Shown here piece by piece: positions 1-64,000 of a DNA stretch of 64,000 nucleotides (position 1 is its first letter; each line of letters begins with the position of its first letter). A program made the position numbers and the translations under genes. The notes under the pieces were generated by a model. That model worked only from the letters and a program-made list of their open reading frames with translations. It made no database searches and had not been told where the DNA came from. The DNA is from Tetracentron sinense (lineage: Eukaryota; Streptophyta; Magnoliopsida; Trochodendrales; Trochodendraceae): the NCBI GenBank assembly GCA_015143295.1, contig CM026559.1, positions 18,118,826 through 18,182,825 of the forward strand, given 5' to 3'.

Positions 1-343
1 GATTCTCTATCAGGTGTAGGGGGATCCGAAGATAAGGATCCCTTCTTTTAAAATCCCATGGGATGCCACACGGTACCCCATAATTATGATAGGATTAGGA
101 TTATATCCTATATCTTGGGAAAGGATATGATTAAACATCCTCATTTTTGAAAGGTATTAGGATTTCTCCCCAAAAAGAGAAATCTGCTACAAGAGTCCTA
201 AAAAAGAAGAGGATTCTCTTGAGCTTAGGAGTCTCCTTGATAAGGGAGACCCGTGAGCTGGCACCATATAAGAGGAGAGCCCCAGTTGACTTTTCTAAAA
301 TAAGGGATTCGAAGAGAGAGACCAAAAAGGACTCTCTCAAACC

Positions 344-350
344 TATAAAA
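344..350 (+). promoter_or_regulatory. TATA box of the Tat LTR
   Basis: TATAAAA followed by GGAGGG, placed mid-LTR as expected for the U3/R border. Transcription would start about 30 bases downstream. Confidence 0.7.
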
Positions 351-593
351 GGAGGGTTTCTCACAAGAAATCCACACGAAGCAATACAGAGAAAAATGAC
401 GAAAGAAGATAAACTTTCTTCTCCTTCAAACAACAGCAGCAAAAAGTAAGCCAAAGAAGAATACTCTTCGATATGGAGAACATCAGGTGAGCCTCATAAA
501 AATGGCCACCCCACTCTCTTTTCTTTTCTGCAAATGTAAAAGCCTCTATGAGGTATCTTGTAACGCCTACATAGGATCTGGGCAACTCCATTG

Positions 594-599
594 AATAAA
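594..599 (+). promoter_or_regulatory. Polyadenylation signal in the Tat LTR
   Basis: AATAAA within an AT-rich stretch, about 250 bp after the TATA box, which suits the end of R. Confidence 0.5.
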
Positions 600-795
600 T
601 AAATATTTTATTCAAATATTTGTTCTTCTTTTATTTCTTCTTCTTAATCAAAGGTTCTTCCCCAAACAAGGAAAATAATTTAACAGTCTGAGTTTACTCA
701 GATTGGAATGATAGTCTCCCACAACAAACAATAAACTCCATACAACAATGGAGGAAATTTGATAAGTAAAGACAAATTTTGCGCTTACAAATTAA

Positions 796-813
796 TGGCA
801 TGCCCGGTGGGAC
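796..813 (+). other. Primer binding site of the Tat element
   Basis: TGGCATGCCCGGTGGGAC begins six bases after the LTR end. This GGCRYGCCCGGTGGGAC form is often seen at this position in plant gypsy elements. Which tRNA pairs with it was not checked. Confidence 0.65.
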
Positions 814-1129
814 ATTCTTCTCCTCTCATTTTTGATAAAGAATTAATAAATAAAAGAAGAACAAAAAAAAGAAAGTGATTAATGCTTTCCCCTATTTTCT
901 CTTTGGTTTTGGTGCAGGATAATCGAGATCGTCTACATCCGTTCGGCATATGTGTTGACCATCAAGAGGAGGGTCTATGTGCCTCCGATCCCAATCCTAA
1001 CAACTCACCCCCTTACTTGGGCGGAGGTCGCAGCGGCCCCAATCATGGGGTCTCGGTCTACTGGCCGGACCATCAATGAGGGTCTTGCTACCCCTCCACG
1101 GAGGAATCACCCCTGCCAGATCCACGGAC
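814..1129 (+). other. Tat leader, upstream part
   Basis: Non-coding leader between the primer site and the repeat arrays. Short open frames at 882-1129 show no known motif. I see no other structure. Confidence 0.5.
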
Positions 1130-1460
1130 AGGGTGTATCCTCAAGGATACACCACAGAGTAGGTGTATCCTCAGGATACACCCCGGACAAGGTGCATCCC
1201 CCAGGATGCACCATGGAGTAGTTGCATTTCTAAGGATGCACCACAGACAGGGGTCATCCCTTAGGATGTCCCATGGAGAGGCTGCACCCAAGAGGATGTG
1301 CCACGGAGTACACACATCCCCCAGGATGTGCCACGGATTGGGTGCATCCAATTGGAAGCCCTACGGACAGAATGCATCCCACATGATGCATCCCAGACAA
1401 AGTGTACCCAATCAGAGTGCATCGTGGAGAGTGTACCCAACAGGGTACACACATTGCAGG
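1130..1460 (+). repeat. Minisatellite of about 32 bp made of imperfect palindromes (Tat leader)
   Basis: About ten degenerate units, most an inverted repeat with a short loop, such as GGTGTATCC/GGATACACC and GGTGCATCC/GGATGCACC. The stems differ between units on both arms together in the first units. The array is open in several frames, but no protein family is recognised. Confidence 0.7.
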
Positions 1461-1799
1461 GTGGATTTACCACTCTATGATAGGTCATCCCAAAAGGCAG
1501 ACCTATGTCAAACACTGGGCCAAGCCAAACAGGCTGTCCTAAATCCCAACAGTTCTTAGTTGAAACACCGCAATCGCTGTGGCTGACCATAGGACTTGTT
1601 GGATATGAGCTCCCTCGATCCAAATTGATTGTTGAAACTCTCCTTTAAAAATTTCTTCAAAGAGAGGAGATGCTGCCCAATTTTCACTATGGCAAAAGGA
1701 CAAGGCCAAGGGCCTCAAGGACTTAAGGAACAATCCTCCAATAACTTTACAAAATACAAAGAAATTGAGGAAGATGCCTCAGAGCACTCATCCGTGAAC

Positions 1800-2640
1800 A
1801 AGAAACGTCCATGGACAGAATTCACGGACCAAAGTCCAAAACATCCCACGGATGGGAATAGAAGCTTATCCACGGACAGAAGTTCAAGAATGTCCATGGA
1901 CAGAATACCAGCCCTGTCCACAGATAGACAATCTAGATTATCCACGGATGGAAGATCTAGGCTGTCCATGGAGGACAGAGATCAAGATTATCCACAGACG
2001 AAAGATCAAGACCGTCCATAGATGGAAGATCAAGACTGTCCATGGATAGACAATCAAGACCGTCCATGGACGGAAGATCAAGACCGTCCACGGATGGAGG
2101 ATCCAGGCTGTCGATGGACAGAAGATCCAGACTATCCACGGACAAAGAATCAAGACTGTCCACAGGTGGAAAATCAAGACCGTCCACGGACGGAAGATCA
2201 AGACCGTCCACGGATGGAAGATCAAGGCTGTCCACGGACAGACAATCAAGACCGTCCATGGACGGGAGATCAGCACTTTTACATGGATAGAATACCAAGA
2301 CAGTCCGTGGACAAAAGATCCAGACTGTCCACAGATAGAGAATCAAGACTGTCCACAGATAGAGAATCAAGACTGTCCACAGATAGAGAATCAAGACCAT
2401 CCACGGACGGATTCAGGCTATCGATGGATAGAAGATCCAGACTGTCCATGGACAGGCAATCAACATTATCCATGGATAGACCATTCATGGATAGGATGAA
2501 GGCTAGTCCACGGACCGAAGACCTAACTACTCGGAACAAAGGCCCAAGCCAGTTCGAGGGTTGGAGGCATGGCCTCTTCATGGATACAAGCCCAAGCCTA
2601 TCCGTGGACATAAGCCATGGATAGAGGTCCCTCATAAGAG
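1800..2640 (+). repeat. 24-bp minisatellite in the Tat leader
   Basis: More than 20 units with consensus close to GATCAAGACCGTCCACGGAC plus GGAA. The core GTCCATGGAC is a perfect palindrome. The unit is 8 codons long, so frames on both strands stay open for long distances and give low-complexity octapeptides (for example DGRSRPST). That follows from the period and does not prove coding. Units become irregular after about 2300. Confidence 0.8.
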
Positions 2641-3062
2641 GGAGATCCCCGGACAGGCACTCTGCCATCCGAGGATGGCTCCCTTTCCAAGAAGGAGGAG
2701 AGTTGGCAGTATACAGCCAACAAAAGAAGGATACTCTTGGAGTAGAATTCATCGCCTGATGACTACACAAGAGGTATTAACAATCGTGATCAAGATCATC
2801 CGGCTGTTAATGCAAGAACCACTATAAACTCAGAGCAAATAGACAGGAACTTGCTGTTTAGACTGGGTCCTAATGCTTTCCGAGGTACTAACCTTGTAAC
2901 TTTCACATCGATGATGACATCTATCCATCATCAACACCAGCGGCCTCCATCCAGAGATGTAAGCCCATTCTGGGGTAGAGCCAGTACTGAAACAAAAAGA
3001 AGAACCAGAGCACATATGAACCTAGGGTTAAGGCACTGAATATAAGCACTTCCACTTTTAAA
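2641..3062 (+). other. Tat leader between the minisatellite and gag
   Basis: Unique-looking sequence with short open frames and no family signature. It may hold the original 5' end of gag. Confidence 0.4.
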
Positions 3063-4209
3063 ATGCCTAGGAAGAAGACTACTGAAGAAATCTTTCAACT
3101 CAGGAACTGGAAATATCCTTCAATTCCACCAAGGAAAGTATATAATTATCGGTCGAGGCCAAGAAGGTCTAGAGATCAAAGGTCAAAAAGGTCGATTGAT
3201 GCCTCGGACAAGGTCCGTTATGTTCACCGGAGATTGAGGACTGACCTCTCTACTTCTATTCATCCTATTCGGAAAAAATCAAAGACCGGAGCATCGCATG
3301 CTAGTTATAAAAGAGTGTCCATGAATGTGATCGGCACTAAACTTAAACCAGCTCCGGAAGAATTTACAACCCCAGTGTTCCAAGGAACTGGGGTAGTGCC
3401 TGAGTAGAACATATCAGAAAAGCAAGATTCTCAGAGTTTAACGACCACTATTTTAGCCGCTTTGGATGGGGCAGAGTCTTTTAGAGCTGTTGGAACAGTT
3501 GCTCCTGGTCAAGCAATTCCAAGAAGAAAAAGGAGTCGCAAGAATTAGGTTGGAGGCAAAGAAAAAGCCCAAGACCTAGTTCAATCGGTCAGAGCAAGAA
3601 GCGACCCCGATAGCCTCTCCAAGAGAATTGGGAAGAATCCTTCCAACCGAGGATTATGGTTCTGACGAACCAGTTCTTCAGTCAAGCATGCCGGAAGTTG
3701 TGTCAGAGTTGTCTCGACAGGTTTTCAATGCACCAAACCCTCTATACGGAATGCCCAGAGCTTATTTTATAGAATAGGAATTTCTGAATTTTTTCCTCCC
3801 ACAAGGATTGGCACCAGAGCGACCGGTAGCGGTTATGATGACAAATTTAGATGGTAACGGAGGTCAAGAAAATCATCCTTCAGTATCAGCACCTCCAACA
3901 TAAGGTGATCAAACAACCGCCTTATAGGCCCAGCTCTGGTATAAAGATGATGAAATTACTGCCATCATGTCTCAAATGCAAGAGCTATCTACTCAATTGT
4001 CAGCTCTCAAATCTGCATCAGCACCGTAGATATAGCAGTAACCAAGGCACAACTCCTGTGCCTCCGAATCGTCCAGTTGTACTAAGTACAGGGTCAGCCT
4101 GGATCAGGCATCATTCGTAGGAGGGGTGTCACCATCTCTTCTGGCTACAATCGAAGAGACTATCCACAATCAAATACCGTAGGCTAAGGAAAAGGAAGAA
4201 GATGATCGG
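3063..4209 (+). pseudogene. N-terminal gag region of the Tat element
   Basis: An ATG-initiated frame of 114 codons opens with a basic stretch (MPRKKTTEE, then many Arg and Lys) and stops at 3405. Reading continues past it in changing frames with many stops up to the gag core. The basic start and position fit the variable N-terminal part of a Tat gag. No conserved domain is recognisable, so the assignment rests on position. Confidence 0.45.
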
Positions 4210-5170
4210 ATGATCGTAAAGCCCTATCCAGTTATTGTGGATGTGGTTTCATTCTCGCAAGGCTTCGTTCAATCGACATTCAAGATGTTCGATGGTACTA
4301 GAGATCTGAGAAAACATTTGTCTCATTTCCTTTCAAGATGCAGATTGGCATCCAAGACCGGAGCTCTTTACGTCCAACTCTTTGTACAATCTTTAGAGGG
4401 TGCTGCTTTCACATTGTATGCCAACCTCCCCAAAGATTCAATTCCTGATTGGAGTACGATGGTGATTGAATTCAGCAAATAATTCTACAACACCCAAAGA
4501 AGAGTAGGTGTTCTGGAATTGATTGAAACCAGACAAAGGGACAATGAGACCATAACAAAGTTCATTGCCCGATGGAGAGCATTGACCCTCTCCTGTCCTC
4601 AAAAGTTTACTTAGTTGGAACTCATCCGGATGTACCTCAACAATTCCAGGCATGATCTTTCAACTGCCCTCATGGCTCAAACCTTTATTGGTTTTGAAGA
4701 CTTGTGCACAAAAGCACATGACAAGAGAGCCACATAGGAAAGAGAAGGCGAGGCAGAGGCACTGATCATCTTGAATCCTCAACAGCTGCAGTAGTTGAAG
4801 CCAAAAGGACTGCGCAACTAGCACTAAGTACTGGTAGATCAACTAGTCGAATAAGCAATGACAAATGATCGGTTAAAGTTGGTACTAAACCAGCTCAGGG
4901 TGGAGCCAGAAGGCCATAATGGCAAGATAAACAGGATCCCCCAAAGAAGATCACTATTAAAGAAATCATGAATAAAACATATTCATTCTTGGAAGACATT
5001 GTCGAAGATTTGTTTGAAGACCTCCTTGCCAATGATCTCATCACTCTCTCGGAAAGCAGGAGACCCCAAGAGATCAGGATAAAATGATCCTAAATACTAT
5101 CCTTATCATCGTATAATCAGTCACAAGATAGGTGATTGCTTTGTATTGAAGGACATCATTTAGCGACTTT
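4210..5170 (+). pseudogene. gag: gag core (Retrotrans_gag type) and zinc-finger remnant, Tat
   Basis: The conceptual protein has the retrotransposon capsid pattern: FDGTRDLRKHLSHF, then QSLEGAAFTLYANLP, then FIARWRALTLSCPQ, with stops at about 4480 and 4612. Near 5098-5160 a sequence like YPYHRIISHKIGDC matches the Y-C-x-Y-H-R-x3-H-x4-C motif that ends Tat gag, with its first Cys lost. Gag forms the particle that packages element RNA. Several stops and frame changes leave it non-functional. Confidence 0.8.
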
Positions 5171-6490
5171 TGGACAATAAAGAGATTGTCATTGGTCAAG
5201 ATCTCTAGCAGGTAACTACGTCAAATACGGTGGCTTCAGAACCAGCTGATAAAGATGAAGCATCTTCAATGGCAAACTTCTTAGCGATAAACCATCAGAT
5301 GAAGAAGATTGGACTCTCTTTGAAAGCAAAGGAGCCAAGAAGGAAAAACAGTTAGTTAAAAATACCGATACTAAAAGGCAAGCTTAGACTACAAGGCAAA
5401 CTCAAACCCAAAGAAAAGAAGGGAAGCGCATAACCAAGGCTAAAAAGAAGAAGAAAAGGGAAAGAGTAAGGAAAGCAAAGAAAAATGGTCCTACTCAAGA
5501 AACTCTTTTGGAACAAATCTATTAATGACAATCACCTTGATGAATTTTATCCCGCCAGGCTTCTGCTCCGATTGAGACTATGACAGCCTCCAGTCAATAG
5601 ACTCGGGAGATGAGTCCAACATCTTTTCTTGCTATGTCGTTGATGCGGTCCCAAATGAAGACCCTTCATGGTTGAATTCGACAAGACAAGTAGTAGTCTG
5701 CAGTCCAAAAAGACACCGGGCATTTCAAGATTGGATAGATTAGCCTGAAGATATTGAACTCCCAGAAAGGAGACCATCTACACTAGGATGGACCCTTACA
5801 GGACTCTTAGATCTCTCTGAAGGATTCTCATCCGGAGGAGAATGAGAGGTAGATGATGAAAAAGTACAATCTGATTCTCCTCAAGAAAGGTTAGGTACAC
5901 CTGAGGCCCCAAATCAAATCCATCGTCAGATACGACGATTGGTGTAAGCCTCAACTCAGCTTGAGAATTAAGATCCACCTGCTGTAGTCGGTTTGAACAA
6001 GGACCCTCCAATAGAAGAAACAGTCCTAAACTTAGGGCCAGTTGACAGTTCATTGGCACCTGAACAAATTTCAGCCCAGCCTGGAAGTCTGATAGGGCTA
6101 TATTAAAGAAAAAATCAGTCATTCTTTCAAAGCAAGAAAAGAAAGCTGGACTTTAGTTCTATGAACATGGTTCAACTCTTGGAAGGAGAGTCGTTTGAAC
6201 CAATAGATCAGACGATTGCCAAATTCTACCAACTCAACCTCTAGTTAGGAAGAAAACTACAACCGAGGTTTGTGCCAGTCCAACATGAAAATCGGACTAG
6301 AGTCCAACCGGTCCAAGCCCAAACAGGTCCAGGTAATGAAATGGTCAAGTATGATATTTTGGCCCATCTGAAGAAAATTCCTTCCTTGCCAAGCATTTAT
6401 GATGCTCTCAAGATGTCTCTAGAATTAAGAAGATCCCTTATATATGCCCTGTCTAATCTAGAGGGTTTTTCTGAAGAAGTCACATGTTAG
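5171..6490 (+). pseudogene. Decayed gag-protease linker of the Tat element
   Basis: Mostly broken reading frame. The last part (6272-6490) is open and contains YDILAHLKKIPSLPSIYDAL, which resembles the segment just before protease in Tat polyproteins. The stretch 5400-6100 is Lys- and acid-rich with no recognised domain. Confidence 0.55.
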
Positions 6491-7180
6491 CTGCCATAGC
6501 CTCCTCAAATAGAAACTTCATGCCTCTTCATGATCACCTTTGATGATGAAGAGATACGAGCTGAGACTCTCCAGCATAATCGGTCACTGTTCATCTCAGG
6601 TCTAGTGAATGAAACTAGTATATCCAGAGTAATGATAGACGAGGGTTCAGCTATCAACATCCTCCCAAGAAGGATGCTGTTTAAGCTTAGCGTATAAATA
6701 GGTCGGCTACATGAAAGCAACCTGATCATCCAGGGTTTTAACCAAAATGAGAAAAAGCCCATGGACATGGTCAACCTTAAAACCAGATTTGAGGATATTG
6801 CTGAAACTACGACGATTCTGGTAATCGATGTTGATACATCGTATAACGCCTTATTGGGGCACCAGTGGATACATAATCATATAGTTGTACCATCCACCTA
6901 TCACCAATGCCTCAAATACCCTCAAGGGAACAGACAAGTAAGGATTGATGCTGATGATGATCTATTTAATGATGCAGAGGTATATTACGCAGATGCGCGT
7001 TTTTATGTCAAAAGTGCCCAAAGAAATATTCAACAGAAGCCCAAAGGGGAAATGGTTGAGAGTGGGCCGAAAAGTAATCATGAACCTGCTCAAATCGCAG
7101 ATCTGAAAAGGGTGTTCAAATACACCCCAAAGTCTCAAAGAAAAGAAAGAGAACCAACCTTAGCTTTGGTCGAATCTTCC
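6491..7180 (+). pseudogene. Retroviral-type aspartic protease, Tat
   Basis: Reads ITFDDEEIRAETLQHNRSLF, then the active-site segment VMIDEGSAINILPRRM (usual form D-G/T-G-S-A-N-I-L), then NLIIQGFNQ, then DTSYNALLGHQWIH. This order is that of Tat proteases, which cut the gag-pol polyprotein. A stop interrupts the frame near 6697. The residue after the catalytic Asp is Glu, which is unusual. Confidence 0.85.
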
Positions 7181-8693
7181 TAGAATCTTGAGAAGGGCAA
7201 GTCAGTCGACCTCTCCCAGATTTGTGAGGTTAAAGATGTTGACCCTCTTCAAGCTCTAAAAGGTGATTCATCTAGTCCATTTTAGGAAGATGTACTCTAT
7301 AATGGTAGAAACTACCTCCAATCTTACTGTCTCAGTCAAGAAAAGAGGACAAAAGTCAATGCTTTTCAATTCCCAAGGTGCATATGATAGGATAAACTCC
7401 TCATGGACCAATGAAAAGAGCAGGGTCGCCAATCCTTACAAGAAGAAGCTAAGCTTTGGTAAATTGACTACTAGTTCCTCAAAAGCCAAGGGTTCGATTC
7501 TAAAGAGGGAGAGCAAGTCAAAGGAACTCTCCTACCGGCTTATGAAGCCTTGCTCAAGATGGAGCAACATAAGGCCCTAGATACCGGCGAGTATGTTGAT
7601 ACAAATACGCCAGGACTAGGATATGAGCCCCCAGTCTTTATGTTTGGAGAAAATCACCATCAGACTGTAAATATAGTCACGATTAAAGATGAAGAAGATG
7701 CCATAGGGTGGTCCTCAGAAGAAGAAGCAGAGCCTCCACAAGAGCCCTTATGGGATGAAGCGGTTCGTCGAGAAATGACTGATAATTTGACAAGAGTCAA
7801 TCCCAACATGTGGCAAGGATGGTCAATGGTGGGAGATAGCCCTACCTTTATACTTCCCCTAAGAAAGAAAGGGGGAAAGTCCATTGTCTTTGGTCTTGCA
7901 AAGCAATCGAGCGAGGCCACTACTTCCCATGGCTCCGATCAGAATAGGGAAATAAACTAGTATCGAAAAACGATTGTGTATAAATCACTAATCAAAAGAC
8001 TACTCAAAGGTCAAGGGTTCAATATCGAAGAAGAGGAGCAGGTCGAAGGCAAACCAATGCCTGCTTATGAGTCATATTCACTCCCAAATAGAGGAAGGCT
8101 TTAGCAACTGATAAACAAATCTGGCGTAACAATCACAGACCAGGTTTCCCTGATTCTGATTCCTCATTCGATTTTGATGGCTTATCAGATAAAAATAAGG
8201 TCTGCACCGTTAATATGATCAGAAGTAAAGAAGACCAAGCATCGGGCTCCCAGAAGAAACAGAATCCCGACCACCATCCCCATGGGTTGAAGCGGCACAT
8301 CAAGATATGATTGATAGTCTGGCCAAGGTCAATCTCAGTGTATGGCAAAAATGGCCGACAATAGTAACCGTTCCTAGTGTCACTATCCCATCCAGAGGAG
8401 TGGGGGAAAAGCCTATTATCTTCTATTCCGCAGGGAAAGTAGGCAAAGCCACTCCCCGGAACAACAGAAGGAACGTAAGAATGAACCCTTACCAAAGGAA
8501 ACTCGTGTTTAATCCAGCAATCAAGAAAATACTTAAAAAACATGAATTTAATATTGAAGGAAAAGAGCAGGCCAAACATGAAATTATGCCAGCACTTAGG
8601 GCTTTGGTTATCGATAATACGGTTGTTTCCAACCTGGTAAAACCTGAAATAGGAAATTCTGATGCTTCACCAAATGAAGATCTGATCTAGACC
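7181..8693 (+). pseudogene. Linker between protease and RT, with a module present three times
   Basis: Broken reading frame with short open blocks (7263-7580, 7550-7960, 8307-8690). A related block recurs about every 520-530 bp. Each has a basic NPY-x-K/R-K-L-type segment (near 7431, 7946 and 8481), then an acidic FNIE-EEQ-like segment and an MPAYE/LPAYE-like segment. The second and third copies also share an earlier V-N-x2-x-W-Q-x-W segment. The linker resumes at 17923 after the nested Tekay element with an acidic stretch. Function unknown. Confidence 0.55.
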
Positions 8694-8698
8694 ATAAA
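8694..8698. repeat. Target site duplication ATAAA of the Tekay element (left copy)
   Basis: ATAAA lies directly before the LTR start TGTAGCACC. The same five bases follow the 3' LTR at 17918-17922, so the insertion boundaries are exact. Confidence 0.95.
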
Positions 8699-8910
8699 TG
8701 TAGCACCCCGGACTTTTTTCATCTTTAATGAATGGCACTCTCGTAGCTGATTGGTCGTTTCGTAGTGTAATTAATAAATAAGGGAGAAATCGGAAATTCC
8801 GAAATGTCAGAAATGTGCGTTTTCGAGAGATGAATCCAACGCAAGTTGAATCGTCAAAATCCGACGAGCGAGTCAAAAGATATGGTCAAAACAGTCCAGA
8901 CATATAGAGA

Positions 8911-9097
8911 ACTGATCGCTCGGTCCAGTCAGCGATCAATCGGTGCATAACCGATCGATCGGTAGTTATCGCACGGTCAAAAATTTTGTATGGGGAAATT
9001 TTCCAGAGAGTGAGTTTTTGACCGGTCGATCGGTCAATAACATCGATCGCTCGGTAGGCAACCGGTCGATCGGTCATAACCACCGATCGCTCGGTCT
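8911..9097 (+). repeat. Array of ACCGATCGATCGGT-type palindromes in the Tekay U3
   Basis: At least six inverted-repeat units around GATCGATC or GATCGCTC, spaced 20-45 bp apart. Equivalent blocks lie at 15926-16111 and 36297-36481 in the other copies and at 60909-61114 in a divergent family. Each lies upstream of the probable transcription start. Role unknown; a dimeric-factor site is one possibility. Confidence 0.8.
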
Positions 9098-10108
9098 TCG
9101 TGTTTTTCAGAATTTTCATTAAGGGCTTTTTCATCTTTTGGGGGTTAAACCCTTTTCCCTTAAGGCTTGCCCGAGCCTTAGGGCATCATTCACTATACTT
9201 AGAGAGATTTGGGAGATAAGAGAGAAGAGAAAAGGGTTTCCTAAACCTAGGTTGCTTTTGGAGAAGAAATCAAAGGGGTGAAGACCCTAGATCGTCCACA
9301 AGCACGTTTTCTTCAAGATTTCAACTCAAGCTCGGGTGGGGTGCATTCTCAAAGCTAGGGCAGCCCTCACTCACGTTTTTGAAAGGGATTTCTTCCCCAA
9401 CTCAAGCTTCTTTCAAGCAAAGGCTTCATCTTTCAAGTTGGAGCTTCAATCAAGGTCCCTACCAAGGATCAAGCCTTGATTCAAAGTTAGTACACCCTAC
9501 TAACTTTCCCTAGCAATAACCTAGGTTTTCTAGTGTAAATGGTGATTCTATATATATTGCTTTTCCTTCCCTATGCATTGTATTAACTCAACAAATATAA
9601 ACAAGATAAGGGAAATGGAATGAATGTGTGGATGGGAGATTGGATGTGGCGATTGGATGCCGAATGTGATGTATGATGTGTGGGTTGTGGATTGGAAAAT
9701 GGAGGATGGGCATAGTACAAATAACAAACTTACCATTGTGTGATTGAATGGAAAATATGCATTTAAAAGAAGGAAATAAAACTACTAAAATGTTGCACAC
9801 CGGATGTTTGATAATATGCCCAAACCAAGAATAAATGAAATCGATAAAGGAAATGGATGTAAGCGTTATGTAATTATTCTTGTAAATGATGACTTGACCA
9901 AATGCCATGTTGATCACCTAAAGGCTTACATGTTATACGAAAAAGGATTCCGAGACATGAGTTTTACCGAGGTTTTTGCATTCATACACCCATGTCAAGA
10001 TATGGCTATGTATCTTATGCTTTCACTATTGCTTTAAATTAATATCTTGTATTGCTCACTGTTGTTATGCTTTCGCTATTGTTATGGTTAGCTAGTAGTT
10101 TGTACTCG

Positions 10109-10127
10109 CTGAGTATTCCATGCTCAG
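10109..10127 (+). other. Conserved hairpin CTGAG...CTCAG in the Tekay LTR
   Basis: CTGAGTATTCCATGCTCAG, followed by TTTTATGTCGGCAGG. Counterparts are at 17470-17488, 37979-37997, 44080-44098 and 63317-63335 (minus). At 62436-62451 the hairpin has a different stem, GAGTAC/GTACTC, in the same place. Confidence 0.65.
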
Positions 10128-10278
10128 CCATACTTTTATGTCGGCAGGTACTGTGGATGTCCTCGACCCCGAGCCTTGGGTCGAGGAGGAGTATGTAGAG
10201 GAGAGGGAGCCACCTGTCCCATGGCAGTCTCTGGAGGATGGGGACTTGGATGTGTGGCCATACCTCGACTACTGTTGA
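10120..10278 (+). CDS. 52-codon acidic micro-ORF inside the Tekay 5' LTR
   Basis: Opens at an ATG in the conserved hairpin and includes MSAGT, PEPWVEEEYVEE and DVWPYLDYC before TGA. Copies at 17481-17639, 37990-38148 and 63166-63324 (minus) all have exactly 159 bases from ATG to TGA. A more divergent LTR (60423 family) keeps EPWVEETYIEE in the same place but without the ATG. Product unknown: small, acidic, Trp-containing, with no signal peptide. The sequence TTTTATGTCGGCAG inside it also looks like a 3' splice site, so it could be an exon. Translation is inferred, not shown. Confidence 0.45.
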   Translation: MLSHTFMSAGTVDVLDPEPWVEEEYVEEREPPVPWQSLEDGDLDVWPYLDYC

Positions 10279-10562
10279 GAGGAGAGGGTTAGAGAGTTCC
10301 TTTTTGTATTTTGATAGGTGGGCATGTCCACCTTTACTTCGATTGTATTTGGTATATGTTAACTTGGAATACTATTTGGACTTATAGAAGAAAAGAAAAA
10401 GTTGGCTTATGCTTCTACACTTATGTTTAGTTTCCGCGCTCTGATTATCATTGTATTATATTATGTTTAGCCTCTTGCATTACAGGATGGTTTGACAGGT
10501 ACACGTAGTCACCTCTAAAGTATCCCTTAACTCCTAGGGGGTATTTTGGGGCGCGACAGAGG

Positions 10563-10574
10563 TGGTATCAGAGC
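10563..10574 (+). other. Primer binding site, initiator tRNA-Met (Tekay)
   Basis: TGGTATCAGAGC, the standard complement to the 3' end of plant initiator tRNA-Met, starts four bases after the 5' LTR. Confidence 0.95.
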
Positions 10575-10899
10575 TCTAGGCATTAGAGTCCCTAGGGTCA
10601 CATAAGAACGATACCATGATTAAACTAGGTATTAGAATTACCTTAAAGAGTTGTATTCCAAGTATGGACTAACAAGTTAGTCCTAGTTGTTAAGGTAGGT
10701 TGAACTCCAACCGAACATAGAGTCCTACGCTCGGAACATGGATTGTATGTGATGCCATTGTTGTGTATACCATGTGTGCGTTAATAGTGTTATGCTTATT
10801 AAATATGCTTGATGAATATGTATTGAGTGAATTGCGAAAATTGTACTAAATGCATATCCAAGTTAGACTCATGTTGTATTGTCGTTCTCAGGAGAAATC
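10575..10899 (+). other. Tekay leader before gag
   Basis: Non-coding, no distinct structure seen. The first good ATG with gag-like coding downstream is at 10900. Confidence 0.6.
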
Positions 10900-12135
10900 A
10901 TGAGACGCAATACCCGGGGTCGCGGGTACAACGCGAGGGGCAATGGAGGTGATGCTCCATCGGGTGATGATCAACCCGGCTTTGCCCAAGCATTTGCATC
11001 CATAGCCGAGACTTTGGCTATGTTGGCGGCAAGGCAACCGGCCACCCCGCCTAATGCGGCACTTATACCGGCTCCTCCTAACCGAGCCCAAGCCGGGATA
11101 GAAGCTTTCCGGAGGATGAGGCCTCCAACTTTTTGTGGAAGCATTGATCCACTTGTCGTCGAGGGTTGGATTCGGCAACTTGAGAAGATATTCTCGGTAT
11201 TGGCACCTACGGAAGTAGAGAGGGTCACATGGGCTGCCTTTATGCTTGAAGGCGAGGCCGACCATTGGTGGAAGTCTGCACTTCGGACCCGAGAGTTGAC
11301 CCGACAAGGCCAAGAATGGACATGGGGAGAATTCTTGGACGTTTTCTACAAGAAGTACTTTCCGGTTGGGATGAAAGAAAAGAAAGAAATTGAATTTATT
11401 ACCTTGGAGCAAGGTAATATGTCTGTAGCGGCTTACGAAGCCAAGTTCTCAGAGCTATCTCGATTTGCTCCACACATGATAGCTACCGAGGCTATGAAGG
11501 CCCGAAAATTCGAGAGGGGGTTGAAGGCCTACCTCAAGGATCGTGTCTCAATGTTCCGACATGAGACATATTCAGAAGTTGTGGACAAGGCATTGTTGGC
11601 CGAGTCGAACTCCGAAGAGTTCTTTAAGAGAAGAGGAATGGAGAAAGGACAGTCAAGTAGTTCAGGGGAGAAAAGGGCAAGGACTAGCTTATATCAGTCC
11701 GCAGGGCCGGCTCAGTCACAGAGGATGTATTCGGCATCACAGGCCCCTCACTCTTGTGCTCCACCGGCTTTTCGCCCGGCTACCTCGTATGCTCCTCGCC
11801 CCGCAGTGACTCAGGCTACGGGTTATACTCCTCCCACTTATTCACATGATGTCTGCACCCTTTGTGGAAGGAGGCATCCAGCAGGAGAATGTCGGAAGGC
11901 TACAGGAGGCTATTTCATTGTGGCGACCAGGGCCACATGATTCGGGATTGTCCCCGACGTCGATTGCCAGCTCAGTCTTCGGGGAGCAGGCCCCCGATTA
12001 GGCAGACATCTCAGCCTAGCTCTTCTCAGGCTTCGAGGGCCTCATAGTCTACCCGGCCTCCTCGCCCAGCCACTCAGGGCCGAGTCTTCGCCCTATCGGA
12101 GAGAGACACACGTGCATCCGACGATGTCGTGCAAG
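10900..12135 (+). pseudogene. gag: gag of the Tekay element, frameshifted in the zinc-knuckle region
   Basis: ATG at 10900 is chosen because it opens the basic start MRRNTRGRGYNARG typical of this lineage; the frame extends a few codons upstream without an ATG. The capsid core reads FRRMRPPTFCG, then WTWGEFLDVFYKKYFP, then FSELSRFAPHM. A first Cys-rich motif, CTLCGRRHPAGEC, is intact. A frameshift near 11906-11915 moves the second knuckle, HCGDQGHMIRDC, to another frame, and its first Cys is lost. A TAG follows at 12045. The frame ends in DDVVQ just before a possible intron. Gag would package RNA and build the particle. Confidence 0.9.
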
Positions 12136-12283
12136 GTACGCAAAAAAATTCTAGAGTCTAAGTTGTGTAAATTTCTATGGTTTATTATGTGATTAATTAT
12201 ACTAAGGGTTACCTATGTATGATGCTTGTTGTTGTTTGAAATCTACTAATAGTAGCTACTTAATCGCACATGCGCTTTGTTAG
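12136..12283 (+). other. Possible 148-nt GT-AG intron between gag and protease (Tekay)
   Basis: The region has stops in the pol frame and is AT-rich. It is bounded by CAAG/GTACGC and TTTGTTAG/TGAAC. Removing it joins the codon phase exactly (G plus TG gives Val) and links DDVVQ to [10 protein letters not shown]. The alternative is an insertion or decay within a continuous frame, since related proteins usually have a few more residues (about GTLL) here. Confidence 0.4.
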
Positions 12284-13860
12284 TGAACGAATGTCTTGCC
12301 CGAGTGTTGATCGACACAGGATCCACTCACTCCTTTGTGTCACCTAGTTTCGCGAAGGGATTTTTGACTGAGGCTACTCCGTTAAAGCAGGAGTTGACCA
12401 TTGCAACTCCACTCGGCAAGACAGTTGATACGGACAAGATATTCAGGGATAGTGTGGTTCAAGTGGGGGAGAATGAACTGTTAGCCGATCTCATCGTCCT
12501 AGATTTTCAAGACTTGGATTTTGATGTCATCTTAGGGATGGATTGGTTGTCAAACCATCACGGGCATGTTGCGTGTTTTGAAAAGATGGTGAATTTCAAG
12601 CCCGAAGGGGGTAAGCCTTTTCACTTCCGGGGATTAAGAGAGAGGGACATTGCTCGCCTCGCAGCCTTGAGTATAGCAAACCCAGAAGCACAAAACTCCT
12701 CGGCCATTCCGGTCGTGAGTGAGTTCTTGGACGTGTTTCCGGAGGAACTTCCCGGGTTACCTCCGAATCGGGAGATTGAGTTCGCTATAGAGCTTATTCC
12801 GGGCACCGCTCCGATTTCAAGGGCACCGTATAGAATGGCCCCTATAGAGCTGGAAGAATTGAAGAAACAGATTGAGGAGTTACAACAACTTGGTTTCATC
12901 CAACCAAGTGTCTCACCGTGGGGAGCTCCAGTTCTCTTTGTAAAGAAGAAAGACGGGTCGATGAGAATGTGTATAGACTACCGTCAGTTGAACAAGGTAA
13001 CTATCAAGAATCGTTACCCCTTGCCAAGGATCGACGACTTGTTCGACCAACTAAAGGGAGCGAGATTCTTCTCCAAAATTGATCTTAGATCGGGGTATCA
13101 TCAATTAAGGATCAAGGCGGAAGACGTTCCGAAGACGGCTTTCAGGACTCGGTATGGGCATTACGAGTTCCTTGTCATGCCTTTTGGGCTGACGAATGCA
13201 CCGGCGACATTCATGGATTTGATGAACCGGGTGTTCCGATCTTACTTGGATCGATGCGTGATTGTATTCATTGATGACATTTTGGTGTATTCCCAGACAC
13301 GGGAAGATCACGCACGAGACCTCCGCCTTGCTCTGGAGATGTTGAGAGAGCATAGGCTATATGCCAAATTGAGTAAGTGCGAGTTCTGGTTAGAGAAGGT
13401 CGCATTTCTTGGACACGTGGTATTGGCCGAGGAAATTTCTGCAGATCCAGCCAAAGTTGAGGCCGTCATGAGTTGGGAGAGGCCCAAGAGCGTCACGGAG
13501 ATACGTAGTTTCCTCGGATTGGCAGGCTACTACCGGAGATTTGTGGAGGGATTCTCCAGTTTGGCTGCACCTCTCACCTACTTGACAAGGAAAAATGCAA
13601 AGTTCAGTTGGAGTGACCGATGTGAAGTAAGTTTCCAAGAGTTGAAGAAACGCCTCACCACAGCCCCTGTCCTTACGGTGCCATCTGGACCTTTTGGGTA
13701 TGAGGTGTATAGTGATGCCTCGCATGTTGGACTCGGGTGTGTCCTAATGCAACACAAGAAGGTCATTGCCTATGCATCAAGGCAGTTGAAAGAGCATGAA
13801 AAGAACTACCCCACTCACGACTTGGAGCTTGCGGCGATCGTGTTTGCACTTAAAATTTGA
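12284..13860 (+). pseudogene. pol: Tekay pol: protease, reverse transcriptase, start of RNase H
   Basis: The protease active site [11 protein letters not shown] is near 12307-12339. RT motifs in order: [50 protein letters not shown], then the catalytic [12 protein letters not shown] at 13261-13296 with both Asp present, then LGHVV and [11 protein letters not shown]. RNase H begins with [16 protein letters not shown]. The frame is open from 12277 to a TGA at 13858, where the usual residue is Trp (TGG to TGA). RT copies element RNA to cDNA in the cytoplasmic particle. Apart from that stop the domain looks intact. Confidence 0.95.
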
Positions 13861-14550
13861 CGACATTATCTGTACGGGGTGGAGTTCTATGTGTACACGG
13901 ACCACAAGAGCCTCAAGTATCTCTTTTCCCAAAAAGAGCTAAACTTACGACAACGACGTTGGATTGAGTTCTTAAAGGACTACGAGTGCACTATCCAGTA
14001 TCACCCGGGAAAAGCAAATGTGGTGGCAGACGCTCTGAGTAGGAAACCATCGGGGTTGTTGGCTCACATGTTGGTGCGGGAATGGAGATTGTTAGACGAT
14101 TTGGCAAATCTGGACATCAGTGTGAATGATTCTGTCCGCAGTCCTGTTTTGGCAAATGTTATTGTTCGGCCGTACCTTATAGATTTGATCCAGGAGTACC
14201 AGGCCACGGATGCTGACTTGTTGGCTTTTCGGGAGAAGGAAATTGCCAAGGGTAGTACGGACTTCTCTCTCACTAGCCGAGGTGCTATTACATTCAAGGG
14301 AAGGCTTTGTGTCCCAGTCAATGCAGACCTTCGGAGAGAGATCATGGATGAAGCTCACCGTTCAAAGTACACAGTGCATCCTGGGGGTACGAAGATGTAC
14401 CGGAACCTCAAGAGTCACTTTTGGTGGCGAAACATGAAGAGGGAGGTTGCGGAGTATGTGGCACGGTGTTTGGTGTGCCAACAGGTGAAAGCGGAGCATT
14501 TGAGACCGGCGGGTCTTTTGCAGTCTCTCCCTATTCCCGAGTGGAAATGA
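13861..14550 (+). pseudogene. pol: Tekay pol: end of RNase H and integrase zinc-binding domain
   Basis: Continues after the TGA. RNase H segment: [13 protein letters not shown] and [15 protein letters not shown], the latter with the last catalytic Asp. Then the HHCC zinc domain with [15 protein letters not shown] and [11 protein letters not shown]. It ends at a TGA (14548-14550) in EWK-stop-EHISMDF, again where Trp is expected. Both stops fit G-to-A change in TGG. Confidence 0.95.
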
Positions 14551-15162
14551 GAACATATCTCTATGGACTTTATCGTGGGATTGCCGAAGACGGTCAAGAA
14601 GACCGATGCTATATGGGTAGTTATTGATAGACTCACGAAGTCCGCTCATTTCTTACCGTACCGGACTACATTCAACTCCAATCAGTTAGCGGCGCTATAC
14701 ATCAAGGAAATAGTCCGATTGCATGGGGTGCCAGTGAGTATTGTGTCGGATAGAGACCCAAGATTCACATCCAGGTTCTGGAAAAGCTTTCAGAATGCTA
14801 TGGGTTCCCGACTAGACTTTAGCACGGCTTTCCACCCACAGACTGACGGGCAAACAGAGAGGGTGAATCAAGTGATAGAAGACATGCTCCGAGCTTGTAT
14901 GTTGGATTTTAAAGGAAGTTGGGAGGACCACCTACCTTTGGTGGAATTCGCCTACAATAACAGTTATCAAGCAAGCATACAAATGGCACCTTTTGAAGCC
15001 TTATATGGAAGAAGTTGTAGATCCCCCTTGTATTGGGATGAGGTTGGAGAAAGAAAGATTTTGGGCCCCGAGTTGATTGAACGAACCGCGGATAGGGTCA
15101 AGCTTATACGGGAGAGGTTGAAGACCGCACAGGACAGACAGAAAAGCTATGCTGACAACTGA
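14551..15162 (+). pseudogene. Tekay integrase catalytic core
   Basis: The D-D-35-E residues are in place: MDFIVGLP, VSDRDPRFTS, then DGQTERVNQVIED. NNSYQASIQMAPFEALYGR follows. Integrase inserts the cDNA into chromatin. The frame ends at TGA 15160, probably from CGA by C-to-T change. Confidence 0.95.
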
Positions 15163-15603
15163 ATGAGGAATCTTGAATTCTGAGTCAGTGACTTTGTGTT
15201 TATCAAGATTTCACCGACCAAGGGTGTTATGCGATTCAGGAAAAGAGGCAAGCTTAGCCCGAGATATGTGGGTCCGTTCGAGATCATTACTCGAGTCGGT
15301 GAAGTTGCTTACCGTGTTGCTTTGCCCGCTCACATGGCGGCGGTCCACAACGTGTTTCATATCTCCCAGCTTCGGAAGTACATCCCGGATCCTTCTCACG
15401 TCATCGAGCTTGATCCGGTTGAGATTCGAGAGGATCTCACTTTGGTTGAGAAGCCGGTTCATATTTTGGATCGAAGAGACCAAGTACTTCGCAACAAGAC
15501 TATTCCGCTAGTTCTCGTGCAATGGCAGCATCACGCTCGAGAAGAGGCTACATGGGAACTTGAGGCCGAAGTCAAGGCGAAGTACCCCGAGTTGTTTGAA
15601 TGA
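15163..15603 (+). pseudogene. Tekay integrase C-terminus with chromodomain-like segment
   Basis: After a further TGA at 15181 the frame reads FIKISPTKGVMRF, then GKLSPRYVGPFEI (GPY/F module), then VHNVFHISQLRKY, then the chromodomain-like VHILDRRDQVL and EEATWELEAEVKAKYPELF, ending at TGA 15601. Such segments guide chromoviruses to marked chromatin. It has the shortened form usual in Tekay. Confidence 0.9.
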
Positions 15604-15713
15604 TGTTGTGTATGACTTGTAATTTTGTTTCGAATTGTTATGCTAAGTTGTTTAAATTGTAAAGCACGCATTTTCCAAATTTCGAGGATGAAATTTTTGT
15701 AAGGGGGGGAGAA
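15604..15713 (+). other. Tekay 3' untranslated region and polypurine tract
   Basis: Ends in TTGTAAGGGGGGGAGAATG next to the 3' LTR. The purine run at 15700-15712 primes plus-strand synthesis. Confidence 0.9.
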
Positions 15714-17084
15714 TGTAGAACCCCGGACTTTTTTCATCTTTAATGAATGGCACTCTCGTAGCTAATTGGCCGTTTCGTAGTGTAATTAATAAATAAGGGA
15801 GAAATCGGAAATTCTGAAACACTAGAAATGTGCGTTTTCGAGAGACGAATCCAACGCAAGTTGAATCGTCAAAATCCGACGAGCGAGTCAAAAGATATGG
15901 TCAAAACAGTCCAGACATACAGAGAACCGATCGCTTGGTCCAGTCAGCGATCGATCGGTGCATAACCGATCAATCGGTAGTTATCACACGGTCAGAAATT
16001 TTGTATGGGGAAATTTTCCAGAGAGTGAGTTTTTGACCGGTCGATCGGTCAGTAACATCGATCGCTCGGTAGGCAACTGATCGATCGGTCATAACCACCG
16101 ATCGCTCGGTCTTCGTGTTTTTCAGAATTTTCATTAAGGGCTTTTTCGTCTTTTGGGGGTTAAACCCTTTCTCCTTAAGGCTTGCCCGAGCCTTAGGGCA
16201 TCATTCACTATACTTAGAGAGATTTGGGAGATAAGAGAGAAGAGAAAAGGGTTTCCTAAACCTAGGTTGCTTTTGGAGAAGAAATCAAAGGGGTGAAGAC
16301 CCTAGATCGTCCACAAGCACGTTTTCTTCAAGATTTCAACTCAAGCTCGGGTGGGGTGCATTCTCAAAGCTAGGGCAGCCCTCACTCACGTTTTTGAAAG
16401 GGATTTCTTCCCCAACTCAAGCTTCTTTCAAGCAAAGGCTTCATCTTTCAAGTTGGAGCTTCAATCAAGGTCCCTACCAAGGATCAAGCCTTGATTCAAA
16501 GTTAGTACACCCTACTAACTTTCCCTAGCAATAACCTAGGTTTTCTACTGTAAATGGTGATTCTATATATATTGCTTTTCCTTCCCTATGCATTGTATTA
16601 ACTCAACAAATATAAACAAGATAAGGGAAATGGAATGAATGTGTGGATGGGAGATTGGATGTGGCGATTGGATGCCGAATGTGATGTATGATGTGTGGGT
16701 TGTGGATTGGAAAATGGAGGATGGGCATAGTACAAATAACAAACTTACCATTGTGTGATTGAATGGAAAATATGGATTTAAAAGAAGGAAATAAAACTAC
16801 TAAAATGTTGCACACCGGATGTTTGATAATATGCCCAAACCAAGAATAAATGAAATTGATAAAGGAAATGGATGTAAGCGTTATGTAATTATTCTTGTAA
16901 ATGATGACTTGACCAAATGCCATGTTGATCACCTAAATGCTTACATGTTATACTATGAATTGAAATATGATGCGATATCCCTCTTGTTACACGTGTCCCC
17001 ATGATTGTCACTATTGGCACGCCCACGAGCACACATGCATGCATGAAACCGGGTTTTTCAAGATTGTATTATACATGTTGAATC

Positions 17085-17222
17085 AAGAAATGGAACAAGA
17101 ACATGACAAGGAGGTTGGTAGCCCAAGGAAGGGTGCTAGCCTCTGGCTCACAAGAGAAATGGAACAAGAACATGACAAGGAGGTTGGTAGCCTAAGGAAG
17201 GGTGCTAGCCTCTGGCTCACAA
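17085..17222 (+). repeat. 69-bp minisatellite in the Tekay LTR, two copies
   Basis: The unit starts GAAATGGAACAAGAACATG and contains GGTTGGTAGCCC facing GGGTGCTAGCC, which can fold. The solo LTR at 36085 has four units, one with a 9-base insertion, and the 5' LTR has none. The unit is 23 codons long and stays open (EQEHDKEVGSPRKGASLWL). Confidence 0.85.
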
Positions 17223-17480
17223 GTATACAAGTCAAGAACAAATCAAGACATGAAATACAAGACAAGACACGACACACATACACGATTTGACCGAGACACG
17301 AAAAAGGTTTCCGAGACATGAGTTTTACCGAGGTTTTTGCATTCATACACGCATGTCAAGATATGGCTATGTATCTTATGCTTTCACTATTGCTTTAAAT
17401 TAATATTTTGTATTGCTCACTATTGTTATGCTTTCGCTATTGTTATGGTTAGCTAGTAGTTTGTACTCGCTGAGTATTCC

Positions 17481-17639
17481 ATGCTCAGCCGTACTTTTAT
17501 GTCGGCAGGTACTGTGGATGTCCTCGACCCCGATCCTTGGGTCGAGGAGGAGTATGTAGAGGAGAGGGAGCCACCTGTCCCATGGCAGTCTCTGGAGGAT
17601 GGGGACTTGGATGTGTGGCCATACCTCGACTACTGTTGA
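17481..17639 (+). CDS. 52-codon micro-ORF in the Tekay 3' LTR
   Basis: Same length and frame as the copy at 10120, with one visible Glu-to-Asp difference (PDPWVEEEYVEE). As a 3' LTR copy it would lie at the end of the transcript. Confidence 0.4.
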   Translation: MLSRTFMSAGTVDVLDPDPWVEEEYVEEREPPVPWQSLEDGDLDVWPYLDYC

Positions 17640-17922
17640 GAGGAGAGGGTTAGAGAGTTCCTTTTTGTATTTTGATAGGTGGGCATGTCCACCTTTACTT
17701 GGATTGTATTTGGTATATGTTAACTTGGAATACTATTTGGACTTATAGAAGAAAAGAAAAAGTTGGCTTATGCTTCTGCACTTATGTTTAGTTTCCGCGC
17801 TCTGATTATCATTGTATTATATTATGTTTAGCCTCTTGCATTACAGGATGGTTTGACAGGTACACGTAGTCACCTCTAAAGTACCCTTAACTCCTAGGGG
17901 TATTTTGGGGCGCGACAATAAA

Positions 17923-19440
17923 TACTATTACGGTAGATGAAGACTCTTCCTCGGGAGAGGAAATAATCATGGAAGAACCACCAGAAGAAACGGAGGTCCG
18001 TCCGGCCCCTCCAAATTCGAAGTAGGAGGTCAAGCAACGGTTGATGATCTTCTTGAAGTTAACCTTAGGTCAGAATAAGACCTAAGGCCAACATTCATCA
18101 GCGCTTCCCTTTCTAAAATAGAAAAAGAGAAATATCTTTGTCTCCTAAAAGAGTACAAAGATGTCTTTACCTAGAACTACATAGAAATGCTTGGCTTAGA
18201 TTCAAAAATTACACTTCATCATCTCACAACTCGAGAAGATGTCAGGCCGATTAAGCTGGCACAAAGACGAATTCGCCCAGAACTGATCGCTCAAATTGAA
18301 GCTGAGGTAGATAAACTCCTAAAATCCAGGTTTATAAGAGAGGTTCAATACCCTACTTGGTTTGCCAACGTTGTTCCTGTAAAGAAGAAGAATGGACAGA
18401 TCCGGGTTTGCATTGATTTTCGGGATTTGAATGAAGCATGCCCTAAGGATGAACTTCCTTTGCCCATCACAGAAATGATGGTCGATGCCACAACAGGTTT
18501 CGAAACTTTATCCTTCATGGATGGATATTCTAGCTACAACCAAATCAAGATGACCCCGAAAGATGAAGAACTTACAGCCTTCCACACCCCTAAGGGGGTG
18601 TTCTGCTACAAAGTCATGTCATTCGGCCTCAAAAATACCGGAGTAACCTATCAAAGGGCCATGACTATCATATTCGGAGATATTCTCCATGACAAGGTCG
18701 AATGCTATGTTGATACTTAGTTGTCAAAACAAGACAATGAAGCAATCATCTAGATGATCTTCAGGAAATCTTCGACAGAGTGCGACAACACCAGCTCAAG
18801 ATGAATCCACTCAAATGCGCGTTCGGAGTTGCATTGGGAAAATTCCTAGGCTTTGTAGTACACCATAGAGGAATTGAGATTAACCCTACTAAAATAAAGG
18901 CCATTCGCGAAATGCCTCCTCCAAGAATCTACATAAGTTAAAAGGACTTCAGGGTTGACTTCCTTACATCCAGAGATTCATCTCCAATTTGGCTGGAAGG
19001 TGCCAACCGTTTTTCCAGCTGATGAAGAAGGGAATACTGCTCCAATGGGATGAAGCTTGCCAAAATGCTTTGTACAACATCCAGACTTATGTCACAAATC
19101 AACGAGTCCTTATGGGTCCCATTAGAGGAAAGTCACTTATCCTCTATATCACAGTGCTCGAAGGATCTCTCAGAGCTCTCCTTACTTAGCATAATGACCT
19201 AGGAAAAGAAAATGAGCTATATTACCTGAGCAGGACTCTAGTTGGAGAAGAATGCAGATATTCACCGATAAAAAGTATGTTTGACCCTCATATTTGCTCT
19301 AAAGAAATTAAGGCATTATATGCTTGAACATTCAATGAAAATGACATCCAGAGCTGATCCTCTCAAATACATAATGTCCTACCCCACTCTCTCGGCTAGA
19401 ATGGCCAAATGAGCAGTACTCCTATCTAAATTTGAAATCG
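17923..19440 (+). pseudogene. pol: Reverse transcriptase of the Tat host element
   Basis: Resumes the Tat polyprotein after the Tekay insertion. A clear open part (18187-18720) reads LGLDSKITLHHL, then QRRIRPELIAQIEAEVDKLL, then YPTWFANVVPVKKKNGQIRV, then FRDLNEACPKDELPLP, then SFMDGYSSYNQIKM, then MSFGLKNTGVTYQRAM, then CYVDT and a stop. The catalytic YVDD has become YVDT, and the frame breaks there. Downstream fragments (LGFVVHHRG-like, then a first RNase H) are shifted and full of stops. Form and motifs are those of Tat RT. Confidence 0.9.
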
Positions 19441-20063
19441 AATTCGTGCCCTAAAAGGTAATAAAAGGGTAAGCCCTTACTGACTTCCTTGCAGCCATCT
19501 GGTTCCCACGGACCTGACTGGAAGATGTATTTTGATGGAGCTTCAAGAAGCCCTGATGGAATCAAACGCATTAACCCAAAGGAAAACAAGTCAGAAGTTG
19601 GTATTATTTTTTTTACACCAGACAACGCAATACTACCTTATTCCTTTGCCCTAACAGAAGGATGCTCAAATAATGAAGCTGAATATGAAGCCCTGATAGC
19701 AGGTCTCGAATTGGCTCTTGAGACTCCGGTGATGAGTTGACCATCTATGAGGATTCAGAACTTGTCATCAAACAGATCTAAGGTGAATATGCCGTACAAA
19801 GATTCAGTCTCCTTCCCTATCAGAAGAGAGTGGACCAGCTACTTGCTCAAATTCCAAGAAGCAGCCTCTTCCATATCCATAGAGGACTCAACAATCAAGC
19901 CGATGCTCTGGCCGGTCTTATAGCTTCTCTAATTCTACCAACAGACAGGATGTTAACCATCACAGTAGGGGAAAGAAGAACTCTCAAACCCCTTCCAGAG
20001 ATAGATCTTCTGGAAACAGTTTGTTCTGTGATAATCAAAGAAAAAGATGAAGATTGGCGATAA
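19441..20063 (+). pseudogene. Second RNase H of the Tat type
   Basis: Reads WKMYFDGASRSPDG, then ILPYSFALTEGCSNNEAEYE, then ALIAGLELALE. After a frameshift near 19735 it continues with SELVIKQ and NNQADALAGLIASL. An additional RNase H between the usual RNase H and integrase marks the Tat lineage. The catalytic Asp and Glu positions are recognisable in the first part. Confidence 0.85.
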
Positions 20064-21306
20064 CCCTTCATCGATTATCTCCAACATGGTCGATTGCCTG
20101 GATACCGTGCTAAACGTGCTGAAGTCTGTCGACGTGGAACAAAGTTTGTGATGCTGGAAGATAAACTGTATAAACGGTCCCTAGATGGTATCTTAATGAG
20201 GTGCATCTTAAGAAATGAAATCGAGCAAGCCATGAAAGAAACCCATGCCGGGATCTACGACACCCACTAAGCTGGGCCCAAGCTACAAATGCAGTGGAAA
20301 AAATTAGGCTACTACTAGCCTACAATGATCACTGATTGTCTCAACTATACAAAGAAATGCAAAGTTTGTCAGCTCCATGCTGATTTCATACATCAGGCTC
20401 CTGAGACTTTTCACATGACAACATGTTCATGGCCCTTCATGGTATGAGGAATGGATGTCATAGGACCATTCAACCCACCATCATCTTGGGCATCAATACA
20501 TCGTAGTTGCGCGATGGACTACTTTTCAAAATGGGTCGAAACTGTCGCTCTCAAAGAGGTCAAACACCACTCAGTGGCAGACTTCATCTGGACCAACATC
20601 ATATATCGGTTTGGGATTCTAGAAAGCATTATCACGGATAATGGGCAACCTTTTCGAAGCGCCCCTATACATAAGTTATATGCCAAATTTGGTATCTGAG
20701 AGGACCATTCTACCCGGTACCATCCAGCTGCGAATGGTCTCGCCGAAGCCTTCAACAAGACTTTATGCAAAATCCTAAAGAAAGTTGTGGACAAAAGCAA
20801 ATGGTACTGGCACGAATGCCTACCCGAAGCCCTCTGGGCATACAACACTACTCACTGAACTTCGACGCAGGCCACGCCGTATTCCCTGGTCTTTGGCGGT
20901 GAAGTAGTTCTCCCCCTAGAAATTCAAATTCCCTCCCTACGGGTGGTAATTCAGTAGTCTATCACAAAAGAAGAATCAGCTAAGGTTCATCTCACAGATC
21001 TCGAAACTCTTGATGAACGTTGTCTTCAAGCCCAACAGAGTTTAGAGATGTACCAACAAAGGCTAACTAGTGCATTCAACAAAAGAGTAAGACTAAGGTC
21101 TTTTCAAAATAGGAGATTTGGTCTTAATGGTTAGAACTCCAATCATCGTCACTTGGCAAACCAAGGGGAAGCTTGAACTAAAGTGAGAAGGGCCTTACGT
21201 CATTGAGAAGGTATATTCTAGCGGAGTGTACCTGTTGACTTCAATGGATGGAGAACGAATTATCCCTCCAACCAATGTAAGATTCCTCAAGCGATACTAC
21301 CCCTAG
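20064..21306 (+). pseudogene. Integrase of the Tat host element
   Basis: Zinc domain remnant HAGIYDTH with CKVCQLHADF. The core has GMDVIGPF, AMDYFSKWVE and IITDNGQPF, then ANGLAEAFNKTLCKIL, with stops or shifts at 20270, 20445, 20697 and 20857. C-terminal part: FGGEVVLPLEIQIPS, then LTDLETLDERCLQA. It ends near 21306, just before the hairpin array. Order and motifs are standard; the gene is dead. Confidence 0.9.
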
Positions 21307-21321
21307 GAATCGAAACACTCG

Positions 21322-21660
21322 CTAGACGAAAACTTTAAAAGATGGTCTAGGCAAAATTTAGAGCACGAAAAGACTCGCTAAGTTGAAAACCCTAAGGGGT
21401 GGCTTAGGCAAAAATTAGAGTAAAAAACATGCTCGCTAAGTCGAAAACCCTAAGGGGTGGCTTAGGCAAAAATTAGAGTTATGTTGACTCACTAAGTTGA
21501 AAACCCTAAGGAGCGGCTTAGATAAAAAAATTGAGTCAAAATAAAAGGCCCACTAGATCGAAACTTCAAGAAGAAGTTCTAGGCAAAAATTAGGACAACA
21601 AATAGCTCGCTAGACTAACACTCCAAGAGTCAGTCTAGGCAAAAATTAGCGCAATTTGAT
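21322..21660 (+). repeat. Tat 3' hairpin array, first block (six units)
   Basis: Units of about 55-58 nt. Each has an outer stem such as CTAGAC/GTCTAG, CTAAGTC/GGCTTAG or CTAGACT/AGTCTAG, followed by a conserved GCAAAAATTAG tail. Most also have an inner stem (for example ACTC/GAGT or CTTC/GAAG). Stems change on both arms together, which points to selection on a folded RNA. Confidence 0.7.
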
Positions 21661-22188
21661 GGGCTCTTGAATACGAGCTAAAAAGGTTCATGATACTTCA
21701 AAAGTCTCAAGAATACAAGATTGAGGTCCAAACCCTCCTAGGCATGAACGAAAACTGCCTATTCGCTATCAAATTGTGAATCAAAGCTTCAAAAGCCCCC
21801 CAACCGAAGTCAAAACCGAACTAAGTATGAACAGAAACTACCTATTCGCTCCCAAGATGTGAATCTAAATACCCCTTCTGAACGACGTTTGGCTTGATCC
21901 TATCATGGGTATGTAGGCAGCCTGAGAAAATCAACTTGGGTTCAGCCAGTTTTTCTAAAAGAATACTATCCCCCTGGAATACAAAGTCATTGTTATTGTC
22001 CCTCAATATGGATGAAACGAGCAAAACAAATGCTACCTGATACACTTAGAAGAAACCAAAACTCCAAGGAAGGACTTCTTGCCATCAAGGGAACGTGATT
22101 AAATGAAGCATATCTACTGATTACAATGGACGGACAACAGAGCATCTCCCCCGACCAAGGTAAGATTCTCTAAGCCCGCTAGATCAAA
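21661..22188 (+). other. Tat 3' non-coding region with TTTGGCTTGATCC...GTAGGCAG motif
   Basis: Non-coding. The stretch 21884-21945 carries GTTTGGCTTGATCC, a CCTATCATGGG near-palindrome and TATGTAGGCAGCCTGAG. Versions of this motif recur in Tat elements of many plants (from memory), and it recurs here at 41028-41100. From about 22095 the sequence repeats the end of integrase, so this is the start of a tandem copy. Confidence 0.55.
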
Positions 22189-22240
22189 ATCTCAAAAGAT
22201 GGTCTAGGCAAAATTAGGGTGCCAAAATACCCTCTAAGTT
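22189..22240 (+). repeat. Tat hairpin array, start of the second block
   Basis: One full unit (CTAGATC ... GGTCTAG, inner stem ATCT-CAAA-AGAT) and the left arm CTAAGTT of the next unit, into which Athila inserted. The array resumes at 40618. Confidence 0.7.
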
Positions 22241-23124
22241 TGATTGTCAATTAAATAAACCTCGTAGTAGCTACAATTCCGTAGAATAGTAACTAGTATA
22301 GGTATCGAACCACAGAGGACTGCGTTGGTTTCGTTGCCTTTTTCTTAAGATTATTTCTATATCAATGGGTAACAAGATTGATTGATTTGATTGATTTTAA
22401 CCTAAGAGTAGAAATTAAACTAACAGATTCTATTTTAACTAATTAAACTATGAGTTTTTGATGATATATCAGTGAGAGAAGATCTAGGGTGTTCGAATCC
22501 ACCACTAGCTTCATAACTGGTCCCTAATGCATTTATTCAAGTCCATCACAATGTAAACAATAGGGATGAGAGTGACTACAAGACTCCACTCATCCATCTA
22601 AAATGATTCAAAGGATTAAACCCTAGGCATATCCTATCTTTGGTTAGCACGAGTGATACACACTAAACTAGGGTTGTGAAATCACTCATCTTCCCTTAGC
22701 ATAAAATATCCTATAATTTAATTCCTCAACAGTAATACCATTGCATAAAATCCATATTAATAATCACAGAAAATTAAGATGAATGATTTTAATCTCAATA
22801 TAATAAAACCTAAGACAAGGATAAAATCACACTGAAATCGAATATAATCAATAAACTCTGGTTATGAATAACTCTCTTATTATGCAATCATTGTTTACTG
22901 TTGAATAAACTAAAATAAAGTATAAAGAGACACAATTACTTGGCTAGAGTTTCATCAAAATCCTAGAAAAATGAATTAGTTCATGCTGAGAGTAAGGGAC
23001 ACCGCTTTCGACGAAGAACACGAAGAACGCGAATAATCCATCTTTCAACTTTAACAGATCTCCAGAGTCTTCTCTCATTCAAATCTCCAAAAGTCAGAAC
23101 CTTTTGCATGGAAGGAGGCTTTCC

Positions 23125-23132
23125 TTTTTATA
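23125..23132 (-). promoter_or_regulatory. TATA box, Athila 3' LTR
   Basis: TATAAAAA on the minus strand, matching 40131-40138 in the 5' LTR. Confidence 0.6.
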
Positions 23133-23600
23133 GAGAGAGTGTCAATGAAGTGTGTAGATTTAGAAACATCCAAAATGAGCTCCAAAATCAGATTTTCGCA
23201 GCTTTTAATACACTCAAAATGGCAACTTCTGATACATCGGCCAAAAGGGTGCTGATCGATTGGTGGTTTTTGAATTTGACCAACTTTTCTTGACGGAAGC
23301 TGTAGAACTTTTCAAGATGGTCGATTTGATATATTATGGGCCTAAATCGGAGCTACGGTAAAGGAGTTATGCCTTGTACACCGAATAAGGATTGTTTTGC
23401 ATTTCCAACTTCTCTTTAGCTCAGATCTTTGCTTGGTAGTGATTCACAAGAAACTTTAAAACTTGTAAAATATCATTTTAGTCTTATTTTCCTCGCATGA
23501 ACCTGAAAATAATAAACACATTCAAGTGAAGTATTGTAGTGGATAAATGGGCTCAAAGGGTAATACAAATGAAGTTTAAGGTGCATAAATGTGTAAAAAT

Positions 23601-25025
23601 TGTTGGCCAGGTACTGATCCTAAAGGGGGGGGGGGTGAATAAGGTCTATAGCAGATTAATTTTTTTTTTATGGACTCTAAGTCCAAGGTGCGGAATTAAA
23701 GATTATATGCAACACAAGATTAAACAAGAAAGTGTTGAAAGTAAAAGATAAGAGTTAAAAGAAACAAATACATGGATTTGTTCACGAGGTTCAGCAATCC
23801 AGCCTACTCTCCGCCTCAAACTTCCAGCTAGAGGATTCACCATGATTCCTTAATCATATAGAATCCTTCATGGGTGGAGCCCAAACCTCTACAATCTCTC
23901 TTATAGGTCGAGATGCAACCTTTACAAGCTCTCCTTTAGGCCGAGCCGAAACCTTTTAAGAGCACTTCTATTTCTTTATAAATTGAAGCTGGAACTTCAG
24001 TGCAAGAATCTTAGATTCTTGATTGACCTCAATAAAATGAGTTTGGATTTTGAAATCCAAAATTAAAAAGCTCCTTGATTGAGCTGAATAAGAGTGGAGT
24101 ACAATTTCTAACAAAGTCTCTGAAAAGAAATTGGAGTTTAATGAGCTCAAGAGAATTTTTTGGAGATTTCTAAGTATGTGAGTGAGTGAGAAATCAAAGA
24201 CAATGAATGAGTGATCAACAAGAGTTATTGCAGTGATCAAGAGTTGTATTTAGTTCATAAATGAACTCCTTTTATAGCACTTAATCCAATATAGCCGTTG
24301 ATGAGCATTAAATGCGTTTTAGGCCGTTGAAAACTAGTCGTTATAACGATTTTCTGCTTCAAGCTTCAATTCGTCGACGAAGTGGAGATTCCACTTGAAT
24401 TCATCGCTGAATTCTAAGGACAGTAAGCAATTTCAATTTGTTTGTCATCAATTCGTCCCCGAATTCAGAACACTCTAAGATTTCGTCGATGAATTCAGAA
24501 CAAATTTTTTGAATTCTGTCTTGGATCAGACCAAAGAGATGAGATTGATTTTCTAGGTCAATTGGCTATGTTTTAACATGATTTTAATTATCCTTAGGGC
24601 CTTAGAGTGATTATCAAAAAGTGTCCTAGGCTCCTATGGTCAATCTATGATCTTTTGAGCTTTTAACATACCAAAGCTTTTGAGGACTTTTTATATTAGT
24701 CCTAGGTACTCTCAACAAATAAAAATTACATTTGAAGCTTCTTGAGAGTTGATCTTGACTTGTCTTGGGTCTTGTGATTTGTATTTGACTTCAATGGACC
24801 CAACTTGGACTATGGTCTTATCTTGGATCTTTAATTGTTTATACTTGATTTGAACTTGCTCTTGGATAATTCCATCCTCTTGTCATGATAGGAGTGCTAG
24901 AAATCTTGCATTCTGAAATGTTCAAGTACTTAAAATAGGATCATTAGTACCATAATATTCATTTCATTATTGTGTTATTATCAAAATTTATAGGGGTACC
25001 AATTGTTGTAACCCTGAGGCTAACA
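23601..25025 (-). mobile_element. Solo LTR, SIRE-like copia, inserted in the Athila LTR
   Basis: On the plus strand it starts TGTTGGCCAG and ends GGCTAACA. A run of G followed by GTGAATAAGG sits near the left end; in SIRE/Maximus LTRs the reverse of this lies near the LTR 3' end, so the LTR reads on the minus strand. Duplication AAAAT/ACAAT with one mismatch. TATAAAA (minus) at 24270-24276, with inverted repeats such as ATTCGTCGACGAA at 24370-24515 upstream of it. Confidence 0.8.
24270..24276 (-). promoter_or_regulatory. TATA box of the solo LTR at 23601
   Basis: CTATAAAAGGAG on the minus strand, which agrees with the orientation judged from the LTR ends. Confidence 0.6.
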
Positions 25026-25084
25026 ACAATTAGCACTATAGGGGTACCAATGGTTGTAACCCTGAGGCTAACAACAATTAGCAC
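24989..25084. repeat. 48-bp tandem duplication across the LTR/flank junction
   Basis: Two adjacent 48-bp copies (24989-25036 and 25037-25084) start TATAGGGGTACCAA and end AATTAGCAC. Each contains the last bases of the solo LTR and the first bases of the flanking Athila LTR, so the duplication came after the insertion. Copies differ at one visible site. Confidence 0.85.
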
Positions 25085-25090
25085 CGATCA

Positions 25091-25955
25091 CAACCCCAAA
25101 CTTACATATTGCTAATCCTTTAGCAATAGAAATAAAACTAAGCTAAGCTACATCCCCTTTCGTGGGATCTATGGTTGCATTTAACATATGCAACAAGCCT
25201 AGGTGGCCCTAGTAGACGAGTGAAGTCTCGTGAGGGTTTACCAGTGATGATACCTACAAATATCAGTATTTCCCTGCAACTATGCACAGATGTTCAAGTA
25301 TGACATGCAATGATTAAAATATTAATTGATACGCATTTCTTAAATCATTAAAAATCATGATACACACAACATAATTCTCTCATCATTAACCGGTTTTATT
25401 CTTGATTCTCCACATTCTCAATTTCACACAACCTTCCACAATTCTGAACATTTATGGTTATTAAAGATTAGTCATTGGTCTCATTTGATGTGTAGTGTGA
25501 CTATCAATTGAATATGTGGTCTCAAGATTTTCTCTCAACGGTTGTTTTATCACCCCTTTGTCATCAAATTTCCCATCAATTTAATCACCGACCCAAGGCT
25601 TTTCTTAACACTTTTTTTTCTTTTTATTGAATGAGTGGACTGTGCAGAGTCTAAGTTCATTAAGCTTTCTAGACAACCCGTGTAGCAAGTGTTAGGCCAA
25701 TGACTCCCAAATCAGAAGGTCTTAGGGCATCAGGTGTTAAGACACCCCTAGGGCTTATTAACTTGAGTCAACCAGGCTCCGAACTTAGACTAGTCACTCT
25801 TGATAAATGTTTGTTCCAAACCTCCACTGTTTGACGTGAACACTCTTTGCTTAGTGAGGCAGGAGGCCCGATTACTAGGTGAGAGTTCGGTCTAAAGAAT
25901 AAATAATAACTGAAGATTCCAATTTTCTTGTGATTCTTTATCCCTTCCAAAGTTC
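25091..25955 (-). other. Athila 3' non-coding region and polypurine tract
   Basis: Next to the LTR the minus strand reads TAAGTTTGGGGTTG (25091-25104), the polypurine tract. The rest is non-coding. A segment near 25825 (TGACGTGAACACTCTTTGC) recurs at 32956 on the other side of the SIRE element, so a local repeat pre-dates that insertion. Confidence 0.7.
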
Positions 25956-25960
25956 ACACG

Positions 25961-27390
25961 TGTAAAGTCCATGTTTTTGTGTTGGGTTATTCCAGTGTCA
26001 AAACAAGTGAGTCTAGTGTATCTTGGGTCATTGCCTTCAAGCATCCACGACAAGTGAAGATGAAGACTGAAGAAGACCAGTTGAAGAAATTCCAATCATA
26101 TCATTCGTTTCACTCATAGGATGGTAAGTGACCTAGATACTATGTTACCTTAGGTGGGAATTGACTTAGACTAATCATATGGACCCTAGGTGACTAGATA
26201 TGTAAGCCCAAAATAAGTTAAAGGTTGTTAAAGTTCTTAAAAAACAAAGGTTGCTTGTAGAAGGCATTTTTTGCAAACTGTAGCTCGGATTTTGCTCCAT
26301 AATATATCAAATCGACTGCGTCGAAAATAACTACAACTTTCATGAAGGATTCAAGAGCTAAAAATGGGTGTTTGAAAATGGGTTTGCACCTCAAGGTCGA
26401 CCCTGAGCACTTTGGGTTGACCTTGAGTATCAAAAATAATGTATGGGAAAAAGAGGCAGAATGCAAGAAATTCCAGGGTCGACCCTGGAAGACACTTTGG
26501 TTTACCGAAGTTGGCAGTCGGGTCAACCCTGATATGGGATTTCATTCCTATTTCGGTTTTCATGATATTTTGAGTTTTGACAACTTCTATACTTGGGTTT
26601 TGGGTTCTCTATTTATTGGGAACCCTTCTAGTTCGTGGAGAGAAACATTGGGAGAGTATAGAGAGTATTTTTAACTATCTCTAAAGTTCATAAAAGTTTG
26701 ATTTTTTATTGTCTCTCCTCCCCTTTGTTAGTTCATCTTCTATCCTAGATTTTGCAAGCCAATGCTCCATTCTTGCTTGTTTGGACTTTCCTATCGATGG
26801 AGTCCATCTAGGATTTGATTTTAATCAAATCATCAACCTATTCTAGAGAACAAATTGGCCGGAGTGTTTCGGAGCCTTTGCGAAGGAGATCGATCCGAGA
26901 AGGATCGTGGATGTGTGATTTGGTCGGTGGAATCCAAAGCCGTCATTGATGGAGATCAATCGAAAGATCGTGGTTGTTTTTGGAGATCTAAGAGAAGTAC
27001 GAGCGGCTGCGGTTAATCATGGGACTTGTGAGTACATGATGACTTTTCAAGGCATGAAGGACTAAGAATTGAAGGATCGTAGTGTTGAGTCCTAAGGAGT
27101 CAAGTTCGAGTCTTGTAAGTTCTTGTTGACTTTGTCTTAGTGATATCTCTTGGCTAGATTAGGTCCCGTGGTTTTTTCCGGAAGGGTTTCCGCGTAAAAA
27201 TCCTTGTGATATGGTTTGCTTGCTTCTCTTTATTTCTGCACTTTAATTGAATCACCCCTTAAGTTAATAACTTAATTGCTACAATATCAAAAAGGGTAGA
27301 TAGATTTATAGGGAGACCAAATCATTCCCTAGAATTTGTGAGTTCTCAACTCAAAACATAGATTTGGGATTCACCGGATTGATTTTTTCA
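25961..27390 (+). repeat. 5' LTR of the SIRE-type element
   Basis: Starts TGTAAAGTCCATG and ends GGATTGATTTTTTCA. Contains the shared U3 block (26261-26342), repeated GGTCGACC motifs (26395-26530) and a weak TATA-like TATTTATT (26610-26617). Confidence 0.9.
26395..26530 (+). repeat. GGGTCGACCC-type palindromes in the SIRE U3
   Basis: Two well-kept copies (near 26396 and 26476) and several degenerate ones (GGTTGACC). The 3' LTR equivalent at 31930-32093 keeps more perfect copies, as does the solo LTR at 55683-55770. Confidence 0.75.
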
Positions 27391-27450
27391 ATTTGTATCA
27401 GAGTGGGTTCAGCAATTTTTTAGTGCGATCTTATTCTTTTTTCAGTGAAT
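27391..27450 (+). other. Primer site and short leader of the SIRE-type element
   Basis: TATCAGAGTGGG at 27395-27406 matches the initiator-Met primer site TGGTATCAGAGC except at its edges. Confidence 0.7.
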
Positions 27451-27780
27451 ATGAATCTCCAAAGAAAGGGAGGATCCATCTCTTGTCCCCCATGTTTCAA
27501 TGGGTGTAATATTAATGATTGGAAATCTCGAATAAGAGTGTTTCACCTATCTCTAGACAAGAGTTTATGGATCTCTACAGAAAAGGGTTGGACCTTCCCC
27601 AGCAAATTTTTAGAAAAACAGACCATCCTAAAATCTTCTACTAATTGTAACTTTGTAAAAGAAGCTTGTGGTATTCTTAAAGTTTTCCAGATGGAGACTA
27701 CAAATTTTATGGCTTCTATTGCCTTTGTCACTGGGATTGAAGAGTGCTCATCTATTGTTAATATGAGTGACAAGAGTGAG
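27451..27780 (+). pseudogene. gag: SIRE-type gag, first part
   Basis: ATG at 27451 opens MNLQRKGGSISCPPCFNGCN, then WKSRIRVFHLSLDKSLWIS, which is the UBN2-type start of copia gag. The middle of gag is shortened: the end (MSDKSE) corresponds to the acidic Ser-rich region far downstream in full SIRE gag. At 27780 a solo LTR interrupts it. The reading frame continues exactly in phase at 28992, so gag was still open here when the insertion came. Confidence 0.85.
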
Positions 27781-28986
27781 TGAAATTCCTTATATCAATG
27801 CACTCTTAGACCTAGAGGGGGTGGGGTGAATAGGTCTACTATAATTTTCTCTACCAATTTTAATTTTAATCAATCACACACAGCCAAACTCACTTGAACA
27901 CACAGGATTTTTACTTGGAAAACCCTTTCGAAAAAAACCACGGGACTTAGTCCAGCACAGAATCCACTATGAGAGGATTTAAGCAATACAAGACTCGAAT
28001 CTTACCCAACTGGACACGACACAACGTTCCTCGGTATCGATTCCTCAGCTTGCAAACCACGAACACAGCACGTTCGATCTCCGCAACAACAGCTCAGGTT
28101 CCTCACCGGCCAATCTTACTCAAAGTGATTAACCACGGTCTCCGAAGACCGATCTCCGTTCTTGACGGCTTTAGCACAGGCTAACCAACAGTCACAGAAG
28201 AGCAACAGTAGGTTTTAGGGTTTGTGGAAGCCCTAGGGTGATCTCTTAATGTTTAAGGATCATCTAATTCAAAGTATAGAAAATATGCATGCAAAACCTA
28301 GGGGTCAATTATTGGAGGTGAAGATCAATGAACCAAAGAGTTTTCATAAACTCAAAGTAAGCATAAAGTGCTCTAAAAAGTCTCCAATTAATAATCCTCG
28401 TGGATTGGGAGAAGTGCCCTATATATAGGAAAGGTCCAAGGGATTAGAAGTTGCTAAAAAGTGATTTTGGAAAGTTTTTTTTTTAATATCAGGGTCGACC
28501 CATTATAGCAAAATTATCTTCCAGCCGAAAATCCATATCAGGGTTGACCCATTAGGCACATTCAGTCGACCGGATGGAGCCTTTCGGTCGACCGGATGGT
28601 CCTCAGGGTCGACCCTCACAATTCTCACTCTCTACCAAAAATCATGGTACAAAATGGGGGCTCTTCAGGGTCGACCCAAAACGGTCAGTGCGACCCTGGG
28701 GTGCATTATTTTGGTTTTTTCAACTTTTTTAACCATTGAATGCATTCCCCTATCAACCCTTCTCCAATATGACTCATTTTTAATGATGAATGAGCATTTT
28801 CATGAGGTATCATACGGTCATCTAGGTCTCTCACTAAATCCCAACTTTTTAGCCACTATGAGTGATGAGGCTTCAAGAATCTTCACGGCTTCTACTTCAC
28901 TTTGTCTTCAAACCGGATGAGACCTATTATGACCTAAATAGAACCTTTTGGGCTTGGAATTTTGCCAACAACATTTTGACTTTACA
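27781..28986 (-). mobile_element. Solo LTR, SIRE-like, inside the SIRE-type gag
   Basis: 1206 bp, starts TGAAATTCC and ends GACTTTACA on the plus strand, with exact GTGAG duplication (27776-27780 and 28987-28991). The GGGGTGAATAGG near the left end shows minus orientation. TATATATA at 28420-28427, with GTCGAC-centred inverted repeats (28493-28700) upstream on the minus strand. This is the deepest nesting level: Tat, Athila, SIRE, solo LTR. Confidence 0.88.
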
Positions 28987-28991
28987 GTGAG

Positions 28992-29758
28992 GATGATAGG
29001 GAGAGTCAAAGTGACTCAGTTTCTGAGGGAGACCTTGAGGCAGCCTATGTTGAGCTATTTCAGGAATGCCTAAAGCTGAAAAAAGTTCAGTTTTCCATGT
29101 CTAAAAAGATCAAATCTATTGAAATAGAAAAAGATGCCTTAGACCAAGCGGCTTCAGGATTGAGAGCTCTTGTGTCACAGCTTGAGGAAGAGAAGGCTTC
29201 CCTCCTTGTCAAATCAAGTTGGCTGATTTTGAGCAAAATCAGAGGTGTGGAGATGTGAAGGGAAGTCCATCTACCTCGAACACTGAGCCTGGTGCTAAAA
29301 GGTATCCTGTTGAAGATAGGAAAAACCCTTCTACTCATAAATTCATTCCTACATGTCATAAATGTGGAGTGAAAGGTCATATTAAGCCTCGATGTCCTAA
29401 ACTTCGAAGAATGCCCAATCATGGTTTTGAGAACCAAAATAATCTTAATGAGAATCTTCAAAAGAGAGTTGAGGTCATAGTGGAGAAGTCTAGGAGTTTG
29501 TTTGAAGATGTGATGAAAATTACTCACAACTCTACACAGTGGCATGGTCATGACACTCCTTATGCTAGATATAAAGGAGATAACGGGGAGAACCATAATG
29601 CCCGCCATAATTGTATGACTCAATCCTGGAAAAGAAAGAACCGAAGGAAGAGGCAAAAGGTCATACCTACCTCAACTGAAACGGTTAGAGACCAAAGGGT
29701 CAATCAAACTGCTAAAACCTTTTGGGTGAGAAAGGAAGACTTGAAGGGCTTCACTTAG
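28992..29758 (+). pseudogene. gag: SIRE-type gag, second part with zinc knuckle
   Basis: In phase with the first part it reads an acidic run, then EAAYVELFQECLKLKK and a coiled-coil-like stretch ending at TGA 29256. A frameshift near 29210-29225 moves to the frame of 29219, which has LADFEQNQ, the knuckle CHKCGVKGHIKPRC (CX2CX4HX4C), and the end FWVRKEDLKGF before TAG at 29756. In full SIRE elements protease follows this point; here it does not. Confidence 0.88.
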
Positions 29759-31499
29759 CCCTTGCCTATCATAGCCTAGGGTGTGCTTTGTTTATTATAT
29801 CTTGTCCTAGTGCTATGCTTGTGTATACTAGTAGTTTTATTTTTTTGGTTATTTGTTTTGGTTTGTTTTTCTGCTCTCTTTATTTTGAAAAATTCAAAAA
29901 TATCGAAAAACTAAAATCTGAAAAGATTTTTGTCATGTTGCCCTTGCTTGACTGGCATGATCTGCATTCCTTGTGTGATCTTTATTTCTATACTTGTCTA
30001 GGGTTGAACATGAGTTTGTGGCTGATTGAGGATATATCACTTTCATAGTCTCTTGAGTACGCTGAAAAATAGACTAATTTTATTATGAACAGTTAGAGAC
30101 TTATTCATGTGTGTTTGCTTTATACTTTCACATGCTCTCTGACTGATTCTGTTGAGAGGTCTATTTCCCAATTTGTAGGTGCTTGACTTATCCCAAAAGT
30201 GTGACCTTGGATGACCAATCTAGAATGATCATATTGTTAGTCATCCCCATTTTGTATATCCTCCATGAGCAAAAATTGCTATAATGAAAAGGGCTACCTA
30301 CTGGCCTAGTGTGAAAGTCATTATTGGATGCAAACAGTATGTAATGGCTACCTATGCGGACAGTAGTTATCTATCTAGGTTGCTAGAGTGAAAGCTCCTG
30401 CTGCCAATAGTCAGGACTACCTACCTAGATAGTGTGAAAGCCATCATTGCATGTAAAGATATTTTTAGATAAAGAACATCAAAAAAAATCTAACAAAGTT
30501 TGGAGGTATTTAACGAAAAGTAAAAGAAAAATATTGAGTCAAATAAAATGGATAAAGGAGTACCAAAATGTAAAAAATCAGCATATCTGGATCTAACTAG
30601 GTTTGACTTCTAAGATTTATGTCTCTAGAAGTTTTCTTAGTAGTTAATGTCATATCCTTGGAAAGGAAAAGAAACCTTGATTTAGTATTTTGTCAGACCA
30701 CTACTACAGACAATGCTTTACTTTTGAACTATTCACTAAATGTGACTAAGTGAATTGGCTATGCTTTAGCATTTCGTGAGATTTAGTTAGATGTGTATCC
30801 TCAATCGGACTAACTAATCATATTCTTCATTGGATTTGTAATTTTAAATTACTACAGCTTGGAATGCTTTTGATGCATGTTTGTGTGGCACATGATACCT
30901 TTGTAGTATTATTATTATGTGTTTTTTTTTTTTTTTGGCACGGGCTTTTCTAGCATAGGTTCCCTGATTTTGGTGGTATCCTTGATCTTAGGGGGAGAAG
31001 ATCAAGTTGAGTTGTTGAGGGGGAGTTTGTCCTTTATATTGCTGTTTTGTTCCCCGCTCTTTAGTCCCCGCATTGTCTACATTTGCTTAGTTGTATTGTG
31101 GTTGCCTTGATATTACATGTGTGTTGAATTAGTATATTTATTGTGATATTGGCTTCATGATTACCTTTGGAAATTGTGCCAAAAAGGGGGAGAATGTTGG
31201 GTACTATTTCCCTAGTTCAGTACATTTATTGCAATATCAATGTTTATTTATTTCCTTATTCCATACATGCTTCACTGGGTATTTTTTTATAAGCATGTGC
31301 AGGTGCAGGGTTGCAGTAGGCAGATTTTACTTGACAAGAGCTCCAGTGTCTTCATTTAAGATGATTTGGCAATTGGTGTCATGTAATAGTGTTGGAGTCA
31401 TGTAATGCCCTAATTCACTGTTTTGATGTGTTTGGGTGAGTTTGTGTCAAGTTATGTACTTCAGTTTGGTTTTGCCATGGAATTTCCAAAGGGGGAGAT
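29759..31499 (+). other. Non-coding tail of the SIRE-type element
   Basis: No pol motif on either strand. Purine tracts AAAAAGGGGGAGAATG (31183) and AAAGGGGGAGATT (31488) resemble the repeated polypurine tracts of SIRE tails. A shared CTACCT-rich segment repeats weakly at 30290-30440. Confidence 0.75.
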
Positions 31500-32948
31500 T
31501 GTAAAGTCCATGTTTTTGTGTTGGCTTATTCTGGTGTCAAAACAAGTTAGTCTAGTGTATCTTGGGTCATTGCCTTCAAGCATCCACGACAAGTGAAGAT
31601 GAAGACCGAAGAAGACCGGTTGAAGAAATTCCGATCATATCCTTCGTTTCACTCATATAGTAAGTGACCTAGATACCATGTTACCTTAGGTGGGAATTGA
31701 ATTGGACTAATCATATGGACCCTTGGTGACTAGATATGTAAGCCCAAAATTAGTTAAAGGTTGTTAAAGTTCTTAAAAAACCAAGGTTACTTGTGGAAGG
31801 CATATCTCACAAACCATAGCTCGGATTTTGCTCCATAATATACCAAATCGACCGTGTCAAAAAGATCTACAAATTTCATGAAGGATGCAAGAGCTAAAAA
31901 TGGGTTTTTGAAAACAAGTTTGCACCTCAAGGTCGACCCTGAGCACTTTGGGTCGACCCTGAGTCTCAAAAATAATGTATGGGAAAAGAGGCAGAATGTA
32001 TGAAATTCCAGGGGCGACCCTAGAAGACACATCGTTCGACTGGATTTGGCAGTTGGGTCGACCCAAGTGACTCCCAAGGTCGACCCTGATATGGTATTTC
32101 ATTCCTATTTCGTTTTTCATGCTATTTTGAGTTTTGACAACTTATATACTTGGGTTTTGGGTTCTCTATTTATTGGGAACCCTTCTAGTTCATGGAGAGA
32201 AACTTTGGAAGAGTATAGGGAGTATTTTTAACTATCTCTTGAGTTCATAAAAGCTCTATTTTGTATTGTCTCTCCTCCCCTTTGTTAGTTCTTCTCCATC
32301 CTAGATTTTGCAAATCAATGCTCCATTCTTACTTGGTTGGACTTTCCCATTGATGGAGTCCATCTAGGATTTAATTTTAATCAAACTATCAACCCGTTCT
32401 GGAGGGAACAAATTGGCCGGAGTGTTATGGAGCCTTTGCGAAGGAGATCGATCCGAGAAGGATCGTGGATGTGTGATTTGGTCGGTGGAATCCGAAGCCT
32501 TTATTGACGGAGATCGATCGGAAGATCGTGATTGTTTGTGGAGATCTAAGAGAAGTACAAGCGGCTGCGGTTGATCACGGGACTTGTGAGTACATAATGA
32601 CTTTTCGAGGTGTGGAGGACTAAGAACTGAAGGATTGTAGTGTCGAGTCCGAAGGAGTCAAGTTCGAGTCTTGTAAGTTCTTGTTGACTTTGTCTTAGTG
32701 ATATCTCTTGGCTGGACTAGGTCCCGTGGTTTTTCCCGGAAGGGTTTTCACGTAAAAATTCTTGTGATATGGTTTGCTTGTTTCTCTCTATTTCCGTACT
32801 TTAAGTTAATCATCCCTTAAGTTAATAACTTAATTGTTACAATATCAAAAATGGTAGATAGACTTATAGGGAGACCTAATCATCCCCTTGAATTTGTGAG
32901 TTCTCAACTCAAAACATAGATTTGGGATTCACTGGATTGATTTTTTCA
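31500..32948 (+). repeat. 3' LTR of the SIRE-type element
   Basis: Same ends as the 5' LTR, 1449 bp. The U3 block is at 31798-31880, GTCGAC palindromes at 31930-32093, TATA-like TATTTATT at 32167-32174. The two LTRs differ at many sites by eye, so the insertion is not recent. Confidence 0.9.
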
Positions 32949-32953
32949 ACATG

Positions 32954-34038
32954 GTTTGATGTGAACACTCTTTGCTTAGTGAGGCAAGAGGCCCAGTTAC
33001 TAAGTGCTAACCTGGTTAGGCAATCATGTGTGTCATTAAAAAATTTTCAATTTAACCAAGGGTGGTTTTCAATTTCTAGGTCACCTAACTTCCTCAGAGG
33101 TATCAAAAACATCAATTGATTAATTCAGTTTCAACCCCATAAGACAATATTTTAGAGTGCTCGTGCAATTTCTCAAAGTGATGCTTGACTTCATAAATTT
33201 TCAGCATGCATAGTTCAGTCAAGAGTAAGAATTGTATATATCTAGGATCATGTGTTCTCAAATGAAGCCAATCAATAATGAGTGGATAATAACATATGTA
33301 TCACAATTTAATTTGGATTTAGAAATAGATCAATTTTTCCAATTTTATTTGTTTGCATGCCATACCCTCTTGCATGGATGCATAGTCAGCAAATAATGAC
33401 AATTATTTCTCAACCCCTAACTTAAAGATTACATTGTCCTCATTGTAAAAATAATTAAAGCACAAGTAAGGGAGAACAATAATACCTGACAGGTGAGGGC
33501 AATCCATGAATGAAAGATGAAGAAGGAGAAAGAAGATAAAAGATGTATCAAGCAGAGGTCACCCCAAACTTCATTGAAATTATACCTTGCAGGGTTAGTG
33601 AGAAAGAAATCGCACACATTGAGAAATCAAAGACGTCAATATATAAATATCATGAAGCAAAGACATCTAGAATACATCAAGAATCCAAAGGGCCTAAGAT
33701 AGAGCAACATATGACTCAACCTATTTTTTTTGTTTTTTTTAAACCGAAAAACTGTGGGGGATGGAGAACCACCCCAAACTTAGACTCAAGTAAGTTACAA
33801 AAACATTGGGTTGCCTCCCAACAAGCGCTAAGTTTATTGTCTTCAGCTGGACACAGTACAACTCTCAACCATCTATCGAGACAGGGTCCAACCACTCAAT
33901 GAATTCGATCATCGTCCCATTCTTAATGCCCTCAACATATTGTTGGTGAAGATGGGCTTTGGCTTTGAGTACACGCCTATCCATGTCAAAACATTTGGAG
34001 ACCATAGACCTTCGAAAGGTTGCAGGTGTATAATATAA
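32954..34038 (-). other. Athila tail between protease and the 3' region
   Basis: On the minus strand this holds AAGTTTGGGGTGG (33770-33782) and AGCGCTTGTTGGGAGGCAAC (33811-33830), a landmark that normally follows Athila integrase. It lies only about 210 bp after the protease, which marks the pol deletion. The rest is non-coding. Confidence 0.75.
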
Positions 34039-34908
34039 CTAACATGACCTACGCTTATAGCAAAAATGGTTGAACAAGCATGGGGATGTGATTCTCACTT
34101 TAGGCTTCTCTAACTGAAAGTCTTTGAGATGTATAAAAGGTAGCAAATAATTGTTATCCTCTTTGGGCTTTTCCTCATTGGGGTCCGAGGGTTTGAGATG
34201 AGAAAGGCATGCCTCTAAGCCATTCTCAATTAAGGCATAAGGAGGGGTCTCCTCAACTATTTCATCACTCACATTCACCATAAAGCACTCATCTCCCTTT
34301 TGTTGTTGTTCGGGTGTGGTGAAAATGTTCAGCCGAACTTTTATATTACCAAATGACACATCCATTACCCCGGTCCTACAATTTATGCAAGCATTGGCCT
34401 TGGCCAAAAAAGGATGACCAAGGATGACTGGAATTTGACTTTTTGAATTATACACGAGTTCTATGTCAAGGACAAAAAAATCAGGAGGAAAGTAGAACTT
34501 ATCAACTTTGATAAAAACATTTTCAATCACCCCGCGAGACTTTTTCATAGATCTATCCACTAATTGCAACATGACGGATGTGGGTTGAAGCTCTCCTAAA
34601 CCTAGTTGCTTATACACCGAGAAGGGTAACAGATTAACACTTGCTCCTAAATCCAGGAGTGCTCAATTAATGGAGTGATCTCCAATAATACATGAAATGG
34701 TAGGAGCACCAGGATCCTTAAATTTAGGAGTGTTGTGTTGAATAATGGGGCTCACTTGCTCAGTGAGAAGGACCTTCTTGGACACATGAGTCCGAGATTT
34801 ACGCTTTTGAGTGCATAGGTTCTTAAGAAACTTGGCATAAGCCGAAATTTGCTTGATAGCCTCTATGAGTGGGAGGTTAATTTTGACTTGTTTAAAGACC
34901 TCCATCAT
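34039..34908 (-). pseudogene. Athila aspartic protease and upstream segment
   Basis: Reads MMEVFKQVKINLPLIEAIKQ, then KDPGAPTISCIIGDHSI, a stop, then the active site ALLDLGASVNLLPF, then YKQLGLGELQPTSVMLQL, then VDKFYFPPDFFVLD, then IPVILGHPFLAKANACINCR. This is the Athila protease with D-L-G in the active site. One stop and a frame change near 34620-34665 break it. Confidence 0.9.
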
Positions 34909-36084
34909 ATCATCAACTTTGGCTCCTCTTTTTCCAAAAGGAGAATGATCATTTAAGCATTGAGGGTAGGGAACTTTGGGCTTATAGGATGCCCGGGGAG
35001 TGAGATTAGATAAAGATGGGGAAGACCTTGGTTATTAACTACCTTCCCACTTCTTAGGGTGGTAGTGACAAGAACGTGCTCACGATGAGTTTTATTGTGC
35101 TGAGTATCATCAACCATGTTTACACCCCTAGGGTTGCTCACTGGTTAGTTTGGAAGCTTCCTTTCCTCTCTCTTGTATATAGCATTAACTAATTGTCCCA
35201 CTTGGGATTCAAGCCTCTGGATAAATTGAGAATGAGAGTGCAGCAATTTGGTGTTAGCCTCTAACCCTTTTAAAGTATTCAACACTTTCTCCTCGAAAGA
35301 TGAGTTCCTTTGAGGGGGAGGAGTAGAGTGTTGGAATTGTTGTTGTTGGGGAGGATGGTAGTTGGGCTAATTTTGAAAAAGTTGAACATTCGACCCTTGA
35401 GGTTAGGAGAACGAGTTTCCTTGAGCTTGGGGAAAAGTGTTCCATTGAGCTTGAGGCTGCCATGAGAAATTGGGATGATTTCTCCACCCCGGGTTATAGG
35501 TGTTAGAATATGAATCATTACCAGGGCTAGTGTAGGCAGCATTAGCATGCTCTTGAACAAATTCTAGAAATTGATTTGCAGCAGGACACTCATGCACATA
35601 ATGTACAGGGCTAGAACAGATAGGGCACACCTCTCTCTGATTGGGAGTTGGTTGAGGGGGTGTGTAGGAAGATTGCCCTGCAGCCATTAGTTGGTCTAAT
35701 TTTTGAGACAACTCATCCACTTTAGAAGAGACATCATTAGAAGTGCCCACTTCATAGATGCCTCGCTTTTGATTTAGAGTGAAATCTTGTCTCTCAGAAC
35801 GATTGGAGGAGGCATGGTGTAAGGTATTTTCATTCAAATTTTTTGAATAATTCTCATGCTTGTACCTTGCGCTTCATCATAAATGTCGCCCCACAAGAGA
35901 CATCAACCATCTGTCGTTTTATTGGGGTAGTCCATTATAGAATGATTGGACAAGTTGCCATTTGAGAATTTGATGGTGGAGACATTTATAAAGAAGTTCT
36001 TTGAATCTCTCCTATGTCTCATGGAATAGCTCACCATCGATTTGAGAAATACTCGTGATGGTTCACCTTGTTTGATTTGTTTTG
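34909..36084 (-). pseudogene. gag: Athila gag, C-terminal part
   Basis: Continues gag after the solo LTR. Open block 35403-35837 has CPICSSPVHYVHEC and NTYNPGWRNHPNFSW, both hallmarks of Athila gag. A coiled segment (LESQVGQLVNAI) and SNPRGVNMVDD follow in shifted frames. Gag assembles the particle. Confidence 0.88.
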
Positions 36085-37442
36085 TGTAGCACCCCGGACT
36101 TTTTCATCTTTAATGAATGGCACTTTCGTAGCTAATTGGCCGTTTTCGTAGTCTAATTAATAAATAAGGGAGAAATCGGAAATTCCGAAATGTCAGAAAT
36201 GTTCGTTTTCGAAAGACGGATCCAAGGCAACTTGAATCGTCGAAATCCGACGAGCGAGTCAAAAGATATGGTCAAAACAGTCCAGACATACAGAGCACCG
36301 ATCGCTCGGTCCAGTCAGCGATTGATCGGTCCATAACCGATCGATCGATAGCAATCGCACGGTCAGAAATTTTGTATGGGGAAATTTTCCAGAGAGTGAG
36401 TTTTTGTCTGGTCGATCGGTCAATAACATCGATCGCTCGGTAGGTAACCGATCGATCGGTCATAACCACCGATCGCTCGGTCTTCGCGTTTTTGCACAAA
36501 TTCAGTAAGGGCGTTTTCGTCTTTTGGGGGTTAAACCCTTTCTCCTTAAGGCTTGCCCGAGCCTTAGGGCATCATTCACTATACTTAGAGAGATTTGGGA
36601 GATAAGAGAGAAGAGAAAAGGGTTTCCTAAACCTAGGTTGCTTTTGGAGAAGAAATCAAAGGGGTGAAGACCCTAGATCGTCCACAAGCACGTTTTCTTC
36701 AAGATTTCAACTCAAGCTCGGGTGGGGTGCATTCTCAAAGCTAGGGCAGCCCTCACTCACGTTTTTGAAAGGGATTTCTTCCCCAACTCAAGCTTCTTTC
36801 AAGCAAAGGCTTCATCTTTCAAGTTGGAGCTTCAATCAAGGTCCCTACCAAGGATCAAGCCTTGATTCAAGGTTAGTACACTCTACTAACTTTCTTTAGC
36901 AATAATCTAGTTTTCTCCTTTGACATTATGATGTTGGTCTTGTATCTTCCCTTACTTGAAATGTGCTATACTTCCTAAACCTAAACAAGATAAATGTGAA
37001 TGTGGGGTTGTATGTATAAATGGTGGATGTAGAGGCGATTGGATGCCGTTGGACGTGGTGAAATGTGGGTATGGAAAATGGTGGAAGGGCACTCTATGAA
37101 CAATGAACATACTTGGATGTTGTGTTGGAAATTTATGCGCTAAAAAGGGGAAATAAAACTACTAAAATGTTGCACACCGGATATTTGATAATATGCCTAA
37201 ACCAAGAATAAATGAAATTGATAAAGGAAATGGATGTAAGCTTTATGTAATTATTCTTGTAAATGATGACTTGACCAAATGCCATGTTGATCACCTAAAT
37301 GCTTACATGTTATACTATGAATTGAAATATGATGCGATATCCCTCTTGTTACACGTGTCCCCATGATTGTCACTATTGGCACGCCCACGAGCACACATGC
37401 ATGCATGAAACCGGGTTTTTCAAGATTGTATTATACATGTTG

Positions 37443-37730
37443 AATCAAGAAATGGAACAAGAACATGACAAGGAGGTTGGTAGCCCAAGGAAGGGTGCTA
37501 GCCTCTGGCTCACAAGAGAAATGGAACAAGAACATGACAAGGAGGTTGGTAGCCCAAGGAAGGGTGCTAGCCTCTGGCTCACAAGAGAAATGGAATAAGA
37601 ACATGAAGAACATGACAAGGAGGTTGGTAGCCCAAGGAAGGGTGCTAGCCTCTGGCTCACAAGAGAAATGGAACAAGAACATGACAAGGAGGTTGGTAGC
37701 CTAAGGAAGGGTGCTAGCCTCTGGCTCACA
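37443..37730 (+). repeat. 69-bp minisatellite, four copies, in the solo LTR
   Basis: Four units, the third preceded by a 9-base partial repeat (AGAACATGA), so the period keeps its codon phase. Confidence 0.85.
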
Positions 37731-37989
37731 AGTATACAAGTCAAGAACAAATCAAGACATGAAATACAAGACAAGACACGACACACATACATGATTTGAC
37801 CGAGACACGAAAAAGGTTTCCGAGACATGAGTTTTATCGAGGTTTTTGCATTCACACACGCATGTCAAGATATGGCTATGTATCTTATGCTTTCATTATT
37901 GCTTTAAATTAATATCTTGTATTGCTCACTGTTGTTATGCTTTCGCTATTGTTATGGTTAGCTAGTAGTTTGTACTCGCTGAGTATTCC

Positions 37990-38148
37990 ATGCTCAGCCG
38001 TACTTTTATGTCGGCAGGTACTGTGGATGTCCTCGACCCCGAGCCTTGGGTCGAGGAGGAGTATGTAGAGGAGAGGGAGCCACCTATCCCATGGCAGTCT
38101 CAGGAGGATGGGGACTTGGATGTGTGGCCATACCTCGACTACTGTTGA
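37990..38148 (+). CDS. 52-codon micro-ORF in the solo LTR
   Basis: Same start, frame and 159-base length as the copies in the full element, with PEPWVEEEYVEE and DVWPYLDYC. Only a few substitutions separate it from 10120-10278. Confidence 0.4.
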   Translation: MLSRTFMSAGTVDVLDPEPWVEEEYVEEREPPIPWQSQEDGDLDVWPYLDYC

Positions 38149-38428
38149 GAGGAGAGGGTTAGAGAGTTCCTTTTTGTATTTTGATAGGTGGGCATGTCCA
38201 CCTTTACTTTGATTGTAATTGGTATATGTTAACTTGGAATACTATTTGGACTTATAGAAGAAAAGAAAAAGTTGGCTTATGTTTCTGCACTTATGTTTAG
38301 TTTCCGCGCTCTGATTATCATTGCATTATATTATGTTTAGCCTCTTGCATTACAGGATGGTTTGACAGGTACACGTAGTCACCTCTAAAGTATCCCTTAA
38401 CTCCTAGGGGGTATTTTGGGGCGCGACA

Positions 38429-38804
38429 TTTTGCCTATGGGAAATAATTTGTTAAAGAATTCTTGTTGTAGTTGAGTTCAAGAATGGATGGTGTCGGCCT
38501 CTAAATAATTAAGCCAATGCTTGGCTTTGTCCTTCAAGGAAAATGGGAAGAGGCGCAACTGAAGGGCATCATCTGAAAAATTCTACAACCTAAAGGTGGT
38601 GCAGATCTCATTGAATTCATCTAGATGCTTATATGAGTCCTCATTGTTAAGCTCGTGGTAAGATGGTAACATTTGAATTATACTGGACTTGATCTCATAG
38701 TGAACTGCTGTGGTGTTTGGCAGTCTGATACAGGATGGTGAGGAGTAGGTAGAAGGAATAAAATATTCCCTGAAAGATTTTTTTGGGTCTTATTCTTCTG
38801 CCAT
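38429..38804 (-). pseudogene. gag: Athila gag, N-terminal part
   Basis: ATG at 38804 (MAEE, then a stop) begins the frame. It continues with YEIKSSIIQMLPSYHEL, LDEFNEICTTF, LRLFPFSLKDKAKHWLNYLE and FFNKLFPIGK, the classic Athila capsid motifs, with three stops. It is cut by the Tekay solo LTR at 38428. Confidence 0.88.
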
Positions 38805-39222
38805 GACAGAAAAAGGAGTAGTCTCTAGGTTTGAGTAAAATCGGGCCGAAGCCTTGAGAAGCTTAGCGGTACGCTCTAACTCTGAATTGATAGGGATTAA
38901 CTCTAGTTTACAAGATCGTATACCGTGCATACACCCTAGAGGTAAACTCTATGTTCGACAGACACCAATTTGAAAAATAATTCACTCCAGATGAGAGAAT
39001 ACTTACAATGGTTTCGACAATTGAACAGTTGGGTAGCTTTTGTTTTTGCAGAACAACAGCTTTCCTGTTAAAATTTTTAGCAGAGCACTATTTTCGATAG
39101 GAGCAATTGGTACCTACAACACAGAATTTTAGAGATCAGTAAAAATATTTTTAGTGATTTTTTTGGAATAAAAATGACTCAGTCTTAATCTTTCGAATTA
39201 AGCAATTAAACCGTTCCAACAA
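38805..39222 (-). other. Athila leader
   Basis: Non-coding 5' untranslated region between primer site and gag; no distinct structure seen. Confidence 0.7.
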
Positions 39223-39240
39223 TCCCCGACAACGGCGCCA
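39223..39240 (-). other. Athila primer binding site
   Basis: Minus strand TGGCGCCGTTGTCGGGGA, the standard Athila site (tRNA-Asp type), five bases after the LTR end. Confidence 0.92.
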
Positions 39241-39245
39241 AAAAT

Positions 39246-40617
39246 TGATCGCCAATAAAATAAACCTCGTAGTAGCTACAATTCCGAAGAATAGTGAATA
39301 GTATGGGGTGTCGAACCACAGAGGATTGCGCTGGTTTCGTTGCCCTTTTTTTAAGATTATTTCTAAGTCAATGGGTAACAAGATTGATTGATTTGATTGA
39401 TTTTAACCTAAGAGTAGAAATTAAACTAACAGATTCTATTTTAACTAATTAAATTAAGAGTTTTTGATGATATATCAGTGAGAGAAGATCTAGGGTGTTC
39501 GAATCCACCACTAGCTTCATAACTGGTCCCTAATGCATTTATTCAAGTTCATCACAATATAAACAATAGGGATGAGAGTGACTACAAGACTCCACTCATC
39601 CATCTAGAATGATTCAGGGGATTAGACCCTAGGCATATCCTATCTTCAGTTAGCATGAGTGATACACACTAAACTAGGGTTGTGAAATCACTCGTCTTCC
39701 CTTAGCATAAAATATCCTATGATTTAATTCCTCAACAGTAATACCATTGCATAAAATCCACATTAATAATCACAAAAAATTAAGATGAATGATTTCAATC
39801 TCAATATAATAAAACCTAAGATAAAGATAGAATTACACTGAAATCGAATATAATCAATAAACTCTGGTTATGAATAAACCTCTTATTATGTAATCATTAT
39901 TTACAATTGAATAAACTAAAATAAAGTACAAAGAGACACAGTTACTTGGCTAGGGTTTCATCTAAACCCTAAAAAAAGGAATTAGTTCATGCTGAGAGTA
40001 AGGGACACCACTTTTGACGAAGAACATAAAGAACGCGAATGATCCATCTTCCAACTTTCACAGATCTCCTTAGCTTTCTCTCCTTCAATTCTCCAAAATT
40101 TAGAACCTTTTGCATGGAAGGAGGCTTTCATTTTTATAGAGAGAGAGTCTCAATGAAGTATATCTTTAGAAACATCCAAAACGAGCTCCAAAATCAGATT
40201 TTCGCACTTTCTAATACACCCAAAACGATGACCTCCGATCGATCGGCCAAAAGGGTGCCGATTGATTGGTGGGTTTGGAATTTGACCAACATTCCTTGAT
40301 AGAAGTTGTAGAACTTTTTGAGACGGTCGATTTGATATATTATGGGCCAAAATTGGAGCTACGGTCCCAGAGTTATGCCCCACACACCGAACAAGGGTTG
40401 TTTTGCATTTCCAACTTCTCTTTAGCTCGGATCTTTGCTCGGTAGCGATTCACAAGAAACTTTAAAGCTTGTAAATTATCATTTTAGTCTTTTTTTCCTC
40501 GCATGAACCTAAAAATAATAAACACACCCAAGTAAAGTATTGTAGTGGATAAATGGCTCAAAGGGATTAACAAATGAAGTTTAAGGTGCATAAATGTGTA
40601 ACAATTAACACCGATCA
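39246..40617 (-). repeat. 5' LTR of Athila
   Basis: 1372 bp. Minus strand starts TGATCGGTGTTAATTG and ends GGCGATCA. TATAAAAA at 40131-40138. CGATCGATCGG palindromes at 40226-40262. The U3 block shared with SIRE LTRs is at 40300-40380. Confidence 0.92.
40131..40138 (-). promoter_or_regulatory. TATA box, Athila 5' LTR
   Basis: TATAAAAA on the minus strand, about 90 bp after the palindromic motif. Confidence 0.6.
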
Positions 40618-40840
40618 AAGTTGAAAATCAGAAAGGACAACTTAGGCAAAAGTTAGGATAATATGGCTCACTAAGTTGAAAATCTGAAAGGACGGCTTAG
40701 ACAAAAAAATTGAGTCAAATCAAAATTCCTGTTAGACCAAAACTTCAAGAAGAAGGTCTAGACAAAAATTAGGGCAATAAAGAGCTCGCTAAACTAACAC
40801 TTTAAGAGTTGGTTTAGGCAAAAATTAGAGCAATTGATAG
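40618..40840 (+). repeat. Tat hairpin array, second block continued
   Basis: Completes the unit cut by Athila (CTAAGTT at 22234 pairs with AACTTAG at 40639) and adds three more: stems CTAAGT/GCTTAG, TAGACC/GGTCTA and CTAAAC/GTTTAG, each followed by ACAAAAATT or GCAAAAATTAG. Confidence 0.7.
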
Positions 40841-41201
40841 GCTCCTAAATACAAGCAAAAAAGATTCATCATTTTTCAAAGACTTGCCCCTAAATTACAA
40901 GTCTAAAACCTTCCTAGGTACGAATGGAAACTACATACTTGTTATCAAATTACAAGTCCAAACCTTCCTAGATATGAACGGAAACTATCTACTCATAAAT
41001 TAGGAGTCTAAAATTGCCTCTATTTGGAACTATGTTTGGCTTGATCCCATCATGGGTACGTAGGCAGCCTGAAAAAATCAACTTGGGCTCATCCAGTTCT
41101 TCTAAAAGAACACCATTTCCCTATTAAAAAAAAAAGAGAGAAGAGAAATTTATGTCATGAAAATAAAAATGACATCGATTGAATGACAAAATGAAAATCG
41201 T
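40841..41201 (+). other. Tat 3' non-coding region, second copy
   Basis: Repeats the layout of 21661-21960, with GTTTGGCTTGATCCCATC and GGGTACGTAGGCAGCCTG at 41032-41070. Then A-rich sequence up to the antisense gene. Confidence 0.6.
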
Positions 41202-41553
41202 TCATTCATTAGCGGGATTTACATCTGGAGGATTTACATAAGGAAGATCTTCATTAACAAGATTTATATCAAGAGGGTTTTCATCAATTGAAGGGCTGGT
41301 ATCTAAAAAAGATAATTTCTCCAGTCTAATGCGTTGTTGTTTTTGGAGACGTGCAGCTTCTGGACAAGCATCTGCCAAACCCTCTTTTAATCTGATGATT
41401 TTTCCCAGGGTTCTTTGACTTTGAGTCTTCACAGAATATCCCACTGATAAGTCAAAATGATTGTCGCAAGCTCTGCTTCCATTGATTCACGGACGCTTTT
41501 TATTTTAGGAGCTCTAACTAAGGTTTCTTGTTGTTGTTAACGAAGACTATCTA
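41202..41553 (-). pseudogene. Antisense gene of the Tat element, 3' part
   Basis: Open block 41202-41444 reads GKIIRLKEGLADACPEAARL, then LQKQQRIRLEKLSFLD and an acidic Asn/Asp/Pro tail before the stop. It is coiled-coil-like. Upstream codons to 41553 (QETLVRAPKIKSV) are in another frame. It joins to 44506 across the solo LTR. Function unknown. Confidence 0.5.
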
Positions 41554-42430
41554 TGTAGAGCCCCGAAACTTTTGTCCATGTATTAGAACTTGTACCAAGG
41601 CTTTAAGCCTTTATAATCTTCCATTTTCGATGAAATGAGAATTTTGAAATCTTGTGTGGCCTTATTTAATTATTAAGATGATGTATTATAGTATTAAATT
41701 CCTTAGGGATGTTTTCCCCACATTATGGGTGTTGAAAACAAAGATGGAAAGGGTCCTAAGTGTTAAAAGAGAAATTAACATTGCCCTCAACTTGAAGAGG
41801 CTATAGTTTTGTCATTGCTTATCCGAATCAAGTGATTTTTAAACCATTGGAAAGGTGTTAAAACCCTCTTCGAAGTTCATGCTTTGTGATTTTTCAGATC
41901 TTGAGTAGAAGTCATGTCAAAGGGGAGGTTTCCAAAAGGTGGTCTGCCGTCAATTCAGCAGTCACTTTGGACAAGTCACCTTTCAGGCCAATTCTGACAA
42001 GAAAGAATGAAGAATTAGGAATTGTAGAAAACATGAAAGTTATTCTCCTTTGAATTATGAGTCAAACACAAGTTGAATCGTCAAAATCTGATCAGCGAGT
42101 CAAAAGTTATGGTTCAAAATACCGCAGCAAGAAAAATGGGTGAAGGGATGACCCTGAAGGATAGATCCGTTTTGTGACCGATCTATCCTTGCTCATGAAG
42201 GCTAGATCCATCCCCATGACCGATAGATCCATCCATGAAGGATCTATCCATCCCCATGACCAATAGATCCTTCAAGCCAAAATTTGTATGGGTTTTTCTT
42301 CCAGAGAGTGAAATTTTGAAGGATCGATCCTTCCCCATGACCGATCAATCCTTCCTCCGAAATTTAGCTTAATTTGGTCTTTTTTCACCAAATCATTAAG
42401 GATAGGATGCTCATTTGACCACCCCTTTTC

Positions 42431-42437
42431 TATATAA
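42431..42437 (+). promoter_or_regulatory. TATA box of the solo LTR at 41554
   Basis: TATATAA followed by CCCC, about 80 bp after the palindromic block. Confidence 0.65.
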
Positions 42438-43338
42438 CCCCAAATTTGTGGGTTGAGAGTTTCATACACCCTCAAACTTGTTTTTGGAGAGGATTAGAGA
42501 AAGAGAGAAGGAAAGGAGCTAGGGTTTGTTCAAGGAGTGGTTGGTGATCAAGGGAGAGCTTGGATTTTCTTCTTCAAGGTTGGATTTCCTTCACCAAGCT
42601 TGGATTCCTTTTTCTCAAGTCCCCACAAGCTTTCCCCAAATCTTAAAGGTTAGTACACCCTCCTAGTTAACTTAATAGTAACCTAGGTTTTTCTGTGAAT
42701 TGATTTTGATTGAGCATGTGTACCCCAATTCTCATCTTAAATCTATGATTCCCTAAATTATACAAGATAAACTAACGATTTAAGGATGAATGGAATGTGT
42801 GGATGATTGAGGTGATTGAATGCCATATGGTTGTGATGAATGTTGTGTGATGTACAACGGTGGAAGGGCAATATACTCATAATGAACATACTCAATGTGT
42901 TTGATGAAATGGTGAACTTAAAAACATGAAAAGAGATGCCATAAGGATGTTGCATGTCAAGTGTTTGATGAAATGCATAAATGAGGAGTTATTGAAATTA
43001 ATTAACACTATGAAAAGCATTATTTGGTAGTTTTTCCTAAAATGGTAGTTTTATATAAAATGCCCTACATGCTTGTTTAAATTCCAACATGATCATAAAA
43101 TGAATTGAAATGCTATATGTGCCCTTGAATCACCTATGATAGTATGATTCCCACGAATTGCAACACACAAGCACGCATGTATGCATGAAACAAGCTTTTC
43201 AAGTATAAGTATACATGTAAGAAATAAACAAGAACAAAATACGTGATTTATGGAACGAATGATAAAACTGAACTTTGGGTCAGTCAAGGATAGGGCATAT
43301 CCAAGGATATGTCATACCTGGCTCACAAGTATATGTAA

Positions 43339-43779
43339 AGATGTTAGTGTACTAAGGCCAGGTACGGACACTAACATCTATTCTGAAGCAAGTATGAGAG
43401 GATGCTGGTATACTATGACCAGGTACGGGTACTAGCATCTGTCTCCAAGTAAAAAGATAAGTGTGAAAGGATACTAGTGTACTAAGACCAGGTATGGGCA
43501 CTAGTATCTGTTTCCAATGATTAAAAAATTATGAAAGTATGCTAGTGTACTAAGACCAGGTACGGGCACAGCATATGTTTCCAAGACAAGTATGAAAGGG
43601 TGTTAATGTACTAAGACCAGGTATGGGCATTAACATCTGTTTCCAACAAGCATGAGAGGATACTAGTATACTAAGACTAGGTATGAGTATTAGTATCTAT
43701 CTATTAGTAAGAATAAAGGAATATAAAAGGATGTTTAGTGTACTAAGACCAAGTACGGGCACTATCATCTGTTTCCATG
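43339..43779 (+). repeat. Array of about seven 60-bp covarying hairpins in the solo LTR
   Basis: Each unit has a 6-12 bp stem around a loop near TACTAAGACCAGGTACGGG. Stems include AGATGTTAGTGT/ACACTAACATCT, GATACTAGTG/CACTAGTATC and TGTTAATG/CATTAACA. The loop is conserved while both arms change together. Confidence 0.75.
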
Positions 43780-44505
43780 CAAGCAAGATTTTAAGAAACT
43801 CACAAGCAAGTTAACAAGAAAACATGCATGATTTTCACAAGACAAGAACAATCTCATAAGATGTGTAAGGTAACCACAAGATGCATGAGACGTATAAGAA
43901 CTCACGAGGAAATTAAAAACACATTTGGTTGAAGCATGATTTAATATAAGATGTGTCAAGATTTTTATATTGTTATCTTGTCTTAGCTTCCGCACTCTGA
44001 TTCTGTATATGTGATGATGAACTGTACTACATATGTTATATTGTTGTTATTACTATTATTAGCTAGTAGCTTGTACTCACTGAGTATTCCATACTCAGCC
44101 ATACCTATTGATGTTGGCAGGCGTACTTTTCGATATATGTGCTCCGGGTCCCTGGATCGAGGTTATCAGGGAGAGTAGGATCTTGTTCAGGATTGGCATC
44201 CAGATGTTAGAAGCCTGGACATATGGTCCTATGGTTGGGTTGAGTGAGAGAGACATGTATTTGGGTTTTATTTCTGGGGATCTTCGTATCACTTGAATAG
44301 GTAGCTCAAGTTAAGAATTTCATGTATATGTCATAGTTTATATTTGGTTATTGTAAACAATTGCAATTGGAATACAATTATGTTATTAAAGAAATTTTCA
44401 GTTCACTATTTAGCTTGCTTTATATGCTTCTGCAGGATGGTTGTCGTGGTAAGTAACGAGTCCAAATATCGCCTAACTCCTAAGGGGTATTTTGGGGGTG
44501 TTACA

Positions 44506-44957
44506 GTCTACTTCAGCATCTGCAGCCCGTTGATGCTCTACAGTTCGATAAACTCGATTACGTAGATCATTGGCAGCTTTGATCAACTCTTTTATTTTCT
44601 AAAAGATGTGTTACTGACAAAGCCTCATGCCTCTACTTCAAGACCGCTAATCGGATCTATGTTATTCAGTCGGTACACTTTCTCAGCTGGACTGCTCTAA
44701 GCTTCGGCTTCTTGCTACATGATAGGATCTCTGATACCCAGACGTTCAAGAATGTTGAAAGCTGAAATATATTCATCCTTCATCTGCTCAAAAGCCTTGA
44801 AATTTCTACTCAGTAATGAGATCTTCAAGCCTTTGAGCATGTGTTTAGCACTCTCTATGTAAGCATCGGCCAGCAACTTGGACGGAGGAGGAGCTGGAAC
44901 ATTTCTGGGTACTCCAAAAGTGAACTTCCGAGCATTGATGATTTCTCCGATAATGCC
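44506..44957 (-). pseudogene. Antisense gene of the Tat element, middle part
   Basis: On the minus strand, after a TTTTTGTAG acceptor-like site, the frame reads GEIINARKFTFGVPRNVPAP, then PSKLLADAYIESAKHMLKGL, then FEQMKDEYISAFNILERLG. It has stops at about 44720, 44700 and 44635. It looks helical and is not recognised. Confidence 0.5.
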
Positions 44958-45048
44958 TACAAAAAGGGGTGGGAATTAGCAAATATGGAAACCAGCAATG
45001 GAAAAAGAAGAGAAGAAGTTAAAACTACATACTAGGAAGTCTAGAAAT

Positions 45049-45741
45049 TCACCCAAGAAGGGAATTAAAATTGTTCTTGTCCGCTAACCATCTATCAGAT
45101 GAGAGATCCCCAAATCTACGAGGTCCTTCGTCAGATTGTTTAGGCGGAGGAGTGGATGGAGTATATTCAGGTGAAGGGGGCCTCACAGGAGATGCTGGAT
45201 TCGTAGATTGAACGGCCGGAGGAGTAGATGGTATGTACTTAGGTGATGGAATCTTGGTTAGAAAAGGTAAGTCTTCGGAAGTCGACTCTTCTCCAGTGAA
45301 CGGTGCAAAATAAGGAACTATTTCCATTCCAATCACATCGGTATTCCGGTCTTCTCCTTGGACATGAAGTTCAGAAGTTCCCAATTCAGGCTCTTGAGCA
45401 ACCTCAACATTGACTCTAGCTTTGAGTTCGATCCCTGCATCAGGCTCAACATCAAGTTCAATGTTAGCCTCAGCTTCAGGTCCTATATCGACCTCAACAT
45501 CCATCCTAACCTCTGGCCTTGCTTTGGCAATTATTTCAACCTCCTGCTCTATTTCAGCCTGTAATTCTGAGTTCATCTCTATCTCAACCCTTTCTTCAAC
45601 TCGTGTCTCTACTTGAGGAACGATGTTTGGCGGCTCGCGTGTCGTTTCATCCACGACCAGCTTTTCAGGTTCAGCTAATGTGGCCTGTTCTATATCAGGA
45701 ACTTCATTGACAGGGTAAATACTCGCCGTATTCACAGTCAC
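45049..45741 (-). pseudogene. Antisense gene of the Tat element, acidic and Pro-rich part
   Basis: 230 open codons. The first two thirds are very acidic with repeated EVE, EAE and VEPD blocks; the last part has two PSP-KYIPSTPP / PSPEYTPSTPP repeats and ends in WLADKNNFNSLLG. No known domain. Tat elements are known to carry extra antisense genes after integrase, which supports the assignment. It may splice to the next part (donor GG/GTGAAT at 45052, acceptor at 44957), but the phase is off by one base. Confidence 0.6.
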
Positions 45742-46520
45742 ACTGTCTTGGTTCTTGCAGAACTAGAATCAATATCAACTGGTGCAGCCTGGGAAATAAC
45801 TCCTACTAGTTGAATGAATTCTCCATTGGTCTTCAAACCAAAGGATTGTCCAGTTTTAAGGGCACGCTTCTTAGCTTTCCTGATAGCTCGTTGGACCTAG
45901 AGAGAGAGCAAAGTGGCTTTAGTTATTTGAGCATCAAAAAGTAGCTGTGCTCTTAACTCATTAGCTCTACGAGCATCTTCTAGTGCAGCCGCCAAGCGAT
46001 CTCCATAAGGACTCAGGCTCACGGGAGCATCCTGACTATTATAAGCAAATTCATCTGAGGGTCGATCATGAGTGGATTGATAATTATGTGCTGGTGAATC
46101 AGCTCCATCATCAACATTATCAGTTGGGTCAACCGCAATAGTCTTATGTAATTCCTGTAAAATACGAGGCCAAAAAGCTACACTGACAGTGGTCACAGCC
46201 GAAGGGTCTTCTGGACGAACAATAAATTCTATGGCACCATGAGGTCCTTCATATGTTTCCCCAAAATTATCACCATCAGCATAAATCGGTATGTTTTGCT
46301 CGGCCGCAAGGGAAGCTATCTTGGCCATCTGGATTTCTTCCTCGGTCAATTCTATAATGGGAGATGGGCTTCTCTGGGCATGCTTGCCTTTCCCCTTAGA
46401 AGTTGGTCTAGTTCTTGGACGCTTATGGGTAGTGACAGCTATTTTTTGTCTCTTGGCAGGTGCTTTGGACCTTGATGGTTCTTTCCTCTTCCTAGCACCA
46501 GGTGCTTGAGTGAGAGAGTG
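45742..46520 (-). pseudogene. Antisense gene of the Tat element, N-terminal part
   Basis: Open on the minus strand from 46520 to a TAG at 45897 (probably from CAG), then readable on to about 45745. It begins with a basic, possibly nuclear-localising stretch (ARKRKEPS, AKRQKI, HKRPRTRPTSKGKGK), then TEEEIQMAKIASLAAEQNIP, then an Asp/Ser-rich part and a helix (ALEDARRANELRAQLL). The true start lies beyond the copia insertion at 46521. Function unknown; nuclear action is a guess. Confidence 0.6.
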
Positions 46521-48692
46521 TGTTAGATATATATGCCCACGAAAGCCATTCCAGAATTGTATTTATCTATTTAATCAATAAATACATAATTTTACATTCA
46601 CATATTGTCTTCTACATTGGGTAACATATCAAAAGTATCTCATTGGATGAGACTACTTTGTCCCTTAGGTAACATTGTAGGAAAACCATCCAATTAGTTG
46701 ATAACTGATTGCTAAGGAGATATGGTTTTTCCGGTTCCTTGTAGACCTAAAATTGTTCTAAGTTAATCAGGATACATCTGGACAATCTATTCCTAATAAC
46801 TTACACATTGTTAGTTCCATATGATAGAGTGATGAATCTCAATCACTGAGAGAAGGGTCTCTTGACTAAGATGTGGATATAAGTAAGAAGTACTTATATT
46901 GCAACTAGATTGCTTAGTGGATACCCTTAGAAATATATTGTCTTTATATTTAGGGTAGTCCATTTGACAGATTGTCCTTAACCTGAGAGGCCGACATCTT
47001 CTCTAGTATTTGCCTATGTAGCTTTGATGTAGCCAATCGTTAATGTCCAACACACCGGACTAAACACGGGTTTGTTGGGTTATGCACATTGTATTGGAAG
47101 AAGTGTGTGTACGCTCAATAAGGATTCCATTACTCTTACAAAGTAAATAATATTGAGTTGATACTTGTCAAAACCGGACTTGAAAAACCCAGCGCTGGTA
47201 TTTATCGATGAAATGGTTTTATCGAGGAATTTATTTTCTGTATAATAGAAATGTTATTATTATTATTATTTCTTTTAAAGAATTTCTAAAAATGTTTTGA
47301 AAGTTCAAGTTTGACTAAAAGTATAAAAGAGAATGGGTTCTCAATATGAGCCAGGGATTAAAGACAGTATTGGATATTGTCCCATAAGCTTATAACAATA
47401 TTGAAAGTGAAGGGACACATCTGTAAACAAATCTTGAGATAGAAATACCTGTAATTAATTCTCTGTTTTCTGGAAGTTAATCATAATGTGTTAATGGACA
47501 TTATTGTAATTGGTGGAAGTCTAGGGATATAGATAAAATTCTATAATCCTAATGGAGTGTAGGAAAGGTGTTTCCTAGTAACAATGCTTTAACTAAAAGG
47601 TTGAGTACTTGGTCCCACAACTGGAAATAGGAGATCCTTTAGATCTCACACACAAGGACTTTCTTAAAGTATTTAATTTAATTATTAATTAAATTAATTT
47701 ATTTTTCTAAGTAATCACTATATGGTATAGTGAAGCTCTATAAGGTGGAGTCACATTGGATGTGAAAAAACCAAATGGGTAGGACGCATTGGGGATTATT
47801 TTAAAAGAATAATTGAAGTGACCAAAAAAGGGTTTAATACCCTAGGGGGCACGTGGGGTGGGACGCCCACTTCATGAGGAAATAATAATTGTTATTATTT
47901 TAATTAGTTTCTAATAACTAATATCCTTATCGGATAAGGTTAGTTAGTTAGTTAGAGTTAGTTACTAATTAAAGATTCCTTGTAGGACAAGGATTCTATT
48001 AGTTTCTTACTAATCAAGGAATCCTAATTGGATTAGGATAAGGATAAGGTTAGTTGGTTACTAATAAATAAGGTTAGTATCTATCTTGATTAATCCTAAT
48101 TAATTAGGAGATATCAAGAAAGGAAACAATTGAGGGAATCCTAATTGAATTAGGATAAGGATAAAATCCAAGATTGATCTTTATATAAGGAGTGGACGTC
48201 CAAGGTGTTGGACACAATATAATTTCTAGATTTTTGGAAATCTTCTCCTCCCTCAATCTCATGCCCCTCTCTCTCTTCTCCCAAGGTGTATGGTCACACC
48301 TCCCCTCCCCTTTCTTCTGTTGTTTTTCTAGTTTGGAAATAGAAGAAGAATATTAAGGATCATGTTAATCAAGAAAGGTTCTTGATCAATTAAGATTGGA
48401 TCTTTATTCAAGATCTTAGAACTGGAAATTTGGAAGGACCATTAGCTTCCATTAGAGAAAGCTTTAAAGAAAAAGAAGGTCCATGTGGATTGCGAAGGAG
48501 ACTTGACAATTGTGAAGTTTTGCCGGTCTAGCATTTTATCATGGATTTGACTTAACAATTTCAAAGTCGCAAAGGTGATTGTGATTTATAACTTCATTGA
48601 ATTAAAATCAATTAGAATCTTAGTCAGATCTTAGGATTCAATGTATGCCTCCAAGAACTGTTTTTCTAAAATTAAAAAGAGGCATACTTTCA
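46521..48692 (+). repeat. 5' LTR of the copia-type element
   Basis: 2172 bp. Inverted repeats at 47933-48160 (for example ATCCTTATCGGATAAGG and AATCCTAATTGGATTAGGAT) lie just upstream of TATATAA at 48182. Boundaries come from TG at 46521 and CA next to the primer site. Confidence 0.75.
48182..48188 (+). promoter_or_regulatory. TATA box of the copia-type LTR
   Basis: TATATAA followed by GGAGTGGACG. Confidence 0.65.
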
Positions 48693-48693
48693 G

Positions 48694-48705
48694 TGGTATC
48701 AGACC
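48694..48705 (+). other. Primer binding site, initiator-Met type
   Basis: TGGTATCAGACC, one change from the consensus TGGTATCAGAGC, directly after the LTR. Confidence 0.85.
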
Positions 48706-49825
48706 CTTGGCTATCCTTCTCTTTGATTTTAGGGCATAACCAATTTTTATTGAATCATATTACCCTCCCTATAAATTTCGGCCACCCCTGTGATGAATCT
48801 TTTTTATTCTTGATCACTTGATTATGAGATAATCATTAGTAGGGCTAAGAGGTCCCCCTGTAATTATTAAGGGAATAAAAATTAAGCCCCTAGAAATTAG
48901 TGTGATACTAATTTCAAGTTTGGACGATTCCAAAATCTCTCGAAATTTTTATAGGGATAGGTATATATAGTTAAATAAATTTGGTTAAAGGCCTTAAGGA
49001 TTTAGAGATCCTTTTTAGTATTAAATTAAATTGTTTAATTTATTCTGAGAGCCCCCAGCTAGCATAAATAATATGTCTTATATTTATCATGATAAATAAA
49101 TATTATTTTATGTGTTGGATGGGTTCCACAAATCATACCTCCTTCTCTTTCCCTCCCCTCCTCTCCCCTCCCATTTTTCTTATTTTTAGAATAAGGCTGC
49201 TGATTTATGGTGGACTAAATCAACTGAAGGAGATGCCTGGAGAACCATTGCGAGATAGCAAATTGTAGTAGGGCTTTATTTAATTCCCTTGTTGTAATTA
49301 AATAAGGTCATATGATTTTTGTGAACCCATTGTGAGATTATAATATGGTTATAATTATTATATTTTTATTCATGTGATGATTGATAGTATTTCCTTTAGC
49401 CGGGAAGCTGTGATAATTGTGATTATCACTTTTATGATAATTTAGGATAATTAGATTATACCTTGGATAATGGATTATGTTTAATAGTAAATTTCTTATA
49501 TTTAGACACAATACATTACTAGTACTCTTTTGGACGTGGAGTTTGTGACCCATGTGGAGATTTTTACATAAAACCTTTACATATGAGATTATTGGATAAT
49601 TGTGTCTGAAAAGACATTAATCGTAGATGGATCACTAAACTGACATTCAAATACCCTAAGGTTATAGGAATGTGTAAGTTTTGTTTATAAGATGAAAACC
49701 CTAATGATCAAAACCCCCTGTGAGGGCTAGTGGGAGTTTATCACTCCTTGATAACCCTATTATCGAAAATTTTCATAATTCATATGATGAATATTTGGAT
49801 AATGATATGATCATGACTATTTAAT
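48706..49825 (+). other. Non-coding body of the copia-type element
   Basis: AT-rich, with no gag or pol motif on either strand. I see no other structure. Confidence 0.6.
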
Positions 49826-49845
49826 CACTACAATATTCAAGATTT

Positions 49846-50310
49846 GTGACAGCGGTTCAAACCCGCCGTGATATATTAAATCACCACTGTCATAATATAT
49901 CACGATGGTGTGGTAACCCGTCGAAGATTATATTGCCAGTGAATCTTATGGCGGCGGATATACACGATGGTTACATGAACCAGTCGTCTTATATCCCTAA
50001 ATGCCTACAGTTAATAATCGTTGTGCTTCAATTTCATATAATGACGTCTTGTACCACCCTCTTTTCTTAATTTTGTCACGGCGACATCTACCGCTGTTAT
50101 TTATGACCAATGAAAAGGTGGGTTGACCCGTCGTCATTTCTTAATTCTACCATGGCGAATTCCACCACCATTATTTATGACCAATAACACAGCAGGTTGA
50201 CCCGCCGTGTCATGTATCACGGCGGTTCAAACCGCAGTGAAATAGTTTTGTAATGTTACAGCGGGTACAACCGCCGTCTAATAAATCACGGCGGTCCAAC
50301 CGCCGCAATG
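49846..50310. repeat. Subterminal inverted repeats of the CACTA end
   Basis: Several copies of CACGGCGGTTCAAACCGCCG-like units, some as complete palindromes (50214-50236 and 50290-50307). In CACTA elements such repeats bind transposase. Confidence 0.7.
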
Positions 50311-50562
50311 TGATAAAAAAACAAATTATTTTGCAAAAATTTCATTTTTTTTCCTGTATTATTTGTACCTATGAGTTATATAAATATCAATAAACATGTA
50401 TTCTACCCTGCAAGCAATATATAATGCCAATTAAGAACAAACAATTCATGTAATAAAAAAACATGCCCCAAACATTTAAGATTAAAATTATATATACATC
50501 CCATAACAAAAGTGTCATAAAAGTACACATAGTTCCAAAGGAAAAAATATAAAAGTAGTCGC

Positions 50563-50619
50563 CTAGGTCCCTCCTGGCGATGGTCGAAAACCAGATATGT
50601 GTGCGCTACCAGCTCCCTC
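50563..50619 (-). pseudogene. Possible last exon of a CACTA gene
   Basis: Minus strand: TTTTTTGTAG acceptor, then 18 codons ending SAHISGFRPSPGGT and TAG at 50563-50565. Short, but acceptor, open frame and stop agree. The gene is not identified. Confidence 0.35.
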
Positions 50620-50750
50620 CTACAAAAAACAATAATATACAATTTATTAATGTTTTTTCCAAATGAGAAAATTTGAGAATGTAATAATTAATAAATATGC
50701 AATGAAACAAACTCCTCTCAGAATATTAATAGTTTTCGGTATTACATTGG

Positions 50751-52905
50751 CCTAAACCTACATCGTCCCACCATTTCGAAACCGGGGGTCGGATTTCGAT
50801 CTCGTTTCTTCTAACGTGTGTATTTCAATACATCCTAAGTGTTGGGGTTGGTTTCAAGTGAATCTGAGGCTGTATGCCCGATTTGGGTGACGAGACGGCC
50901 GATTTCCATGTTTCAAAACTATACTACGGCCTAAACCTACATCGCTCCACCATTTCCAAATCAGGGGTCGGATTTTGATCTCATTTCTTCTAACGCGTGT
51001 ACTTCAATACATCCTAAGTGTTGGAGTTGGTTTTGAGCGAATCCGAGGCCGTATGCCCGATTTGGGTGCCAAGACGGCCGAATTCCATGTTTCACAACTA
51101 TACTACGGCTTCAACCTACATCGTCCCACCATTTCCAAACCGGTGGTCGGATTTTGATTCCGTTTCTTCTAACGCGTGTATTTCAGTACAACCTAAGTGT
51201 TGGAGTTGGTTTCGAGTGAATTCAAGGCCGTATGCCCCAATTTGGGCGCCGAGACGGCCGAAATTCATTCTTGAATACTATACTTCGGCCTAAACCTACA
51301 AACTCCCACCATTTCCAAACCGGGGGTCGGATTTCGATCCCGTTTCTTCTAACGCTTGTATTTCATTACATCCTAAGTGCCGGAGTTGGTTTCAAGTGAA
51401 TCCGAGGCCATATGCCCGATTTGGGTGCCGAGACGGCCGAAATCCATTCTTGAATACTATACTTCGGCCTAAACCTACAAACTCCCACCATTTCCAAACC
51501 GGGAGTCGGATTTCGATCCCGTTTTTTCTAACATGAATATTTCAATACATCCTAAGTGTTAGAGTTGGTTTCGAGCGAATTCGATGCCGTATGCCCGATT
51601 TGGGTGCTGAGACAGCCGAATTCCATGTGTCACAACTATACTACTGCCTAAACCTACATCGTCCCACCATATCCAAACCGAGGGTCAGATTTCGATCCTA
51701 TTTCTTCTAATGCTTGAATTTCAATACATCCTAAGTTTTGGAGTTGGTTTAGAGCGAATCCGAGCCCGTATGCCCGATTTGGGCGCCGAGACGGCCGAAT
51801 TCCATGTTTCACAACTATACTACGGCCTAAACCTACATCGTCCCACCATTTCCAAACCGGGGGTTGGATTTCATTCCTGTTTCTTCTAATGCAAGTATTT
51901 CAATACATCCTAAGTGTTGGGGAGTTGGTTTTGTGCGAATCCGAGGCCGTATGCCCGATTTGGGCACCAAGACGGCCAAAATCCGTTCTTGAATATTATA
52001 CTTTGGCCTAAACCTACAAATTCCCACCATTTCCAAACCGGGGGTCGGATTTTGATTCCGTTTCTTCTAACACTTGTATTTTAATACATTCTAAGTGTTG
52101 GAGTTGGTTTTGAGTGAATCTGAGGCCGTATGCCCGATTTGGGTGCCGAGACGGTCGAAATCCATTCTCGAATACTATACTTCGGCCTAAACCTACAAAC
52201 TCCCACCATTTTGAAATCGGGGGTTGGATTTTGATTCCGTTTCTTCTAACACATGTATTTCAATACATCCTAAGTATTGGAGTTGATTTCAAGCGAATTC
52301 GAGGCCGTATGCCCGATTTGGGCGCCGAGACGGACGAATTCCATGTGTCACAACTATACTACTGCCTAAACCTACATTGCCCCACCATATCTAAACCGGG
52401 GATCAGATTTTGATCCTGTTTCTTCTAATGGTTGTATTTCAATACATCCTAAGTGTTGGAGTTGGTTTCGAGCGAATCCAAGGCCGTATGCCCGATTTAG
52501 GCGTCGAGACGGCCGAATTCCCTGTTTCACAACTATACTACGGCCTAAACCTACATCGTCCCACCATTTCCAAATTAGGGGTCAGATTTCAATCCCGTTT
52601 CTTCTAACGCATGTATTTCAATACATCCTAAGTGTTGGAGTTGGTTTCGAGCGAATCCGAGGCCGTATGCCCGATTTGGGCTGTGAGACGGCAAAATTCC
52701 ATGTTTCACAACTATACTACGGCCTATACCTACATCGTCCCACCATTTTCAAATCGGGGGTCAAATTTTGATCATGTTTCTTCTAACGCTTGTATTCCAA
52801 TACATCCTAAGTATTGGAGTTGGTTTCGAGTGAATCTGAGGCCGTATGCCCGATTTGGGCACCGAGACGAATTCCATGTTTCACAACTATACTATGGCCT
52901 AAATT
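50751..52905. repeat. Tandem array of twelve 179-bp units
   Basis: Starts recur at 50751, 50930, 51109, 51289, 51468, 51647, 51826, 52007, 52186, 52365, 52544 and 52723; the array ends near 52900. Each unit starts CCTAAACCTACA and contains CACCATTTCCAAACCGGGGG and CGAGACGGCCG. Two end types occur, TTCTTGAATACTATACTTCGG and CATGTTTCACAACTATACTACGG (each given in pieces). Open frames across it are incidental. Confidence 0.92.
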
Positions 52906-52914
52906 GGTTCTTCC

Positions 52915-53716
52915 TCCCTTAGTTAATAACTTAATTGTTAAATCTTAAAAAGGATAGATAGACTTCGTAGGAAGACCTAGCCACCCCCGTCAATTTGTGA
53001 GTTCTCAACTCAAATATTATTTTTGAGGTTCACCGGATTTTTCAATCAGTATCAGAGCGGGTTCACTAATTTATTATTGTGATCTTGACTAATATTTTTG
53101 AAGAATATAAATTTTATTAAAGAGGGAGGATCCATCTCTCGTCCCCATTATTTGATGAGAATAGTTATGCCTATTGGAAAGCTCGTTAGAGAGCATTTCT
53201 AAAATCTTTGGATGAGAGGGTATGGATCTCTGTTGAACAAGGTTGATCCCATCCAACAAAGACCATAGATGACCAGACCATCCCTAAACCTTCTTCTGAA
53301 TGGATCAATGTAGATCTTAATAGTTATAGATAGAATAATAAAGGTCTGAATACAATCTTCACAGCCGTCACACCCAAAGAATTTCAGCGTATTTCTAAAA
53401 GTGACACCTTGAAGGAGGGATGAGACATCCTTAAACTTACACATGAAAGGACTACAACAGTTAAGATCTCAAAACTTCAAATGCTTACCTCTAAGTTTGA
53501 AAAGTTGATATTGGATGATAATGAAACCTTTGATAGTTTTTATGCTAATCTAAGTGACATTTTCAATTCTAGTTTTAATCTAGGGGAAATAATTCCTGAG
53601 TCCAAAATTGTTAGAAAGTTTTGAGATCTCTACCTAAGAGATTTCGATCGAAGGTTATCGCTATCGAAGAGAGCAAAAATGTTAAAGCTCTCAAAATTGA
53701 AGAGTTGGTTGGTTCT
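52915..53716 (+). mobile_element. Truncated SIRE-type copia copy
   Basis: Only the last 130 bp of its 5' LTR remain (to TTTTTCA at 53044), then TATCAGAGCGGG (53049-53060), then gag. The right side is cut by the Ogre LTR at 53717. Confidence 0.85.
53117..53716 (+). pseudogene. gag: SIRE-type gag fragment
   Basis: Reads EGGSIS, YAYWKA, LKSLDERVWISVEQG, then FTAVTPKEFQRISK, then LQMLTSKFEKLILDDNETFD, then YANLSDIFNSSFNLGE, with stops at about 53185, 53247, 53329, 53422 and 53622. UBN2-type gag. It keeps the middle region missing from the element at 25961. Confidence 0.88.
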
Positions 53717-54205
53717 TGTAAGCACCCAATTTTTACACCCCTTTCTAATCATGGTTAATCATCTTAACCATGATTAATACCCTCTAATCCTAAGACATAC
53801 CCTAGTCAAGCCCTAGTCAAACCTAAGAAAACCCTAGGCCTAACCCTAGTCAAACTCTAAGACAAACCCTAGTCAAGCCTTAATAAAACCTAAGCAAACC
53901 TTAGGCCTAACCCTAGTTCAAAACCTTAGTCAAACCCTAGGCTAACCCTACTTCAAACCTAAGCAAACCCTAGGCCTAACCCTAATCAAACCTTAGTCAG
54001 GCCTTAGTCAAACCTAAGTAAACCCTAGTTAACCCTAGTCAAACCCTAGGTTAACTTTAGGTCAAAACCCCAGGGCCTAAGGCCCATTTCTAGGCCTAGA
54101 GACCCAAAAACCATGATCAGATCACCCCATGGGCCCAAGCATGGGCCCATAAGCCTTAGAGGACCGTTGGTGGGGGACCCACATGCGAATTTTGAAAATT
54201 CAGAG

Positions 54206-54390
54206 AATGGCGGTAATAACATTACCGCAGTTTCCAATTTTGGAAAAAGCTACAGTAACCCAGACCAATAGTGACTAGGTTAGGCCTATTTAACAAAAAT
54301 TAGGTAATGACGGTAATGTTATTACCGTCATTGTTTGTTTGGCCTAAACCAGGAATGACGGCACTGGAATTACCGTCATTTCTGGAGTTT
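54206..54390 (+). repeat. AATGRCGGTAAT inverted repeats upstream of the Ogre TATA box
   Basis: Three units, the clearest at 54305-54332 with perfect 12-bp arms, 100-290 bp before the TATA box. Further units lie in the later LTR. Confidence 0.75.
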
Positions 54391-54493
54391 GCTTCAAACC
54401 ATGTCTGGCACCCCCTGGACACTCCCGCTCCATCTTCCTCTTGTCCTACACCTTGTTTGGATATCCCTAAACTACCCTAGGTCCCTTGAATCC

Positions 54494-54501
54494 TATAAAT
54501 A
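54494..54501 (+). promoter_or_regulatory. TATA box of the Ogre LTR
   Basis: TATAAATA followed by GCCCCCC. Confidence 0.7.
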
Positions 54502-55204
54502 GCCCCCCTCAAGTTTTAGATCCATTCCAAAAAACCATAGTTGAAACCCTGTGAAATTACTCCCAACCTGAATTCCAGCCCTTCCCTTCCAATCCTCCAC
54601 CTTGAGGGGAAATCCTAGAGTACCCAGGAGCTACCCCAGGCCACTCCCAGTCTCCACCACCATGCACCACTACCTTCACCACCGTGGGATTCAAATTCGT
54701 AGGGTAGGATCCCCCTACTCCTTTTCTTTTCTATTTAAAGCATTGTAAGTCCCTGGTCCTATTCTAGAGGCCTCTTATTTCAGTTTGTTGTGCTTTATAT
54801 CCTAAGGATAGAGGTCCTCTTGCCTCTTCATAGGCATGGGGACCCTCTTAAGGGATCAATCTCTGGCATCATAGCCTATCTACGTGCATGATACCTCCCC
54901 TCAGCTTCTGGGGGATCCTTAATCTATGATGGATCCCCTAGACATGGTTTGGTTCTATCCAAGGGGGAAAAAATTTATTTTGTGGAAAAATTCCAGAATG
55001 GCGGTAAACACATTACCGCCATTCTGAACTTCCTCCATTCCAGTAGCCTTAGACCCCTTGAGTTAAGCTCTGGAACATTCCAGAGCCTGTTCTAGGTCTC
55101 TAAGACCTCTCTCTACCTACCTTAGCCCATTCAAGATAACCCCAGTAGCTTAACCATGGTTAAAATCACCCCAAATGAAAACTGTCCAGAATTGCGATAA
55201 ACAG

Positions 55205-56604
55205 TGTAATTCCATATTTTAGTGTTGGCTTATTTCGGTGTCAAAATAGTGAGTCTAGTGTGTCTTGTGTCATTGCCTTCAAGCGTCCACGACAAGTGAA
55301 GATGAAGACTGAAGAAGATCAATTGAAGACATTTCGATCATATCCTTCATTTCACTCATGGGATGGTAAGTGACCTAGATACCATGCTACCTTAGGTGGA
55401 AATTGATTTAGAATAAATTTATGAACCATAGGTGACTAGATATGTAGCATTGAAAGTGTTAGAGGATCTTACAAATCGAGGTTCCTTTTAAGAGGCATAT
55501 CTCTCAAACCGTAGCTCTAATTTTGCTCCATAATATATCAAATCGATCGCATCAAAAAGATCTACAACTTTTGTGAATCAAGAAGGAGCAAATTCCAAGT
55601 TTTTAGGAGTCGGTCGATTGAATATTTATTGGGTCGAGCTAGTCCTCAACAGAAAATGTATGGGAAAAAGAGCCAGAGACCATGAAATATTTGAGTCGAC
55701 CCTTTGGACCCAAAGGGACAGTTGGGTTAACCCAACTCCCATTTTAGGTCGACCCAAACCCAATTGGGTCCACCCAATGCTTAAGGAAACTTCTAAAATC
55801 GTTTTTGCAACTTCTAAAAGCTTGGTTTTGGTTTCTTTATCTAATAGAACCCTTCTAGTCCGTGAATGTGGACTTTAGGAGAGTGTTGAAAGGGGATTGG
55901 GCTATCTCTAGAGTTCATAGAAACTTTGAATTTATTTTCTCTCATTCCGTTGATTAGTTTCTCTTCCATCCTAGAGTTTGTAAGTCATTGTTCCATTCTT
56001 GCTTACTTGGACTTTTCCATTGATGGAATCCATGTACGATTTGATTTTAATCAAACCATCAACCCGTTCTGGAAAGAACAAATTGACCGGAGTGTTTTGA
56101 AGCCTTTATGAAGGAGATTGATACGAGAAGGATTGTGGTTGTGTGATTTGGTCGATGGAATTTGAAGCCGTCATTGACGGAGATCGATCGTGGAGATCAT
56201 GGTTGTCGAGACACAAGAGAAGAACATGCTACTGTAGTAGATTGCGAGTTTTGCAAGATCGTGATTACTTACTGAGGCGTGGAGGACTAACCATGGATTG
56301 AGGAAGTCGAGTCCTATTTGGGTGAGGTTTGAGTCTGTAAGTATCTGATACTTTGTCTTAGTGGATTCTCATTGCTAGATTAGGTCCCGTGGTTTTTCCC
56401 AAAAGGGTTTCCACGTAAAAATTGCTTGTGTTGTGATTTGCTTGTTTCCCTTATTCCGCACTTTAAGTTCATCATCTCTTAGTTAATAACTAAATTGTTA
56501 AATATTAAAAAGGGTAGATAGACTTTGTAGAGAGACCTAGCCACCACTTTGAATTTGTGAGTTTTCAACTCAAACATTAGATTTGAGGTTCACTAGATTT
56601 TTCA
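55205..56604 (+). mobile_element. Solo LTR, SIRE type, in the Ogre LTR
   Basis: 1400 bp, same family as the LTR at 25961, start TGTAATTCCAT, end GATTTTTCA, exact AACAG duplication (55200-55204 and 56605-56609). U3 block at 55493-55573; GTCGACC motifs at 55683-55770. Confidence 0.93.
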
Positions 56605-57757
56605 AACAGTCTACCTCCATTCTTGGTTTTCTGTTATAGAGCAAAGATGGCAACTGTGGGCCCATATCAAACCAAGTCCAGGAACCACAACAGGCCCAAG
56701 ACACATGAAGGAGTCCCCTGACCACCCTTGAGGGTCCATGACCGCATGGGTTCACCATTGACCATTCCTCCTGACCTATAAACCAATTCTAGAAATACCT
56801 GGAATTGGCAGTAAACAGATTACTGCCATTCTAGTTCTGTAAAGAACTAGAAATGATGGTAATCTCTTTACCGTCATTCTCTGTCTTTCTATTATTTGGA
56901 CTTTGCATAGGACCCAGACTAGGTAGGAGGTCATTCTAGGCCCTAGTAATTCATCTGGTCCCACCTTGACCAGACCATACATCTTAACTGGGGTTAACTC
57001 AATCCCAGTTAGCATTTAACTATGGTTAAGATCATCCTGAACCTTAGAAAATTTGGAAAAATCTCAAAAACATCTAAAAAATGAAAAAGACCAACAATCA
57101 TGGTCTCAGCTCTTTTAACCATGGTTAACTTTTCCTTTAACTCCAGTTAAATCCCTTTTGGCCTATCGGCGTAATCTCTTAGCCTACCGGGCTTACCCTT
57201 GGCCTACCGGGCCTAATCCTTAGTCTACCAGACTAACCCTTGGCCTACCGGGCCTAATCTTTAGTCTACGAGACTAATCCTTGGCCTCCAGGCCCAAACC
57301 GTGCACTTTACCAACCCGGTCAACCAAACCCTAGCTTCCAGGATAGACCCTTAGCCACCCAGATCCAGACACACACTCCCCTTAGCCTTGGCACAGACTC
57401 ATGTGCCAGAACTACGCTCCTTCTGATCTCACCCCTTGTGAGTACGTACGTAGTCAACCCAACCCGGATTCAACCCTAGTTAGCTTTTTTTTTTCTTGGG
57501 TTAGTGGACTCTAAACACTTAGGCATTTGAATACTATTTATACTTAATTTGGCTTATACCTAGAGAGTAAGGAACCATTGCAAAATGGGGGTTCCGGGGT
57601 GCCTAACACCTTCCCCGAGACTTAATCGAACCTCTTACCTAGAATTTCAAATAGGCCATCAAAGACCTTATCCATAACCCGAAGACTTATCCCTTTGGAA
57701 TTAATAAGTGGCGACTCTCAAACATCTTAGTGAGGCGAAATTCCATGCTCACTGCTT

Positions 57758-57772
57758 TGGCGACTCCACTGG
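57758..57772 (+). other. Primer binding site of the Ogre element
   Basis: TGGCGACTCCACTGG, the Tat/Ogre form (reported as tRNA-Arg type), six bases after the LTR end. Confidence 0.8.
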
Positions 57773-58799
57773 AGATACTAGAAGGTTCAAACCGGAATCT
57801 AGGTTTAAGCCAAATAAACCTCAAAATTGCTCAAATGCCTAAGTATTTAGCCTAATACTAATTCTTTCATCTCTTTGGGTGTATCTTTGTACTGTGAATA
57901 TCATACATATCATAGTAGTATAATGACTCATGAAACCTAGTAGATAGGCTTATTACGTTTACTGCTGCTGGATGATCATCCTTAGTGTCAGAAGCTTAAA
58001 AGTCTTGGAGGTCCGTGGAATTACGTCTGCTGGGTGATTATCCTCAGGGAGGGATTCTGAATGTTCCCGCTTACACCAATCGTCCATTTTCAGGTATGTT
58101 TTATATCGGGAAGTCATATATACGGTGTGAAGTGACCTTAATCCGTTTAGAAAAATACCTATACTACCCCAACATTCAACATATAGAATAGGCAATGGTA
58201 TAGTCTACAAGCAGCCCATCTGGAGGGATACCTTAAGCCCTAACCTGCTTGCAACCTATACCTGTCCCCAAACATGGTTAACTATCAAGACACTCACCCC
58301 GATAAGCACCCACCCAAGGGTATGTAATGAGCCATACTCATGCTTGTAATAAAACACATCCAACCCTACATCCCGACATCGCATGTGGGGTTCAAGCCCC
58401 AGGCAGATAGGTTTTTACAAAAACCTATCCCCAGCTTTGACCTGATAGGCCCCCGATTCCCAACAACCCGGGTAAAGCATACCGGACCTCTGTCTGTCTA
58501 CCCTATCGGATCACATGTGTCTTGTCACACCCAATCAAAATCAAAATAAAAAAATACAATCATCATCATCTTTGCATTTTCATCTGCATACACGGTACAC
58601 TCACACAGAGTCTGCCTTTGTTTAGGTAAATGGTAGGATCTTCAAGGATTGTTAAGTTAAGGGTCAATCATCACGGCCCATACACGATACACTCACACAG
58701 AGTCCATCTTAGACCTATCCATGGTTAAAACAGATCCGCGCCTTATGAACGCTGTTATCTAGTGTTGGAACCCATCGTACATGGTTTTCCATTTCGGAA
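57773..58799 (+). other. Ogre leader
   Basis: Non-coding. A GCTGGATGATCATCCT / GCTGGGTGATTATCCT segment occurs twice (57967 and 58030), as does ACACTCACACAGAGTC (58596 and 58688). No gene seen. Confidence 0.6.
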
Positions 58800-60225
58800 A
58801 GAATGAACTATGTCCGAATTTAGAAGAAGTCCAGCACATTCTGGGCTTAATCATGGAAGGCGAAACCAAAGTACCGTTCTATAAGACAACATACCAGGCA
58901 GACCTCTCAAGATTTTTGCATATCTGCCTACTTGCAGCCTGGTCCTAACGGCTCTTATGATCGGATACCCGTAAGATATCTAGAAGATCAGTACAGTCGC
59001 AAATGGAACCCTGACACCTTAACAACTGAACTTCTCGGTCTCAAATGCCTTTGCACTGATAGTCATGGCTCAGTTAATATTCCCGTAGTGCCGCACCCTT
59101 GCTGGCTCAATACTGGTAGGGGTTATCAAAGACATACGCTGCTCTGGAACAGTTGAACCCATCATCCTTGTAGAACTTCTCAAGGCTCTCAACCAAGTAG
59201 TAGAGCGTAGAAATGGCATCTTCCATGCTAGTGCACCTTTGTTGCACCTATGGTTGGTAGGACACCTACTTACAATCCTCCTAGTGCCTGCCAATCTCTG
59301 TGCTGCTTACAGTTTACCCAGGAAGATTTCTCAGAATTAAGGCCAGATAGTAACCATAGATGTCAAAATTCTTTACCAGCTTCTCCAAAGCCTGTCAGAG
59401 GAGGACATCATATAGAAATGCGAGTGGCTAGTCCTAAAAAAGCTACCTCATGTCGTCATAACAAGAAGAAGGTGCATGATCCTCACCGGTCTAACCAGCT
59501 CAACAACCTATGTACACCTCCGAGTCCTTCGCCAGTTTGGACTCCCTCAGTATATCCCAGTGATAGAACGACAGGAAAATGATTGTATCAACTTCACAGT
59601 GCACTTTGAATGCCGCACTCGTCACTTCTAGTCCAATTGGCGAAGCTCCAGAAGAGAATAGTGGCCAGAATTTGTGGTTACAGTAGGACCACCTACTGAT
59701 TCAGCATACCAACTTTGGGTGAAAGATCCTGAGATTCCATCCTGTATGTCAGTATCAAGGGAACTGCCTACATCAGTTTTAGCTCTGTCAAAAGGAACCA
59801 TTCGCATAGCTGAAATGGTGGTTCCCTAGAGAGACATATTCCTGGAGAGGCAACTACAGATCCAGGAGAAGGAGAAAAAGCTACGGAAAGCCCAACAAGC
59901 ATTCAGGCAGTCAAAAGCAGAGTGAGGCCATGAACTTCAAGCCATACAGGGACAAGTCGAGCAACTCGAGCAGCTCGAGTAGACAGTTCGATCTTTTCAG
60001 AAGAAAAGAAGAGGCGATGCAAGAGAGACAGCCTACCAAGAGCAGCTAGACAGTGCAAAGGTTGAGATGACTACCTAGATCCGACAGTTTGGATCCTGAA
60101 TGTTCAACGCTATTGAGCTGATTGACAATATGGAGGTTGAGATCATATCCCTCCAACAATAAATCATGGACCTTAACGGTGTGCCCCGGCCACTTGACTT
60201 CGCAATCCTTGAAGGACCTACCTAG
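58800..60225 (+). pseudogene. Ogre N-terminal gag-like gene, decayed
   Basis: Recognisable blocks in shifting frames: IPVRYLEDQYSRKWNPDTL, VELLKALNQVVERRNGIFHA, SAPLLHLWLVGHLL, then LRVLRQFGLPQYIPVIE, then a coiled coil (QIQEKEKKLRKAQQAFRQSK) to GVPRPLDFAILEGPT. This resembles the plant-mobile-domain-like N-terminal region (DUF7745 type) of Ogre/Tat proteins. About ten stops. Capsid and pol would lie beyond the window. Confidence 0.6.
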
Positions 60226-60422
60226 GATCGAGTCTTTTTTTCTTCTTGAGTCACATAGTCCTATATCTCACTAATATGCATCAATGAAAAAACCTTTCTA
60301 GCATCTTCTTTTTTGCACATCATGCATATTTATATTTAGTTGTTGCATTTTTTTTTAGTTGCATGAGCCGACCCATGACTCGCTCTATAACTGCAATTCT
60401 CGTAGTAGCAGCAACCTTAGAC

Positions 60423-62868
60423 TGTAGAGACCCGAATCTTTTTCATGTTTTTATTGCATTGCATTAGGGGTATTATAGTCCTTGTGATATTTTAATGTTT
60501 ATTGTATTGTATCTCTAATGGGTGTAGTGTGATTAAGAGTTCAGGAATGTCATATCACACTATAAACTTTAGGAAGTTCTAGTTTTGGCACCGTTTATTG
60601 GAATTGAGTGATTCTTGAACCATTAGAAAGGTATTGGAACCATCTTCGAGGTTCATGTTTAATGTTTTTCCTTATTTTTAGTCTAAGCTAAGTTAAAAAT
60701 GGGTTTTCTGAGGTTTTGTCTGATGGAATTATAGATCAGTCAACTTTGGGGATAATTTGGTTCATAAATAAAGGGGAATTTGGACATTCTAAAATACCAA
60801 AAATGTTCGTTTTCAAAAGACGAATCCAACACAAGTTGAATCGTCAAAATCCGACGAACGAGTCAAAAGTTATGGCCAAAACAGTAAAATTAGTCGAAAT
60901 CTGCAAAACACCGATCGCTCGGTCAGAAATAGCGATCGATCGGTCCAAAACCGATCGATCAGTATCTATCGATTGGTCCAAAATTTTGTATGGGGAAAAT
61001 TTCCAGAGAGTGCTTTTTTGACCGATCGCCCTGTCAAGAGCACCGATCGATCGGTTGAGAACCGATCGATCGGTCATAACCACCGATCGATCGGTCATAA
61101 CCACCGATCGCTTGGTCCTTCGTGTTTTTGCAGAATTTTAGTAAGGGCTTTTTAGTCTTTTGGTTCTCAGACCTTGAGGCTATAAATAGGGATCCTAGTT
61201 CGGGGTATTAGAATACTCTACCTATTTCTAACCTAATTTGGCAAAAAGGGAGAGAAACCCTAGGGTTTTGAGAGAGGGCTTTCTTGGGGAAGAAGGAGAT
61301 AGCTTGGATAGCACAAGGAGAGCTTGGAAAGCTTCCCCAAATCTCCTCGGGAGCGTTTTGAATCTAAGGGAAGGATTCCTAAGGTCGATATACTATCCTA
61401 ATCAACTCTATTTTAATGTTTTGTGAATATTAATTTGATAGGAATGATAGAATAGAGATTAGATGCATTTTTCTCAAATTTTATATGAAGTAAGCTAATT
61501 ATGGATGGAAATGTGGATTACAATGTGGATGGAATGTATGGAGGATGGGATTAATATGTGGATTTGAATGGTGAATTGATTGTATGGATGGATCATAGTT
61601 TGATGAATGCTTGAAAATGTAGAATGACAATGGATTCATATTATGCGTGCTCAAGGTGTTTGTGAAAATGCTTGAGAGGATAAATGCTATTATACTCTTA
61701 TGAAATGGTGGTAAATTGATTATGAATTGCGATATGAATTATGATAAGATATGTATATGTGAATTGTTTGTTAAGTATGTATAATTACTTGCATGGAAAT
61801 TGATAGTCGGGAAGGTAAGAACTTAGAGGAACATCTCTCAAACTGGGAATTCTCTAACTATTTGGTATGGGACAGTATAGTGGAGTTTCCATGGTGGGAG
61901 ATCGGAATCTAAGCAATTACCAAATCGAATGTTAATTTCGACACTTAAGCACATATGCACGTGTATGTTAAGATAAGAGTCTCACAAGTCACACATGTGG
62001 ACCACAAGCATGAGCATGGCATACGTATGACATTCTGAATAAGCATAAGCATGGCATGGTCCGTATCCGCCAAGAATGGCATGTCAATTACATTTGATTC
62101 TTAGGCATGGTTCGTATCCGCCAAGAACGGCATGTCAACCATTTGATTCTTAGACATGGTCCATATCCGCCAAGAACGGCATGTCACATCATTGTATGAT
62201 CTGAATAAGTGCATAAGCATAAGCATCTCACAAGCACGTAGTCTCATAAGCATAAGCAGTTCATAAGTGTATTGTCTTTTATGTCCAAGATTCTCACAAG
62301 TACACGAGTCAAGGTGATGATATGATGTACATGCGCATACGTTCTTCCGTACTCTGATTATGTTATCATGCTATTGGATATGTTTCTAACTAAATGCAGG
62401 TGTATTATTATTGTTGGTTGGATTTTATATACACCGAGTACTTTTGTACTCAGCTGGACTTTTGTCTTGGCAGGTTTAGAGCAGGAGTACACGGTGGAGC
62501 CGTGGGTTGAGGAAACTTACATTGAGGAATGAGGAGAAGGTGAGCCCATCGAGGAAGGAGCCGGAGTCTTGGGTGGCTACACCTCTTAGTTTATGTTTCG
62601 TTGGTTGAGAGAGTTTTGTATTAGACTGATGATGTTGCTCAGTAGATTTTTTTATAGTTGTGTATTTCATACTTTTTGGTTTATAGTGAGTTGTATATGT
62701 TGACCATAGACTTGTGCAGGTTGGTTATAGTTTATATATCGGAATTTTATTACTCTCATTTTTGGAGACTCGTGTAGTAAGCCTTGAATGTATGGTCTTT
62801 AAGCAGGTTTAGTAATGTGACGATTCCAAAGTTCTATTTTAGCCTTGTGGGATTTTGGGGTCGTTACA
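60423..62868 (+). mobile_element. Solo LTR, Tekay-like family C
   Basis: 2446 bp, TGTAGAGACCC to GGGGTCGTTACA, exact TAGAC duplication (60418-60422 and 62869-62873). TTGAATCGTCAAAATCCGAC block at 60838-60875, ACCGATCGATCGGT palindromes at 60909-61114, TATAAATA at 61181, a repeated CCGCCAAGAACGGCATGTCA segment (62070-62190), hairpin GAGTAC-TTTT-GTACTC (62436-62451), then an EPWVEETYIEE-coding segment ending TGA near 62531. Confidence 0.92.
61181..61188 (+). promoter_or_regulatory. TATA box of the solo LTR at 60423
   Basis: TATAAATA followed by GGGATCC, about 70 bp after the palindromic block. Confidence 0.75.
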
Positions 62869-62881
62869 TAGACGCAGTTCT

Positions 62882-64000
62882 TGTCATGTCCCAAAATACC
62901 CCCTAAGAGTTAAGAGATACTTTAGAGGTGATAATTCATAACTGTCAAACCATCCTATAATGAAAAAGACTAACATGATATAATGACAATAATAATCAGA
63001 GTGCGGAAGCTAAACATGAGTGCGGAAGCGTGAACTAACTTTTTCTTTTCTATATAAGGTGGTCTATATTCCAAGTGAACATATACAAAACATATCAAGT
63101 CAAAGGTGGACATGCCCAGCTATCAAAATATCAAAATACAAAAAGAATTATTGAGCCCACTATGCTCAACAGTAATCTAAGTAAGGCCAAACGTCGTGGT
63201 CCCAATCCTCTTACGACTGTATCGGGATAGGAGGCTCTCTCTCCTCAACATACTGTTCCTCAACCCAAGGCTCAGGGTTGAGGGCTTCCTCGGTACCTGC
63301 CGACATAAAAGTACGACTGAGCATGGAATACTCAGCGAGTACAAGCTACTAACTAATCATAGCAATAACAATCACACAAAGGCAACGAGATATAATTCAT
63401 CATTCCAATTTGAAGCAATATTAGTAGCATATAACAAATAGCATTGAAGTAAAGCAATGTAATGATCTTGACATGCTTGAATGAATGCGAAAACCCCGGT
63501 AAAATCATACTTTAAAAATCATGTCTTGTTCTTAAAAATAGTTTTTCGTGTTTCTTTCAAAACTTGCTCGTCATGTTTGAAAACTTGTTTCTTGTCTTGG
63601 TCTTATTCGTGAGACTCACACATGTTTGTCTTGTCTTGCTTGTTCTTGCCATATTCTTGACTTAACTTGCTTGTATACTTGTGAGTCAAAGGTTAGTACC
63701 CTTGAAGCGACTTGTGAGCCAGAAATGTAAATTCCCTTCAGCAAAATATATATATAGAAAAGGTACACCAACCTCCTTGTATTATTTTCTTATGAGCCAG
63801 GTATGACATATCTTGCGATATGCCCTACCCTTGACCGGCCCAATGTCCAGCTTTATCAACTTGCTTCTTTTCCTTGTGAGCCAAGTATGACATATCCTAG
63901 GGATATGCCCTACCCTTGACCGGTCCGATGTCCGGCTTTATCATTCGTTTTGTGAATCACAATTCTTGTTCTTGTTTGTTTCCTTCAATTACTTGTACTT
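62882..64000 (-). mobile_element. Tekay-family LTR, minus strand, cut by the window end
   Basis: Starts on the plus strand TGTCATGTCCCAAAATACC, the reverse of the GGGGCGCGACA end with CG-to-TG/CA changes. It follows the 8699 family in order: minus-strand hairpin at 63317-63335, micro-ORF at 63166-63324, then tandem segments at 63690-63960 with GACATATC/GATATGCC hairpins that resemble the 41554 family. Whether it is solo or part of a full element cannot be seen. Confidence 0.88.
63166..63324 (-). CDS. 52-codon micro-ORF copy, diverged, with one internal stop
   Basis: ATG and TGA sit exactly 159 bases apart, as in the other copies. Reads MSAGTEEALNPEPWVEEQYV, then EEREPPIPIQS, a TAA, then DVWPYLDYC. 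By hand count against 17481-17639 it has about 15 synonymous and 11 non-synonymous codon differences, the TAA included. Confidence 0.35.

Follow-up and report, generated by a model that had tools for sequence, protein, structure and literature searches.

Sireviruses carry a repeated motif (RM), described by Bousios et al. in 2010 as palindromic arrays upstream of the TATA box and called Sirevirus-specific; 13 Sireviruses were positive, and the classic Ty1-copia elements compared with them were without it (PMC2829016). In the passages cited, an element qualifies for the RM when its LTR and internal region together hold eight or more palindromic boxes, clustered upstream of the TATA box, and the boxes mostly have a CGG-CCG core (PMC2829016). 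The arrays reported here resemble the RM as described there: their palindromic boxes are present in high copy, differ between elements, and lie in the upper LTR half, shortly 5′ of the TATA box. The Vitis RM CGGTCGACCG also occurs in SIRE arrays here. Unlike the RM, the arrays here extend to a Ty3-gypsy group, and gypsy and copia elements share one of the cassettes; moreover, the cited description gives no spacing rule or linker, whereas the arrays here have both (PMC2829016).

In maize, clusters of palindromes in Sirevirus LTRs were presented by Bousios et al. in 2016 as a palindrome-rich cis-region, proposed to be regulatory and a small-RNA target; as cited, the clusters concern one genus in one species, and no exchange with gypsy elements is described (PMC5311732, PMC10760457). 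Structured regions across maize transposable element superfamilies include a motif shared in Helitron annotations, but the cited passages describe no gypsy–copia cassette, linker, or spacing (PMC10760457). The 5′ CpG island of Del (Tekay) LTRs (Cruz et al. 2014) resembles the arrays here in being CG-rich and variable and in lying in the 5′ half of the LTR, but it is not described there as palindromic units, and the eudicot group is without it (PMC4029996). Template switching and recombination between plant LTRs offer a route for moving a U3 piece; in the cited account of ONSEN, recombination is described within one family, whereas the partners here belong to different superfamilies (PMC12786077).

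Sequence comparison establishes arrays, their spacing, linker, and position, and one cassette common to a gypsy group and a copia family of Sirevirus type. The presence of a gypsy Tekay-type cassette in a copia family appears to be new.

Palindromic arrays upstream of the TATA box

A first-pass annotation of the window (the whole 64-kb stretch analyzed) had placed a private palindrome just upstream of the TATA box in almost every LTR family. All motifs that it quoted were found in place or off by a few bases, as were its TATA-like boxes (plus strand, 344, 42431, 48182, 54494, and 61181; minus strand, 24270, 28421, and 40132). Perfect palindromes with arms of at least 7 bp number 19 in the window, versus 4.5 ± 1.5 in 20 Markov shuffles. 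Within 300 bp 5′ of the TATA box, the family-averaged sum of perfect palindromes with arms of at least 6 (at least 12 bp) was 13.2 over 11 LTR groups, compared with 1.36 ± 1.1 in shuffled sequence and a maximum of 5.0 in 200 shuffles; the groups were chosen by a reader already aware of the palindromes and are incompletely independent (Tekay A with C, SIRE1-2 with SIRE3). The annotation's own refuting test, a lack of excess in these 300 bp, was thus run, and an excess is present overall. Density peaked from −200 to 0, with 0.71 per 100 bp at −200 to −100 (8 of 11 groups) and 0.62 at −100 to 0 (7 of 11), versus 0.00–0.20 over −800 to −200 and 0.00–0.18 over 0 to +800.

Taken singly, Tekay C, Tekay A, SIRE1-2, SIRE3, and S24 (5 of 11 groups) reached p < 0.05 at arms of at least 6. 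The others were individually not beyond shuffles (S28, 0.06; B, 0.08; Tat, 0.12; Athila, 0.15; copia-type, 0.205; Ogre, 1.0, with three bases between its arms). Looser criteria admitted S28 (0.03) and B (0.04) at arms of at least 7 with one mismatch, and Tat (0.045) at arms of at least 5. Structural LTR discovery in a random 200 kb yielded too few pairs for a blind test. The palindromes upstream of the TATA box are thus real for the larger part, as a pooled excess that is significant singly in only 5 of 11 groups, and the sites are mostly arrays of units rather than single sites:

8697–17917, plus strand: Tekay-labelled A element, Ty3-gypsy; LTRs 8697–10558 and 15712–17917, repeats 97.9–98.4% identical
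8911–9101, plus strand: Tekay A palindrome-array and linker cassette, copy 1; 74% over 192 bp to the copia cassette of L076
15926–16116, plus strand: Tekay A cassette, copy 2
36297–36486, plus strand: Tekay A cassette in a third LTR (36085–38428)
60910–61119, plus strand: Tekay C cassette; ACCGATCGATCGGT at 61042, 61061, and 61082; TATA box at 61181
60975–61023, plus strand: Tekay C linker between two half-arrays; matched by a SIRE-only profile
26395–26535, plus strand: SIRE copy 1 array; 20-bp perfect palindrome at 26471–26490; weak TATA box CTATTTATTGG at 26609
31921–32092, plus strand: SIRE copy 2 array; GGGTCGACCC at 31950, TTGGGTCGACCCAA at 32053; TATA-like TCTATTTA at 32165
55600–55785, plus strand: SIRE copy 3 array; AGTTGGGTTAACCCAACT at 55720; TATA-like TTTATCTAATAG at 55836
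30990–31509, plus strand: four AGGGGGAG polypurine tracts, starting at 30990, 31018, 31185, and 31490
55456–55609, plus strand: U3 module alpha of SIRE copy 3; other SIRE copies at 26225–26378 and 31761–31914
40270–40417, minus strand: U3 module alpha of an Athila LTR; second copy at 23264–23411; palindrome at 40235–40246; TATA box at 40132–40138
28490–28700, minus strand: S28 solo array; spacings 19, 62, 21, 22, 22, and 49; TATA box at 28420–28427
24360–24500, minus strand: S24 solo array of GAATTC..GACGAA units; TATA box at 24270–24276
42140–42361, plus strand: B-group array and linker; GAAGGATCGATCCTTC at 42318; core spacing mostly 19–21; TATA box at 42431
54206–54380, plus strand: three 27-nt Ogre-labelled dyads (12-nt arms, 3-nt center) at 54206, 54306, and 54354; TATA box at 54494
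47923–48109, plus strand: copia-type palindromes at 47923–47939 and 48094–48109, alone not beyond shuffles; TATA box at 48182
21–64, plus strand: Tat-labelled inverted sites, not beyond shuffles at arms of at least 6; TATA box at 344, ∼280–320 bp away

The SIRE copies have only TATA-like boxes. No lineage-informative Pfam match was found in the ORFs scanned near the Ogre, Tat, copia-type, and B groups, whose names are labels; B is classed only by its LTR similarity to Tekay. Near the window SIRE copies, the stop-free ORFs scanned contained no RVT_2, and the search for SIRE coding next to L028 and L033 gave only a subthreshold chromodomain match beside L028. The SIRE LTR begins with TG at 31500, 10 bp past the start of the last AGGGGGAG tract, and several such tracts near the 3′ LTR are given as a Sirevirus hallmark in the passages cited (PMC2829016), by which the window SIRE elements would be Sireviruses.

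The building blocks of the arrays are degenerate units of ∼14 bp that flank a linker; most are 19–22 bp apart, close to two turns of the helix. Gaps shorter than 50 bp measured 19–22 bp in 102 of 105 cases in the Tekay set, 57 of 62 in SIRE, and 69 of 84 in B (without 16 overlapping 4-bp offsets). The Tekay set comprises 22 LTRs (18 genome copies and 4 from the window, copia L076 included), sampled at 20 places among the matches listed, all on contig C1; L077 and L080, which have no scaffold, were dropped before units were counted. The other samples were 20 B copies from 41 places, 20 Ogre copies from 47 places plus the window copy, and 20 SIRE copies from 40 scored places among 2,318 candidates. 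SIRE LTRs have 2–6 units each (mean 4.7; 23 LTRs, at least 10/14 matches, LTR units only), and their arrays combine two palindrome types 20–22 bp apart; some copies have a CGG-CCG core in their CGGTCGACCG variants, and the main unit, TTGGGTCGACCCAA, lacks it. This spacing fits sites that dimeric factors might bind; equal spacing within a family could also stem from tandem duplication.

The palindromes are not private to each family, as Tekay A and C share ACCGATCGATCGGT, and their proposed family specificity held only in part: a copia family also has the Tekay palindrome, two types are combined in SIRE-type arrays, and B relatives differ in their arms. Genome-wide, ACCGATCGATCGGT has 30,033 copies (control, 3) and the two SIRE-type palindromes 1,230 and 1,967 (controls, 4 and 1); B palindrome AAGGATCGATCCTT showed no enrichment (6 copies versus 5 for the reversed control). 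Among Tekay-set units, the dyad is broken by a C at position 9 in 71 of 149, and no symmetric double change was seen in any of the 149, so that strict dyad upkeep was rejected and strict symmetry is not needed there. Their CpG positions change in 2–5%, which is not elevated. Covariation at homologous Tekay/B sites was rejected as strong proof, with 15 double-sided cells observed versus 13 in a control slid by +1, and 2 pairs altered on both sides versus 2.8 in shuffles; these double-sided changes are probably one clade-level event.

A Tekay-type cassette in a copia family

Tekay, a lineage name taken over from the earlier annotation, is Ty3-gypsy by domain order in its A element, with protease, reverse transcriptase, and RNase H followed by integrase: Retrotrans_gag, RVP_2, RVT_1, RNaseH, Integrase_H2C2 (70 bits), rve (25.9 bits, below the cut-off of 32.6), and Chromo (23.8 bits, below the cut-off of 25.1), the last sitting after an SH3_Tf2-1 domain (91.6 bits). 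We take a motif at 10563 to be its iMet-type PBS. In L076, gag_pre-integrs and rve precede RVT_2 (E = 1.2e-55), an order with integrase upstream of reverse transcriptase that identifies it as Ty1-copia. Taking its LTR start from likeness to SIRE, AGGGGAAG, one base off the Sirevirus tract, lies 10 bp before the TG, and there is one earlier AGGGGGAG copy.

The ∼190-bp array-plus-linker cassette of L076 is 78% identical to that of Tekay C (150 of 193 columns; 77% in a match over 187 bp); as a yardstick, the Tekay C and Tekay A cassettes are identical at 157 of 190 positions. The likeness includes the linker and the CTATCGACTGGTC piece directly before it, and the LTR flanks match Tekay no better than shuffled sequence does. 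In a tree of 40 of 46 sequences (L064, L077, and L080 excluded beforehand; L046, L050, and L071 without a linker match), the L076 cassette fell within the Tekay clade with an ultrafast bootstrap of 100. Its mate LTR is 96.9% identical, and at least 40 places among the matches listed, itself included, are at least 98% identical over 549–551 bp. The family is young, and its cassette nests inside Tekay diversity. The first proposal, that gypsy and copia agree in the place and the inverted form of these sites, is borne out and extends to an actual sequence cassette.

We are fairly confident, on these comparisons, that a ∼190-bp cassette moved from a Ty3-gypsy element to a Ty1-copia element of Sirevirus type, which multiplied, and that the exchange of LTR control regions can bridge the deepest division of plant LTR retrotransposons. 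The SIRE/Tekay linker and a ∼100-bp SIRE/Athila module may be older exchanges, of which we are less sure.

Candidate roles of the arrays

With moderate confidence, we read the arrays as enhancer cassettes whose dyad sites would be bound by dimeric host factors and which can pass between superfamilies. Speaking for this are the position upstream of the TATA box, the genome counts, the spacing, the linker, the L076 cassette, and, for dyad upkeep, the double-sided changes in Ogre; speaking against it are the broken dyads and the lack of symmetric double changes in the Tekay set, the Tekay/B slid control, the partly one-sided linker likeness, the unelevated CpG change in Tekay units, and unit copying and tandem duplication, which could account for the palindromic-arm excess and the equal spacing. 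Several LTR groups carry, 5′ of the TATA box, an enhancer-like cassette with two half-arrays of ∼14-bp dyad-symmetric units flanking a conserved linker. The 19–22-bp spacing would put neighboring units on the same side of the helix, where a dimeric host DNA-binding factor might bind them cooperatively and set the timing of LTR transcription, with another factor on the linker. Cassettes may occasionally move between coexpressed elements by gene conversion or by template switching, the recipient then carrying them along as it multiplies, and a changed array would redirect an element toward different factors. The loss of CpG from SIRE arrays points to their methylation by the host. U3 arrays of short, partly symmetric enhancer sites are known from the BII boxes of Tnt1 and the ∼21-bp repeats of HTLV-1, which are a functional analogy only.

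Should U3 cassettes move between gypsy and copia, an element could acquire an expression program in one step, without gradual evolution, and LTR and coding phylogenies may disagree. A common cassette would point to a host factor serving both superfamilies, and with so many exact copies of one site and a spacing rule such a factor should be easy to seek. The Sirevirus palindrome story would widen to gypsy elements, and the L076 cassette offers a natural swap for telling an enhancer role from that of a silencing target.

The main rival, which we consider unlikely, is that the palindromes act as RNA: U3 hairpins of transcribed 3′ LTRs would yield or attract small RNAs, and the arrays would be silencing hot spots, not enhancers. 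Consistent with this, the U3 strands of 10 of the 11 groups out-fold dinucleotide-shuffled sequence, at z between −2.0 and −7.5, against a background of 70 grid windows with mean z −1.17 (sd 1.63), 5 of them below −3.9; the S24 value of −2.0 is not special, because 24 of the 70 reach −2 or below. Ogre arms covary, with 24 double-sided changes versus 10.1 ± 3.8 (slid controls, 1–8) and G-U among the pairs, and maize Sirevirus palindromes are reported as small-RNA hot spots in the passages cited (PMC5311732, PMC10760457). In SIRE units, the center CpG is changed in 17% per side, versus 2–8% at positions 4–6 and 9–11, and 28 of 36 changes are C-to-T or G-to-A; outer positions 1, 3, 12, and 14 vary in 20–28%. 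However, loopless palindromes make poor short hairpins, Athila shows no excess fold (z 0.77), and an RNA role accounts neither for the spacing of nearly two helical turns nor for the fixed asymmetry of Tekay units.

That the arrays have no present function, as slippage-born satellites hitch-hiking on successful LTRs with counts reflecting copy number only, strikes us as decidedly unlikely. Unit copying would account for equal spacing within families and for linked arms (the excess of SIRE-type palindromes over the 895 hybrids of their arms can also stem from whole-unit copying), and the absence of symmetric double changes in the Tekay set and the rarity of the B palindrome agree with it. Nevertheless, unrelated LTRs have arrays at the same position, gypsy and copia are alike in spacing and linker, the Ogre changes are compensatory, and the family with the foreign cassette has spread.

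We give a slim chance to a reading in which a DNA-binding silencer or antisilencer, encoded by the host or by an element (as the VANC proteins are by VANDAL elements), targets the arrays and an arms race drives palindrome change. B relatives, which swap arms on one constant scaffold, and SIRE-type arrays, with their two palindrome types, would fit an arms race, but the same palindrome is common to two superfamilies.

The linker and the SIRE/Athila module

The linker, GTATGGG–A-rich–CCAGAGAG, is present in gypsy and Sirevirus (copia) LTRs. Its anchored profile was fixed on GTATGGG, and the search was hence repeated unanchored. An unanchored profile from 20 SIRE copies matched all four window Tekay linkers at 18.4–20.5 bits (maximum 11.4 in 1.28 Mb of shuffles; reversed profile, 6.3), and the Tekay C linker scored 26.1 bits anchored and 18.4 unanchored with SIRE-only profiles (shuffle maxima, 10.6 and 11.4). 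Conversely, a Tekay profile (13 copies) had its best match at the linker, in the same orientation, in 18 of 20 SIRE loci, 11 of the 20 exceeding the best of 400 shuffled loci. An anchored Tekay/B profile gave 2.0–2.7 bits on the window SIRE linkers, below shuffles (11.0), SIRE locus L041 gave no anchored linker, and with GTATGGG masked the flanks reached 8.3–10.9 bits versus 8.5, weak alone. The SIRE–Tekay likeness is short (∼31 bp) and one-sided in places. Convergence of gypsy and copia on one host factor, both superfamilies requiring the same sites, might suffice for a ∼31-bp linker that some profiles miss, but it is very improbable given the ∼190-bp L076–Tekay match, which includes linker and CTATCGACTGGTC and comes near Tekay A–C identity.

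A transfer between superfamilies may also lie behind U3 module alpha, which is 79% identical between Athila and SIRE over 105 bp (local score 101 versus 28 for the best of 100 shuffles). Reading the Tekay upstream module as an inverted SIRE/Athila module was rejected (best cross match 3.7 bits, below shuffles). The SIRE profile also matched the S28 array (23.7 bits). At the Athila LTR, TGGCGCCGTTGTCGGGG at 39234, adjoining 39245 on the minus strand, is presumably an Athila-type PBS, and the Athila palindrome is perfect in one of the two window copies.

Palindrome arrays upstream of the TATA box

The first-pass annotation had proposed that nearly every LTR family in the window carries its own palindrome just upstream of its TATA box, and we found the motifs at the places it named. 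Scoring perfect palindromes with arms of at least 6 nt upstream of TATA in the 11 LTR groups of the window gave a sum of 13.2 vs. 1.36 ± 1.1 in shuffled sequence, in line with the excess of inverted repeats that it had predicted. Palindrome density around TATA in these groups was highest in the bins from −200 to 0, a profile that is not blind because the LTRs had been picked after the palindromes were noticed. Taken singly at this arm length, five of the 11 groups (Tekay C, Tekay A, SIRE1-2, SIRE3, and the SIRE-like solo LTR S24) reached P < 0.05 against shuffles, and S28 (a second such solo), B, Tat, Athila, and copia-type did not; Ogre scored zero because its dyads have a 3-base center. Random genomic sequence (200 kb) likewise had more perfect palindromes with arms of at least 7 nt than expected (93 vs. 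18.1), due in large part to AT microsatellites.

The palindromes are members of arrays. The Tekay set of 22 LTRs, made up of 18 genome copies (including the copia element L076) and 4 window copies, held 149 units with at least 11 of 14 matches. Thirty-six of these were perfect, and 21 of the 22 LTRs had at least one perfect unit, as expected because Tekay copies were picked by the exact palindrome. In 23 LTRs of SIRE, labeled as a Sirevirus-type copia group (20 from the genome, 3 from the window), there were 109 units with at least 10 of 14 matches, 21 of them perfect and spread over 15 LTRs. Of the gaps between neighbors shorter than 50 bp, those of 19–22 bp made up 102 of 105 in the Tekay set, 57 of 62 in SIRE, 69 of 84 among B cores, and 4 of 5 in S28 (19, 21, 22, and 22 bp, the other being 49 bp). 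The commonest long gap was 71 bp in Tekay, 61–62 bp in SIRE, 60 bp in B, and 62 bp in S28. Eleven Tekay-set LTRs have a CTATAAATAG box, and their units stand at some or all of ∼77, 98, 118, and 138 bp before it. Tekay C has CTATAAATAG at 61181 and Tekay A has CCTTAAGGC at 9156; Tekay A is still young by LTR identity (98%). An array of ACCGATCGATCGGT-like units also lies outside any recognized Tekay scaffold, at 207-300 of the genome locus L080.

Across the genome (1.16 Gb, 1,479 contigs), whose LTR families suggest a plant, ACCGATCGATCGGT occurs 30,033 times (reversed control, 3), TTGGGTCGACCCAA 1,230 times (control, 4), and CAGGGTCGACCCTG 1,967 times (control, 1); AAGGATCGATCCTT has 6 copies vs. 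5 for its control. These large numbers reflect LTR copy number and are by themselves uninformative about function. The closest precedent is the Sirevirus repeated motif (PMC2829016), which covers the core of the palindrome-upstream-of-TATA observation for that genus.

A Tekay-type cassette in a copia element

One of the 20 loci fetched by the Tekay palindrome, L076, carries the array and linker (the cassette) and lacks the rest of the Tekay LTR. The gag_pre-integrs, rve, and RVT_2 domains of its element follow the copia order and lie on the same strand. Its mate LTR shows 96.9% identity, and the polypurine tract AAAGGGGAAGAT precedes a TG that, from its resemblance to SIRE, we took to begin the LTR. 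The domain order of Tekay A identifies it as gypsy; its chromodomain match falls just below the cut-off. A 551-bp piece of L076 recurred at 98–100% identity in at least 40 places, itself included, with 40 of 3,595 candidates scored; the family is therefore young and amplified and hardly an assembly accident.

The L076 cassette is identical to that of Tekay C in 150 of 193 columns and to that of Tekay A in 144 of 191, and the two Tekay cassettes agree with each other in 157 of 190. Its flanks scored 25 and 26 against Tekay, at shuffle level (maxima of 40 shuffles, 30 and 32). Against SIRE, the upstream flank was above chance (39 vs. 33 shuffled) and the downstream flank was not (35 vs. 36), although a SIRE profile gave the latter 13.6 bits vs. 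5.3 in 200 shuffles. In a tree of 40 sequences, the copia cassette falls within the Tekay clade on a long branch, with ultrafast bootstrap values of 100 for the 20-member clade that holds it and 56 for the next node. This nested position favors, short of proof, gypsy to copia as the direction of transfer. The titles and abstract openings of the surveyed literature, a partial coverage, report no U3 cassette common to gypsy and copia, and the excerpted text of PMC3601003 names no such module, stating that U3 is less conserved than R and U5. Excerpts of PMC10760457 describe TE cis-regions as often consisting of arrays of repeats, at times palindromic, and report that Copia and Helitron regions of maize share one palindrome.

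The linker and a second module

By inspection, the long gap in Tekay, B, and SIRE holds a linker composed of TTTGTATGGGG, an A/T-rich stretch, and CCAGAGAG. An unanchored profile built from 20 SIRE copies, all from outside the window, recovered the four Tekay linkers of the window at 18.4–20.5 bits (shuffles at most 11.4, reversed profile at most 6.3), together with S28 and the window SIRE copies; B was absent among the 16 matches listed. For 18 of 20 SIRE loci, the best match of a Tekay profile (13 copies) was the linker, and in 11 of the 20 this match beat the best shuffle (top score, 13.2 bits vs. 5.0). Counter to this likeness, an anchored Tekay/B profile gave only 2.0–2.7 bits on the window SIRE linkers. 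The B linker scored 8.2 bits by the anchored SIRE profile, below shuffles; B and Tekay have an upstream module in common (88.9% over 54 bp).

Athila and SIRE LTRs, labeled by PBS and by clustered AGGGGGAG tracts, respectively, have ∼100 bp in common upstream of their arrays (79% over 105 bp; local score, 101 vs. at most 28 in shuffles). Athila copies also scored high in a profile search, though the profile itself included them. At 35313, away from the SIRE LTRs, there is a fifth AGGGGGAG tract with GAGTAGAGTGTTGG after it.

Dyad symmetry and possible function

Symmetry is favored in places but is not absolute. In three 27-nt dyads of 21 Ogre-labeled copies, 24 cells were changed on both sides; shuffles gave 10.1 ± 3.8, with none of 500 reaching 24, and slid dyads gave 1–8. 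A single homologous pair, in two of the three dyads, accounts for 14 of the 24. The arms of the first proximal unit switch jointly in 25 Tekay/B LTRs (AAG..CTT, ACC..GGT, ACA..TGT), but the slid control nearly equaled the observed value (13 vs. 15), and the switch is therefore probably one or a few clade-level events. The 109 SIRE units showed 15 symmetric double changes over seven pairs; none occurred in any of the 149 Tekay-set units, 71 of which carry a dyad-breaking C. Half-and-half hybrids of TTGGGTCGACCCAA and CAGGGTCGACCCTG number 895 in the genome (468 + 427), fewer than either SIRE arm type (odds ratio, 12 with hybrids split evenly); this fits upkeep of the dyad and could also come from the copying of whole units. 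At the central CpG of SIRE units, 28 of 36 changes were transitions, a decay that suggests methylation; the CpGs of the 149 Tekay-set units showed no such decay.

The cassette is most likely an enhancer: with dyad units about two helical turns apart, a dimeric factor would be able to bind along a single face a short distance upstream of TATA, and the linker would be a further putative binding site. The chief rival, action through hairpins and small RNAs, draws support from strand folding measured against baseline and from maize work cited in excerpts of PMC5311732 and PMC10760457. The enhancer and hairpin or small-RNA roles could both operate at once.

The window also holds the following repeats:
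1807-2478: in the Tat-labeled element, 24-bp tandem repeats with many CCATGG palindromes (CCGTCCATGGACGG); they overlap an open frame of 200 aa that has no Pfam match
43325-43805: diverged tandem repeats, five copies, at a spacing of 60-129 bp
50698-52969: 11 copies of a ∼179-180-bp tandem satellite, in register with a 300-nt reference
62878-63508: segment adjoining the Tekay C LTR, with a 76% match in inverted orientation to the Tekay A LTR (3′ half)
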